Shown: piece after piece, positions 1 through 43,678 of the stretch
Numbering within the stretch: position 1 is the stretch's first letter
Layout of the letters: each line of letters opens with the position of its first letter
DNA from: Bacteroidaceae bacterium
GTDB lineage: Bacteria > Bacteroidota > Bacteroidia > Bacteroidales > Bacteroidaceae
Length of the DNA stretch: 43,678 bases
Assembly: GCA_017628845.1 (NCBI GenBank)
Contig: JAGBYI010000184.1
Span: forward strand, 1-43,678
Direction: 5' to 3'
The notes under the pieces: model-generated
What the model saw: only the letters and a program-made list of their open reading frames with translations
Databases searched by the model: none
What the model was told of the DNA's origin: nothing
Made by a program: the position numbers and the translations under genes

Positions 1-1
1 A

Positions 2-571
2 CAGACGGAATTGCGTGCTCCATTCTCTGGTGTGATAGGTTTGCGCCAGGTGAGCGTGGGTGCCTTTGCCACCACACAGACGGCCGTGGCAATGCTGACG
101 AAGCGCAGCCCTCTGAAGGTGGAGTTCAGTGTGCCCGAGCGCTATGCCGGCACTCTGCCCGACGGTGCCCTGCTGGAGTTTACCGTGGAGGGCGACCTGA
201 CCCCAAGACAAGCCCGAGTGTATGCCTCTGACTCGCGTGTAGACGAGAATACCCGTACCTTCACCGTGCGTGCCCTGTATGACAATCCCGGTGGCAAACT
301 GGTGCCCGGACGATATGCCAGCGTGCGCCTGACAACACGCGAATATGCCCAGGCTCTGGCCGTGCCCAGCGAGGCGATAGTGTCCGAGATGGGTATAGAC
401 AAGGTGTATCTGTACAAGAACGGCAAGGCCGAACCTGTGGAGATAACCAAGGGCCTGCGTACCGATGCACAGGTGCAGGTGCTCCGTGGCCTCAATGTGG
501 GAGATACGGTGATAACAAGTGGCACCATGCAATTGCGTGCCGGACAGAAAGTAAGCGTTTCTGTAAAATAG
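2..571 (+). CDS. RND efflux periplasmic adaptor (MFP/AcrA family), C-terminal part
   Basis: The reading frame is open from base 2, so the 5' part lies outside the window and about 189 residues remain. The visible part begins in the motif RAPFSGVIGLRQVSVGAF, the returning half of the lipoyl/barrel-sandwich hairpin of membrane fusion proteins. It continues through the beta-barrel domain (KVEFSVPERYAGTLPDG) and the membrane-proximal domain, ending in a GLNVGDTVITSG motif typical of this family. The protein would link the inner-membrane pump encoded next to an outer-membrane channel. It lies 101 bp upstream of the pump gene on the same strand, and the third gene overlaps the pump gene, so the three form a tripartite efflux operon. 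The substrate cannot be told from sequence. Family assignment is secure; the N-terminal signal or lipobox is not visible. Confidence 0.93.
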   Translation, partial: QTELRAPFSGVIGLRQVSVGAFATTQTAVAMLTKRSPLKVEFSVPERYAGTLPDGALLEFTVEGDLTPRQARVYASDSRVDENTRTFTVRALYDNPGGKLVPGRYASVRLTTREYAQALAVPSEAIVSEMGIDKVYLYKNGKAEPVEITKGLRTDAQVQVLRGLNVGDTVITSGTMQLRAGQKVSVSVK

Positions 572-612
572 GAAAAGACCCTCCCCCCCCTGCCTTGGAA
601 AAGGTTACAATA

Positions 613-655
613 GGAAAACCTAGGAGGACCTAGGAAGACCTAGGATATCCTAAGA
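613..655 (+). repeat. Short tandem repeat, period 10, upstream of the RND pump gene
   Basis: The hexamer CCTAGG occurs at 619, 629 and 639, exactly 10 bp apart, inside units reading AACCTAGGAG, GACCTAGGAA and GACCTAGGAT, followed by a decayed fourth unit (ATCCTAAGAA). The array fills the spacer between the adaptor and pump genes and ends about 20 to 28 bp before the pump start codon. Function unknown. Confidence 0.8.
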
Positions 656-672
656 AAATAAACAATAGGCTG

Positions 673-3600
673 ATGAACATTTCCGAACTTTCCATCCGAC
701 GTCCGGTGCTGGCCACGGTGATGACTCTGCTCATACTCATCTTCGGTGCCGTGGGATACATGTATCTGGGCGTGAGGGAATACCCCTCGGTGGACAACCC
801 CATAATCTCCGTTTCGTGTTCCTATCCCGGTGCCAATGCCGATGTGATAGAGAACCAGATAACCGAACCCCTGGAGCAGAACATCAACGGCATACCCGGC
901 ATACGCTCGCTGACGAGTGTGAGCCAACAGGGTTCGTGCCGAATAACAGTAGAGTTTGAACTATCCGTAGATCTGGAGACGGCGGCCAACGACGTGCGCG
1001 ACAAGGTTTCGCGTGCCCAGCGCTTCCTGCCACGAGATTGCGACCCTCCCACCGTGTCAAAGGCCGATGCCGATGCCATGCCCATTCTGATGGTGGCCCT
1101 GCAGAGCGACAAGCGCAACCTGCTTGAGTTGAGCGAGATTGCCGACCTTACGGTGAAGGAGCAGTTGCAAACCATCCCCGACGTGTCCAGCGTGATGATA
1201 TGGGGCGAGAAGAAGTATTGCATGCGCCTGTGGCTGGACCCCGTGAAGATGTCTGGCTATGGCGTCACACCCATGGACGTGAAGAGCGCCCTGGACCGTG
1301 AGAATGTGGAACTTCCCTCAGGCTCCATCGAAGGCAACACCCGTGAACTCAGTATCCGCACCATGGGACAGATGTCCACCACGGAGGAGTTCAACAATCT
1401 GGTCATCAAGGAGGCCGAAGGACGCATAATACGCTTCAGCGACATTGGTCGTGCCGAACTCTCGGCTCGCGACATAAAGAGCTACATGAAGATGAACGGC
1501 GTGCCCATGGTGGGTATTGTGGTAATACCGCAGCCTGGTGCCAACCACATAGACATAGCCGATGCCGTGCACGAGCGCATGGCCATCATGGAGAAGGACC
1601 TGCCCGAGGACGTGCACTATGCCTATGGTTTCGACAACACTAAGTTCATACGCGCCTCCATTGCTGAGGTGGAGAGCACCGTGTACGAGGCCTTCGTGCT
1701 GGTTATCATCATCATCTTCCTGTTCCTGCGCGACTGGCGCGTGACGCTCATCCCCTGCCTGGTAATCCCCGTGTCGCTGATTGGCGCATTCTTTGTGATG
1801 TACCTGCTGGGCTTCTCCATCAACGTGCTCTCCATGCTGGCCGTGGTGCTTTCCGTGGGCCTGGTGGTGGACGATGCCATTGTGATGACGGAGAACATCT
1901 ACATACGAATAGAGCGTGGCATGCGCCCCTTTGACGCCGGTATCGAGGGTGCCAAGGAGATTTTCTTCGCCGTAATATCCACTACGGTAACCCTGCTGGC
2001 CGTGTTCCTGCCCATCGTGTTCATGGAGGGACAGACGGGACGATTGTTCCGCGAGTTCAGTTTCGTGGTGGCAGGCTCGGTGGTGATATCCTCCTTTGCC
2101 GCACTTACCATCACTCCCATGCTTGCCACAAAACTGCTGGTAAACCGTGAGGAGAAGAACTGGTTCTACCGCAAGACAGAGCCCTTCTTCCAGGGCTTGA
2201 ACAATGTCTACTCGCGATGGCTTGGAGCCTTCCTGCGCCGACGCTGGTTGGCAATACCTCTGATGATCGTTGCCCTTGCCGCCTGTGTGGCCATGTGGAT
2301 GAACGTGCCCTCGGAAATGGCTCCGCTGGAGGACCGCTCCAGCATAACCATCCGCACCATGGGCCCAGAGGGTGTGACCTATGAGTACATGCGCGACTAC
2401 ACCGAGGACATCAACCGCCTGGCGGATTCGCTCATGCCCGATGCAGAGTTCATCACGGCCCGTGTGTCGGACGGCGGCGGCAACATACAGATTACGCTGA
2501 AGAACCTGGCCGAGCGCGACTACTCGCAGATGGAGGTGGCAGACCGGCTGAGCAAGGCGGTGCGAAGCAAGACGGATGCACGTGCCTTCGTGCAACAGCA
2601 GAGCACCTTCGGCGGACGACGCGGCTCCATGCCCGTGCAATACGTTCTGCAGGCAACCAGCATAGAGAAACTGGAGGAGGTCCTGCCCAAGTTCATGGCC
2701 AAGGTGTACGACAACCCCGTGTTCCAGATGGCCGACGTGGACCTGAAGTTCTCCAAGCCCGAGGTGCGACTGAGCGTGAACCGCGAGAAGGCCAACCTCA
2801 TGGGCGTTTCCACCAAGGACATAGCACAGACCCTGCAATACGGACTCAGCGGTCAGCGTATGGGCTACCTCTACCTGAACGGCAAGCAGTACGAAATCGT
2901 GGGCGAGATAAACCGCCAGCAACGCAACGACCCTGCCAACCTGAAGGCCATATACATGCGCTCTTCGGACGGCAAGATGGTGCAGATGGAGAACCTGGTG
3001 GACCTGGTGGAGAGCATCGCTCCTCCGAAACTCTACCGCTACAACCGCTTCGTGTCGGCCACCATCTCGGCAGGTCTCACACCAGGGCATACCATTGGCG
3101 ATGGTCTTGACGAAATGGACAAGATTGCCAAGGAGGTACTGGACGACACCTTCCGCACGGCACTGGCAGGAGACTCTAAGGAGTTCCGCGAGAGTTCCTC
3201 CAGTCTGCTCTTTGCCTTCGGTCTGGCACTGGTGCTCATCTACCTGATTCTGGCGGCTCAGTTCGAGAGTTTCAAGGACCCCTTCGTAATCATGCTCACC
3301 GTGCCCCTAGCCATTGCCGGAGCACTGATATTCATGCTCGTGGGCGGACAGACGATGAACATCTTCAGTCAGATTGGCATCATCATGCTCATAGGTCTGG
3401 TGGCGAAGAACGGTATCCTCATCGTGGAGTTTGCCAACCAGCGTCAACGCATGGGAGAGGACAAGATGACCGCCATACAGGAGGCCTCGGTGCAGCGCCT
3501 GCGCCCCATTCTGATGACCTCCGTGTCCACCGTGCTCGGTCTTCTGCCCCTGATGTTCGCATCGGGTGAAGGCTCTGCAGGACGTGTGGCCATGGGTACG

Positions 3601-3705
3601 GCCGTGGTGGGCGGCATGCTCATATCCACCATGCTCACAATGTTTGTTGTACCAGCAATATATTCATTCGTGGCAACATCGCTACAAAAGAAGAACAAGA
3701 AATGA
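673..3705 (+). CDS. RND multidrug efflux pump, inner-membrane transporter (HAE1/AcrB family)
   Basis: This 1010-residue protein has the length and layout of AcrB-type proton-driven exporters: an N-terminal membrane segment (RRPVLATVMTLLILIFGAVG), a large periplasmic domain, a central block of membrane helices, a second periplasmic domain and a C-terminal block. The proton relay is present: paired aspartates D400-D401 in GLVVDDAIVM and lysine K912 in GLVAKNGILIVEF, matching D407, D408 and K940 of E. coli AcrB. It should act as a trimer in the inner membrane and pass substrates to the adaptor and channel encoded on either side. The start is the first ATG, and the next gene overlaps its stop by four bases (ATGA), indicating translational coupling. 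HAE1 rather than a metal pump is inferred from the aspartate pair and lysine. Confidence 0.96.
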   Translation: MNISELSIRRPVLATVMTLLILIFGAVGYMYLGVREYPSVDNPIISVSCSYPGANADVIENQITEPLEQNINGIPGIRSLTSVSQQGSCRITVEFELSVDLETAANDVRDKVSRAQRFLPRDCDPPTVSKADADAMPILMVALQSDKRNLLELSEIADLTVKEQLQTIPDVSSVMIWGEKKYCMRLWLDPVKMSGYGVTPMDVKSALDRENVELPSGSIEGNTRELSIRTMGQMSTTEEFNNLVIKEAEGRIIRFSDIGRAELSARDIKSYMKMNGVPMVGIVVIPQPGANHIDIADAVHERMAIMEKDLPEDVHYAYGFDNTKFIRASIAEVESTVYEAFVLVIIIIFLFLRDWRVTLIPCLVIPVSLIGAFFVMYLLGFSINVLSMLAVVLSVGLVVDDAIVMTENIYIRIERGMRPFDAGIEGAKEIFFAVISTTVTLLAVFLPIVFMEGQTGRLFREFSFVVAGSVVISSFAALTITPMLATKLLVNREEKNWFYRKTEPFFQGLNNVYSRWLGAFLRRRWLAIPLMIVALAACVAMWMNVPSEMAPLEDRSSITIRTMGPEGVTYEYMRDYTEDINRLADSLMPDAEFITARVSDGGGNIQITLKNLAERDYSQMEVADRLSKAVRSKTDARAFVQQQSTFGGRRGSMPVQYVLQATSIEKLEEVLPKFMAKVYDNPVFQMADVDLKFSKPEVRLSVNREKANLMGVSTKDIAQTLQYGLSGQRMGYLYLNGKQYEIVGEINRQQRNDPANLKAIYMRSSDGKMVQMENLVDLVESIAPPKLYRYNRFVSATISAGLTPGHTIGDGLDEMDKIAKEVLDDTFRTALAGDSKEFRESSSSLLFAFGLALVLIYLILAAQFESFKDPFVIMLTVPLAIAGALIFMLVGGQTMNIFSQIGIIMLIGLVAKNGILIVEFANQRQRMGEDKMTAIQEASVQRLRPILMTSVSTVLGLLPLMFASGEGSAGRVAMGTAVVGGMLISTMLTMFVVPAIYSFVATSLQKKNKK

Positions 3706-4961
3706 AGATCTCTAAGTTCATACTCATAGCCCTGGCTCTCTGCTCATCGGCAGGGACCAAGGCACAAACCCTGGCCGAGGTGATAGCCACAGGTCTGGAG
3801 AACAACTACAACCTGAAGATTGCTCGCAACGAGGAGGCCATAAGTGCCAACAATGCCACGGCGGCAAATGCGGGATACCTGCCCACGGTGAATGCCTCGG
3901 CAGGATATAGCGGTACGGTGGATACGGGAAACGGCGGACAACTGGGGCACGGATTGCAAGCTGGAGTTAATGCCGAATGGACCTTGTTCGACGGTTTCAA
4001 GATTCAGGCTACGTATAGCAAACTACAGGAACTGAAACGCCAGGGTGCAACACGCACACGACTTGCCATAGAGGACTATGTGGCCACTCTCACCGCAGAG
4101 TACTACAACCTCATCCAGCAGAAGATACGCATGCGCAACCTCAGCAATGCCGTGAAACTCTCCAAGGAGCGCTTGCGTATCGTGCTTGAACGTTATAGCA
4201 TAGGTAGTGCTTCTCGTCTGGACCTTCAGCAGGCACAGGTGGACTTCAACGCCGATAGTGCACAGAGCCTGAAGCAGCACGAACTGATGGCGACTTCGCG
4301 CATCCGACTGTACGAACTCATGGCGGTGAAGGACATGCAGACACCGCTCTCCCTGCAGGATACCATCATTGTGGTGGACACCGCACTTACGCACGACAAC
4401 CTGCTGGAGCATACTATGGACCTGAATGCCGAACTGCTAAACCGCAAGCACGACATACGTCTGGCGGAACTTGACTACAAGGCAACCATGAGCCGCGATT
4501 TCCCTTACATCAAACTGAATGCGGGCTACAACTACCAGCACAGCATCGGAGGTGATGGCCGTGGCGGTGTGGACTTCGGTGTGAAGGTGGGATATAACCT
4601 GTTCGACGGAAAGCGCACAACACAAAAGCGCAATGCAAGGCTCGACATAGAGAATGCTGACCTGGCACGCCTGCAACTGGAGCAATCCTTGCGTGCCGAC
4701 CTGGCCGACCTTTGGCAGGCCTACAAGAACAACCTGCGCCTGCTCTCCCTGGAACGTGAGAACCTCATCACGGCTCAGGAGAACCACTACATTGCCCATG
4801 AGCGCTACATGCTTGGCGACCTTTCAGGCATAGAGATGCGCGAAGCCCAGCAATCCCTGCTCGATGCCGAAGAGCGCATCCTGGTGGCAGAATACAACAC
4901 CAAACTCTGCGAAATCTCCCTCCGCCAGATTTCAGGCGAGATAATGAGGTACATGGAGTGA
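3702..4961 (+). CDS. Outer-membrane efflux channel (TolC/OEP family)
   Basis: This 419-residue protein begins with a signal peptide (MKISKFILIALALCSSAGTKAQ, cleavage probably after KAQ). Two outer-membrane efflux repeats follow, each with a long alpha-helical hairpin rich in A, L, Q and E and a short porin-like segment (NAEWTLFDGFKIQATY in the first, GVKVGYNLFDGKRTTQKR in the second). The YNLFDGxK pattern is typical of the family. The length fits the usual 400 to 480 residues. Its ATG overlaps the pump stop codon, so the gene is the last of the adaptor-pump-channel operon; a strong hairpin terminator lies 54 bp downstream. There is no cysteine at the end of the signal, so it does not look like a lipoprotein of the OprM kind. 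Confidence 0.94.
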   Translation: MKISKFILIALALCSSAGTKAQTLAEVIATGLENNYNLKIARNEEAISANNATAANAGYLPTVNASAGYSGTVDTGNGGQLGHGLQAGVNAEWTLFDGFKIQATYSKLQELKRQGATRTRLAIEDYVATLTAEYYNLIQQKIRMRNLSNAVKLSKERLRIVLERYSIGSASRLDLQQAQVDFNADSAQSLKQHELMATSRIRLYELMAVKDMQTPLSLQDTIIVVDTALTHDNLLEHTMDLNAELLNRKHDIRLAELDYKATMSRDFPYIKLNAGYNYQHSIGGDGRGGVDFGVKVGYNLFDGKRTTQKRNARLDIENADLARLQLEQSLRADLADLWQAYKNNLRLLSLERENLITAQENHYIAHERYMLGDLSGIEMREAQQSLLDAEERILVAEYNTKLCEISLRQISGEIMRYME

Positions 4962-5014
4962 TTCGAACGGAAAACGGATAGCGGAGAGAATATATTCAGA
5001 AGAACATTAAACTT

Positions 5015-5042
5015 ATAAGGGACGCAACGCTGCGTCCTTTAT
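5015..5042 (+). terminator. Intrinsic terminator of the efflux operon
   Basis: Bases 5015-5026 pair with 5031-5042: a 12 bp stem with one G-T pair built around GGACGCA/TGCGTCC, closed by a 4-base loop (ACGC), with a run of three T at the end of the stem. It lies 54 bp after the channel gene stop. The core GACGC...GCGTC resembles the palindromes at 8807-8823 and 8859-8875. Confidence 0.75.
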
Positions 5043-5131
5043 TGTATCCTGTTACCGGTGCTTGTTACAACGGGTTGCGTTTTTCTCTCCTTGTGGGGAT
5101 GTGGGTTGTGGCAAGAATTATCATTATATTC

Positions 5132-5162
5132 TTGTGTTTTAGAGGGAAAAAACGTATCTTTG
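5132..5162 (+). promoter_or_regulatory. Bacteroidota-type promoter of oadGAB
   Basis: TATCTTTG at 5155-5162 is a perfect match to the -7 consensus TAnnTTTG of the primary Bacteroidota sigma factor, with TTG at 5132-5134 exactly 20 bp upstream as the -33 element. Transcription would begin near 5168, giving a leader of about 115 nt before oadG. Confidence 0.82.
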
Positions 5163-5284
5163 CGCCTCCAAAGGGCGCTTATATTATATATAAGGTGTAT
5201 TCCGATGTATGGAATATGTATTTGGAAGGGTAGGGAAGAGTGCTTGAATAAGCGAGATTAACAAGAAAACATAATAAAATAAGA

Positions 5285-5548
5285 ATGGAGAATTTAAGTA
5301 TAGGTTTGCAATTGCTCGTAGTGGGCATGCTCACCGTCTTTGCCATCCTGCTGATAGTTATCTATGGTGGCAAATTGCTGATAAAGGTGGTCAACGCCAT
5401 TGCCCCCGAGGAAGTGGCACAAGCCAAGAAAACCGTTGCCCAGGCAACACCCGGCGCCGTGGATGCTCCCACCATGGCAGTGCTTCAGGAGGTTGTAAAG
5501 CAACTGACCGGTGGCAAGGGACGTGTGGAGAGCGCAAAGAGAGTGTGA
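5285..5548 (+). CDS. oadG: Oxaloacetate decarboxylase gamma chain (OadG family)
   Basis: This 87-residue protein has one N-terminal membrane helix (about residues 6-30, LQLLVVGMLTVFAILLIVIYGGKLLI) followed by a short hydrophilic tail rich in A, P, E and K. That is the architecture of OadG, which anchors the biotin-bearing alpha chain to the membrane beta chain in the sodium-pumping decarboxylase. Length matches the family (about 80 to 90 residues). The sequence alone would be weak evidence, but the gene is first in an operon with clear oadA and oadB. The promoter at 5132-5162 lies upstream. The start ATG follows an A-rich stretch rather than a Shine-Dalgarno sequence. Confidence 0.88.
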   Translation: MENLSIGLQLLVVGMLTVFAILLIVIYGGKLLIKVVNAIAPEEVAQAKKTVAQATPGAVDAPTMAVLQEVVKQLTGGKGRVESAKRV

Positions 5549-5563
5549 GGAAACATAGGATTC

Positions 5564-5628
5564 GAGAACTCAGAGAATTCAGAATACTCAGAACACTCTG
5601 ATTATTCCGAGAACTCCGACTTCTCTGA
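5564..5628 (+). repeat. Degenerate short tandem repeat, period about 9, upstream of oadA
   Basis: The spacer between oadG and oadA (112 bp) contains imperfect copies of an 8 to 9 base unit: GAGAACTC (5564), GAGAATTC (5573), AGAATACTC (5581), AGAACACTC (5590) and GAGAACTCC (5609). The array ends about 33 bp before the oadA start. Function unknown; compare 613-655, 8907-8925 and 35694-35719. Confidence 0.65.
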
Positions 5629-5660
5629 AAACATCATCAACGAAAAAAGAAAACAACAAT

Positions 5661-7505
5661 ATGAAAGAAGTAAAGTTTAGTTTGGTCTTCCGCGATATGT
5701 GGCAGAGTGCAGGCAAGTACCAGCCCCGTGTAGACCAGCTTTTGAAGGTAGCCCCTGCCATTATCCGCATGGGTTGCTTTGACCGTGTGGAAACAAACGG
5801 CGGTGGTTTTGAACAGGTGAATCTGCTCTATGGCGAGAATCCCAACAAGAGCGTGCGCGAGTGGACAAAACCCTTCCGCGAGGCAGGCATACAGACACAC
5901 ATGTTGGACCGTGCACTGAATGGTCTGCGCATGAGCCCGTGTCCCAAGGACCTTCGCAAACTGTTCTACAAGGTGAAGAAGGCTCAGGGCACTGACATCA
6001 CCCGTATCTTCTGCGGTTTGAACGATGTACGCAACGTAATTCCCTCCATCAAGTATGCCAAGGAGGCAGGCATGATAGCACAGGCATCGCTGAGCATCAC
6101 CCACAGCCCTATACACACCGTGGAGTACTACGTTAATCTTGCCAAGCAATTCATCGATGCCGGTGCAGACGAAATCTGTCTGAAGGACATGGCAGGTATC
6201 GGTCGCCCCGTTAGCCTTGGCAAGATTGTAGAGGGTATCAAGGCATACAAGAAGGATATCGTCATCCAGTACCACTCCCACGCAGGTCCCGGCTTCTGCA
6301 TGGCATCCATCCTGGAGGTGGCAAAGGCAGGCTGCGACTATGTGGACGCAGGTATGTCGCCTCTCTCCTGGGGTACCGGTCATGCCGACATCATCACCGT
6401 GCAAGAGATGCTGAAGGATGCCGGATTCAAAGTGAAGGATATCAATATGGAGGCCTACATGGAAGCACGTACCCTTATTCAGGAGATGTATGACGACTTC
6501 CTCGGTTACTACATTCCTGCACAGAACCACATCAACAACGCCCTGCTGGTTAAGCCCGGTTTGCCTGGCGGCATGATGGGCTCGCTGATGACCGACCTGG
6601 AGGACAACCTCAAGAGTCTGAACAAGTGGAAGCAGAAGAACGGCCAGCCCGAACTGACCACCGACCAGTTGCTTGTGAAACTTTTCGACGAGGTGGCATA
6701 CGTATGGCCCAAGGTGGGTTATCCCTGTCTGGTTACTCCCTTCAGCCAGTATGTCAAGAACCTGGCTTTGATGAACGTCATCCAGATGGAGAAGGGCAAG
6801 GAGCGCTGGAGCATGATAGCCGACAACATCTGGGATATGATTCTGGGCAAGAGCGGCCAGTTGCCTGGTCCCGTTGCCCCCGAAATCATAGCCATGGCCA
6901 AGGAGCAGGGACGCGAGTTCGAGACAGGAGATCCCCAGAACTACTATCCCGACGACCTGGAGGACTACAAGAAGAAGATGCAGGAGAAGGGTTGGGAACT
7001 TGGTGAGGATCTTGAGGAACTCTTTGAGTACTCCATGCACCCATCCCAGTATGAGGCATACAAGAGTGGCAAGGCAAAGGCAGACTTCGAGAAGGACCTG
7101 GCCGAGCGCAAGGCAAAGAAGAACGCTCCTGCCAGTGGTGTGGCAGAGTTGCCCAAGACAATAAAGGTAAGTGTGAATGGCCAAACTTATGAGGTGAATA
7201 TCGCATATGGCAATGAGACACCTGCAAGTACCGCTGCAACATCTGCTACTCCCGTGGCAATGGGCGAGGGTGAGGATATCCTTGCACCTCTGGAGGGTAA
7301 GTTCTACCGAACCAAGGACGCTCAGGAGCAGGCCATTCAGGTTGGTCAGGAGGTGAAGGTGGGCGATACCCTCGGCTACATCGAGGCCATGAAGACCTAC
7401 AACGCCATCCGTGCTGACTTCGACGGCATACTTACCGCCGTGGTGGTGAACTCTGGCGACTCCGTAGAGGAGGACGACGTGATAATGAAGGTACAGAGAA
7501 AGTAA
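5661..7505 (+). CDS. oadA: Oxaloacetate decarboxylase alpha chain, biotin-containing carboxyltransferase
   Basis: This 614-residue protein transfers the carboxyl group of oxaloacetate to biotin, giving pyruvate. An N-terminal PYC/OADA carboxyltransferase TIM barrel (about 1-300) shows the expected metal and active-site residues: D12 in FRDMW, K175 in EICLKDMAG and H205/H207 in QYHSHAG. The conserved carboxylase domain follows (about 300-480), then an A/P-rich linker (about 500-540) and a C-terminal biotinyl domain with biotin lysine K578 in EAMKT, 36 residues from the end as usual. The N-terminal RDMWQSAGKY is the Bacteroidota variant of the segment that reads RDAHQSLLATR in proteobacterial OadA. 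Databases often call this form pyruvate carboxylase subunit B, but the oadG and oadB neighbours favour the sodium-pump role. It lies 22 bp before oadB. Confidence 0.95.
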   Translation: MKEVKFSLVFRDMWQSAGKYQPRVDQLLKVAPAIIRMGCFDRVETNGGGFEQVNLLYGENPNKSVREWTKPFREAGIQTHMLDRALNGLRMSPCPKDLRKLFYKVKKAQGTDITRIFCGLNDVRNVIPSIKYAKEAGMIAQASLSITHSPIHTVEYYVNLAKQFIDAGADEICLKDMAGIGRPVSLGKIVEGIKAYKKDIVIQYHSHAGPGFCMASILEVAKAGCDYVDAGMSPLSWGTGHADIITVQEMLKDAGFKVKDINMEAYMEARTLIQEMYDDFLGYYIPAQNHINNALLVKPGLPGGMMGSLMTDLEDNLKSLNKWKQKNGQPELTTDQLLVKLFDEVAYVWPKVGYPCLVTPFSQYVKNLALMNVIQMEKGKERWSMIADNIWDMILGKSGQLPGPVAPEIIAMAKEQGREFETGDPQNYYPDDLEDYKKKMQEKGWELGEDLEELFEYSMHPSQYEAYKSGKAKADFEKDLAERKAKKNAPASGVAELPKTIKVSVNGQTYEVNIAYGNETPASTAATSATPVAMGEGEDILAPLEGKFYRTKDAQEQAIQVGQEVKVGDTLGYIEAMKTYNAIRADFDGILTAVVVNSGDSVEEDDVIMKVQRK

Positions 7506-7527
7506 AGGAAGAGGAGGAATACGACTT

Positions 7528-8778
7528 ATGTTCAACGAGATTCTGGAAAACCTCTATAGCATGACCGCCTTCCAGGCAATTGCCGAGAACCCTTTGTTCC
7601 TGGTGATGTACCTGCTGGCCTTTGTGCTTCTGTATCTGGGTATCGTAAAGAAATACGAACCCCTGCTTCTGGTTCCCATAGCCTTTGGTGTGCTCATAGC
7701 CAATTTCCCTGGTGGAGGTATGGGTGTGACACAGGCCGATAGCGAGGGAATGGTGGAGTTCATGAAGAACGGAGTGATGGTAAAGAAGGACATATATTCC
7801 ATGCCCCTGCACGAGATTGCACACGACCTGGGATTGATGAACTATCTCTACTATGCACTTATCAAGAGCGGACTTCTGCCTCCCATCATCTTCATGGGTG
7901 TGGGTGCGCTGACTGACTTCGGTCCCATGCTCCGCAACCTCAAGCTTGCCATCTTCGGTGCCGCCGCACAGATGGGTATCTTTGCCGTACTGCTGGCTGC
8001 CCTGGCCATGGGATTCACTCCTCAGGAAGCTGCTTCTCTGGGTATCATCGGTGGTGCCGACGGTCCTACCGCCATCTTCACAACCATCAAGCTGGCTCCC
8101 CACCTGCTTGGCCCCATAGCCATTGCGGCATATAGCTACATGGCACTGGTGCCTGTGATTATACCTCTTGTGGTTAAGTGCCTGTGTACCGAAAAGGAAC
8201 TTCGCATCAACATGAAGGAGCAGGACCGTCTCTATCCTGATGGAACGGAAATCAAGAACATGCGCGTGCTGAAGATTATCTTCCCCATAGCGGTTACTAC
8301 CATCGTGGCCATCTTCGTGCCCTCGGCGGTAAGTCTGGTGGGTATGCTCATGTTTGGTAACCTTGTAAAGGAAATCGGTAACGACACCTCCCGTCTGTTC
8401 GATGCAGCATCAAACGGTGTTATGAATGCCGCCACCATCTTCCTGGGCCTCTGCGTGGGTGCTACAATGACCGTGGATGCCTTCATCAACGTGCAGACCT
8501 TAGGTATCGTGGCCGGCGGTTTCTGTGCCTTTGCCTTGAGTATCGCTTCTGGTATATGCATGGTGAAGGTATGGAACCTCTTTGCTAAGAAGAAGATCAA
8601 TCCGCTCATCGGTGCCACCGGTCTCAGTGCCGTGCCTATGGCAAGCCGTGTGTGCAACCTTATCTCCACCAAGTACGATCCCAAGAATCATGTGCTCAAC
8701 TACTGTATGTCGTCCAACATCTCAGGTGTTATCGGTTCGGCCGTAGCAGCAGGTGTGCTCATCTCGTTCCTGGGATAA
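7528..8778 (+). CDS. oadB: Sodium-pumping oxaloacetate decarboxylase beta chain
   Basis: This 416-residue polytopic membrane protein of the OadB/MmdB/GcdB family decarboxylates carboxybiotin and drives sodium ions out of the cell. It has about nine to eleven hydrophobic segments. The conserved GIIGGADGPTAI motif is present, with D178 in the place of the sodium- and proton-linked aspartate (D203 in the Klebsiella protein). A second conserved region lies near the C-terminus (MASRVCNLISTKYDPKNHVLNYCMSSNISGVIGSAVAAGV). The start ATG lies 22 bp after oadA. The same beta chain serves methylmalonyl-CoA and glutaconyl-CoA decarboxylases, so specificity comes from the alpha chain, which here is of the oxaloacetate type. 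The complex would supply a sodium gradient during fermentation. Confidence 0.95.
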   Translation: MFNEILENLYSMTAFQAIAENPLFLVMYLLAFVLLYLGIVKKYEPLLLVPIAFGVLIANFPGGGMGVTQADSEGMVEFMKNGVMVKKDIYSMPLHEIAHDLGLMNYLYYALIKSGLLPPIIFMGVGALTDFGPMLRNLKLAIFGAAAQMGIFAVLLAALAMGFTPQEAASLGIIGGADGPTAIFTTIKLAPHLLGPIAIAAYSYMALVPVIIPLVVKCLCTEKELRINMKEQDRLYPDGTEIKNMRVLKIIFPIAVTTIVAIFVPSAVSLVGMLMFGNLVKEIGNDTSRLFDAASNGVMNAATIFLGLCVGATMTVDAFINVQTLGIVAGGFCAFALSIASGICMVKVWNLFAKKKINPLIGATGLSAVPMASRVCNLISTKYDPKNHVLNYCMSSNISGVIGSAVAAGVLISFLG

Positions 8779-8800
8779 AAAGCGCTTGAGCGGTTTGCAA

Positions 8801-8880
8801 AGTAGAGACGCTGCGGCAGCGTCAGAGTGATTGAGGGTTGTTTGCAGGTCTTTTCGGACGCTGCACGCAGCATCCCTACG
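8801..8880. repeat. Two REP-like palindromes downstream of oadB
   Basis: GACGCTG at 8807-8813 pairs with CAGCGTC at 8817-8823 around a 3-base loop, and GGACGCTGCACGCAGCATCC at about 8858-8877 forms a second, imperfect palindrome with the same GACGCTGC core in direct orientation. The flanks GTAGAGACG (8802-8810) and CCCTACG (8875-8881) look like the outer ends of one larger unit. There is no T-tract, so these look like dispersed palindromes rather than a clear terminator, though either could end the oad transcript. Confidence 0.55.
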
Positions 8881-8906
8881 AATTCATCGCTATAGTTTAT
8901 TAACCT

Positions 8907-8925
8907 TCAACTCTCAACTTTCAAC
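8907..8925 (+). repeat. Short tandem repeat, period 7, before the DUF4199-like gene
   Basis: TCAAC occurs at 8907, 8914 and 8921, exactly 7 bp apart, in the units TCAACTC, TCAACTT and TCAACGT. The last unit ends only 5 bp before the start codon at 8931. Confidence 0.7.
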
Positions 8926-8930
8926 GTTCT

Positions 8931-9434
8931 ATGGAAATATCAAAAATAGGATTCTATACAGGCCTCTGCTGGAGTGCCTCGTTCATATTGGCAATGCTTA
9001 GCCTCACGCAGCCAGCGTGGGGCTTTGCCGGTAATTTCCTGGGTGTGCTCAGCATCTGGGTGGCAGGTGTGCAATTGCGTGCCGCACAGGCTTCCATGCC
9101 CAAGGAGGAAACCCCATGGGGAGTACGCCAGCGTTGGCACAAATCCTTGCAGGTTCAGTTGCTGGCGGCTCTTGTGTGCACCTTTGTGCAATACATCTAT
9201 TTCCGCTATGTGGACAATGGGCGCATGCTTACAGTACTTACCGAGGTGTATACCAATCCCGAGTACACCGAACTGATGAAGCAGGCCATGCCCGAATACA
9301 AGCCTCAGGATGTGCTCAATCTGCTTTCGCAGATAACTCTCCGCGACCTGGCCATCAACTTCATGCTCATGAACTCCTTCCTGGCCATCGTGCTCAGTAT
9401 TCCCACTGCTTTCGTGGCAAGGTTCAGGAGATAA
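8931..9434 (+). CDS. Small integral membrane protein, DUF4199-like
   Basis: This 167-residue protein has four hydrophobic segments, at about residues 10-28, 30-48, 72-92 and 142-160. A hydrophilic region of about 45 residues separates the third and fourth and could face one side of the membrane (DNGRMLTVLTEVYTNPEYTELMKQAMPEYKPQDV). Overall layout, with the short acidic segment before the last helix, resembles the DUF4199 family common in Bacteroidota, whose function is unknown. I recognise this from general layout, not from a diagnostic motif. The gene lies 152 bp after oadB, beyond the palindromes, and 27 bp before the GH16 gene. No good promoter match was found in the gap, so transcription could continue from oadB or start at an unrecognised promoter. 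Confidence 0.6.
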   Translation: MEISKIGFYTGLCWSASFILAMLSLTQPAWGFAGNFLGVLSIWVAGVQLRAAQASMPKEETPWGVRQRWHKSLQVQLLAALVCTFVQYIYFRYVDNGRMLTVLTEVYTNPEYTELMKQAMPEYKPQDVLNLLSQITLRDLAINFMLMNSFLAIVLSIPTAFVARFRR

Positions 9435-9461
9435 TAATGCAAAACCTAAAAACACCATATT

Positions 9462-11198
9462 ATGAAGAAGATTTTTTCGCTTATCATGCTTTGTGCAACA
9501 TCGCTTGTTGCCTCGGCACAGATTGCTTCCTTGGACAAGATTTCTCAGGACAAGGCTTACACCATCCGCAATCCTTTCTACACTACCTATGCGGTGTACA
9601 ATGCACAGAAGAGCACCTCCCTGGTTTGGGCGGCAGGCATGACCTCGTCGGACAAGACCATTGCCGACCAGTCCTACACCACTCCCCTAAATCCTGCTGA
9701 CCCCTCGTCCTCATGGATGATAGTTCAGTACAACGACGAGTGGTATGTCTACAACCTCGGTGCCCAGAAGTTCCTTGCCGTTGGACACACACCCAACCAG
9801 GCTGCATCTGCTTCTGCTAAATTGCAGGATACTCCCGTGGCGGTGGAGTTCACAAGCAACGGCAACGGTGGTTTCCTCCTCTTGAGCCATCCAGGCAACC
9901 TGCACTACCTGTGTGCCGCACCCCAGTTGGCATATCCTATCAGTATCTGGTCCAATGACGACAGTGGTGCCACATGGCAGATAGAGGAGAACCCACAGGT
10001 GGAGGCTGATTACGAGACCTGTTTGCAGAAACTAAAGGACGCCTTCCCCGAAACCGTGGCTCTGAAGATAGATACACGACATGGTTATGTGTGGAGTGGC
10101 AAGGACGGTGGAGCCATGCCCGAGCGCATCGCTAAGGGTCGCGACTTCACCTTCTATACCCGTGCACGTTATGGTTGGAATTGTAACGAGGGACTTACCA
10201 TCAAGCATGCTAACGGCGAATACATTGTCACCGGCATGAAGGAAGGGGCATACGCTACAGAAATCACTATACCTGCCGAGAAGGTGGATGGAGACATTAT
10301 TATCACAGGCGAATGGGTCTTTGATGCCGGGGCAAAGAAAGCCCAGGTGCTTTCCTTCAGCGAAGAGTTTGATGGCGAGGGCGAACCAACCTCTAAATGG
10401 TGGAAACGCACCGAACGTCAGAATGCCACATGGAACCGTTGGTGCTCCAACTCTCCCCTGGTGGTGTATCAGCAGGATGGTGTCCTGCATTGCCGTGCCA
10501 TCCCCAATCCCGACCGTAGTACCGACAATGTGCCCATGATAACTGGTGGCGTGAAGACTCAGGGCAAGTTTGATTTCCAATGGGGCAGGGTAGAGGCTCG
10601 CATCAAGACAATACCCCATACAGGTACTTTCCCCGCCTTCTGGATGATGCCTACTGACAACAGCAAGGGATGGCCCAACAATGGCGAGATAGATATCTGG
10701 GAGACTATCGATAACGGCGACGTGGCATACGGAACAGTACATACCAATTGGACATACAACCTCCATATGGGTGGCAATGGTGGCAATATGGGTGGAATTG
10801 ACTACTCCCTGTGGCATGTGTATGCCATTGACTGGGATGCAACCTCTATTACCTGGTATGTGGACGGACAGAAGATGTGGACCTACAACAAGAGTACCGA
10901 CCAGAATGCCCTGGACAAAGGTCAGTGGCCCTTTGATGCACCATTCTATCTTATTCTCAACCAGAGTGTGGGCAACGGTTCTTGGGCTGCTCATGCCGAC
11001 GAGTCCTTTACCTACGAAACCCTCTTCGATTGGGTACGTGTTTACCAGAACCCGGAGCACACTGCCATAGAAGATGTCCTGCAGGAGAATGAACAAACTG
11101 TCGGTTCACAGGTATATTATGATTTGAGCGGTAGAGTGCTAAAAGAAGCACCAAATAAGGGTGTATATATTAATAACGGTAAAGTAATGCTCAGATAA
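9462..11198 (+). CDS. Secreted glycoside hydrolase family 16 beta-glucanase (laminarinase type)
   Basis: This 578-residue protein has a signal peptide (MKKIFSLIMLCATSLVASAQ) with no lipobox cysteine. An N-terminal region (about 25-185) rich in aromatic and polar residues looks like a beta-rich accessory domain. A short beta domain follows (about 200-300). The GH16 catalytic domain begins near SFSEEFDGEG (about 303) and ends near FDWVRVYQNP (about 530). The catalytic signature GEIDIWETID gives E409 as nucleophile, D411 as helper and E414 as acid/base. The extra residue between D and E is the beta-bulge form of laminarinases and lichenases. The C-terminal tail (about 548-578, YYDLSGRVLKEAPNKGVYINNGKVMLR) has the look of a Bacteroidota type IX secretion sorting tail. 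A beta-1,3- or mixed-linkage glucan substrate is inferred. The gene converges on the FAS1/SusCD operon, so a shared pathway is possible but unproven. Confidence 0.9.
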   Translation: MKKIFSLIMLCATSLVASAQIASLDKISQDKAYTIRNPFYTTYAVYNAQKSTSLVWAAGMTSSDKTIADQSYTTPLNPADPSSSWMIVQYNDEWYVYNLGAQKFLAVGHTPNQAASASAKLQDTPVAVEFTSNGNGGFLLLSHPGNLHYLCAAPQLAYPISIWSNDDSGATWQIEENPQVEADYETCLQKLKDAFPETVALKIDTRHGYVWSGKDGGAMPERIAKGRDFTFYTRARYGWNCNEGLTIKHANGEYIVTGMKEGAYATEITIPAEKVDGDIIITGEWVFDAGAKKAQVLSFSEEFDGEGEPTSKWWKRTERQNATWNRWCSNSPLVVYQQDGVLHCRAIPNPDRSTDNVPMITGGVKTQGKFDFQWGRVEARIKTIPHTGTFPAFWMMPTDNSKGWPNNGEIDIWETIDNGDVAYGTVHTNWTYNLHMGGNGGNMGGIDYSLWHVYAIDWDATSITWYVDGQKMWTYNKSTDQNALDKGQWPFDAPFYLILNQSVGNGSWAAHADESFTYETLFDWVRVYQNPEHTAIEDVLQENEQTVGSQVYYDLSGRVLKEAPNKGVYINNGKVMLR

Positions 11199-11226
11199 AA
11201 GGGAAATACATTCCCGGATAATTCAA

Positions 11227-11272
11227 TCCACCCCTCTGCATCTATTCATGTTGTGGAGGGGTGGACTGTTTT
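11227..11272 (+). terminator. Intrinsic terminator after the GH16 gene
   Basis: TCCACCCCTC (11227-11236) pairs perfectly with GAGGGGTGGA (11256-11265) around a 19-base loop, followed by CTGTTTTA. It lies 28 bp after the GH16 stop codon. Confidence 0.75.
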
Positions 11273-11445
11273 ATCCCAAATCGGTTCATTAGCGTTGGGA
11301 TGATAGTATTCTTTGTATTTGAATAGATGTTATGTTGCTTTGAGGGTTCAATGTGGGCATTGTAACGTAGAAGCGACGAAGCAGATGGCAAAAAGATGAC
11401 TACATGAGTGCATAACTGTCTAATGAACCGATTTGAGTTTATGTA
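11270..11445. repeat. Element with 18 bp inverted ends (MITE-like or mosaic repeat)
   Basis: The left arm CCCAAATCGGTTCATTAG (11275-11292) and right arm CTAATGAACCGATTTGAG (11420-11437) are inverted copies with 17 of 18 bases matching, 127 bp apart. The left end with its flank, TTTATCCCAAATCGGTT (11270-11286), recurs exactly at 30901-30917. The right end CGATTTGAGTTTATGT (11429-11444) recurs with one change at 30941-30956. No protein is encoded between the arms. This fits a small non-autonomous mobile element or a dispersed mosaic repeat. Confidence 0.6.
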
Positions 11446-11487
11446 TATGTCGTTTTCATATCCGTATGCTCCTCGGCATCTTTAAGG

Positions 11488-11552
11488 TCGGTCCTCCCGA
11501 GGACCGAGGCGAGAGTTCCCGGTTCTTTCGCTCGTGTCCTCGGGAGGACCGA
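11488..11552. repeat. Long perfect hairpin with self-palindromic arms
   Basis: TCGGTCCTCCCGAGGAC (11488-11504) and GTCCTCGGGAGGACCGA (11536-11552) are perfect 17 bp inverted copies, with four more pairs inside (CGAG at 11510-11513 with CTCG at 11531-11534). Each arm is itself a palindrome (GGTCCTC-CC-GAGGACC), so the DNA or RNA could form either one long stem or two small ones. There is no T-tract on either side. Confidence 0.7.
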
Positions 11553-11699
11553 TTTTGGGGTATATGCCTCTACATTCACGCTTGCATTGAAGTAGCTTCG
11601 TTCCGCACAACAAAGAATTCAGATGGCCTATGCTTTCGAAGGAATAACTCTACTCGAAGTAGCGTATGCCACTATCATGTTGGAAATGTTTTCGTCTAC

Positions 11700-11734
11700 A
11701 AAAAAGAGGATGCATTCGCTAAGAATGCATCCTC
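11700..11734 (-). terminator. Intrinsic terminator of the FAS1/SusCD operon
   Basis: On the minus strand GAGGATGCATTC pairs perfectly with GAATGCATCCTC (plus 11723-11734 and 11706-11717) around a 5-base loop, followed directly by six T (plus A at 11700-11705). It lies about 50 bp after the stop of the last SusD gene. Confidence 0.88.
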
Positions 11735-11782
11735 CGTTAGTGTGCTCAGGTATGGAAGGTTAATGCCATACCTTGTTTTCGC

Positions 11783-14158
11783 TTACTGTGGGCGATTGCT
11801 GTAATCGGGGAGGGGCAGATAACATTTCTTGATATCATTCAACTGATCAGCCCATGAAGAGGCATTGTCGCCACGAGCCTTTATCTTGTTAGCCATATAC
11901 TCACCGGCGCTACCTTCGCCTTCTGCCTGACGGCGTAATGCTATACGCATAAGGTCGGGGAATCGGTGTCCCTCGAAAGCGAGTTCTAGAGCAGCTTCAT
12001 CCAGGATAAGTTCCTCTATAGCCTGAATAATGTCGGGGTTGGTTACATTATCATAGATTTCCTTCTTATCCAATGTCTTCTTGCCGGCAGCCTCCAATTT
12101 GAGATTAATTTGGTCGACGAAATTGTATGAACTGTTCTTCTCATCAAATTTCAGCAGACCGCAGCCCTTTTGGTGAATACCACGTGTAATGTATCCTTTA
12201 TTTTCTGTGGGATAATTATTATTAGAGGGTCGGGTACCATCTTCAATAGGCCATATCTTGAGCCAATTTACAGGCATATTAGACTGTCCGTTAAACTGTC
12301 CCTTGTTGAAGAACAACCATTCTTTACCTTGACTTTCTTTTACCTCATCCCAACTGATATAGTCGCAAACTATCTCAGTGTTCTTTGGAAGATAATTTTC
12401 ATATGAAAGTACATTCCATGTTATACCTGCCAATATGTTAGGTATGGAGTCAAAGTGTTTTTCCGCATTACATTGTGTGAGCAGATATTCTTTGAATTTA
12501 GTGGTGTCTTCTGCAAATTTGGTGCTATTCACATCTTCACCGGTAATTAGACAGATGTCATTTTCTTCCCAATCGACAGGCAATACCAATAAAGTATCGA
12601 TAAAGTTGCCATTTTCATCCAGCAGAGGTTTGTCGTTTTCATCAAACTTGATACCCTTGTATTCATAATGTACACGATATTGAGAAGGTGCGTAATCTGT
12701 AATGTCGCTGGGCAGCCACTTGCTGTTGTTGACCATACCATTCTTCAGAATAGCAAAAGCATGTCCAGGGAATCCGGCACGGTTCAGAGCTTCGGCAAAG
12801 CGCAACCATACCTGGCTCTTACGGTATACCATCGGATAAACGGTGCTATAACCGCCGTAAGGGTTCTGTTTCATTACGTATCTTTGTGACTTCTCCTCAT
12901 CCACATAGTAGTCACCGGATTTGTATGTTGAAATGTATCCTATACCATTTTCTCCGGAAACACCACGTGCATCTCCAATACCTTCCAGAACATGCAGTGT
13001 TGCAGCGTCTGAATCCATCAGCTTAAAATCGGATACCTGATAGATCTCGAACTTCTGGGCAAGGCGCAGATTGTCGTATCCGGCGCTGGGACTTAACTGA
13101 CGTTCCCAATTACGTGTCAGATAGATACTGGCAGATGTTGTGGAGTCACTGGTGGATGTGCTCTGGCGGATAGTGGCTTCAAAACCGAACAGATCGTTCA
13201 CGCCGCGCTGTACTGTTCCCCACAGAGCGTTTACACTGGAAGGAATGGCAGTGATGCTCTCGGAAGACTTGCTGGTTGCTCCGGTTTCATTCCAAGGACA
13301 GCCTAAAATTTCAGGTTCAGGGTTATCCTTGCCCAATTCCTGGAAAGCGGTAGAATAGTAGCTTGAAGGCAGTGTTCCGCCATATTTTCCGTCCAGGAAC
13401 TCATAGTAATACTCTGCCGCTTTCTCATACTGGTTGCCCATAAGGTAGAGGTCTGCCAGTACCAGAGAGGCAGGGAACATAGCCTTTGTGGAGTGACAAA
13501 CGCTGGTCTTGAAACCATAGTTGTCGTATTGAGGATATCCCCACTGTCTTTCTATTTCAAAAGCGCGTACCAGTTTTGACTCCAGTCTCTCCCAGAGGTT
13601 TGTTGGTGTAACTCGATCCTTGGAGTTGAAATTATTGATGTCATTGGTACTCAGCAAAGGTTTGTCGTAGAAGGGAACATCACCATAGTTGATAACCAGC
13701 TGCATGTATGTCCATGCACGTATGGCCTCTACCTGTGCATACTCGCGAAGCATGTATCTTTCGCCGTTTGCTTTCTCCAGGGCTGTGTCTACTTTGGCCA
13801 AATATGCATTACATGAGTTTATGACATGATAATAATCGCTTACCTTCAGATACCTGTTTGCTCCGTCTCTGATATTCTCTACATCACCGTTAAGACCGAA
13901 TGTAAGAATAGCCTCCACGCTGTCGGTGGTAAACTCGCCGCCATCAACGAGGTCGCCACGGCATTCGCCCAGGATAACATATCTTTCGCCAATGTTCTGA
14001 AGACTCTTGAGTATACCCCAATATGAGTATAGAGTATCACCTGCCACTTCATAAGAGTGGCGGTTGCTCTCAGAATTCAGCATGTCTTCACAAGAGGTGG
14101 TGGCCATGCTCAGCCCCAAACAGAGGCTGAGAATGGTTATGATAGATTTGTTTTTCAT
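11783..14158 (-). CDS. SusD-like surface glycan-binding lipoprotein with a large insertion (second pair)
   Basis: This 791-residue protein carries a lipoprotein signal (MKNKSIITILSLCLGLSMATTSC, lipid on C23). The N-terminal SusD half and TPR-like helices are recognisable (YAQVEAIRAWTYMQLVINYGDVPFYD, then VWLRFAEALNRAGF near 460). The C-terminal hallmark (ELILDEAALELAFEGHRFPDLMRIALRR) only appears near residue 720. The usual gap between these two parts is a few dozen residues; here it is about 240, which makes the protein far longer than the usual 500 to 650. The inserted part is rich in W, D, N and K and shows no motif I recognise. The start lies 8 bp after the SusC stop, so the two are coupled and should form one import complex. 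It is the last gene of the operon. Ligand unknown. Confidence 0.9.
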   Translation of the reverse strand: MKNKSIITILSLCLGLSMATTSCEDMLNSESNRHSYEVAGDTLYSYWGILKSLQNIGERYVILGECRGDLVDGGEFTTDSVEAILTFGLNGDVENIRDGANRYLKVSDYYHVINSCNAYLAKVDTALEKANGERYMLREYAQVEAIRAWTYMQLVINYGDVPFYDKPLLSTNDINNFNSKDRVTPTNLWERLESKLVRAFEIERQWGYPQYDNYGFKTSVCHSTKAMFPASLVLADLYLMGNQYEKAAEYYYEFLDGKYGGTLPSSYYSTAFQELGKDNPEPEILGCPWNETGATSKSSESITAIPSSVNALWGTVQRGVNDLFGFEATIRQSTSTSDSTTSASIYLTRNWERQLSPSAGYDNLRLAQKFEIYQVSDFKLMDSDAATLHVLEGIGDARGVSGENGIGYISTYKSGDYYVDEEKSQRYVMKQNPYGGYSTVYPMVYRKSQVWLRFAEALNRAGFPGHAFAILKNGMVNNSKWLPSDITDYAPSQYRVHYEYKGIKFDENDKPLLDENGNFIDTLLVLPVDWEENDICLITGEDVNSTKFAEDTTKFKEYLLTQCNAEKHFDSIPNILAGITWNVLSYENYLPKNTEIVCDYISWDEVKESQGKEWLFFNKGQFNGQSNMPVNWLKIWPIEDGTRPSNNNYPTENKGYITRGIHQKGCGLLKFDEKNSSYNFVDQINLKLEAAGKKTLDKKEIYDNVTNPDIIQAIEELILDEAALELAFEGHRFPDLMRIALRRQAEGEGSAGEYMANKIKARGDNASSWADQLNDIKKCYLPLPDYSNRPQ

Positions 14159-14166
14159 ATTTATTA

Positions 14167-17100
14167 TTACAGGTTAAGTGTTACACCTAAGTTGAAGCTG
14201 CGACCGCTGGGGATACGTCCTGCATCAATACCCTGATACAGGGTTCCGTTCTGGGCGCTTGTCTCGGGATCTGTTCCGAGGTACTTGGTCAGGCAGAAGA
14301 CGTCGTTTGCTTCGCCCCATACCTTGATGCCCTGTAACCAGCTGTTGTGGTAGGGAACCTTGTATGTCAGACGCACGTTCTTCATCTTCAGATAACTGCC
14401 GTCCTCAATCCAGCGGCTGCTCATTCTTTCATTTTCAACATATCCAAGGTTGTTGGTAAAGCATGCACGAGGCATGTCGGTTACTTGACCTTCGTATGTC
14501 CAACGGTGAGCCATAGCTGAAGTTTGGTTGTAGGTTGTATTGCCCGACTCCAGACGTGAACGCTGGTAGTTGTAGATGTCGTTGCCGAGGCTGTACTTGA
14601 AGTTTACGTCCAGACGGAGGTTCTTCCATGTAACGCTTGTGAAGATGTTACCGAAAATGTCGGGATTGGCATTGCCAAGAGCCACCTTGTCGCTCTCGTC
14701 TATCCAACCGTCACCATTCTGGTCCACGAATGCCATGTCACCGGCACCGAACTCGCGGTAACTGCCTGCCACGCCAGTGTAGTAGCGCAACTTGCTGGGA
14801 ACACCTCCGAATGCCTTGGTGGCACGGCCTGCCTCTTCTTCTGAAGCAAATACACCGGTTCCGCTTTCGTTGTTGTAGTTAACTTCCCAGCCATAGAATG
14901 TTCCGGCACTGTAACCTACAGCAGTAAGGATATTGCTCTTGCCGTATACGCTTGAGGTATAACCGTGGATTTCGCCAATCTTCTCTGTCTGCTTGCCGTT
15001 TTCGTCGCGCTTGAATAGTTCAATGAGGTTGTCCTTTGAGTCTGGCAGGGCAGTCACCTCATTGCTGTAGTGACCCAGGCTTGCGCCGAGTTCCCACTTC
15101 CAGTCCTTTGAATTTATCAATGCACCGTTCAGCTTCACCTCTACACCGCTGTTGGCCATTTCGCCTTCATTGGTCCAGAAGTTGGTGATACCGGCATAAT
15201 AGTACTTGTCGGAGAGATCTCGTATAGAGAGCATGTTGCTGGTCTTGTGCCAGTACAGGTCAATACGGCCATTCAGGCGGTTGTTGAGGAACGAACCTTC
15301 AAGTCCAACGTTGATCTTGCGTACGGTTTCCCACTGAAGTTCGCTGTTGGCTATGTTGGTCAGGTATTTGCCGAATACATTTTCAAAGACTTGGTCTGTC
15401 TCCCAATATGTACGTGATGCAAAGTAATCAAGATTGTCGTTACCGCTCTGTTCGATGCCAAAGGTAGCTTTCAGGTAGTTAACGTTTCGTGAGGGCTTGA
15501 ACCATTTCTCGTTTGTTAGAATCCAGCCTAACTGCAGTGATGGGAAGAATCCCCAACTTACACCTGCCAATCGGAAACCGTCCTTAGTGTGTGAACCGAA
15601 TCGGCTGCTGGACTGGGCACTTGCAGAGAATTCTGCAAAGTATCGGTTGGCATAGTTATAACCTGCATGCAAGTAGTAGGCCATATCCTTCCACGTGTCG
15701 TTTACACCGTTTGAACTGATAAACTGCATGTTTTTCTCAATATTGGGCAGTTTGTCATTCTCGTTGTTGTAACCTTGAAGGTTGGAATAGGTGTATGTGT
15801 AAGAGTTGAAGCGCCAACCTGCAAAAGCGGCAAAAGTATGTTCGTCCCATTGATGACCATAATCAATGCGGAAATCATTGTTTATGGCTGTTTGGTTTGT
15901 GAACTGGCTCTTGAGAACAGAGGTAATGTCGCCCTGATCCTCGATAGCGTATTTTGTTGCACCAGCAATGGGTAGGAAGTACTTCTCATTGTTGCGATTA
16001 AGGCTGAAATTGAATCTGTTTGAAATTGCCCAGTCTTTGTTTATTTGGTATTTAGGACATACATTGATGTTTATCTGGGTCAATTCAGCATAGTTCTTGT
16101 TCTCGCCACGGCCGTTTTCAAGAATCCAGTATGGATTGCGGGCAACCTCGTTCACATCGCTCAGATGCTGTGAGAACATGAAGGGGTTCTTGATATATTC
16201 TGTCATACCTGCTGTAGATGCATACTTGCCGGCCCAATCCTTGGAGAGTTTCAGACTTGCTTTGTTGTTGGCATCTGTGTCTACATAGTAGCTGTATGGG
16301 CTGATGAAAGGAGCCTGTACAAGACCGAGCACGTTTACTGCACCGATGTTCTGCTTGTCGTAATTCTCGCTCCATCCATTGTCCAGAATGTTGTAGGCAA
16401 CTTGGTTGTAGGCAATATCCAGAGATGTCATTATCTTGCTGCCAATCTTGATATCTGTGTTGAAACGCAGATTCAGACGGTTCATGCCATTGTTCTTCAT
16501 TGTGCTCTGTGCATCAGTGTAGCCCAATGACAAGGCATACATACCAACATCATCACCACCTTCTACGTTGATCTTGTAGTTCTGAGAAACAGCTGCCTGA
16601 TACATGCCGTCTTGCCAGTCAGTGTTGTTGTTGTAGATGTCGCGATAGAAGTTTGTTGGGCTCTGGTCCATGAAGACATACGAATTGAGCGTGTTTTTGT
16701 CCATACCATGGATAGTGGAGATCAGGTCACCGAGATAAGTAGTATATTGGGGACCGTCAAGAACACTGATCTTGTTAGGTATCAGTTCCACACCACCATA
16801 AATTCGTGCGTTAATTTTGGTAGCCTGGCTTTTGCCGCGCTTGGTAGTAATCTTTATTACACCATTTGCGCCTTTGGCACCATAGATGGCAGTTCCGTTC
16901 TTGATGACTTCTATTTTATCAACAGTCTCGGGATCCAAACCGGCAAGTACGTTGTTGAAGAAACCTTCGTGCATGGCAGTTCGGTCATACTGCATGTCCA
17001 GCATATTTCCATCCAAAATAACCAAAGGCTGAGCGTTGGCATTGATACTGTTGATACCGCGGATGGTCATGTATGCACCTTGACCGGGCAGACCATTCTT

Positions 17101-17628
17101 CTTGACGATGTTGACATCACCTGCCAGTTTGTTCATCATGTCGGTCTCTACCGTCAGACTGCTGGTCTCGTCCAATTTAATCTCGTTCTGGGCAGTTATC
17201 TGGGTACCTTCTCCATAGAAGCTGCCGAAAGCTGTGGAGATCATCTCTATGTCTGTACCATTCTTGTCGATGGCTTTCTGCTGGATGTTATATTCCGGAG
17301 CATAGACAAACAGAGTATTGATGAATACGGGAATCTCCACTTTATATGTACCATCTTCGTTGGTCAAAGTGGAATAGCGCTCCATGCCCAGGGCTTGAAC
17401 ACGCACACCACCCATGGGTGTTCCGGTAGCAGCGTCAATAACTCGGCCTGTAACGGTACGTGTCTCATGTTTGGCCTTATTACGTTTGAATTTGACAGTA
17501 TTTACACTGTCAGTCTGCTGAGTTTCCTGAGCATTAGTGTAATTGATGCCAAACGCAGCAAATACCATGAAGCAGAGACATGCACGCTGTGCTTTGCTCA
17601 TAATGTTTTTATATGTTGTATTTTTCAT
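14167..17628 (-). CDS. SusC-like TonB-dependent outer-membrane transporter (second pair)
   Basis: This 1153-residue protein has a signal ending in INYTNAQ (about residue 34), an N-terminal carboxypeptidase-D-like regulatory domain (TVTGRVIDAATGTPMGGVRVQALG, about 58-140), the plug (about 145-270, with GAYMTIRGINSINANAQPLVILDGN and the SusC-type end GAKGANGVIKITTKRGK) and a C-terminal 22-strand barrel ending in GRSFNLGVTLNL. It would import an oligomer bound by its SusD partner, powered by TonB. The CP-D domain is followed by a longer stretch than in the first SusC before the plug. A second Met nine codons in (MSKAQRACLCFMVF) gives a more typical signal and may be the true start. It lies 33 bp after the third FAS1 gene. 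Confidence 0.95.
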   Translation of the reverse strand: MKNTTYKNIMSKAQRACLCFMVFAAFGINYTNAQETQQTDSVNTVKFKRNKAKHETRTVTGRVIDAATGTPMGGVRVQALGMERYSTLTNEDGTYKVEIPVFINTLFVYAPEYNIQQKAIDKNGTDIEMISTAFGSFYGEGTQITAQNEIKLDETSSLTVETDMMNKLAGDVNIVKKNGLPGQGAYMTIRGINSINANAQPLVILDGNMLDMQYDRTAMHEGFFNNVLAGLDPETVDKIEVIKNGTAIYGAKGANGVIKITTKRGKSQATKINARIYGGVELIPNKISVLDGPQYTTYLGDLISTIHGMDKNTLNSYVFMDQSPTNFYRDIYNNNTDWQDGMYQAAVSQNYKINVEGGDDVGMYALSLGYTDAQSTMKNNGMNRLNLRFNTDIKIGSKIMTSLDIAYNQVAYNILDNGWSENYDKQNIGAVNVLGLVQAPFISPYSYYVDTDANNKASLKLSKDWAGKYASTAGMTEYIKNPFMFSQHLSDVNEVARNPYWILENGRGENKNYAELTQININVCPKYQINKDWAISNRFNFSLNRNNEKYFLPIAGATKYAIEDQGDITSVLKSQFTNQTAINNDFRIDYGHQWDEHTFAAFAGWRFNSYTYTYSNLQGYNNENDKLPNIEKNMQFISSNGVNDTWKDMAYYLHAGYNYANRYFAEFSASAQSSSRFGSHTKDGFRLAGVSWGFFPSLQLGWILTNEKWFKPSRNVNYLKATFGIEQSGNDNLDYFASRTYWETDQVFENVFGKYLTNIANSELQWETVRKINVGLEGSFLNNRLNGRIDLYWHKTSNMLSIRDLSDKYYYAGITNFWTNEGEMANSGVEVKLNGALINSKDWKWELGASLGHYSNEVTALPDSKDNLIELFKRDENGKQTEKIGEIHGYTSSVYGKSNILTAVGYSAGTFYGWEVNYNNESGTGVFASEEEAGRATKAFGGVPSKLRYYTGVAGSYREFGAGDMAFVDQNGDGWIDESDKVALGNANPDIFGNIFTSVTWKNLRLDVNFKYSLGNDIYNYQRSRLESGNTTYNQTSAMAHRWTYEGQVTDMPRACFTNNLGYVENERMSSRWIEDGSYLKMKNVRLTYKVPYHNSWLQGIKVWGEANDVFCLTKYLGTDPETSAQNGTLYQGIDAGRIPSGRSFNLGVTLNL

Positions 17629-17661
17629 TTTTCTTGCTTTTTGTTTTAGACATCTGGACTA

Positions 17662-19611
17662 TTATTCAGATTCTTTGCATTTCAGAATGATTTGGTCAAT
17701 CTTGAAACTGTTACTGAATCCTTTTCGGATATCTGCTCTCTTGGCATTAGTCTTGATTTCCAGGAAAGGATATGAGTACTTCTGGTTCCTGTATGAAACG
17801 GGGAATTGGAAATCTTCAAATATCGTTATGGTGTCGACCTTTTCATTCTTATATGGTTCGGTAACTGTTGTTACTTTTTTCTGGTATTTGTAACCATCGT
17901 ATTTGTTGTTCTGATAGTCTTCATCCCAGTAATACAAGGTACAGGTGAATTTGTTCTGGATTTCTTCTATTTCGGGTTCTTCTGTATTCGAATACCAGTA
18001 TGGAACAACAACTATTTGAATGTCATATTTTGCACTCATGACGTTTGCTTGACCTAACTTGCTTCCATCCAGAGAGAACACAATTACGTTTTCTGCCTGG
18101 GGGTCTGAGTTATATACATGCAAGCATGCCTGTCTGCTACATTTGCCATATTGGTTAATCCAGTTTGCAGTTGCATTGTTGTTTACTTCAAAGTATACAG
18201 CGCTTGTTCCTGCACCTGCTGTTTCGTTCTTATAATAGTAGTCTGCTTCTATCTCCAGATCTCTCATCCAGTAATTATGACCATAGTTCCAACTATCTGT
18301 CAAGATGGCAATACCATTGCTCATTTCCTTGATTTCTACGGTTCCGTCCTCAAACAGAGAATTCTTGCTCCATATCAGGTTTCCTGCTTCATCATATACA
18401 TCGCGAATGGTGTCGCCAGTTGTTGTCAGCAGGTATTTGCAGTTCTTGTAGTTTTCAATGAATTGCTGTGCGTTTCTCCAATCCTGACCACCGTTTCCTC
18501 TTTGTAGACGTGCATTGAATACCAAAGGATAGACAATGTCCATGTCAATATTTACTCTCTGCAGAGAGTCTGTTGTGCCATATTTGAATTCACAGGGGAA
18601 GGCATGCTTGGCTTTTTCGATAGTTATCCTCTGTTTGGTCTCTGGATTATCCCTGAGCTTGTTCATTTTGGGATATGCGTCGGCATATTTGTAGTAAGGA
18701 GCAAGCTTTGCCCTTGCTTCTGCCCAAGCCTTGTCGGTTGGAACAATCATTACGAAGGCTGAGTCTTCAATGCTGATTTGTGCATTGAACATCTTCATTC
18801 GTGTCATCCACTCTTCTTCGCTGTCTGCACCTGTGGGATCATAAATGCTTCTTGAAAACATGAGATTGTCCTGGAAGTAAACACTGTCAACATAGGTGGG
18901 ATTGCCATTTGCATCAGGCAGACCTTCAATGCTTGAACCTTGCATGAAGATCAACGTGTCTCTTTGCACAAGATATTCTTTGAATGTGTTTACCACACCG
19001 CTGAACTTGATGTACTCGTACAGATTGTAGAGAAACTCGTTTTCGCTGTCAATAATATGCAGAAGACCATTGCTTGCACCGATATTTTTTTCTTTGATAG
19101 CAGACTTCTGAATCAATCCGTTGTCGTAGTCTAAGGTAGCAAACTTATTGTTTATCAAACGTATGGTCTCCTTTCCTGTTTTGGTCATGGTCTTACGGAA
19201 CAAAGCCATGTGGTTGGAGATGAATTGCTGCTGAAGATTGTATGCATTGGTTTCTGCCATCTGCTCATATCTTGCCCACTCCTCGGCTGTAAGGGCATCG
19301 TTTTTGGGTGCCCATACAGTAACAGGTGAGTTACCGCTAAGTATGTCCTTGTATGTGTAGAAAACAGTATCGCTCCCGTTCATAGTGAAAGCGGGACGAC
19401 CCTCATCGCGATAATACTTTGCCTTGCTGACAATGTTGCGGAAAGAACTCAGGTCCTCGCGTTCTTCCAATAATTCCCAAAGGGTTTTATCGGCGGAACC
19501 GGTATCTTCTGCATTGTAATGCTCTTCCCATGTGTCAGTGCATGAGGGGACTGCCATTAAGGCAGTTCCCATGATAAATGCACCGAGAATTCTATTTATT
19601 CCTTTTTTCAT
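17662..19611 (-). CDS. Lipoprotein with two FAS1 (fasciclin) domains
   Basis: This 649-residue protein has a lipoprotein signal (MKKGINRILGAFIMGTALMAVPSC, lipid on C24). The first FAS1 domain lies at about 40-200 with the core VTVWAPKNDAL at about 97-107 and the closing motif NGLLHIIDSEN. The second lies at about 205-340 with the core FVMIVPTDKAW at about 286-296. The last 300 residues are beta-rich with many aromatics and polar residues, have no motif I recognise, and may form a ligand-binding module. FAS1 domains are adhesion or binding modules in many bacteria and eukaryotes; within a SusCD operon such lipoproteins sit where surface glycan-binding proteins usually are. The gene lies between another FAS1 gene (67 bp upstream) and SusC (33 bp downstream). 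Exact role unknown. Confidence 0.85.
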   Translation of the reverse strand: MKKGINRILGAFIMGTALMAVPSCTDTWEEHYNAEDTGSADKTLWELLEEREDLSSFRNIVSKAKYYRDEGRPAFTMNGSDTVFYTYKDILSGNSPVTVWAPKNDALTAEEWARYEQMAETNAYNLQQQFISNHMALFRKTMTKTGKETIRLINNKFATLDYDNGLIQKSAIKEKNIGASNGLLHIIDSENEFLYNLYEYIKFSGVVNTFKEYLVQRDTLIFMQGSSIEGLPDANGNPTYVDSVYFQDNLMFSRSIYDPTGADSEEEWMTRMKMFNAQISIEDSAFVMIVPTDKAWAEARAKLAPYYKYADAYPKMNKLRDNPETKQRITIEKAKHAFPCEFKYGTTDSLQRVNIDMDIVYPLVFNARLQRGNGGQDWRNAQQFIENYKNCKYLLTTTGDTIRDVYDEAGNLIWSKNSLFEDGTVEIKEMSNGIAILTDSWNYGHNYWMRDLEIEADYYYKNETAGAGTSAVYFEVNNNATANWINQYGKCSRQACLHVYNSDPQAENVIVFSLDGSKLGQANVMSAKYDIQIVVVPYWYSNTEEPEIEEIQNKFTCTLYYWDEDYQNNKYDGYKYQKKVTTVTEPYKNEKVDTITIFEDFQFPVSYRNQKYSYPFLEIKTNAKRADIRKGFSNSFKIDQIILKCKESE

Positions 19612-19678
19612 ACTATATAATATGAATGGTGAATAGTTTATTTAATTTTATTTAATGTTCTAAATGAGACTTTGCTGT

Positions 19679-21928
19679 TTACCAGATGTCTTCTGGTACC
19701 TTGGGGTTGTCATAGACGTCTTTCAAACAGAACTCAAGATAGTCCAGATAGAACTCGGTTTCAGTATTTGACAATACAGACTTGAATTGTATGTAATATG
19801 TTGAATCGGCCTTCAGTTCGTCTCTCAGGATAATTCTGCGAAGTGCATCCTCTTTTCTGCGCATAACCTGCTTGTCCTGTTGAGCCCCTTCCTGAGTAGT
19901 CCATTCCCAATAACTGTTTGGCGCTTTCATGTATCCATTGTTGCGCAATTTCTTGTCATTTTCTGCATTAACAAGGTCATCACCGGGAACATCGTCTTCC
20001 CAACCAACAGTTCCGGTTTCACCGACACCATGTGAACCGAACACATTGTACCATTTTTTACCACCCATACGCAGGTCAATAGGAATACCGGCTGCTTTAA
20101 GCTGATTCTTGTCTGTACCCCAATATACCTGACACATGCCTCGCTGAGAGTTGGCACTCACACCCATTCGTAACTCATAGATGCCAGTTTTGGGAACAGG
20201 GGGGAGTTTTAGGGTTATCTCGTAGTTGCCTACGATGTTAAATTCGTCGCCTTGATAATTCTTCCAGCAAGTAGAGCCATTGTTTGAAACACGACCTGTC
20301 AAATAGTAGAATTTTGTGTTACGGCTGATGTCACAGTCTTCAAGGTATCTGTAATCCTCTGTGATAGGTATGCCCACACACTGGTTTCTGGCAATCACGT
20401 TTTCGTTACATCTGATATCGTTTGACATCAGTTCCTTGAAAAATGTAGCTGCGTCAATTCGGATTCGCTCACTTGCCATCTTTTGGGCTGTACTTTCATT
20501 GAAATACAATCCGCCAGTAGGGTCAGGAGTAGCCTTAATGTTGTAAATGTACGCATTGAAGAGGTCGGGTACGTCAACGGTATTGATTTCCAGACCTTCT
20601 CTGCCTGCAAGAACTTCCTTTTCACCGTATTTGCCACGACGTCCGTTGTCAAGTGTCGGGAATCTGTTCAAGAATACAACACCTTTGCGGCCATCGCCTC
20701 TGACAATGGGAGGCTCAAAGGTCTTTATCAACCTTCTTTTACCCATAGTGGTGTAGTAGTCAAATACAGATGTTGTACCTTTACCTGAGTTGGCAATGGT
20801 GTAGAAGAGTTCATTGTAATGGACTACAAGTTTGTTAGGTTCTATCTTTGCAGGAATAATGTGATAGGTTACAAACTGATTCAGAGCATTATCTTCTTGG
20901 GTGTAATCGTTTCCTTCGTTTGCCCCATTCAAATGCAGGTCGTTATCAGTGACGAATTTGCTGACCATGCTGACAATTTCTGCAGGTTCGTAAGCGGTCA
21001 TATCGCCTTCTGCGTCGCCAAGTCCAAGTACATTTTTCCACCAGATGTCGTCTTCAAGGAACAAGGTATAGCCATAATACCTGTGTTCTGGCAGATATCC
21101 AGGATAACTATAGAAAGTCGGGTGCGCATCAAGGTCTTTCAGAGTACCGATCATCTTCAGTCTATAGTATTCCTCATCTTCAATCTGAGAAAGTTCAGGT
21201 AGCAGGTTACATGCTTGCGTAAGACAAGCATAAACATAGTAACCGGATTTCTTGTCGTCAAGGATCTGTTGGAAGAAGTCTGCTGCGGTAGCATCGCTCG
21301 GAGAAACGACCTTGGCAACCTGGTGTATACGTCCGTTAATGGTATATATATCGCAATTGGTGTTTGAAATCTTACAACCGCTTACGGCATAATCCGAAGC
21401 CTCGTCGTCCGTAACCTTGGTAATCAGCAACTTCCTGTTCTTCATGTTAGGCTGAGCCAGGTTTACATTCAAAGAGATACTGAAGTCTGTTGTCTGATAG
21501 GCTTCTCTATCGTCTCCATTGTCAATAATGCTATTGTAAACTATATCCTTACGGGTCTTCTCCAGTAATTCGATGTCCTGAAACTCAGGAGCATCCCAGC
21601 TGGCCTCAGTAATAACACCACTGTCCTTGAGATGTGCCAGATAATTCTGTATTGCTTCATTTGTAGGAGCAAAGCAGGTATAACTACCTCTTGCAGACAA
21701 TAACTGGCTCAGGGTAGAAGTGGAGTAATCGCTGATATTTACCGTATCCAGCAGATTGCAGTACTCGCTGTAGTCTGAGTGTGTGCGTAAGTAACTGATA
21801 ATGGTATTACCTGTAAAGGTATATCTCGCAGAGGTGTCTATCTCTTCCGTGCAACTATGTGTAAATAAAGCACCGGTTACAATAGCAAACAGAAGCAGAA
21901 TCCTGTTTATTTTAGATATGATATTCAT
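19679..21928 (-). CDS. Lipoprotein with two FAS1 (fasciclin) domains
   Basis: This 749-residue protein begins with a lipoprotein signal (MNIISKINRILLLFAIVTGALFTHSC, lipid on C26). The first FAS1 domain (about 38-215) shows the core YTCFAPTNEAI near 83-93 and the closing NGRIHQVAKVVSP. The second (about 215-390) is more diverged, with YTLFLEDDIWW near 287-297 and the typical LNQFVTYHIIPAK. A further C-terminal region (about 540-749) contains PKTGIYELRMGVSANSQRG and ends with TEFYLDYLEFCLKDVYDNP, reminiscent of a beta-sandwich carbohydrate-binding fold, but this is a guess from pattern alone. It starts 17 bp after the first SusD gene and precedes the next FAS1 gene, so it is within the operon. 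It is presumably anchored at the cell surface beside the SusCD complex. Confidence 0.85.
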   Translation of the reverse strand: MNIISKINRILLLFAIVTGALFTHSCTEEIDTSARYTFTGNTIISYLRTHSDYSEYCNLLDTVNISDYSTSTLSQLLSARGSYTCFAPTNEAIQNYLAHLKDSGVITEASWDAPEFQDIELLEKTRKDIVYNSIIDNGDDREAYQTTDFSISLNVNLAQPNMKNRKLLITKVTDDEASDYAVSGCKISNTNCDIYTINGRIHQVAKVVSPSDATAADFFQQILDDKKSGYYVYACLTQACNLLPELSQIEDEEYYRLKMIGTLKDLDAHPTFYSYPGYLPEHRYYGYTLFLEDDIWWKNVLGLGDAEGDMTAYEPAEIVSMVSKFVTDNDLHLNGANEGNDYTQEDNALNQFVTYHIIPAKIEPNKLVVHYNELFYTIANSGKGTTSVFDYYTTMGKRRLIKTFEPPIVRGDGRKGVVFLNRFPTLDNGRRGKYGEKEVLAGREGLEINTVDVPDLFNAYIYNIKATPDPTGGLYFNESTAQKMASERIRIDAATFFKELMSNDIRCNENVIARNQCVGIPITEDYRYLEDCDISRNTKFYYLTGRVSNNGSTCWKNYQGDEFNIVGNYEITLKLPPVPKTGIYELRMGVSANSQRGMCQVYWGTDKNQLKAAGIPIDLRMGGKKWYNVFGSHGVGETGTVGWEDDVPGDDLVNAENDKKLRNNGYMKAPNSYWEWTTQEGAQQDKQVMRRKEDALRRIILRDELKADSTYYIQFKSVLSNTETEFYLDYLEFCLKDVYDNPKVPEDIW

Positions 21929-21945
21929 TAGTAATCCTCCTTATT

Positions 21946-23754
21946 TTATCTCTCGTACTTGGACTTGTTCCATACGGGATTTTGTTGTAAGTATGAACCG
22001 TTTGCTCTGTATGCCTTACATTCCATATAGTATATTGGGCAATACAAACCCCAGAGGTTATCGCAGCGGTTTCTGATAGTGGTATAAGCTTCAATGTTGG
22101 TCATGTAGTTGTTAAACATGTAGACCATGCCATCTTCTGCATCATCGCTGTTGCTCTTTCTTTCTGCCAGTCGAACCAGGTCAAACCAACGCTTTCCTTC
22201 ACCTACAAATTCAATCTTGCGGGTGTTCATTACGTGATTGAAGTATTGGTCAGCACCATTTCCAGAATTGTCCATGTCGTAATTCATGTCTTTGTCCAGA
22301 TCCCTTTCTACCTCTTTGCCGTTCTGCAGATCTACATACCAACGACGATTTAGCATGCGCAGAATCCTTCTGCAAACCTTTTTGTTGGTCTCTACGTCCT
22401 GCTTCAGCCCCATCAGGCATGCTCTGGCTTCTGCATTGTTGAGAAGGACATCGCTAAGTCTGTACACAATCCAATTGTTGTATTCGTTGTTATTAACAGT
22501 CATTTCTATGGTTGGATTGGCTGTACCAATTGTTGCTCTGTCAAAGGTAGGTGATGTAGATGCATATTTCAGACAGTAGTTTTCACCAGACCTGTCGGTT
22601 ACAAGCTGATTCCAACTGCTGAACCAGTATCGGATGTCTTCGTGTTTAGGAGTCAGAGTGGTTACAAGATGTGTTCCTGACGATGCACCCCACATGCTGT
22701 TTACTGCACCGTTCTTTCTGCCGTCGGAACTGTTGAACTGGAGTTCAAAGATACTTTCATCACTATTGCCATACCTATATATATTATTATAGGCGGTCAT
22801 GGTAACCTCTCCAAAATGTGCGCGTGAAGTCTCGTTGCGATACATGAATTGTATGCTTTTACCCGTGTAGATGGAGTCGTTGGACCAACTAATGTATTCG
22901 CTTGAGGAGAAAGCAGGACCTGCGTTATTCTTCTTTTCCTCGAACTGTTCATTCAACTTGGTCACGGCCATTTCACTATAGTAGATGCACTGCTTGTACC
23001 CTTCGATGGCTTCGGATTCCATTCCACGTCCCTGCAGTATGCTGGCACGCCACAGGTACATGTCGCTGAGCAAGGCATATATGGCTGAGTTCGTTATCAT
23101 TCCTTTGGTTTCCGCATCTCTTACAAAGCGGTTGCGAGCTTGACCTGCAACACTTTCAACATCTTTGATTAGGAAGTCGAGGACATCCAATGCGGGAATC
23201 TGAGGGAAGTATTCTATGTCCTTGTCGCTGTTGACAATCTTGGTCGTGAAAGGAACGAACTTGAATGCGCGGACAAGATAGAAATAACTCAATGCACGCA
23301 TAGTCACCATTTCTGCCTTCATTTGTGTCCATTCGGCAGCAGTGAACTGCTTGTCCTTCTCAAGAACCTCTTCACCATGCTGGAGAACCTTGTTGCAATA
23401 AGCAATGGTAGAATACATTCCACTCCAATCATAGTATGCCCATGTGGTATCTATGTTGGCATAGATTATGTTCTTGAAATTGTCATAGTTTCCTTGGTTG
23501 CTTGTCTTGAGGATTGGCTGCTCGTATAAGTCGCTGCGCAAGTCACCCCATATAATCATTTTCTCCACTTGGTCGGCCATGTTCTTGTATGCTGCATAGC
23601 GAACACCTTCCAAGTCATTCTTGTCTTCCCAGAAGTTCTCCTCCACAATCTGTGTTTGTGGATATACGGTCAGCCAGTCGTCGCATGATGTCGTAATAAG
23701 TGACACCGCTGCTACGAGGGACGCGAACTTGAATAATTTATTATGTCTTTTCAT
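21946..23754 (-). CDS. SusD-like surface glycan-binding lipoprotein (first pair)
   Basis: This 602-residue protein is of ordinary SusD length. It has a lipoprotein signal (FASLVAAVSLITTSC, lipid on C24), followed by the typical start of the mature protein (DDWLTVYPQTQIVEENFWEDKNDLEGVRYAAYKNM) and TPR-like helices (MKAEMVTMRALSYFYLVRAF). The region YRLSDVLLNNAEARACLMG and the C-terminal hallmark NTRKIEFVGEGKRWFDLVRLAERK are both present at the usual spacing. It should cap the SusC barrel encoded just upstream, from which it is separated by 12 bp. Unlike the second SusD in this operon it has no large insertion. Confidence 0.94.
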   Translation of the reverse strand: MKRHNKLFKFASLVAAVSLITTSCDDWLTVYPQTQIVEENFWEDKNDLEGVRYAAYKNMADQVEKMIIWGDLRSDLYEQPILKTSNQGNYDNFKNIIYANIDTTWAYYDWSGMYSTIAYCNKVLQHGEEVLEKDKQFTAAEWTQMKAEMVTMRALSYFYLVRAFKFVPFTTKIVNSDKDIEYFPQIPALDVLDFLIKDVESVAGQARNRFVRDAETKGMITNSAIYALLSDMYLWRASILQGRGMESEAIEGYKQCIYYSEMAVTKLNEQFEEKKNNAGPAFSSSEYISWSNDSIYTGKSIQFMYRNETSRAHFGEVTMTAYNNIYRYGNSDESIFELQFNSSDGRKNGAVNSMWGASSGTHLVTTLTPKHEDIRYWFSSWNQLVTDRSGENYCLKYASTSPTFDRATIGTANPTIEMTVNNNEYNNWIVYRLSDVLLNNAEARACLMGLKQDVETNKKVCRRILRMLNRRWYVDLQNGKEVERDLDKDMNYDMDNSGNGADQYFNHVMNTRKIEFVGEGKRWFDLVRLAERKSNSDDAEDGMVYMFNNYMTNIEAYTTIRNRCDNLWGLYCPIYYMECKAYRANGSYLQQNPVWNKSKYER

Positions 23755-23766
23755 TATGAATAACTA

Positions 23767-26700
23767 TTAGAATCCGAGGTTTATACTACATGTAAATGAC
23801 TTGCTGCGTGGTGTCTTGGCCCAGTCAATTGCGGGGTTGAAACCTGCAGGGCTGATTTCGGGGTCAATACCGGTGTACTTGCTCCAGCAGAAAAGGTTGT
23901 TGATGGAGGCTGAGAGATCCAATGTGCGGACTCCGCATTTCTTGAGCCATGCAAAATTCTTGGGATCCATAGTGTACCTTAGCTGGATGTATTGTACACG
24001 CAGATAATCGCCATCCTCAACATAGCGGTCGTTCAGGATAGAGTTGAAACTGCTTGCACCTGTTCCATAAGTGTTGATGGCACGTGGGATCTCTGTGATA
24101 TCGCCATTCTTTCTCCAACGCCATGTAGTTGCATAGGACTGGTTGTTGTTGTTCTGCATGCTTTCGTATTCCATACGAGCAAAGTTTACTACCTTGCTGC
24201 CCACGCGGAAGTTAAGACCGATGTTCAAGCTGAGCTTGTCGTAGAAGAATGTCAGACCGCCACCACCGAAGAAGGATGGGTTGGAGTTGCCGAGGTAAAC
24301 CATATCGTAGCGGTCAATCTGACCGTCGTGATTTATATCCTCATATATAACGTCACCGCCATTAAATTCATAACGGCTTGCACCATCGTTGTTGTAGCAG
24401 TAGTACATCTTCAGGGGATTGCCCTTAGCATCGGTGAGTCTGTTTCCGTTCTTGTCGTACGCAATAGGACAGGTGAAGTTCTCGTTACGGCGTTCTGCTG
24501 CTGCGGCAGTGTTGATGGGGTTGCCCTTGATGTCCTTACCGCTGGCTGTATGAGCATATTGCATGAACTCTGCATAATCCTTGGCAGGACGTGTCTTGCC
24601 GTCTACGACGATGGTCTCGTTGTAACCATAGTTGCTCCAGCTTTCCAAAGTATAGCCGTTGTGCTCGTAGTCGTATCTGTATACACCCTTGTGCTTAAGA
24701 CCATAGATAGATCCCAGGGCATTGCCAATCTGTACGCGACGGGTGTAGTTGAGGTTTCCTGGCTGGTAGTTCTCAGAACCATTGACTTCTTCCAGATAGA
24801 GACTGTTCAGTTCCTGTACTTCATTGAAGTTCTGAGACATGTTGAAACGTGCTTTCATGCTGAACTTTCCAACTTTGGCAAATTTGCCGGTGTTGATATA
24901 AACCTCCCAACCCTTGTTGTACATTACGCCACCGTTCATCTTCGCAATAGAAGAGAAACCGTTTGCTGCAGGAATTCGGATGGGGCCAATGAGCAGGTCT
25001 TCTGTCTTCTTGCCGTAAATTTCAGCGGCAACAGATATCATATCGTCAAAGAGTCCAAGGTCAAAACCCATATTCCACATAGAACTCTGTTCCCAACGGA
25101 TGTTTTGCAGTGACAGGTTTTCTGGAATGATTACGTTGTGACCGTTGTACATTCCGTTGCTTCCATATCTGTTATATTGGTTGTTTGAACCGATAGAACT
25201 GTTACCGTAAATACCATAAGAGGGTCTGAATGACAATGTTGTCAACCAACCGTTTGACCAGTCCATCCACTTCTCGTCGGAAATGTTCCAGCGTCCGGCA
25301 AAGTAGGGGAATGTACCATATTTGTTGCCGGCACCGAAGTTGGTGCTACCGTCAATACGCACGCTGGCATCAAGGTTGTACTTTCCATCGTATGAATAGT
25401 GCGTCTGGAAGTAGAAGGACTGTCCGCGCCAAGTGCTGTTGCCGGCAGAAGCCTGATTGAGCATGCCGTTTGCAGTGGGGTCTTCGATTCCATCGGGAGC
25501 ATTCCATACTCCTCTGTTCTGGTAACTGGAGTTACCGGAGTACATTTCGAAACGTGCAAGACCGCTTAAGGTGTGCTTGGTGTTCTTGAATGCACTATAG
25601 AATCTAAGGTCGTGACGTGTAGAGAACTGCATAGACTTGTTTTCACTGCTGGTGATGGCGTTACGGTTGTTGTTGAAACCACCAGTACCATTGTCACCGC
25701 CGTTTACCCAAGGCATATTGATCAGTTCTGCGGGGGTGAATGAACTTGAACTGCTGTTGTTGATGTTCAACTGGACATCACCAACATAGTTCAACCTCCA
25801 TTGGTCTGCTTCTTTACCAAGGAGCTTGTATTCTATGCTGAACTGAGGAGTGAGCGTGTATTCTTCCTGTTTGTTGTTTTTCAGGTTTGCATATGCTACA
25901 GGGTTGCCGTTCTGGAACATGTCGCGAAGTTCCCATGAAGTATGGTAACCGTCGTTTTGTATTCCATTCTTATAATCACTGGTAGCAGCCAAAGGCAACA
26001 TGTGGAAATACTGGCGTTGGCCGTTGCTGATAACAGGATTTCCGTATTCGTCATAAGCATACAGGGTCATGTTGGGCATGGCTTTATAAGCCTTTGCGTT
26101 TGCCTCGTTTGCAACAATGTTGTTATGACGGTTAGCTACGGTCATGTTGATATTGGAACTGAACTTTATTCGGTCGCTGACCCAATAATCCAATACGGTA
26201 GAAGTGGTAAAACGACCGAAATCCTGATTTATGGTAGTACCGTCGTCCATGTCATAACCAGCACCAATACGGAATGTGGCCTTTTCACCACCACCAGTCA
26301 GGGTGAGATAGAAATGGTGGTTCATGCCAAAGCGGTTTACTTCGTCTATCCAATTGGTGTTTTTGTTGTAGTTGTGGAAGATACTTCCGTAGGTGTTGTT
26401 GTAGTCCAGCTCGAGGATGCTCTTTGATGTGTTGGTAGGATTGAAGTATGATTCCTTCATGTACATGGTGTATTCGTCACCATTGAGCATCTTGTAGCCT
26501 TCCGGCTGCCATGTTCCGGAGAACTTGTAGTTGAAGGTAACAGATGTCTTTCCGCGCTTACCACGCTTTGTCTTGATCTCGATAACACCGTTAGAACCCT
26601 TTGAACCCCACTTGGCTGCTGCACCGTCCTTTAGTACAGTAATGCTTTCGATGTCCTCGGGATTGATGCTGAGCAATGTGGAGAACTGCTCCTCGTTGTC

Positions 26701-27336
26701 AAGATTGGAGTAGTCAATGTTCTGCTTGGCTTCCTCGGGGATGTCCTGGATGTGGTCGTTAAGTACAATCAGAGGCTGTGCGTTACCGTTCAAAGTGCTG
26801 GTACCACGCAAGCGCATGGTTGTACCTGCACCTGCATTACCGGAGTTGGCCACGATGTCCAAACCTGCAATCTGACCCTGAAGGGCTTCGTCGACAGAGG
26901 TAAAGGACAGACCATCAAGGTCAGCCATGTCGAATTTCTGGACAGCACCGGAGAATTCCCTCGCAGGTATGTCAAGGCCGGTTGTGGGGGCCATCTTCTT
27001 TGCCTTTACTTCAACGGTCTGCATTACCTTGGCATTGTCCTCCATGCGAATCTTGAAGACGGTCTTGCCTGTAGTGGGAATAGTTACCGTCTTGTAACCA
27101 ATATAGGAGATGACAAGGTTGCTCTTGTCGTCCTTGAGCGTCATAGTAAAGTTACCGTTGAAGTCGGTGACGGTAGCATTGAGAATACGGTTGTTCTTGT
27201 CCACCTCCTTTACATTTGCTCCGATGATGACGTCTATGTCGTCCTCTACAGTACCGGAGATACGGCGCTGTGCGTTGGCTGGCAGGGCCATGACTATTAC
27301 GGCCCACAGCATAAATAATTTTAATATATTATTCAT
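23767..27336 (-). CDS. SusC-like TonB-dependent outer-membrane transporter (first pair)
   Basis: This 1189-residue protein has a signal peptide (MNNILKLFMLWAVIVMALPANAQ), a CP-D regulatory domain (RISGTVEDDIDVIIGANVKEV, about 25-105) and a TonB-dependent plug (about 110-275, with TTMRLRGTSTLNGNAQPLIVLNDH and GSKGSNGVIEIKTKRGKRG). A barrel follows and ends in KSFTCSINLGF, the terminal aromatic being the usual signal for the barrel assembly machine. The plug contains a longer insert (IPEEAKQNIDYSNLDNEEQFSTLL) after the second strand than the partner in the second pair. The gene starts 11 bp after the first FAS1 gene and is followed by SusD after 12 bp. It imports the ligand captured by the SusD and FAS1 lipoproteins; the ligand is not known. 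Confidence 0.95.
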   Translation of the reverse strand: MNNILKLFMLWAVIVMALPANAQRRISGTVEDDIDVIIGANVKEVDKNNRILNATVTDFNGNFTMTLKDDKSNLVISYIGYKTVTIPTTGKTVFKIRMEDNAKVMQTVEVKAKKMAPTTGLDIPAREFSGAVQKFDMADLDGLSFTSVDEALQGQIAGLDIVANSGNAGAGTTMRLRGTSTLNGNAQPLIVLNDHIQDIPEEAKQNIDYSNLDNEEQFSTLLSINPEDIESITVLKDGAAAKWGSKGSNGVIEIKTKRGKRGKTSVTFNYKFSGTWQPEGYKMLNGDEYTMYMKESYFNPTNTSKSILELDYNNTYGSIFHNYNKNTNWIDEVNRFGMNHHFYLTLTGGGEKATFRIGAGYDMDDGTTINQDFGRFTTSTVLDYWVSDRIKFSSNINMTVANRHNNIVANEANAKAYKAMPNMTLYAYDEYGNPVISNGQRQYFHMLPLAATSDYKNGIQNDGYHTSWELRDMFQNGNPVAYANLKNNKQEEYTLTPQFSIEYKLLGKEADQWRLNYVGDVQLNINNSSSSSFTPAELINMPWVNGGDNGTGGFNNNRNAITSSENKSMQFSTRHDLRFYSAFKNTKHTLSGLARFEMYSGNSSYQNRGVWNAPDGIEDPTANGMLNQASAGNSTWRGQSFYFQTHYSYDGKYNLDASVRIDGSTNFGAGNKYGTFPYFAGRWNISDEKWMDWSNGWLTTLSFRPSYGIYGNSSIGSNNQYNRYGSNGMYNGHNVIIPENLSLQNIRWEQSSMWNMGFDLGLFDDMISVAAEIYGKKTEDLLIGPIRIPAANGFSSIAKMNGGVMYNKGWEVYINTGKFAKVGKFSMKARFNMSQNFNEVQELNSLYLEEVNGSENYQPGNLNYTRRVQIGNALGSIYGLKHKGVYRYDYEHNGYTLESWSNYGYNETIVVDGKTRPAKDYAEFMQYAHTASGKDIKGNPINTAAAAERRNENFTCPIAYDKNGNRLTDAKGNPLKMYYCYNNDGASRYEFNGGDVIYEDINHDGQIDRYDMVYLGNSNPSFFGGGGLTFFYDKLSLNIGLNFRVGSKVVNFARMEYESMQNNNNQSYATTWRWRKNGDITEIPRAINTYGTGASSFNSILNDRYVEDGDYLRVQYIQLRYTMDPKNFAWLKKCGVRTLDLSASINNLFCWSKYTGIDPEISPAGFNPAIDWAKTPRSKSFTCSINLGF

Positions 27337-27347
27337 GGTTTATTGAT

Positions 27348-30300
27348 TTATCGGATTGCGAATTTCTGCTTGTACTTGCGCGCTTTGTCGGGGTCGTAAT
27401 TATCGCCCCACAATACGTCTGGAGTTTCGGAGGTATGTTTCAGGACTCCGTCTATCAGGTGTATGACAGCGTAAGAAGCACCTTCCTGCTTGATGCCAGA
27501 CAAGAAACCATTTTCGTTCTGGCTTTCCTTGACCTCACCGCTCAACGATCTGTCGCAGGTCATAACATTGATAACGGGAACGTCTTGGCCATTAACGTCC
27601 TTCCATTCCTTAATGGTGTTATTCCATCGTGTGCTATTTTCAGTGTTATCCTTTACCTTCAATACGGTGCCGCTGCCTTCTTTCACACGTATTACTTTGT
27701 GCTTTACAAACGTGCCATAGTCTTCGTTGAATGAACTTGAGGTGATCTCTGTTTCATCCATTTCGCTCTTGTCTGCGAAGAGGGATTTGTCTGCAAAGTG
27801 ACTACGTATAAAGTTTGTCAGGTATATAATCTGATTCTGAATGATGCCGCTGTCCTTCTTATTTGTCAGATAACCGTCTTCGTCGCATCTGCTATCGTAT
27901 TCCTTTTGGATGCTTTCCCATGTGGGCAGGCCATTTTGAATTGCTTCCTGCATGGCTTCGTTAGAAGGTATAAATGCTGTGTAATTGTAGTTGTTGAAGA
28001 ACTGTACTATTCTGTCAACAGTCTTGTTGCTTAGGAATGTACGATACAGGTTGATTGCTCTGTTTCTGGCTTCAACATGTTCTTTAACGTTCATGTCGTA
28101 CTCCTTTTCGTCAACAAGGCCGGATTTAAGAATCAGGTCTTGGTTAAAGGCATCGCAAAGTTCAAAGAATTCAAAGAAAGGATTGGTTTGCGCATCCTGA
28201 TCAAGATAGTCATTCATGCTTCCTTCTGCACCTCTTTCAATGTTTGAGAGAACGCTGAATACACTTCTTGATGCAGGAATCAGAGGTGCATTCAGAGTGA
28301 AGGTGCAACCATTTTTATAGTCGCCACTTTCATTTACGTCACAACGTATGATGCCGGGATTGCTTTGTGCTAAACCAGCTCTTTCATTTTCCAGTTGGAA
28401 ACCGCCTTGCGCAGCTATCACCTTGTTGCCTTCAGTGTTGCGGATAACCTTGATGCCCATACCGTTCTTGGCTACATAGTATTCGTCTTCGTCGGTGTTG
28501 ATTGTATTTTCGTCACCATCGTGTACTATAGTGCTACCTTCAAGAATCTGGCGGAGGCGGTCAATGAAGTCACCCTGTGAAATGGTTGTACCCATCAGGG
28601 GACCGCCGATAGAACCGTTTGCGATGTTGTATTGTTTAAGTGCGTTGCTTGTGGATACTGGGAATGGGAAGCTGTTAGCTTGGCTTGCATCCGGTTTAAC
28701 GTACTTGAATTCAATCATGCGTGGGTATTTGCTGGAGAAACTCATCGGGTCATAGTAGTACAGCATGCCTTCGTCGCATGGCATAAAGAAGCTGAAACGA
28801 CTTCTCATAGCCTTTAGATAGGCATAGTAGTGCAGGTTCATACCTTGTACTTTCTGGTCGCTGTAAATAGCCCAATACATTATTTTATTTGTAGAGCGGA
28901 GGAATGCAGGTGTTGCCACACAGTTGAAATCAGAAGGGATCTGCACACTTCCCATAACATATACGGCGCCATTGCAAGCCAGAAGGACAGTGTCTATGGC
29001 ATTGATGTCTTCAGGATAGTAAATCTGCTCAAGAGTAGTTTCCTCTCGCAAGGTGGTCATCTTGCTGGGAACAGATGCCACGAAGCTTTCTTGCATACAG
29101 TGACTGATGATTTTCTCTATCTTGTCAAGGGGAATCTGGTCAATGTCCTTGTAGAGGCGAATCAACTCTTCCTCGCTGGCCAAACTGTAGTTCCATGTTG
29201 GATCCAGTGTGTACTCCTGAATCAATGTCTTACCACCCTCTTCAGAGAAGAATTTTACCATCTGCTCGTCGTTGGGAATGAACATGGCTCCCATATCCTC
29301 CTGAGGTGAGCTGGCAGTTACGGGGTAGTATCCGTTCCAACCTGGATCAAATTTAAGAAGAGCGGTACCGGTATTTGCAAAGGTAGTACCGAGCTCGTTT
29401 CTGTTTAATTTGCCTCCACCAAAGGATCTTAACGAGTAATAACGCTTGGAATAGAGAGTGTCTGTTTCCTCAAAATTCTCGTTCAGTCTGGAGAATAGTT
29501 TACCTACAGTTTTGTTCTGGAAAGGAACAGAGAAACGTTCCAGCATGTGGCTGAATATGTTTGTCTTTCCGTTTGTGCGGATAACCTCTGCCATGTTTGC
29601 CAAGGGCACAAGTGGTCTGTGGGTCTTGTTGAGATAACCGTTTTCGCATACGATGTCAGCGCTGTCCAGACGGTGGCTGTAGATATGTATGTCGCTGGTT
29701 ACGCGTTCCTGGCCTGTAATGATTCTAAAGTCATTGTCGGTTATGTGTTTCTTCGCCATGAACTCGTTGGTGAACTGCAGCATCATTGTTAATGAGCTGT
29801 CCAAAACCATATAGATGGAGTCGTAATGAAGATCGCCTCCATTTCTGATTCTGCTCCACTGGTCTACCTCTGTTTGCTTGGCATTGTCTTCTGATGTCTG
29901 TCTGTCTGCAGACCAGTAGGTTACAGGGAGGTCAGTAACTGCCACACGTGTAACGCTGTCCACAGCCTCAACGTCAGTATAGCGACGCAGGTAGCTTCCT
30001 CGTTCGGGTTTGGAACCAGCACTGCTTGAGAGGTTCTCCATGACGATTGCATTGTTGAGCATGCTGGTGTGTAGCAACAGCTTCTTCTGACTCTTGGTCA
30101 GGTTCTCATAGGTTGTCGCTTTTTTCCATGGATTGCTTTCTGGCAATTCGCTGTTTTCTTTGAAGAAAGCTTCCCATGCATGGTCGTCGGCGACAAAGAC
30201 TGTCTTGGAGCCTGTGCGCTTCAGGATTTCTACCAACGAACTGTTTTCATCGCTGCCGGAGTTTACGTCCGGGTCAGCAATCAACCTCAGATAGTTCTGA

Positions 30301-30473
30301 TAGTTTCCGTTACTTTCAAGAGTCTCGTAGATGCTGGAGTTGAGCCACTTGGGTTTTTCGTCATCCAAGAAGTACTCATCCTGACATGCCGAGAAACTTC
30401 CGCCGAGGGCGAACAGGCATGTGGCAAAGGCCAGATGCTTGCTGCATTTACTTAAACGGTTTCTCATACACAT
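27348..30473 (-). CDS. Very large lipoprotein with four FAS1-like domains, first gene of the operon
   Basis: This 1041-residue protein has a lipoprotein signal (LAFATCLFALGGSFSAC, lipid near residue 30). Four FAS1 cores can be seen: KTVFVADDHAW near 90-100, AMFIPNDEQM near 394-403, FSFFMPCDEGM near 560-570 and YTAFIPSNEAM near 831-841; the last closes with VIHLIDGVLKH near 1010. The closing motif of the first is less clear, and the domains are diverged from each other. The annotated start MCMRNRLSK has a second Met two codons later, equally plausible. It is the promoter-proximal gene, with a likely promoter at 30616-30645, and is followed after 11 bp by SusC. Being first, it may be the most abundant product. 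A role as surface adhesin or primary ligand capture protein is inferred from family and context only. Confidence 0.84.
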   Translation of the reverse strand: MCMRNRLSKCSKHLAFATCLFALGGSFSACQDEYFLDDEKPKWLNSSIYETLESNGNYQNYLRLIADPDVNSGSDENSSLVEILKRTGSKTVFVADDHAWEAFFKENSELPESNPWKKATTYENLTKSQKKLLLHTSMLNNAIVMENLSSSAGSKPERGSYLRRYTDVEAVDSVTRVAVTDLPVTYWSADRQTSEDNAKQTEVDQWSRIRNGGDLHYDSIYMVLDSSLTMMLQFTNEFMAKKHITDNDFRIITGQERVTSDIHIYSHRLDSADIVCENGYLNKTHRPLVPLANMAEVIRTNGKTNIFSHMLERFSVPFQNKTVGKLFSRLNENFEETDTLYSKRYYSLRSFGGGKLNRNELGTTFANTGTALLKFDPGWNGYYPVTASSPQEDMGAMFIPNDEQMVKFFSEEGGKTLIQEYTLDPTWNYSLASEEELIRLYKDIDQIPLDKIEKIISHCMQESFVASVPSKMTTLREETTLEQIYYPEDINAIDTVLLACNGAVYVMGSVQIPSDFNCVATPAFLRSTNKIMYWAIYSDQKVQGMNLHYYAYLKAMRSRFSFFMPCDEGMLYYYDPMSFSSKYPRMIEFKYVKPDASQANSFPFPVSTSNALKQYNIANGSIGGPLMGTTISQGDFIDRLRQILEGSTIVHDGDENTINTDEDEYYVAKNGMGIKVIRNTEGNKVIAAQGGFQLENERAGLAQSNPGIIRCDVNESGDYKNGCTFTLNAPLIPASRSVFSVLSNIERGAEGSMNDYLDQDAQTNPFFEFFELCDAFNQDLILKSGLVDEKEYDMNVKEHVEARNRAINLYRTFLSNKTVDRIVQFFNNYNYTAFIPSNEAMQEAIQNGLPTWESIQKEYDSRCDEDGYLTNKKDSGIIQNQIIYLTNFIRSHFADKSLFADKSEMDETEITSSSFNEDYGTFVKHKVIRVKEGSGTVLKVKDNTENSTRWNNTIKEWKDVNGQDVPVINVMTCDRSLSGEVKESQNENGFLSGIKQEGASYAVIHLIDGVLKHTSETPDVLWGDNYDPDKARKYKQKFAIR

Positions 30474-30615
30474 AAGTTTTGGTTTTATTGTTTGATTTAG
30501 ATTAAAAATTATTTTGCTTTTTGTCTATGCTCTCTATTCGAGGACTATGCCTTCGGGATTCTTCTTTCGTATGCTTTTGTTGCGTTATATGCCTGTTTTT
30601 ATAATTGTGCGATAG

Positions 30616-30646
30616 CAAATTTAAGATTTTTTTATGAAAAAGCGTT
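30616..30646 (-). promoter_or_regulatory. Probable promoter of the FAS1/SusCD operon
   Basis: On the minus strand TAAATTTG (plus 30616-30623) matches the -7 consensus TAnnTTTG. Near the expected -33 position there is only a T-rich stretch (CTTTTTC), not a clear TTTG. Transcription would begin near 30609, leaving a leader of about 135 nt. The sequence upstream is strongly A/T-rich. Confidence 0.5.
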
Positions 30647-30900
30647 GCTTGTGCGTGTGTAAATCTTCTCTAATCGCTTTAATTCGGTGTGAAAAAACGC
30701 AAAAAAAGTGTTTAATTGTTTAAAATGCCCATTGTATATGGTGTGTACTGTCGACACTTATTGAGATTTTGCCTGTGTTCTCTTCTTTAATGTTTGAAGC
30801 TGCCATTGCGAGTGTTTTCGATGGGAGGGTTTTCTCTGTTTTGCTTCAGTCGGGTTTTTCTTTTTGAGTAATCTTTGATTGCTTGATTCGTTACGCTATA

Positions 30901-30957
30901 TTTATCCCAAATCGGTTGTCAACTCGTGATAGTCTATGGTCGATTTGATTTTATGTG
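30901..30957. repeat. Short form of the repeat seen at 11270-11445
   Basis: TTTATCCCAAATCGGTT (30901-30917) is identical over 17 bases to 11270-11286, and CGATTTGATTTTATGT (30941-30956) matches 11429-11444 with one change. The two halves are in the same order and inverted relative to each other, but only 23 bp separate them instead of 142. This looks like an internally deleted copy of the same element. Confidence 0.6.
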
Positions 30958-31080
30958 TAGTTCGCAGGACGTATTGTGATCATTTGTTAGGCGTTCGTTT
31001 GGCGGTTTGAGTTGCCTCTTTTAGCATTGTTTTGTTGTCGCAGTCATTGTTTTGCGGTTCTTCTGATTGAAAGTGGGTTT

Positions 31081-31118
31081 GTAAAGAAAAATGCCCGCTG
31101 TATCGCTACAGTGGGCAT
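31081..31118 (-). terminator. Intrinsic terminator of the purM-to-miaA transcript
   Basis: On the minus strand ATGCCCACTGTA pairs with TACAGCGGGCAT (one A-C mismatch; plus 31107-31118 and 31091-31102) around a 4-base loop, followed by TTTTCTTT. It lies 120 bp after the miaA stop codon. Confidence 0.75.
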
Positions 31119-31237
31119 CGGTGTCTTTCTGTGTGCTCTGTTTGTCTTGTGGTGTTTATCTGCGTGTCTTGCGGTATGGCTGCTGTTCGCTCTTGTTGTA
31201 CTGTCTTTATGTAATGCCGCTTCGTGGGAATCGGGGG

Positions 31238-32179
31238 TTATTCATTGTCTGGCAGATTTTTCCGTATTAGGTCCATTACTTCTTTGTGTTGATTGGGATG
31301 GAACCATGAGATGCTTTTGTCGTGCATAAACCACGTCAGTTGTTTCTTTGCGTATACTCTGGTGTTTTTCTTCATGCGTTCGATGGCCATAGGCAGTTCC
31401 CATGTGCCGTCAAGCACATTGAACATTTCCTTGTATCCTACGGTGTTCAGCGCGTTTTCGTGCCTATAGGGCATTAGCGACATCGCTTCGTGCAGAAGTC
31501 CGGAGTTTATCATGTTGTCTACTCTTGTGTTGATACGTTCGAAAAGTTCCTCTCGAGGCCTGTTTAGCCCTATTTTCAGTATTCTGAAAGGCCGTTTGGG
31601 GCGTTTGTGCGCATCCTCTGAGCTACGTAAGGTTTTTCTTGTCAAGAAACTTGAGTAAGGTTTGCCGGTGGTGTAAAAGATCTCCAAAGCATGGACTACA
31701 CGCTTTGTGTTTTTTCTGTCAACGTTGTCATAGTGCTCGGGGTCTACCAGCCGTAATTCCTCCAAAAGAATATCTGGGCCTTCATTCTGCAGTCTTTGAG
31801 CCAGGTGTGTTCTCACTTCTTCCGTTACGGTTGGTATGTCGTCTATGCCATTGCACACGGCATCAATGTACATCATGCTTCCTCCGGAGAGGATGAGAGT
31901 GTCATGTTTTTTGTATAGTGCTGAGGTCAGTTGCAGTACGTCTTGCTCGTATTTCGCTGCACTATAATAGTCGTTTAGAGATAGTTGTCCAACAAAATAA
32001 TGCCTTGCCCTTTTCAATTGCTCTTCTGTTGGCGCTGCAGTGCCAATTCTCATACTGCGATATATTTGTCTGGAGTCGCAGTTGAGTATTGGACAGCCCA
32101 ATTCTTCCGCAATTGATAGAGTTAACTCGGTCTTGCCCACGGCTGTTGGGCCGAGGATGACTATTAGTAGGGGTGTCAT
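31238..32179 (-). CDS. miaA: tRNA dimethylallyltransferase
   Basis: This 313-residue protein transfers the isopentenyl group from dimethylallyl diphosphate to A37 of tRNAs reading codons that begin with U, the first step to ms2i6A. The P-loop GPTAVGKT is at residues 10-17. The next family signature, NCDSRQIYRSMRIGTAAPT, contains the aspartate and arginines that bind the tRNA base and the diphosphate. Further family blocks are RARHYFVGQLSLNDYYSAAKYEQD, LSGGSMMYIDAVCNG and NTVGYKEMFNVLDG. The length is normal (300 to 320). It starts 24 bp after the pRiA4b ORF-3-like gene and appears to be the last gene of the long minus-strand operon, with a terminator 120 bp downstream. Confidence 0.97.
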   Translation of the reverse strand: MTPLLIVILGPTAVGKTELTLSIAEELGCPILNCDSRQIYRSMRIGTAAPTEEQLKRARHYFVGQLSLNDYYSAAKYEQDVLQLTSALYKKHDTLILSGGSMMYIDAVCNGIDDIPTVTEEVRTHLAQRLQNEGPDILLEELRLVDPEHYDNVDRKNTKRVVHALEIFYTTGKPYSSFLTRKTLRSSEDAHKRPKRPFRILKIGLNRPREELFERINTRVDNMINSGLLHEAMSLMPYRHENALNTVGYKEMFNVLDGTWELPMAIERMKKNTRVYAKKQLTWFMHDKSISWFHPNQHKEVMDLIRKNLPDNE

Positions 32180-32203
32180 GATTTTGTCGTGTTTGAAGGT
32201 GCT

Positions 32204-32755
32204 TTATCCTTCGCTTACTTCAAAGCCGTCCATGTCTATTTCTTCTTCCGAGAAATCTTCGTCAGAGGGCAGGACTTCGTCATCTCCATCTTCGGCAGCA
32301 GGTATGCTTGGTGAAGCGTTCTTGTCGGGTATTTCTGTGTTGCTAATGTTGAATTGGACGGGAGGTAATCCCTTTTGTCTGCTTACTGAAACTTTGTCTG
32401 CCGTCTCGCCGAAGATGTTTTCAACCAATTCGATAATGAACGTCCTTTTTGCACTGCTATCATAGACGTATGCCATGTGGTGTCCTTCTTCTTCTATGAA
32501 GTCTTCTAAGGTGGTCCGGTCCATAAGATAGAGGTCTTCGTCGTAACCTATGGTGTCGGTGCTTCTCAAACGTATTTTTTCCTTTACTTTCCAATTTTCA
32601 TTACATATAAGGAAAGTATGGTCGCCCTCTTCTCTGTATCCGCAAGAATCGAGTATCAGCCTGTGCAGTTCAAGGAATGTGGTTGTTGGCGGAGCCAAGA
32701 TTTCCATTACGAAGTTAGTCTCTTCTTCGCTGAATAATAATAGACGGTGTGTCAT
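32204..32755 (-). CDS. pRiA4b ORF-3-like (IS1096 TnpR passenger) family protein
   Basis: This 183-residue protein has the start MTHRLLLFSEEETNFVMEILAPPTTTFLELHRLILDSCGY, followed by FLICNENW and a conserved-looking central region (YDEDLYLMDRTTLEDFIEEEGHHMAYVYD) and FIIELVENI. This matches my memory of the Bacteroidota branch of the plasmid pRiA4b ORF-3 family (PF07929), whose cellular role is not known despite the mobile-element name. The last 45 residues are strongly acidic and low-complexity (AAEDGDDEVLPSDEDFSEEEIDMDG), probably disordered. The gene sits between lpxA (7 bp upstream) and miaA (24 bp downstream), a compact spacing that argues for co-transcription. Nothing around it suggests an insertion sequence. 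Confidence 0.72.
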   Translation of the reverse strand: MTHRLLLFSEEETNFVMEILAPPTTTFLELHRLILDSCGYREEGDHTFLICNENWKVKEKIRLRSTDTIGYDEDLYLMDRTTLEDFIEEEGHHMAYVYDSSAKRTFIIELVENIFGETADKVSVSRQKGLPPVQFNISNTEIPDKNASPSIPAAEDGDDEVLPSDEDFSEEEIDMDGFEVSEG

Positions 32756-32762
32756 TATATTT

Positions 32763-33530
32763 CTATCTTATAAAGCCGCGTTTACTGGTGCGTATGAAGT
32801 CTAATATGTACTCTATCTCAGGGGAGTTAGGTATCTCTTCTTCCACTCTCGCAAGCAAATCTTTCAGCAGTCCTGTTCCTTGCAGGATAGTCTGATAGGT
32901 GCGGTGTATGTTGTCTATTATATCTCGTTCAAAGCCGCGTCTGCGCAGACCCACGGTGTTCAGACCGCAATACGCTGCAGGATCTCGCGCAATCATGGAA
33001 TAGGGCAGGATATCCTGTGCGCTACGTGTTCCGCCTCCCACCATGCAGTAGCTGCCTACTCGGCAGAACTGGTGTACGAGCACGTTGGCAGAAAGGATGG
33101 CACGGTCGTCAACAGTCACTTCGCCTGCCAGTTTTGTTCCATTTCCGATGATACATTCGTTGCCAACGATATCGTCGTGTGCGATATGTACACTTTCCAT
33201 GAACAGGTTTCTGCTGCCTACCACGGTTTTGTTCTTGGCTGCAGTGCCGCGGTTTACGGTGACATTCTCGCGGAAAGTATTGTTGTCGCCTATCTCTACA
33301 GTTGTCTCCTCGCCTTGGAATTTCAAATCCTGAGGTACGGCGCTGATTACTGCACCTGGGAAGAATTTGTTGCCGTTGCCTATTCTGGCGCCATAGAGGA
33401 CGGTAACGCTGTTCATCAGCACATTGTTGTCGCCTATCACCACATTCTTGTCAATATAGCAGAATGGGCCGATTTCGCAGTTCTCGCCGATTTGTGCTTC
33501 GGGATGGATGTATGCTAAAGGACTTATCAT
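32763..33530 (-). CDS. lpxA: UDP-N-acetylglucosamine O-acyltransferase
   Basis: This 255-residue protein performs the first step of lipid A synthesis, moving an R-3-hydroxyacyl chain from acyl carrier protein to UDP-GlcNAc in the cytoplasm. The N-terminal two thirds is a left-handed parallel beta-helix of hexapeptide repeats (IGENCEIGPFCYIDKNVVIGDNNV and so on). The catalytic histidine is H118 in VHIAHDDIVGN, matching H125 of the E. coli enzyme. The LpxA-specific block GLNTVGLRRRGF and a helical C-terminus follow. Length is normal (255 to 262). It follows lpxC with an unusual 148 bp gap; in most Bacteroidota the preceding gene is an lpxC-fabZ fusion, which is absent here. Confidence 0.97.
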   Translation of the reverse strand: MISPLAYIHPEAQIGENCEIGPFCYIDKNVVIGDNNVLMNSVTVLYGARIGNGNKFFPGAVISAVPQDLKFQGEETTVEIGDNNTFRENVTVNRGTAAKNKTVVGSRNLFMESVHIAHDDIVGNECIIGNGTKLAGEVTVDDRAILSANVLVHQFCRVGSYCMVGGGTRSAQDILPYSMIARDPAAYCGLNTVGLRRRGFERDIIDNIHRTYQTILQGTGLLKDLLARVEEEIPNSPEIEYILDFIRTSKRGFIR

Positions 33531-33678
33531 TATATATTAATAGTTATTTGTTTGTCAATGTTTTTCTTTGTTTTTCTTCGAAAGGGATGCGGCTGCCGTG
33601 CCCCTTTCATGCTCTCGCTTACTCGCAGATTTATTCGCCTAAGCTCATCAAGTTCCGCAAGTCCGTTTCCCTCTTTTC
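33531..33678. other. 148 bp spacer between lpxC and lpxA where fabZ would be expected
   Basis: This is the longest gap in an otherwise compact operon. In the minus direction one frame stays open from inside the end of lpxC for about 50 codons to the lpxA start region, but it reads as a basic peptide (GLAELDELRRINLRVSES and on) with no dehydratase motif, in particular no PHRYPFLMVD. A GC-rich imperfect hairpin (CGGCTGCCG core, about 33590-33600) lies in it. There is no sign of a FabZ remnant. The sequence may be a dispersed spacer element. Confidence 0.6.
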
Positions 33679-34575
33679 TTATCCTCTCAACAATCGTGCA
33701 AACTTGTTGTTGATGGTGTGTCCTGGTTTGGTGGCAACAATGTGACCCTTGATTGGTTTGCCTACAAGAGATATGTCGCCAATAATATCCAGAAGTTTGT
33801 GTCTGGCCGGTTCATTGTCCCATACGAGAGGCTTGTGCTGTATGTAGCCCAGTTTAGTAGCATCGTGCCATTCGGCCTTGGTCAATTTGCATAGTTTGTC
33901 CATACTTTCCTGTGAGGTCTCCCTCTCGTAGATTACTATGGCATTGTCCAGGTCACCGCCCTTTATCAGTCCCAGAGTCAGTAGTTGCTCTATCTCCCGG
34001 ACAAAAACAAAGGTGCGTGCTGCAGAGAATTCCTTTTCAAAGTCGTTGATGTCCTTCATGGTGGCCGTCTGTATGGGCATCATCTTTGAATTGAAGTCTA
34101 TGGTTACGGAGACGGCAAAGTCATCGGCTGGCATAATGGTAATGTGCGAGCCGGTTGTTTCGTCCTTAATTTCAACAGGTTCTGTAATGACAAGCCAGTC
34201 CTTGTCGGTGTTCTGCTCAGTAATGCCTACTTCATGAATCTTCTTTACGTAGGGTTCTGCACTGCCGTCAAGAATGGGGAATTCGGGGCCGTTCACCTGT
34301 ATCAATACGTTGTCGATGCCGAAAGCATACAGTGCGCTAAGACCGTGCTCTATGGTGCTGCAACGGGCTTCGCCAACTCCGAGTACGGTGCCGCGAGTGG
34401 TTTCTACTACATTTTCTGCAATGGCATCAATGATGGGCTGCCCTTCCAAGTCTACGCGCTGAATCTTGTATCCATGGTTTTCGGGGGCGGGACAGAATGT
34501 GGCGGTAAGATCCATGCCGGTATGAAGCCCCTTGCCTTGTAGTGTGAAAGTTGATGTCAGTGTGCGTTGTTTCAT
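33679..34575 (-). CDS. lpxC: UDP-3-O-acyl-N-acetylglucosamine deacetylase, stand-alone (no FabZ fusion)
   Basis: This 298-residue zinc enzyme performs the committed step of lipid A synthesis. All the metal and catalytic residues are visible: H77 in STIEHGLSAL, H259 and D263 in ARHKLLDIIGD, and H286 in KPGHTINN. The deacetylase part is therefore complete, and the length is normal for LpxC of proteobacteria (about 305). In Bacteroidota, however, this protein normally continues into a FabZ dehydratase domain to give about 460 residues. Here a TAA follows directly after ARLLRG, at the place where the linker would begin. No frame of the 148 bp downstream spacer encodes FabZ. The gene starts 36 bp after lpxD. 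Confidence 0.95.
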   Translation of the reverse strand: MKQRTLTSTFTLQGKGLHTGMDLTATFCPAPENHGYKIQRVDLEGQPIIDAIAENVVETTRGTVLGVGEARCSTIEHGLSALYAFGIDNVLIQVNGPEFPILDGSAEPYVKKIHEVGITEQNTDKDWLVITEPVEIKDETTGSHITIMPADDFAVSVTIDFNSKMMPIQTATMKDINDFEKEFSAARTFVFVREIEQLLTLGLIKGGDLDNAIVIYERETSQESMDKLCKLTKAEWHDATKLGYIQHKPLVWDNEPARHKLLDIIGDISLVGKPIKGHIVATKPGHTINNKFARLLRG

Positions 34576-34611
34576 ATATTATATAATGTGTATAACTGCC
34601 TTCGTAGCGGT

Positions 34612-35670
34612 TTATTCCTGTTTTTTGTATTCTTGTAACTGTGCCTTCAGTTCTTCGATTTCTTTTTTCATGCGGTTCATGGTGGTCCACATGTCTGGGA
34701 GCTGCTTTATCACGGCTTGTGCTTTCCACCATGTACGAGGTTCTATGGCAGGAGACCCCATGAGCTGCTGGTTCGGCTTCTTTACGCTATTGGGTATGCC
34801 CGACTGTGCGCCGACCTGTGTGCCGTCTGCAATGGAGGCGTGACCTGCCACACCCACTTGTCCGCCAAGCATGCACCATTTGCCGATTTTTGTGGAACCA
34901 GCCACGCCAACCTGTGCTGACATTACCGTATGGCTGCCCACTTCGCAATTGTGGCCTATTTGCACCAGATTGTCAATCTTTGTGCCGCTGTGTATGATTG
35001 TTTCGCCCATTACTGCGCGGTCTACGCAGGAATTGGCACCAATCTCCACGTCATCCTCCAGAATGGCAATGCCTATCTGTGCTATCTTCTTATAGCCTTC
35101 TTCGTTTGGCTCAAAGCCGAAACCATCAGCGCCAATGACAGAGTTGGCATGGAGTATGCATCTTGCGCCAACCTTACAGTCGTGATACACCACGCTGCCG
35201 GCATACATTTCCGTGTTGGATCCTATGGTGGCCCTTGCCCCGACGGTAGCATGTGGGTGCAAGATGCATCCGTCTCCTATTACCGCCTTAGGACCGATGG
35301 TCACGAATGGACCGAGGTAAACGTCCTTGCCTATGGTGGCAGTAGGGGCTATGAAGGCTGTGGAGTCTATGCCCTTTGGCTTAGGCTTCATGCTGTCATA
35401 GATGTTTATGAGATTGGCTACGGCCTCGCGGGCGTTGGCAACCTTTATCAGTGTAGTCTTGATTTCCTGTTTCGGTTCAAAAGAGTCGTTTACAAGTACG
35501 ATGCTGCTTTCGGTGGTGTAGATGTAATGCTCGTATTTGTCATTGGCCAGGAAGCTGATGCAGCCTGGGCGGCCTTCTTCTATCTTTGCGAAACCGGATA
35601 CGGTAGCTTGTGGATCGCCTACTATGGTTCCTCCGACAAGGCCTGCTATCATTTGTGCACTGAATTCCAT
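34612..35670 (-). CDS. lpxD: UDP-3-O-acylglucosamine N-acyltransferase
   Basis: This 352-residue protein adds the second hydroxyacyl chain in lipid A synthesis. The N-terminal uridine-binding domain (about 1-100, with [25 protein letters not shown]) is followed by a left-handed beta-helix of hexapeptide repeats (about 103-320) and a C-terminal helix that is a predicted coiled coil ([23 protein letters not shown]). The catalytic histidine is H240 in [12 protein letters not shown], matching H239 of E. coli. The residue block [21 protein letters not shown] is typical of LpxD. The gene starts 63 bp after pyrF, in a spacer with a period-9 tandem repeat, and is followed by lpxC. Confidence 0.97.
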
Positions 35671-35693
35671 GTGATTGTGTTTTGGGTTAAAGA

Positions 35694-35719
35694 GGGTCTT
35701 TAAGGTCTTTTGGGTCTTT
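35694..35719 (-). repeat. Short tandem repeat, period 9, upstream of lpxD
   Basis: GGTCTTT occurs at plus 35695, 35704 and 35713, exactly 9 bp apart (AAAGACC on the transcribed strand). The array ends 25 bp before the lpxD start. Nearer the start there is TTAACCCAAAACAC, almost the same as TTAACCCAAAATAC just upstream of pyrF. Confidence 0.7.
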
Positions 35720-35733
35720 GGGGTTGTGTGTAA

Positions 35734-36561
35734 TCAGATGCCTCTGCTGTCTAATTCTGCTGCCATCTCCTGTTGTACGGTCTTGGCGGCCTCGGCAGCT
35801 GCAGTGGCAAAGTTCTCTGTGTTGTCGGCATAGATGATGGCACGTGAACTGTTTACCAGTAGGCAGCACTCCTGTGTCATGCCGTATTTGCACACCTCGC
35901 TGAGGGAGCCGCCCTGGGCGCCTACGCCAGGAACCAGCAGGAAGTGGTCGGGGACAATCTTGCGGATTTCCTCGAAGGCCTGCCCCTGTGTTGCACCTAC
36001 GACGTACATCATCTGGTCGTTGCCGGCCCATTCCTGACTCTTGCGCAGAACTTTCTGGAACAGTTTCTCTCCGTCTGTGCTTTCGGTCAGCTGGAAGTCA
36101 TGGCTTCCCTTGTTGCTGGTCAGGGCCAGTAGTATAACCCACTTGCCATCGTATCCCAGGAATGGAGTTACGCTGTCTTCGCCCATGTATGGTGCTACGG
36201 TAACAGAGTCAAGGTTGTATTCCTCAAAGAATGTGCGTGCATACATGGCAGAGGTGTTGCCTATGTCGCCACGTTTGGCGTCGGCGATGATGAACTGGTC
36301 AGGATAGTTTTCCTTAATATACGTTACGGTCTTCTCGAAAGCCATAAGGCCCTTTACACCGAATGCCTCGTAGAAGGCCAGATTGGGCTTGTAAGCCACA
36401 CAGTATGCTGCGGTGGCATCAATGATAGCCTTGTTGAATGCGAAGATGGGGTCCTCCTCGTTCAATAGGTGGGCAGGGACTTTCTTCAGGTCGGTGTCAA
36501 GGCCTACGCATAGGAAGCTGCGCTTTGCCTTGATATTTTGGATAAGTTCTGGTCTGGTCAT
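35734..36561 (-). CDS. pyrF: Orotidine 5'-phosphate decarboxylase, type 2
   Basis: This 275-residue enzyme converts OMP to UMP, the last step of UMP synthesis. The catalytic block DAKRGDIG is at residues 94-101, with D94, K96 and D99 forming the charged network of the active site. The start ([14 protein letters not shown]) and the block [23 protein letters not shown] match the type 2 family, which at 270 to 280 residues is longer than the type 1 enzyme of E. coli (245). The phosphate-binding end is near [12 protein letters not shown]. It lies 47 bp after prfA and 63 bp before lpxD in the same operon. Two copies of GGGTTA, 7 bp apart, lie 9 bp upstream of the start codon. Confidence 0.96.
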
Positions 36562-36569
36562 AGTATTTT

Positions 36570-36582
36570 GGGTTAAGGGTTA
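36570..36582 (-). repeat. Two-copy repeat, period 7, upstream of pyrF
   Basis: GGGTTA at plus 36570 and 36577 (TAACCC on the transcribed strand), 9 bp before the pyrF start codon. This is short enough to be chance alone; it is listed because of the similar arrays at 613, 5564, 8907 and 35694. Confidence 0.4.
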
Positions 36583-36608
36583 GTCTTTTTTTGTAGTGCT
36601 TGCTATAT

Positions 36609-37715
36609 TTACAGTTCGGCTTCTTTCAGTCGTTCGGCATTCTCGGCCACGATGAGGTGGTCAATGCAGTCCTGTATGCTGCCGTCCATGAATGCGTTGA
36701 GGTTGTAGATAGTGTAGCCTATGCGGTGGTCGGTAATGCGTCCCTGCGGATAGTTGTAGGTACGTATCTTGGCAGAGCGGTCACCGGTGGACACCATTGT
36801 CTTTCTCTTGGAGGCAATGTCGTCCAGATATTTCTGGTGCTCCTTGTCGTAGATGAAGGTACGTAGGCGTGCCAATGCACGCTCCTTGTTCTTGGGCTGG
36901 TCGCGGGTCTCGGTACATTCCACCAGAATCTCCTCGTCTTCGTTGGTGAAGGGATTGCGCCACATGTAGCGTGCACGTACACCGGACTCAACCTTGTTTA
37001 CGTTCTGTCCGCCGGCACCGCTTGAGCGGAAGGTGTCCCACTTGATGGCTCCCTCGTTGATCTCCACGTCGAATTCTTCGGCTTCGGGTAATACTGCCAC
37101 TGTAGCAGCACTGGTATGTACGCGTCCCTGTGTTTCAGTGGCAGGTACGCGCTGTACACGGTGTACGCCGCTCTCGTACTTCATGATGCCGTACACGCCT
37201 TCACCGGTGACGCTAAATATAATTTCCTTGTATCCGCCCGAAGAACCTTCGCTGAAACTGGACACTGCCATTTTCCATCCTTTGGTCTCAATGTACTTGC
37301 TGTACATGCGGAACAGGTCGCCTGCAAACAAGGCTGCCTCGTCGCCACCCGTGCCGCCACGGATTTCCATGATGACGTTCTTGTCGTCCTCTGGGTCGGC
37401 TGGAACGAGAAGCAGTTTAATTTCATCTTCGAGTTCGGGAATGCGCTTTTCGTTCTCGGATAGTTCCTCGCGAAGCATCTCCTTCGTTTCGGGGTCGTCC
37501 TCCATGGCCAGCATTTCCTTGGCGTCGGCTATGTTCTGTAGGCAACCCACGTATTCTTTGCGTGCATCCACAATGCGTCCAAGGTCTTTGTACTCCTTGG
37601 TCAGTTTTACATATCTTTTCTGGTCGGCAATGACGCTGGGGTCGGTAATCAGTGTGGAAACCTCCTCAAAGCGCGATACCAGTCCTTCCAGACGTTCAAG
37701 CAAGTTGTTTGCCAT
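36609..37715 (-). CDS. prfA: Peptide chain release factor 1
   Basis: This 368-residue protein releases the finished peptide at UAA and UAG codons. The codon-reading motif PAT is at residues 191-193 (HRVQRVPATETQGRVHTSA), which distinguishes RF1 from RF2. The catalytic GGQ is at 235-237 (SSGAGGQNVNKVESGVR). The N-terminal helical domain and the SEGSSGGYKEIIFSVTGEGVYG block are as in other RF1 proteins. Length is normal (355 to 370). It starts 18 bp after purM and is followed by pyrF after 47 bp. Context is that of housekeeping genes in one operon. Confidence 0.97.
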   Translation of the reverse strand: MANNLLERLEGLVSRFEEVSTLITDPSVIADQKRYVKLTKEYKDLGRIVDARKEYVGCLQNIADAKEMLAMEDDPETKEMLREELSENEKRIPELEDEIKLLLVPADPEDDKNVIMEIRGGTGGDEAALFAGDLFRMYSKYIETKGWKMAVSSFSEGSSGGYKEIIFSVTGEGVYGIMKYESGVHRVQRVPATETQGRVHTSAATVAVLPEAEEFDVEINEGAIKWDTFRSSGAGGQNVNKVESGVRARYMWRNPFTNEDEEILVECTETRDQPKNKERALARLRTFIYDKEHQKYLDDIASKRKTMVSTGDRSAKIRTYNYPQGRITDHRIGYTIYNLNAFMDGSIQDCIDHLIVAENAERLKEAEL

Positions 37716-37733
37716 TTCTTGTAGTCTTCTGGT

Positions 37734-38900
37734 TTAATAGTTGAACTCGCCGAACTCGCTCTTGATTGTCAGGCTCTTCTTGCCTTCCTCGATGTGTCCC
37801 ACAATCTGTGCATCTATGTTGAAGGAGTTGGATATGGCAATTACCTTTTCTGCCATTTCGGGTGCAACGTAGACTTCCAGGCGGTGGCCCATGTTGAACA
37901 CCTTGTACATCTCGCTCCAATCAGTTCCGCTCTCTTCGTGTATAGCACGGAACAGGGGAGGTACGGGGAACATGTTGTCCTTGATGACACGGCAGTTGTC
38001 GCTGACAAAGTGCAGAACCTTGGTCTGTGCACCACCGGTGCAGTGTACCATGCCATGAATGTCGGCACGCATCTCGTCCAGCAATTTCTTTACTACGGGA
38101 GCATAGGTGCGGGTGGGGGAGAGGACTAGTTTGCCGGCGGTAAGGGGCGCACCCTCCACTTCATCGGTGAGTTTGTACTTGCCGCTGTATACCAGTTCTT
38201 CGGGTACCTGATGGTCGTAGCTCTCGGGGTATTTCTCTGCAAGGTATTTGTTGAAAACATCATGGCGTGCAGAGGTGAGTCCGTTGCTGCCCATACCACC
38301 GTTGTACTCCTTTTCGTAGGTGGCCTGTCCTGTGCTTGAAAGGCCTACGATGACATCACCGGGACGGATGTTTGCATTGTCGATGACATCGCTGCGTTTC
38401 ATGCGGCAGGTTACGGTGCTGTCCACTATTATGGTGCGTACCAGGTCGCCTACATCAGCAGTCTCGCCTCCGGTGCCATAGATGCCGACACCCATTTCGC
38501 GCATCTCTGCCATCAGTTCGTCAGTGCCGTTGATAATGGCTGAAATTACCTCGCCAGGGATGAGCATCTTGTTTCGGCCGATGGTGGAACTGACCAGAAT
38601 GTTGTCCACGGCGCCCACGCAAAGCAGGTCGTCGGTATTCATGATGAGCGCATCCTGTGCTATGCCTTTCCATACGCCCAGATCGCCGGTCTCCTTCCAG
38701 TACATGTATGCCAGGGAAGACTTTGTGCCTGCGCCATCTGCATGCATGATGTTGCAATACTCGGGGTCGCCGCCCAGAATGTCGGGGATTATCTTACAAA
38801 AAGCCTGAGGGAAAAGTCCCTTGTCTATGTTCTTGATGGCATTATGCACATCTTCTTTGGCAGCGGACACTCCGCGCATCATGTATCTTTGGTTGCTCAT
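37734..38900 (-). CDS. purM: Phosphoribosylformylglycinamidine cyclo-ligase (AIR synthase), Bacteroidota form
   Basis: This 388-residue enzyme closes the imidazole ring in purine synthesis, turning FGAM into AIR with ATP. The GVSAAKEDVHNAIKNIDKG region near the N-terminus and the ADGAGTKSSLAYMYWKETGDLGVWKGIAQDALIMNTDDLLCVGA block correspond to the ATP-binding and dimer-forming segments of PurM (GVGTK and MNVNDLLVQGA in E. coli). IYGTGGETADVGD and the glycine-rich SSTGQATYEKEYNGGMGSNG follow. It is longer than the E. coli enzyme (345) but this is usual in Bacteroidota. It is the first gene of the operon: the promoter at 38929-38960 gives a leader of only about 20 nt. Confidence 0.94.
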   Translation of the reverse strand: MSNQRYMMRGVSAAKEDVHNAIKNIDKGLFPQAFCKIIPDILGGDPEYCNIMHADGAGTKSSLAYMYWKETGDLGVWKGIAQDALIMNTDDLLCVGAVDNILVSSTIGRNKMLIPGEVISAIINGTDELMAEMREMGVGIYGTGGETADVGDLVRTIIVDSTVTCRMKRSDVIDNANIRPGDVIVGLSSTGQATYEKEYNGGMGSNGLTSARHDVFNKYLAEKYPESYDHQVPEELVYSGKYKLTDEVEGAPLTAGKLVLSPTRTYAPVVKKLLDEMRADIHGMVHCTGGAQTKVLHFVSDNCRVIKDNMFPVPPLFRAIHEESGTDWSEMYKVFNMGHRLEVYVAPEMAEKVIAISNSFNIDAQIVGHIEEGKKSLTIKSEFGEFNY

Positions 38901-38928
38901 AATGATTATAAGTATTTATTTATGGACA

Positions 38929-38960
38929 CAAAGATACGAATAAGTGAGCAAAATATCAAA
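38929..38960 (-). promoter_or_regulatory. Promoter of the purM operon
   Basis: On the minus strand TTTG (plus 38957-38960) is followed after exactly 20 bp by TATCTTTG (plus 38929-38936), a perfect match to the Bacteroidota -33/-7 consensus. Transcription should begin near 38922, about 20 nt before the purM start. No other promoter of this quality was seen within the operon. Confidence 0.9.
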
Positions 38961-39115
38961 TATTATTTGAAGTTTTTCAAAAACGGCGGACGGAACAGGG
39001 GCAATGTGCATTGTGCTCTGCTTTGTATGCAGAGGTGCAGCGGTAGCAATGTGTACTTTGGGACAAAGGGACTGCAATACGGAAAATGAATGAGTTACGC
39101 GGTCTCTCAAGGGGT

Positions 39116-39907
39116 TTACTCGGAAGTCCATATGTCCCAGCTGGCCAGTGCCTGCAGTTCCAGCATTTCCTGCCCATTTTTTATGGCAGTTCCGTGTTGT
39201 GTCCCGTTTTGCAGGAACATGGTCGTTTCTGGATTGTAAACGAGGTCATATAGAAGATGGTCGGGGGAAAGGGCCTCGTATGGTAGGGCTGGGGCCTCTG
39301 CGGTGTGGGGGAACATCCCTACAGGAGTACAGTTTACTATTACGTGGTGTTCCTGCAGGGTGTTTGTGGTGATTTCGCTGTATGTGAGAAGATTGGAGGT
39401 TTTAAGACCCTTGGGGTCCTTGGAGATGTGCCTGCTGACGAATGTGCATTGTATGCCCAGTTTTCCCAGTCCGGCTTTTACGGCCTTTGCTGCTCCACCG
39501 GTACCTAAAATCAAGGCTTTTTTGTGGTGAGGTTTCAGCATGGGGGCTATGCTGCCTGTAAACCCGATGATGTCGCTGTTGAAACCGGCTAGCCTGATTC
39601 CGTCCATGCAGCGTCCGCCGCTGTAGCTCTTGTCGCGTTGGATTTTTATCACGTTCACGGCTCCTATCTCGCGTGCCTCCGGACTGATTTCGTCCAGATA
39701 TGGCAGGATGGTTTCCTTGTAGGGGATGGTGCAGTTCAGTCCCTCTAAGTCGGGGTGTTCAAGAAGGACGTCCCGCAGACATCTGATGTCGGGCAATTCG
39801 AAATTGAGATAGCATGCGTCAATGTCTTCGTGCTTGAACTTCTCTGTAAAGAAATTTCTGCTAAAACTGTGCCCCAGTGTCAATCCTATAAGTCCGTACT
39901 CTTTCAT
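39116..39907 (-). CDS. aroE: Shikimate dehydrogenase
   Basis: This 263-residue enzyme reduces 3-dehydroshikimate with NADPH in the aromatic amino acid pathway. The substrate-binding start YGLIGLTLGHSFSRNFF is present, with the catalytic lysine K64 in GLNCTIPYKE and an aspartate in GFNSDIIGF. The NADPH-binding loop GTGGAAKAV is at about 150. The C-terminal NGQEMLELQA matches the family. A longer reading frame extends upstream, but MKEYG is the start because it gives the normal length and overlaps the preceding stop codon by four bases (ATGA), so the two genes are translationally coupled. No T-rich terminator was seen in the 215 bp to purM, so some read-through is possible. Confidence 0.95.
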   Translation of the reverse strand: MKEYGLIGLTLGHSFSRNFFTEKFKHEDIDACYLNFELPDIRCLRDVLLEHPDLEGLNCTIPYKETILPYLDEISPEAREIGAVNVIKIQRDKSYSGGRCMDGIRLAGFNSDIIGFTGSIAPMLKPHHKKALILGTGGAAKAVKAGLGKLGIQCTFVSRHISKDPKGLKTSNLLTYSEITTNTLQEHHVIVNCTPVGMFPHTAEAPALPYEALSPDHLLYDLVYNPETTMFLQNGTQHGTAIKNGQEMLELQALASWDIWTSE

Positions 39908-40746
39908 CTTGCTGTAATGTGGAAGCATCCCTGCTTTACTTCGTATTTGATGTGGCACAACCCGTCCTTGCGTACGTCGCGCAGTACCTCTGCCAGTATC
40001 CATTTCAGGGTGTCGTTCTGTACTGCACGGCGGTTCTCGTTGGGCGGTGCAACGGTGTGGTATCTGTTGTAGGGGATGTCAAAGGTGGTGCCGTAGCGGT
40101 GACAGGATTCGGGGGAGGCGTTTACGTTGGTGCGACGTAGCCTTTCTACGTCCTCTTCTGTGCGCAAGACACTGCTGACCAGTATTTTGTGCATGGGTAT
40201 GCCTTTTATGTGCAGCGAATCCAGATAGTTGCGTGCTATGGTTTCCAGGACTGTTGCAGCGCGTGGCACAAGATATGGTATGCTGCTGCTCATGCCGGGG
40301 TCTATCTTGTAATAAGGATTGGAACCGATGAATACCAGTTCGCTTTTCCTCTTCTCTGCCTCCATGCGGTTCTTGACAGGCTTCACGCCCCAGCGCCTTG
40401 CGCTTTCTGCATGTGTGTCCTGGAGGTCATGGAAAGTGCCGCTGAAAGATGGGACAGAGTAGATGGGGTGGGGTGGGTGTGGCTTTTCCGAAGTTTGCTG
40501 TGAGGGAGGTGGCGTGGCAGAAGCATGGTCATCCTGTTCTTGAAGATGGATGATTTCAGTCTCGGGTATTGTGGTGGGGCAGATAAACGTGTCCCGCTTG
40601 CAGGCTATGCAGGTATCTGCTCCTTCCTCCTTCTCCCTGTATGAGCGGATTGTGGCCGTTTTGTCATTGGCCAGCCTCACAATTCCCAGTATTCCCACTA
40701 TACAGCAGAATAGGGTCAGATAGTAGTTTTTCTTTAGTCGTCTCAT
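39904..40746 (-). CDS. Membrane-anchored DUF5715-like protein (M15 peptidase-like fold)
   Basis: Taken from MRRLKKNYYLTLFCCIVGILGIVR this protein has 280 residues, an N-terminal signal anchor (about 7-24), a low-complexity region rich in P, H and S (about 65-100), and a C-terminal domain. That domain contains KILVSSVLRTEEDVERLRRTNVNAS and SCHRYGTTFDIPYNRY (H near 215, D near 222), and ends with GLCHIKYEVKQGCFHIT. The H-x6-D pair followed by a late H resembles zinc ligands of M15 D,D-peptidases, and the whole matches the DUF5715 family of Bacteroidota as I remember it. A periplasmic role in peptidoglycan trimming is an inference. A longer frame begins at 40962, but that start lies upstream of the predicted promoter, so the shorter one is chosen. 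The stop overlaps aroE. Confidence 0.78.
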   Translation of the reverse strand: MRRLKKNYYLTLFCCIVGILGIVRLANDKTATIRSYREKEEGADTCIACKRDTFICPTTIPETEIIHLQEQDDHASATPPPSQQTSEKPHPPHPIYSVPSFSGTFHDLQDTHAESARRWGVKPVKNRMEAEKRKSELVFIGSNPYYKIDPGMSSSIPYLVPRAATVLETIARNYLDSLHIKGIPMHKILVSSVLRTEEDVERLRRTNVNASPESCHRYGTTFDIPYNRYHTVAPPNENRRAVQNDTLKWILAEVLRDVRKDGLCHIKYEVKQGCFHITAR

Positions 40747-40757
40747 GATTTTCGAGA

Positions 40758-40789
40758 CAAAGTTATTATAAAATGGTGTATAATCCAAA
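40758..40789 (-). promoter_or_regulatory. Promoter of the DUF5715-like/aroE unit
   Basis: On the minus strand TTTG (plus 40786-40789) is followed after exactly 20 bp by TAACTTTG (plus 40758-40765), a perfect consensus. Transcription should begin near 40751, only about 5 nt before the start codon at 40746, so the mRNA is nearly leaderless. Confidence 0.85.
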
Positions 40790-40806
40790 TATATTCTGTA
40801 ACTTTG
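40775..40806 (+). promoter_or_regulatory. Promoter of phoH-purC-menG
   Basis: TAACTTTG at 40799-40806 is a perfect -7 box. The -33 region is weaker (TGGTG near 40774-40778). Transcription should begin near 40812, about 19 nt before phoH. The plus and minus promoters overlap between 40775 and 40789, so polymerase at one may exclude the other. Confidence 0.7.
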
Positions 40807-40830
40807 TGCACAAAAAAGTAGGGAATCGTA

Positions 40831-41799
40831 ATGATAGAAAAGCATATCATACTGGAGGATGTGGACCCCGTGGTGTTCTATGGGGTGAACAATATCAACA
40901 TCCAGATGGTAAAGGCCCTTTATCCTAAACTGCGTATTGTGGCACGTGGCAATGTGCTTCACGTTATGGGCGATGAACTGGAGATGTGTGCCTTAGAAGA
41001 GAACGTGGAGAAGTTGCAACGCCATTGCCTGAAGTACAATAGCCTGACGGAGGAGGATATCCTGCACATCTTGCGTGGCGAACGTGTCAGCAAGGAGGGC
41101 GTTGAAGGCGTGGTGGTGTACAGCGTCACTGGAAAACCCATTTCTGCCCGTAGCGAGAACCAGCAGAAACTGGTGCATCTTTACCAGGAAAATGATATGA
41201 TTTTCGCCACTGGCCCTGCTGGTAGCGGTAAGACATATATGAGCATAGCGTTGGCAGTCCGCTCGTTGAAGAACAAGGAGATACGCAAGATTATTCTGTC
41301 GCGCCCGGCGGTAGAGGCTGGCGAGAAACTCGGCTTCCTGCCCGGTGACATGAGAGACAAGATAGATCCCTATCTGCAGCCCCTCTATGATGCTCTGGAG
41401 GATATGATTCCAGCGCAGAAATTGCGCGAGATGATGGAGCAGAATATTATACAGATAGCTCCTCTGGCCTTCATGCGAGGACGCACGCTGAACGATGCTG
41501 TAGTCATTCTGGACGAGGCTCAGAATACCACTTCGGCTCAGATAAAGATGTTTCTTACCAGAATGGGTATGAACACCAAGATGATTATCACGGGCGACAC
41601 TTCGCAGGTTGACTTGCCCCGTGGAGTCAGGAGCGGACTTTCCGAAGCCTTGGAGATTCTGGACGGAGTAAGTGGCATAGGTTTCGTGCACATGAACCGC
41701 AAGGATATAGTGCGCCACCGTCTGGTGTCCAGGATAGTGGATGCCTATGACAAACGGAAATCTGAAAACGGGGAACTGGCAACTGACAACGTAAAGTAG
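40831..41799 (+). CDS. phoH: PhoH family ATPase
   Basis: This 322-residue cytoplasmic protein has an N-terminal KH-like region (about 20-90, [24 protein letters not shown]) and a C-terminal P-loop ATPase domain. Walker A is GPAGSGKT at 128-135 and Walker B is VVILDEAQN with D228-E229, followed by sensor-like [11 protein letters not shown]. The PhoH-specific block [22 protein letters not shown] is present. Members are linked to RNA metabolism with YbeY in other bacteria; the exact reaction is not settled. It is the first gene of a three-gene unit, 22 bp before purC. Confidence 0.95.
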
Positions 41800-41821
41800 A
41801 AAACCAACGAAATATTTAGAA

Positions 41822-42769
41822 ATGAAAGCATTAACACGTACAGACTTTAACCTGCCTGGTCAGGTGAGCGTATATCACGGCAAGGTCCGTGATGTTTATG
41901 ACATTGACGGCGATTTGCTCGTTATGGTGGCTACCGACCGTATTTCGGCCTTTGATGTAATCCTGCCCAAGGGAATTCCTTTCAAGGGGCAGTGCCTGAA
42001 CCAGATTGCGGCTTCCTTCCTGGATGCTACCGCCGACATCGTCCCCAACTGGAAGCTGGCCACTCCTGACCCTATGGTAACAGTGGGTCTCCGTGCAGAG
42101 GGTTTCCGTGTGGAGATGATTATCCGCGGCTATCTGACCGGTTCTGCATGGCGCGAGTACAAGAACGGATGCCGTGAGATTTGTGGCGTGCGTCTGCCCG
42201 AGGGTATGCGCGAAAACGAACGCTTTCCCGAACCCATCATCACCCCCACCACCAAGGCAGATGAGGGTCATGACGAGAACATCAGCAAGGAGGAAATCAT
42301 TGCCCAAGGCATCGTGAGCAAGGAGGACTATGAGCAGATGGAGCAGTACACACGTGCTCTCTTCCAGCGCGGTTCGGAGATTGCCGCCAAGATGGGCCTG
42401 ATTCTCGTAGATACCAAGTACGAGTTTGGCAAGCGCGACGGCAAGGTTATACTTATTGACGAGATTCATACTCCCGACAGCTCACGCTATTTCTATGCCG
42501 AGGGCTATGAAGAGAAGTTCGAGAAGGGCGAGCCTCAGAAGCAGCTCTCCAAGGAGTTCGTCCGCCAGTGGCTCATTGAGCACGACTTCATGAATCGTCC
42601 TGGCGACGTGATGCCTGAGATAACCGACGAATATGCACAGAGCGTGAGCGACCGCTATATAGAGCTGTACGAACATATCACCGGAACTAAGTTTGTTCCT
42701 GCCGATAGCGAAGGCGATATCCAGCAGCGTATCGAACGCAACGTTACTGAGTGGTTGAATAAGCGTTAA
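41822..42769 (+). CDS. purC: Phosphoribosylaminoimidazole-succinocarboxamide synthase (SAICAR synthase)
   Basis: This 315-residue enzyme joins aspartate to CAIR with ATP, a step of purine synthesis. Family blocks are [26 protein letters not shown] near the start, where the lysine and arginine bind the substrate, then [17 protein letters not shown], the catalytic centre [31 protein letters not shown], and the metal-binding [16 protein letters not shown]. Length fits the longer eukaryote-like and Bacteroidota form (about 310), not the short 237-residue form of E. coli. It lies 22 bp after phoH and 13 bp before menG. Together with purM it shows that purine synthesis genes are in two separate operons here. 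Confidence 0.97.
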
Positions 42770-42782
42770 GGGCAAGTTTCTA

Positions 42783-43529
42783 ATGTCCTATACTCAGGAA
42801 AAGATAAAGCCCTACTCCCAGCAGGGAGAGAAGGTGGAGCAGGTGGAGGCAATGTTTGACGGCATTGCCCCCACCTATGATTTTCTTAACCATGCCCTCA
42901 GCATGGGTATAGACCGTGGCTGGAGGCGCAAGGCAGTGGAAGCCTTGGGCAGGTTTGCTCCCAAGCGGGTGCTGGATGTTGCTACCGGAACCGGAGACTT
43001 TGCTGTCCTTATAGGTAAGTTGCTTAGGCCGCAGCAGATTGTGGGAGCAGACATCAGCGAAGGAATGATGGATGTGGCCCGTCGCAAGGTTGCCGGTCTG
43101 GCCGCTGAACTGCAGGGGACAGAGATTCTTTTCCAGAAGGAAGACTGCCTGCACCTGACTTTTCCGGAGGACTCCTTTGATGCGGTGACAGTGGCCTATG
43201 GTGTAAGAAATTTTCAAGATTTGGATGCCGGTCTCTCGGAAATGCATCGCGTGTTGAGACAAGGCGGGCATTTGCTCATTGTGGAGCTGGCAACACCTCC
43301 GCGTTTTCCCATGCGCCAGATCTTCTGGATCTATTCCCATGTGGTCATGCCTCTGGTGGGGTGGATAGTCAGCAGAGACAGCCGTGCATATTCCTATCTT
43401 CCTGCTACTATGGAGGCCTTTCCTCAGGGTGAGGTTATGCAGGGCATATTGCAGAAGGCGGGTTTCCGTTCCGTCCTATGGAAACGTTTCACTTTCGGCA
43501 TCTGCACCATGTATATTGCAGAGAAGTAA
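42783..43529 (+). CDS. menG: Demethylmenaquinone methyltransferase
   Basis: This 248-residue S-adenosylmethionine-dependent enzyme makes the last methylation of menaquinone, the quinone of anaerobic respiration in Bacteroidales. The UbiE/MenG signatures are YDFLNHALSMGIDRGWRRK near the start, the SAM-binding motif VLDVATGTGDFA at 63-74, and later DSFDAVTVAYGVRNFQDLDAGLSEMHRVLRQGG. The C-terminal YSYLPATMEAFPQGEVMQGILQKAGF block matches. Because this organism group lacks ubiquinone the menG name fits better than ubiE. It is the last gene of the phoH-purC-menG unit. About 70 bp downstream begins a transposase-like gene. Confidence 0.96.
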   Translation: MSYTQEKIKPYSQQGEKVEQVEAMFDGIAPTYDFLNHALSMGIDRGWRRKAVEALGRFAPKRVLDVATGTGDFAVLIGKLLRPQQIVGADISEGMMDVARRKVAGLAAELQGTEILFQKEDCLHLTFPEDSFDAVTVAYGVRNFQDLDAGLSEMHRVLRQGGHLLIVELATPPRFPMRQIFWIYSHVVMPLVGWIVSRDSRAYSYLPATMEAFPQGEVMQGILQKAGFRSVLWKRFTFGICTMYIAEK

Positions 43530-43543
43530 CCCTCCCCGTGTCT

Positions 43544-43597
43544 TATACTGATATAGGTAGACACATTTGATAACAATTAATAAAATGTGTAAACAGT
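43544..43597. repeat. Inverted repeats before the transposase-like gene, possible insertion sequence end
   Basis: ACACATTT (43561-43568) pairs with AAATGTGT (43583-43590) around 14 bases, and TACTG (43546-43550) pairs outside it with CAGTA (43594-43598). GTGTCT (43538-43543) also pairs with AGACAC (43559-43564). These nested repeats may be the terminal inverted repeat or an operator of the element. The exact left boundary cannot be set because the right end is out of the window. Confidence 0.45.
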
Positions 43598-43678
43598 ATG
43601 AGAAAGAAAGGCGAACGTTACAGTGAAGAAGAACGCTTATTAATTCTTCGTGACTATTATTCCTCAGGAATGTCCAAA
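43598..43678 (+). CDS. N-terminus of a transposase-like protein, cut off by the window edge
   Basis: Only 27 codons are present, reading MRKKGERYSEEERLLILRDY and then YSSGMSK. A short basic start followed by SEEERLxILxxYY is the beginning of a helix-turn-helix region seen in OrfA-type transposases of Bacteroidota insertion sequences (IS3-like or related). The codons (TTA, TTA, ATT, TCA) are more A/T-rich than in menG next door, as expected for a mobile gene. It starts 68 bp after menG. The family cannot be fixed from so short a piece. Confidence 0.6.
   Translation, partial: MRKKGERYSEEERLLILRDYYSSGMSK

Follow-up and report, generated by a model that had tools for sequence, protein, structure and literature searches.

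Gene content of the locus

The window, that is, the whole 43,678-nucleotide stretch of DNA analysed here, comes from an uncultured gut bacterium of the Bacteroidaceae and carries a set of seven minus-strand genes at positions 11783-30473, in the order FAS1-SusC-SusD-FAS1-FAS1-SusC-SusD. The open reading frames (ORFs) fall exactly within these bounds and the intergenic gaps are only 8-67 bp, which bears out the tightly spaced operon described in a first-pass annotation. From the first gene to the last, the cassette consists of:

27348..30473, minus strand: F1, cassette gene 1, a 1041-aa lipoprotein with four FAS1 cores
23767..27336, minus strand: C1, a SusC-type TonB-dependent transporter of 1189 aa (TIGR04056, 605.6 bits)
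21946..23754, minus strand: D1, a SusD-type lipoprotein lid of 602 aa (PF07980 and PF14322 above cut-off)
19679..21928, minus strand: F2, a 749-aa lipoprotein with two FAS1 cores and a conserved C-terminal region
17662..19611, minus strand: F3, a 649-aa lipoprotein with two FAS1 cores and a C-terminal region
14167..17628, minus strand: C2, a second SusC-type transporter of 1153 aa (TIGR04056, 526.9 bits)
11783..14158, minus strand: D2, the final gene, a second SusD-type lipoprotein of 791 aa (PF07980 and PF14322 above cut-off)

The true start of F1 may be its second ATG (Met3). Judging the sequences by eye, a lipobox-like cysteine follows the signal region in F1, F2, F3, D1 and D2. The ORFs inside the operon include no sensor, sigma/anti-sigma, peptidase or CAZyme gene, so that the earlier description of an enzyme-free operon stands. 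A promoter pattern scan upstream of F1 found no site, and the window yielded no Rfam match and no tRNA.

Both C1 and C2 score above the TIGR04056 cut-off, and the operon thus holds two SusCD transporter pairs, each a SusC followed directly by its SusD. C1 and C2 represent separate SusC lineages that are kept apart across relatives, which indicates that the cassette is old. The nearest solved chain to both is 8aa4, which the available text of PMC7618045 places in a dextran system, and RagA is also among their solved relatives.

To locate the FAS1 cores, deep alignments of each family were searched by the HH method with a canonical FAS1 profile:

29604..30305, minus strand: F1 core 1, residues 57-290, with insertions (HH probability 97.8%)
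28935..29294, minus strand: F1 core 2, residues 394-513 (92%; 45% in a shallower run)
28275..28811, minus strand: F1 core 3, residues 555-733 (96%)
27435..27995, minus strand: F1 core 4, residues 827-1013 (97%)
21299..21772, minus strand: F2 core 1, residues 53-210 (99.6%)
20504..21076, minus strand: F2 core 2, residues 285-475 (97.6%)
19039..19455, minus strand: F3 core 1, residues 53-191 (99.1%)
18280..18774, minus strand: F3 core 2, residues 280-444 (89%; absent from the shallower run)

This is the same count, eight cores divided 4+2+2, as had been made from the letters alone. F2 and F3 exceed the Pfam Fasciclin cut-off; F1 as a single sequence falls under it (18.7 vs 22 bits), yet every one of the 45 sequences aligned for its family matches Fasciclin at E<=0.01. 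Among solved structures, FAS1 proteins are the top matches both for F2 and for the profiles of F1 and F3. By profile similarity, then, F1-F3 are members of the FAS1 domain family. The C-terminal region of F2 ends in ...PEDIW and is without a Pfam match above cut-off.

Genomic surroundings

A Pfam scan of 19 flanking ORFs found no regulator, and no same-direction linked enzyme, sensor or kinase occurs among the scanned ORFs of the window. The gene facing the end of the operon is:

9462..11198, plus strand: GH16 enzyme, a convergent neighbour whose stop lies 584 bp from the last stop of the operon

This gene is probably not part of the cassette. In genome G432 its counterpart lies about 25 kb from the cassette, in G436 it falls outside the 20 kb that were read, and G433 showed no close homologue. 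The surroundings in G432 and G436 led us to reject GH16 as a conserved linkage, and with it as a functional partner; it travels with DUF4199-OAD-type genes rather than with the cassette. Searches of the host's own genome (84.6% complete) found neither PL11 nor RhaA, and homologues of the GH128-like and GH43-like genes that accompany the cassette in relatives were not found there.

Conservation of the cassette

A search of Bacteroidales genomes for the same gene order, as the first-pass annotation had proposed, showed that the order recurs across the genus, the order and the class. It fits all 80 named loci of one scan, as far as each reaches: 43 have all seven genes (D2 being often clipped at the end of the stretch), 18 lack F2, four have F2 doubled and 15 end before the set is readable. 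F1 is matched at E<1e-60 in 59 of 61 genomes of the genus, the remaining two (G005, G020) giving only about 1e-5. Beyond the genus, 16 of the 391 other genomes in the order have a full-length F1 (>500 bits), and the cassette, with local variants, was read in 14 of these; two loci among the 16 are cut, within D1 in G345 and within C2 in G186. It recurs in other families of the order, again with local variants, and the complete order is present in five g26 genomes and in three genomes from other orders of the class. A few genes were missed as ORFs and are present by tblastn (F1 in L117, F3 in G237 and G290a, F2 in L266). Wherever there was room on both sides, no cassette with a single SusCD pair was seen. 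The two pairs are never merged, and why there should be two is a question that lends itself to testing.

Within the genus, one sub-clade has cassettes without F2 and carries as many as 18 scattered copies of this gene per genome. Among the matches listed, the 20 genomes in which F2 lies no more than 13 kb from F1 have on average 0.85 other F2 matches, and the 10 genomes without F2 near F1 have 8.1 (Mann-Whitney p 1.8e-5, for phylogenetically non-independent genomes). This count covered 30 of 37 genomes of the genus, G005, G020, G027, G028, G030, G031 and G034 being dropped for having no main-type full-length F1 position, and some matches may be gene pieces. In the genus, cassettes without F2 group into roughly a single clade that also contains two F2-bearing rows, so that the contrast amounts to one or a few events. 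In the 31 regions opened around scattered F2 copies there was no SusC or SusD, and some of these orphans adjoin very large surface-protein-like ORFs. Outside the genus, a single-protein F2 search matched one of 24 genomes; alignment searches reached further. The sub-clade, whose cassettes have lost F2 while the gene has spread to other sites, provides a natural experiment on the swapping of capture proteins.

Enzyme partners and the possible ligand

The genes beside the cassette change from lineage to lineage. Among 59 neighbour proteins chosen for Pfam, 21 belong to GH, PL or CE families and 38 are not carbohydrate enzymes, many of these being housekeeping or matchless. PL11, GH28 and a sensor kinase occur near the cassettes of G620, G680 and G704; a rhamnogalacturonan lyase, GH2, GH115, an acetylesterase and GH28 surround that of G467; three GH92 genes and a GH38 (alpha-mannosidases) precede that of G596. 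Kinase, isomerase-like and aldolase genes flank the cassette of G493, which from their domain make-up we take to be an L-rhamnose operon look-alike. In the genus set, which overlaps in part, a GH128-like gene is near 16 of 64 loci and a GH43-like gene near 30 of 64; an M64 peptidase is near six of 37 loci in the set of other Bacteroidaceae. Recurring as one ordered set beside varying enzymes in distant relatives, the cassette gives the impression of an ancient glycan-capturing machine that can be reused, and not of an isolated curiosity. The earlier suggestion of a ready-made ligand does not generalise, as many relatives carry the cassette beside polysaccharide enzymes; these are not always the enzymes of one polysaccharide.

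The most specific alternative is that the cassette imports rhamnogalacturonan-I (RG-I, a pectin), in this organism as well. It is suggested by the RG-I enzymes that flank three of five opened g26 loci as well as the G467 cassette, by the rhamnose-type genes of G493, by a PL11 upstream in Xylanibacter muris and by the Bacteroides thetaiotaomicron precedent, as far as the available text of PMC8002723 describes it. However, among the matches listed, only 10 of the 103 F1 positions (49 genomes) have a PL11 at a distance of 30 kb or less, where random placement gives an expectation of 5.6 (Poisson p 0.058, with F1 positions counted as independent). That test drew on a scoring of at most three candidates per genome, took many F1 positions from match lists alone and left out G000 and G378, both without PL11. 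RhaA is patchy too, occurring in 17 of 27 genomes (the genus and the near relatives of the window), yet a strong F1 match is nearly universal in the genus. These two results weakened RG-I as a general ligand, and together with the mannosidase context in G596 and the host genome lacking PL11 and RhaA matches they make a dedicated RG-I importer rather unlikely. A beta-1,3-glucan system working with the adjacent GH16 would agree with the PDB matches of that enzyme, most of the named ones being laminarinases or beta-1,3-glucanases, and with the GH128-like genes at the upstream site of the cassette in relatives. But the best match, 6t2r, is named only beta-glycosidase, and the GH16 is not kept beside the cassette in what was read of G432 and G436 and has no close homologue in G433, so that we hold this reading to be improbable.

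Peptidases near the cassettes of some relatives make a glycoprotein or peptide ligand possible, with import as in RagAB or BT2263-64 and the FAS1 proteins acting as peptide or glycoprotein grapplers. In favour of this are RagA among the solved relatives, the M64 gene of one lineage, an M60 peptidase in G383 and DPPIV-like genes near the cassettes of G011, G016 and G003. Against it, the dextran SusC is the closest solved relative of both transporters, BT_2264 is a weak match to C2 (6e-14) and is not listed for C1, no BT2261-64 chain is listed for F1, F2 or F3, and glycan-active neighbours outnumber peptidases among those scanned; we regard peptide import as unlikely. A system that reuses SusCD for surface attachment, whether to mucus, to plant fibre or to other cells, could draw on the eight FAS1 cores and on the F2 orphans beside very large surface-protein-like ORFs, but pure adhesion needs no such thing as the two SusCD pairs found in every cassette with room on both sides, and this role seems very improbable. 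The haem, vitamin or pure attachment roles raised at first pass gained no positive evidence in this analysis.

Proposed role

We therefore favour, as the probable explanation, a platform that captures and imports glycans, with FAS1 lipoproteins as its surface glycan-binding proteins, and see in it an old cassette whose enzyme partners vary by lineage. Surface capture with SusCD import, as first proposed, fits both the gene content and the context in relatives. Weighing against a glycan role are the lack of a linked enzyme, sensor or kinase among the scanned window ORFs, the PL11, RhaA, GH128-like and GH43-like genes not found in the host genome, the many neighbours in relatives that are not carbohydrate enzymes, the peptidases near some cassettes, and the adhesion for which FAS1 is best known. 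Within a glycan-uptake system the operon would supply the outer-membrane half. The lipoproteins F1, F2 and F3, presumably exposed on the surface, would bind a polymer or pieces of it by means of FAS1-based glycan-binding modules, and C1D1 and C2D2, as non-identical and probably TonB-dependent pedal-bin transporters acting jointly, would import oligosaccharides. Different lineages would pair the cassette with different enzyme sets, and in this host the enzymes may be unlinked or provided by other cells. That one seven-gene order is common to gut Bacteroidales and other orders while the enzymes change suggests a general-purpose surface platform, in which capture and import are separable from the substrate-specific enzymes.

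A bolder version, which we offer tentatively and consider doubtful, is that the two SusCD pairs operate together as a single two-channel machine, perhaps by forming a mixed C1D1-C2D2 dimer, and that the FAS1 proteins constitute a novel type of surface glycan-binding protein. In the sub-clade, orphans would then fulfil the role of F2 in trans; a diverse and dispersed group of as many as about 18 orphan lipoproteins, many beside their own enzyme or surface-protein genes, could serve as an exchangeable capture panel for one importer.

Comparison with known systems

FAS1 is known chiefly as an adhesion fold. F1-F3 have FAS1 cores in common with periostin and TGFBI, but they are bacterial lipoproteins inside a transporter operon, and the literature searched yielded no description of FAS1 proteins as conserved SusCD partners. 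Like a classical polysaccharide utilisation locus (PUL), the operon has SusCD; linked same-direction CAZymes are absent among the flanking ORFs here and present in some relatives, and a linked sensor-regulator is absent among the flanking ORFs scanned by Pfam, whereas hybrid sensor kinases adjoin the cassettes of G620 and G753b. The contrast with ordinary PULs drawn at first pass holds for this enzyme-free locus but not for the many relatives whose cassettes adjoin polysaccharide enzymes, and the core order itself is that of an RG-I PUL. In B. thetaiotaomicron, the available text of PMC8002723 gives BT4164/65 and BT4168/69 as SusCD pairs, BT4170 as the lyase and BT4167 as a surface glycan-binding protein. 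The resulting core, C-D-x-x-C-D with two x genes by locus-tag number, is the order seen here, a likeness drawn purely from gene order. In contrast to that locus, our operon contains no lyase or other enzyme, and no PL11 match was found among the scanned window ORFs or in the host's own genome; the g26 genomes with RG-I enzymes have the full seven-gene cassette.

BT2261-64, in the part of its description available, combines SusCD with two accessory lipoproteins and can be likened to the cassette, although no chain of its entries is among the matches listed for the three FAS1 proteins. The levan and dextran utilisomes, as far as the available text describes them (PMC7618045 for dextran), consist of SusC2D2 with a surface glycan-binding protein and GH lipoproteins. 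They resemble the cassette in adding surface lipoproteins to SusCD, but the cassette has three FAS1 lipoproteins, no surface GH and two different SusCD pairs, and a mixed C1D1-C2D2 dimer would differ from the known SusC2D2 homodimers.

Organization of the FAS1-SusCD cassette

The genome that carries the window measures 2.67 Mb and is 84.6% complete, the window being one contig of 43,678 bases. ORF calling fills positions 11783-30473 with seven minus-strand ORFs separated by gaps of 8-67 bases, which encode three FAS1 lipoproteins (F1 to F3), two SusC-type transporters (C1, C2) and two SusD-type lipoproteins (D1, D2):

11783-30473, minus strand, cassette transcribed in the order F1, C1, D1, F2, F3, C2, D2
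9462-11198, convergent with the operon, GH16 gene, the sole carbohydrate enzyme near the cassette in the window

Both SusC proteins passed TIGR04056 and both SusD proteins passed PF07980 and PF14322; the nearest solved SusC to C1 and C2 alike is the dextran SusC. With Pfam alone, FAS1 is clear in F2 and F3, and in F1 it scores only below the cut-off. Fasciclin was matched at E<=0.01 by 45 of 45 F1-family members, and the F1 and F3 family profiles hit periostin and TGFBI, FAS1 proteins of solved structure, with best values of 7e-10 and 1.5e-12. An HH comparison of alignments of 112, 100 and 110 rows (F1, F2, F3) with 24 canonical FAS1 domains resolved eight cores, four of them in F1 and two each in F2 and F3, at probabilities of 89-99.6%, which bears out the count claimed in the first-pass annotation; when fewer rows were used, the signal dropped and one core went undetected.

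As annotated, F1 (27348-30473) starts with MCM...; in several homologues the first ATG aligns with its second one (Met3). Pfam gave no match above cut-off for the C-terminal parts of F2 and F3. Strong conservation marks the very C-terminus of F2 within the genus (...VYDNPxxPEDIW, 19682-19750), a possible docking motif that more distant F2 homologues lack.

About 290 residues precede the catalytic part of the GH16 enzyme. In the close relative G432 (G-numbers denote genomes, L-numbers fetched loci) about 25 kb separate its gene from the cassette; the 20 kb read around it in G436 held no cassette gene, and G433 has no close homologue. In both G432 and G436 its neighbours match the DUF4199 and oxaloacetate-decarboxylase genes in size; the gene stays with neighbours of these types, not with the cassette.

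Conservation of gene order

A profile search of genome contigs with the C1 alignment returned at least 386 relatives, the best 80 of which were analysed as a sample and not a census. The order F1-C1-D1-F2-F3-C2-D2 fits all 80 as far as each extends. All seven genes are present in 43, one of them with an additional SusC upstream; F2 is absent in 18 and in tandem in four, and 15 loci end too early for the whole set to be read. In many cases D2 is truncated where the stretch ends; L115, one of the 15, has 0.9 kb left after C2 with no D2 called. Isolates are among these loci, namely Prevotellamassilia timonensis (L131) and Xylanibacter muris (L135).

At E<=0.001 the F1 profile matched all 61 genomes of the genus (59 strongly; G005 and G020 at only about 1e-5, which may be F2 cross-matches). 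Its matches at this level in the family (89 of 248 genomes) and in the order (46 of 392) include many short ones. Matches above 500 bits occurred in 16 of 391 other genomes of the order sample; at least one locus was opened in each, showing the cassette in 14 and cut stretches in two (G345, G186). Variants in this sample mainly concern F2, which stands ahead of F1 in G290b, G316 and G326b, behind D2 in the second G138 cassette, as an extra copy behind D2 in G111, and is missing in G223 and G383. The F3 genes of G290a and G237, lost by ORF calling, were recovered by tblastn. Despite weak F1 matches, the order is present as far as read in G065 and G092, and all seven genes occur in five of five genomes (4.2-7.0 Mb) of another genus, g26. 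A phylum sample contains 14 genomes from other orders of the same class; of the six whose loci were fetched, picked by Fasciclin pattern, G493, G481 and G467 carry the complete order. In G462 the cassette is reduced, and a lone SusC-SusD-FAS1 triad is also present; the shorter SusC-SusD-FAS1-like triads of this genome (L232, L231) are possibly the ancestral single unit.

Two cassettes stand in tandem on one G138 contig (L150/L151). Many genomes of the genus have a further, more diverged long F1 copy of about 550-830 bits (e.g. contigs G001:C11, G010:C68, G029:C32), the only long one in G028, G030, G031, G034, G438 and G459; there may be a second cassette type in the genus.

In the g26, order and other-order sets, C1 and C2 are each recognized much better by their own profile; the margin between D2 and D1 is narrower in the far genomes (for example 136 vs 120 bits in G493). 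Because C1 and C2 stay distinct by profile in far genomes, the duplication of the SusCD pair appears to have occurred before these orders diverged, barring horizontal transfer of the cassette.

Loss and dispersal of F2

F2 matches number 0-18 per genome of the genus in a single-protein search, with no second match in the window genome. Thirty genomes whose main F1 had been placed were compared: among the matches listed, additional F2 matches average 0.85 in the 20 genomes where an F2 lies no more than 13 kb from F1, and 8.1 in the 10 where none does. The cassettes of nine of those ten, and of G454, pass directly from D1 to F3 in nine cases, that of G012 being cut at D1. The dispersed F2 genes, with up to 18 matches per genome, belong to a sub-clade of the genus with F2-less cassettes. 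The C1 tree puts the F2-less cassettes found in the genus into one clade, with two F2-bearing rows within, plus a separate pair (L128/L133).

All 20 regions fetched around F2 matches in G454 and G006 hold F2 (L266 via tblastn) and none has SusC or SusD by profile, several being cut by contig ends; eleven solo F2 regions of other genomes lack both by BLAST (1e-5). Paralogues away from SusCD are found in L253-L272, L021/L022, L023/L024, L029, L032, L037, L039, L043, L045, L050, L058 and L060; L254 and L255, identical rows with mirrored flanks, may be one locus assembled twice.

The F2 tree needs three changes for 32 solo sequences. Twenty-six form one group (support 84), adjoining (support 81) the F2 of G032/L102; the latter has kept its place in a cassette, and G032 carries six further copies. 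Four others group together (G021, G026, G014, G017; that of G014 adjoins oxaloacetate-decarboxylase-like genes), and two from G004 join the clade of the window's own F2. Orphan F2 neighbours include GH2 genes, a CotH protein and very large surface-protein-like ORFs; some others, by eye from their N-terminal letters, resemble GH78, GH97 and GH127.

Neighbouring enzymes and possible ligands

Among 59 neighbour proteins of other cassettes, picked for being large and near, 21 belong to GH, PL or CE families by Pfam. In the survey of neighbours, 27 loci carry a PF11790 (GH128-like) protein family and 34 a GH43/GH32-like cluster; these single-linkage clusters include a few members of other families, and the Pfam check covered two proteins of the former and one of the latter. 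In one lineage (L113, L117, L121, L125, L126, L127), the GH128-like gene upstream of the cassette has a peptidase M64-like gene nearby.

Relatives of PL11 and GH28 and a sensor-kinase-like ORF (Pfam-checked in G620) lie near the cassettes of G620, G680 and G704. Three GH92 and one GH38 precede that of G596, and GH51 follows that of G233b. A rhamnogalacturonan-lyase-like protein, GH2, GH115, an acetylesterase and GH28 flank that of G467, and GH2 with a sugar-kinase/isomerase-like/aldolase-dehydrogenase set, which we take to be L-rhamnose genes, that of G493. Of 103 F1 positions in 49 genomes, 10 have a PL11 no further than 30 kb away among the matches listed, against 5.6 expected from random placement. 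RhaA was found in 17 of 27 genomes tested from the genus and near relatives of the window, with none in G000, G432 or G436.

Rhamnogalacturonan-I (RG-I) is a partner of the cassette in some lineages. It cannot be claimed as the ligand in the window's organism, because no PL11 or RhaA homologue was detected in that genome (84.6% complete), nor was a GH128-like or GH43-like one. Import of peptides is a possible alternative to that of a polysaccharide.

Comparison with known systems

SusCD uptake loci are known; the FAS1 partners, the shared gene order and the dispersal of F2 appear to be undescribed, because our search of open-access literature, judged by titles and opening lines and, for PMC7661554, by its text, found no account of FAS1 proteins as SusCD partners, in itself weak evidence. 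By analogy with SusCD and utilisome systems (PMC7618045, PMC7782687), F1-F3 would sit on the cell surface and keep a polymer, or fragments of it, close to C1D1 and C2D2, whose SusD lids would deliver fragments for TonB-driven import. In the RG-I locus of B. theta, according to PMC8002723, two SusCD pairs and a binding protein, BT4167, stand in the same arrangement.
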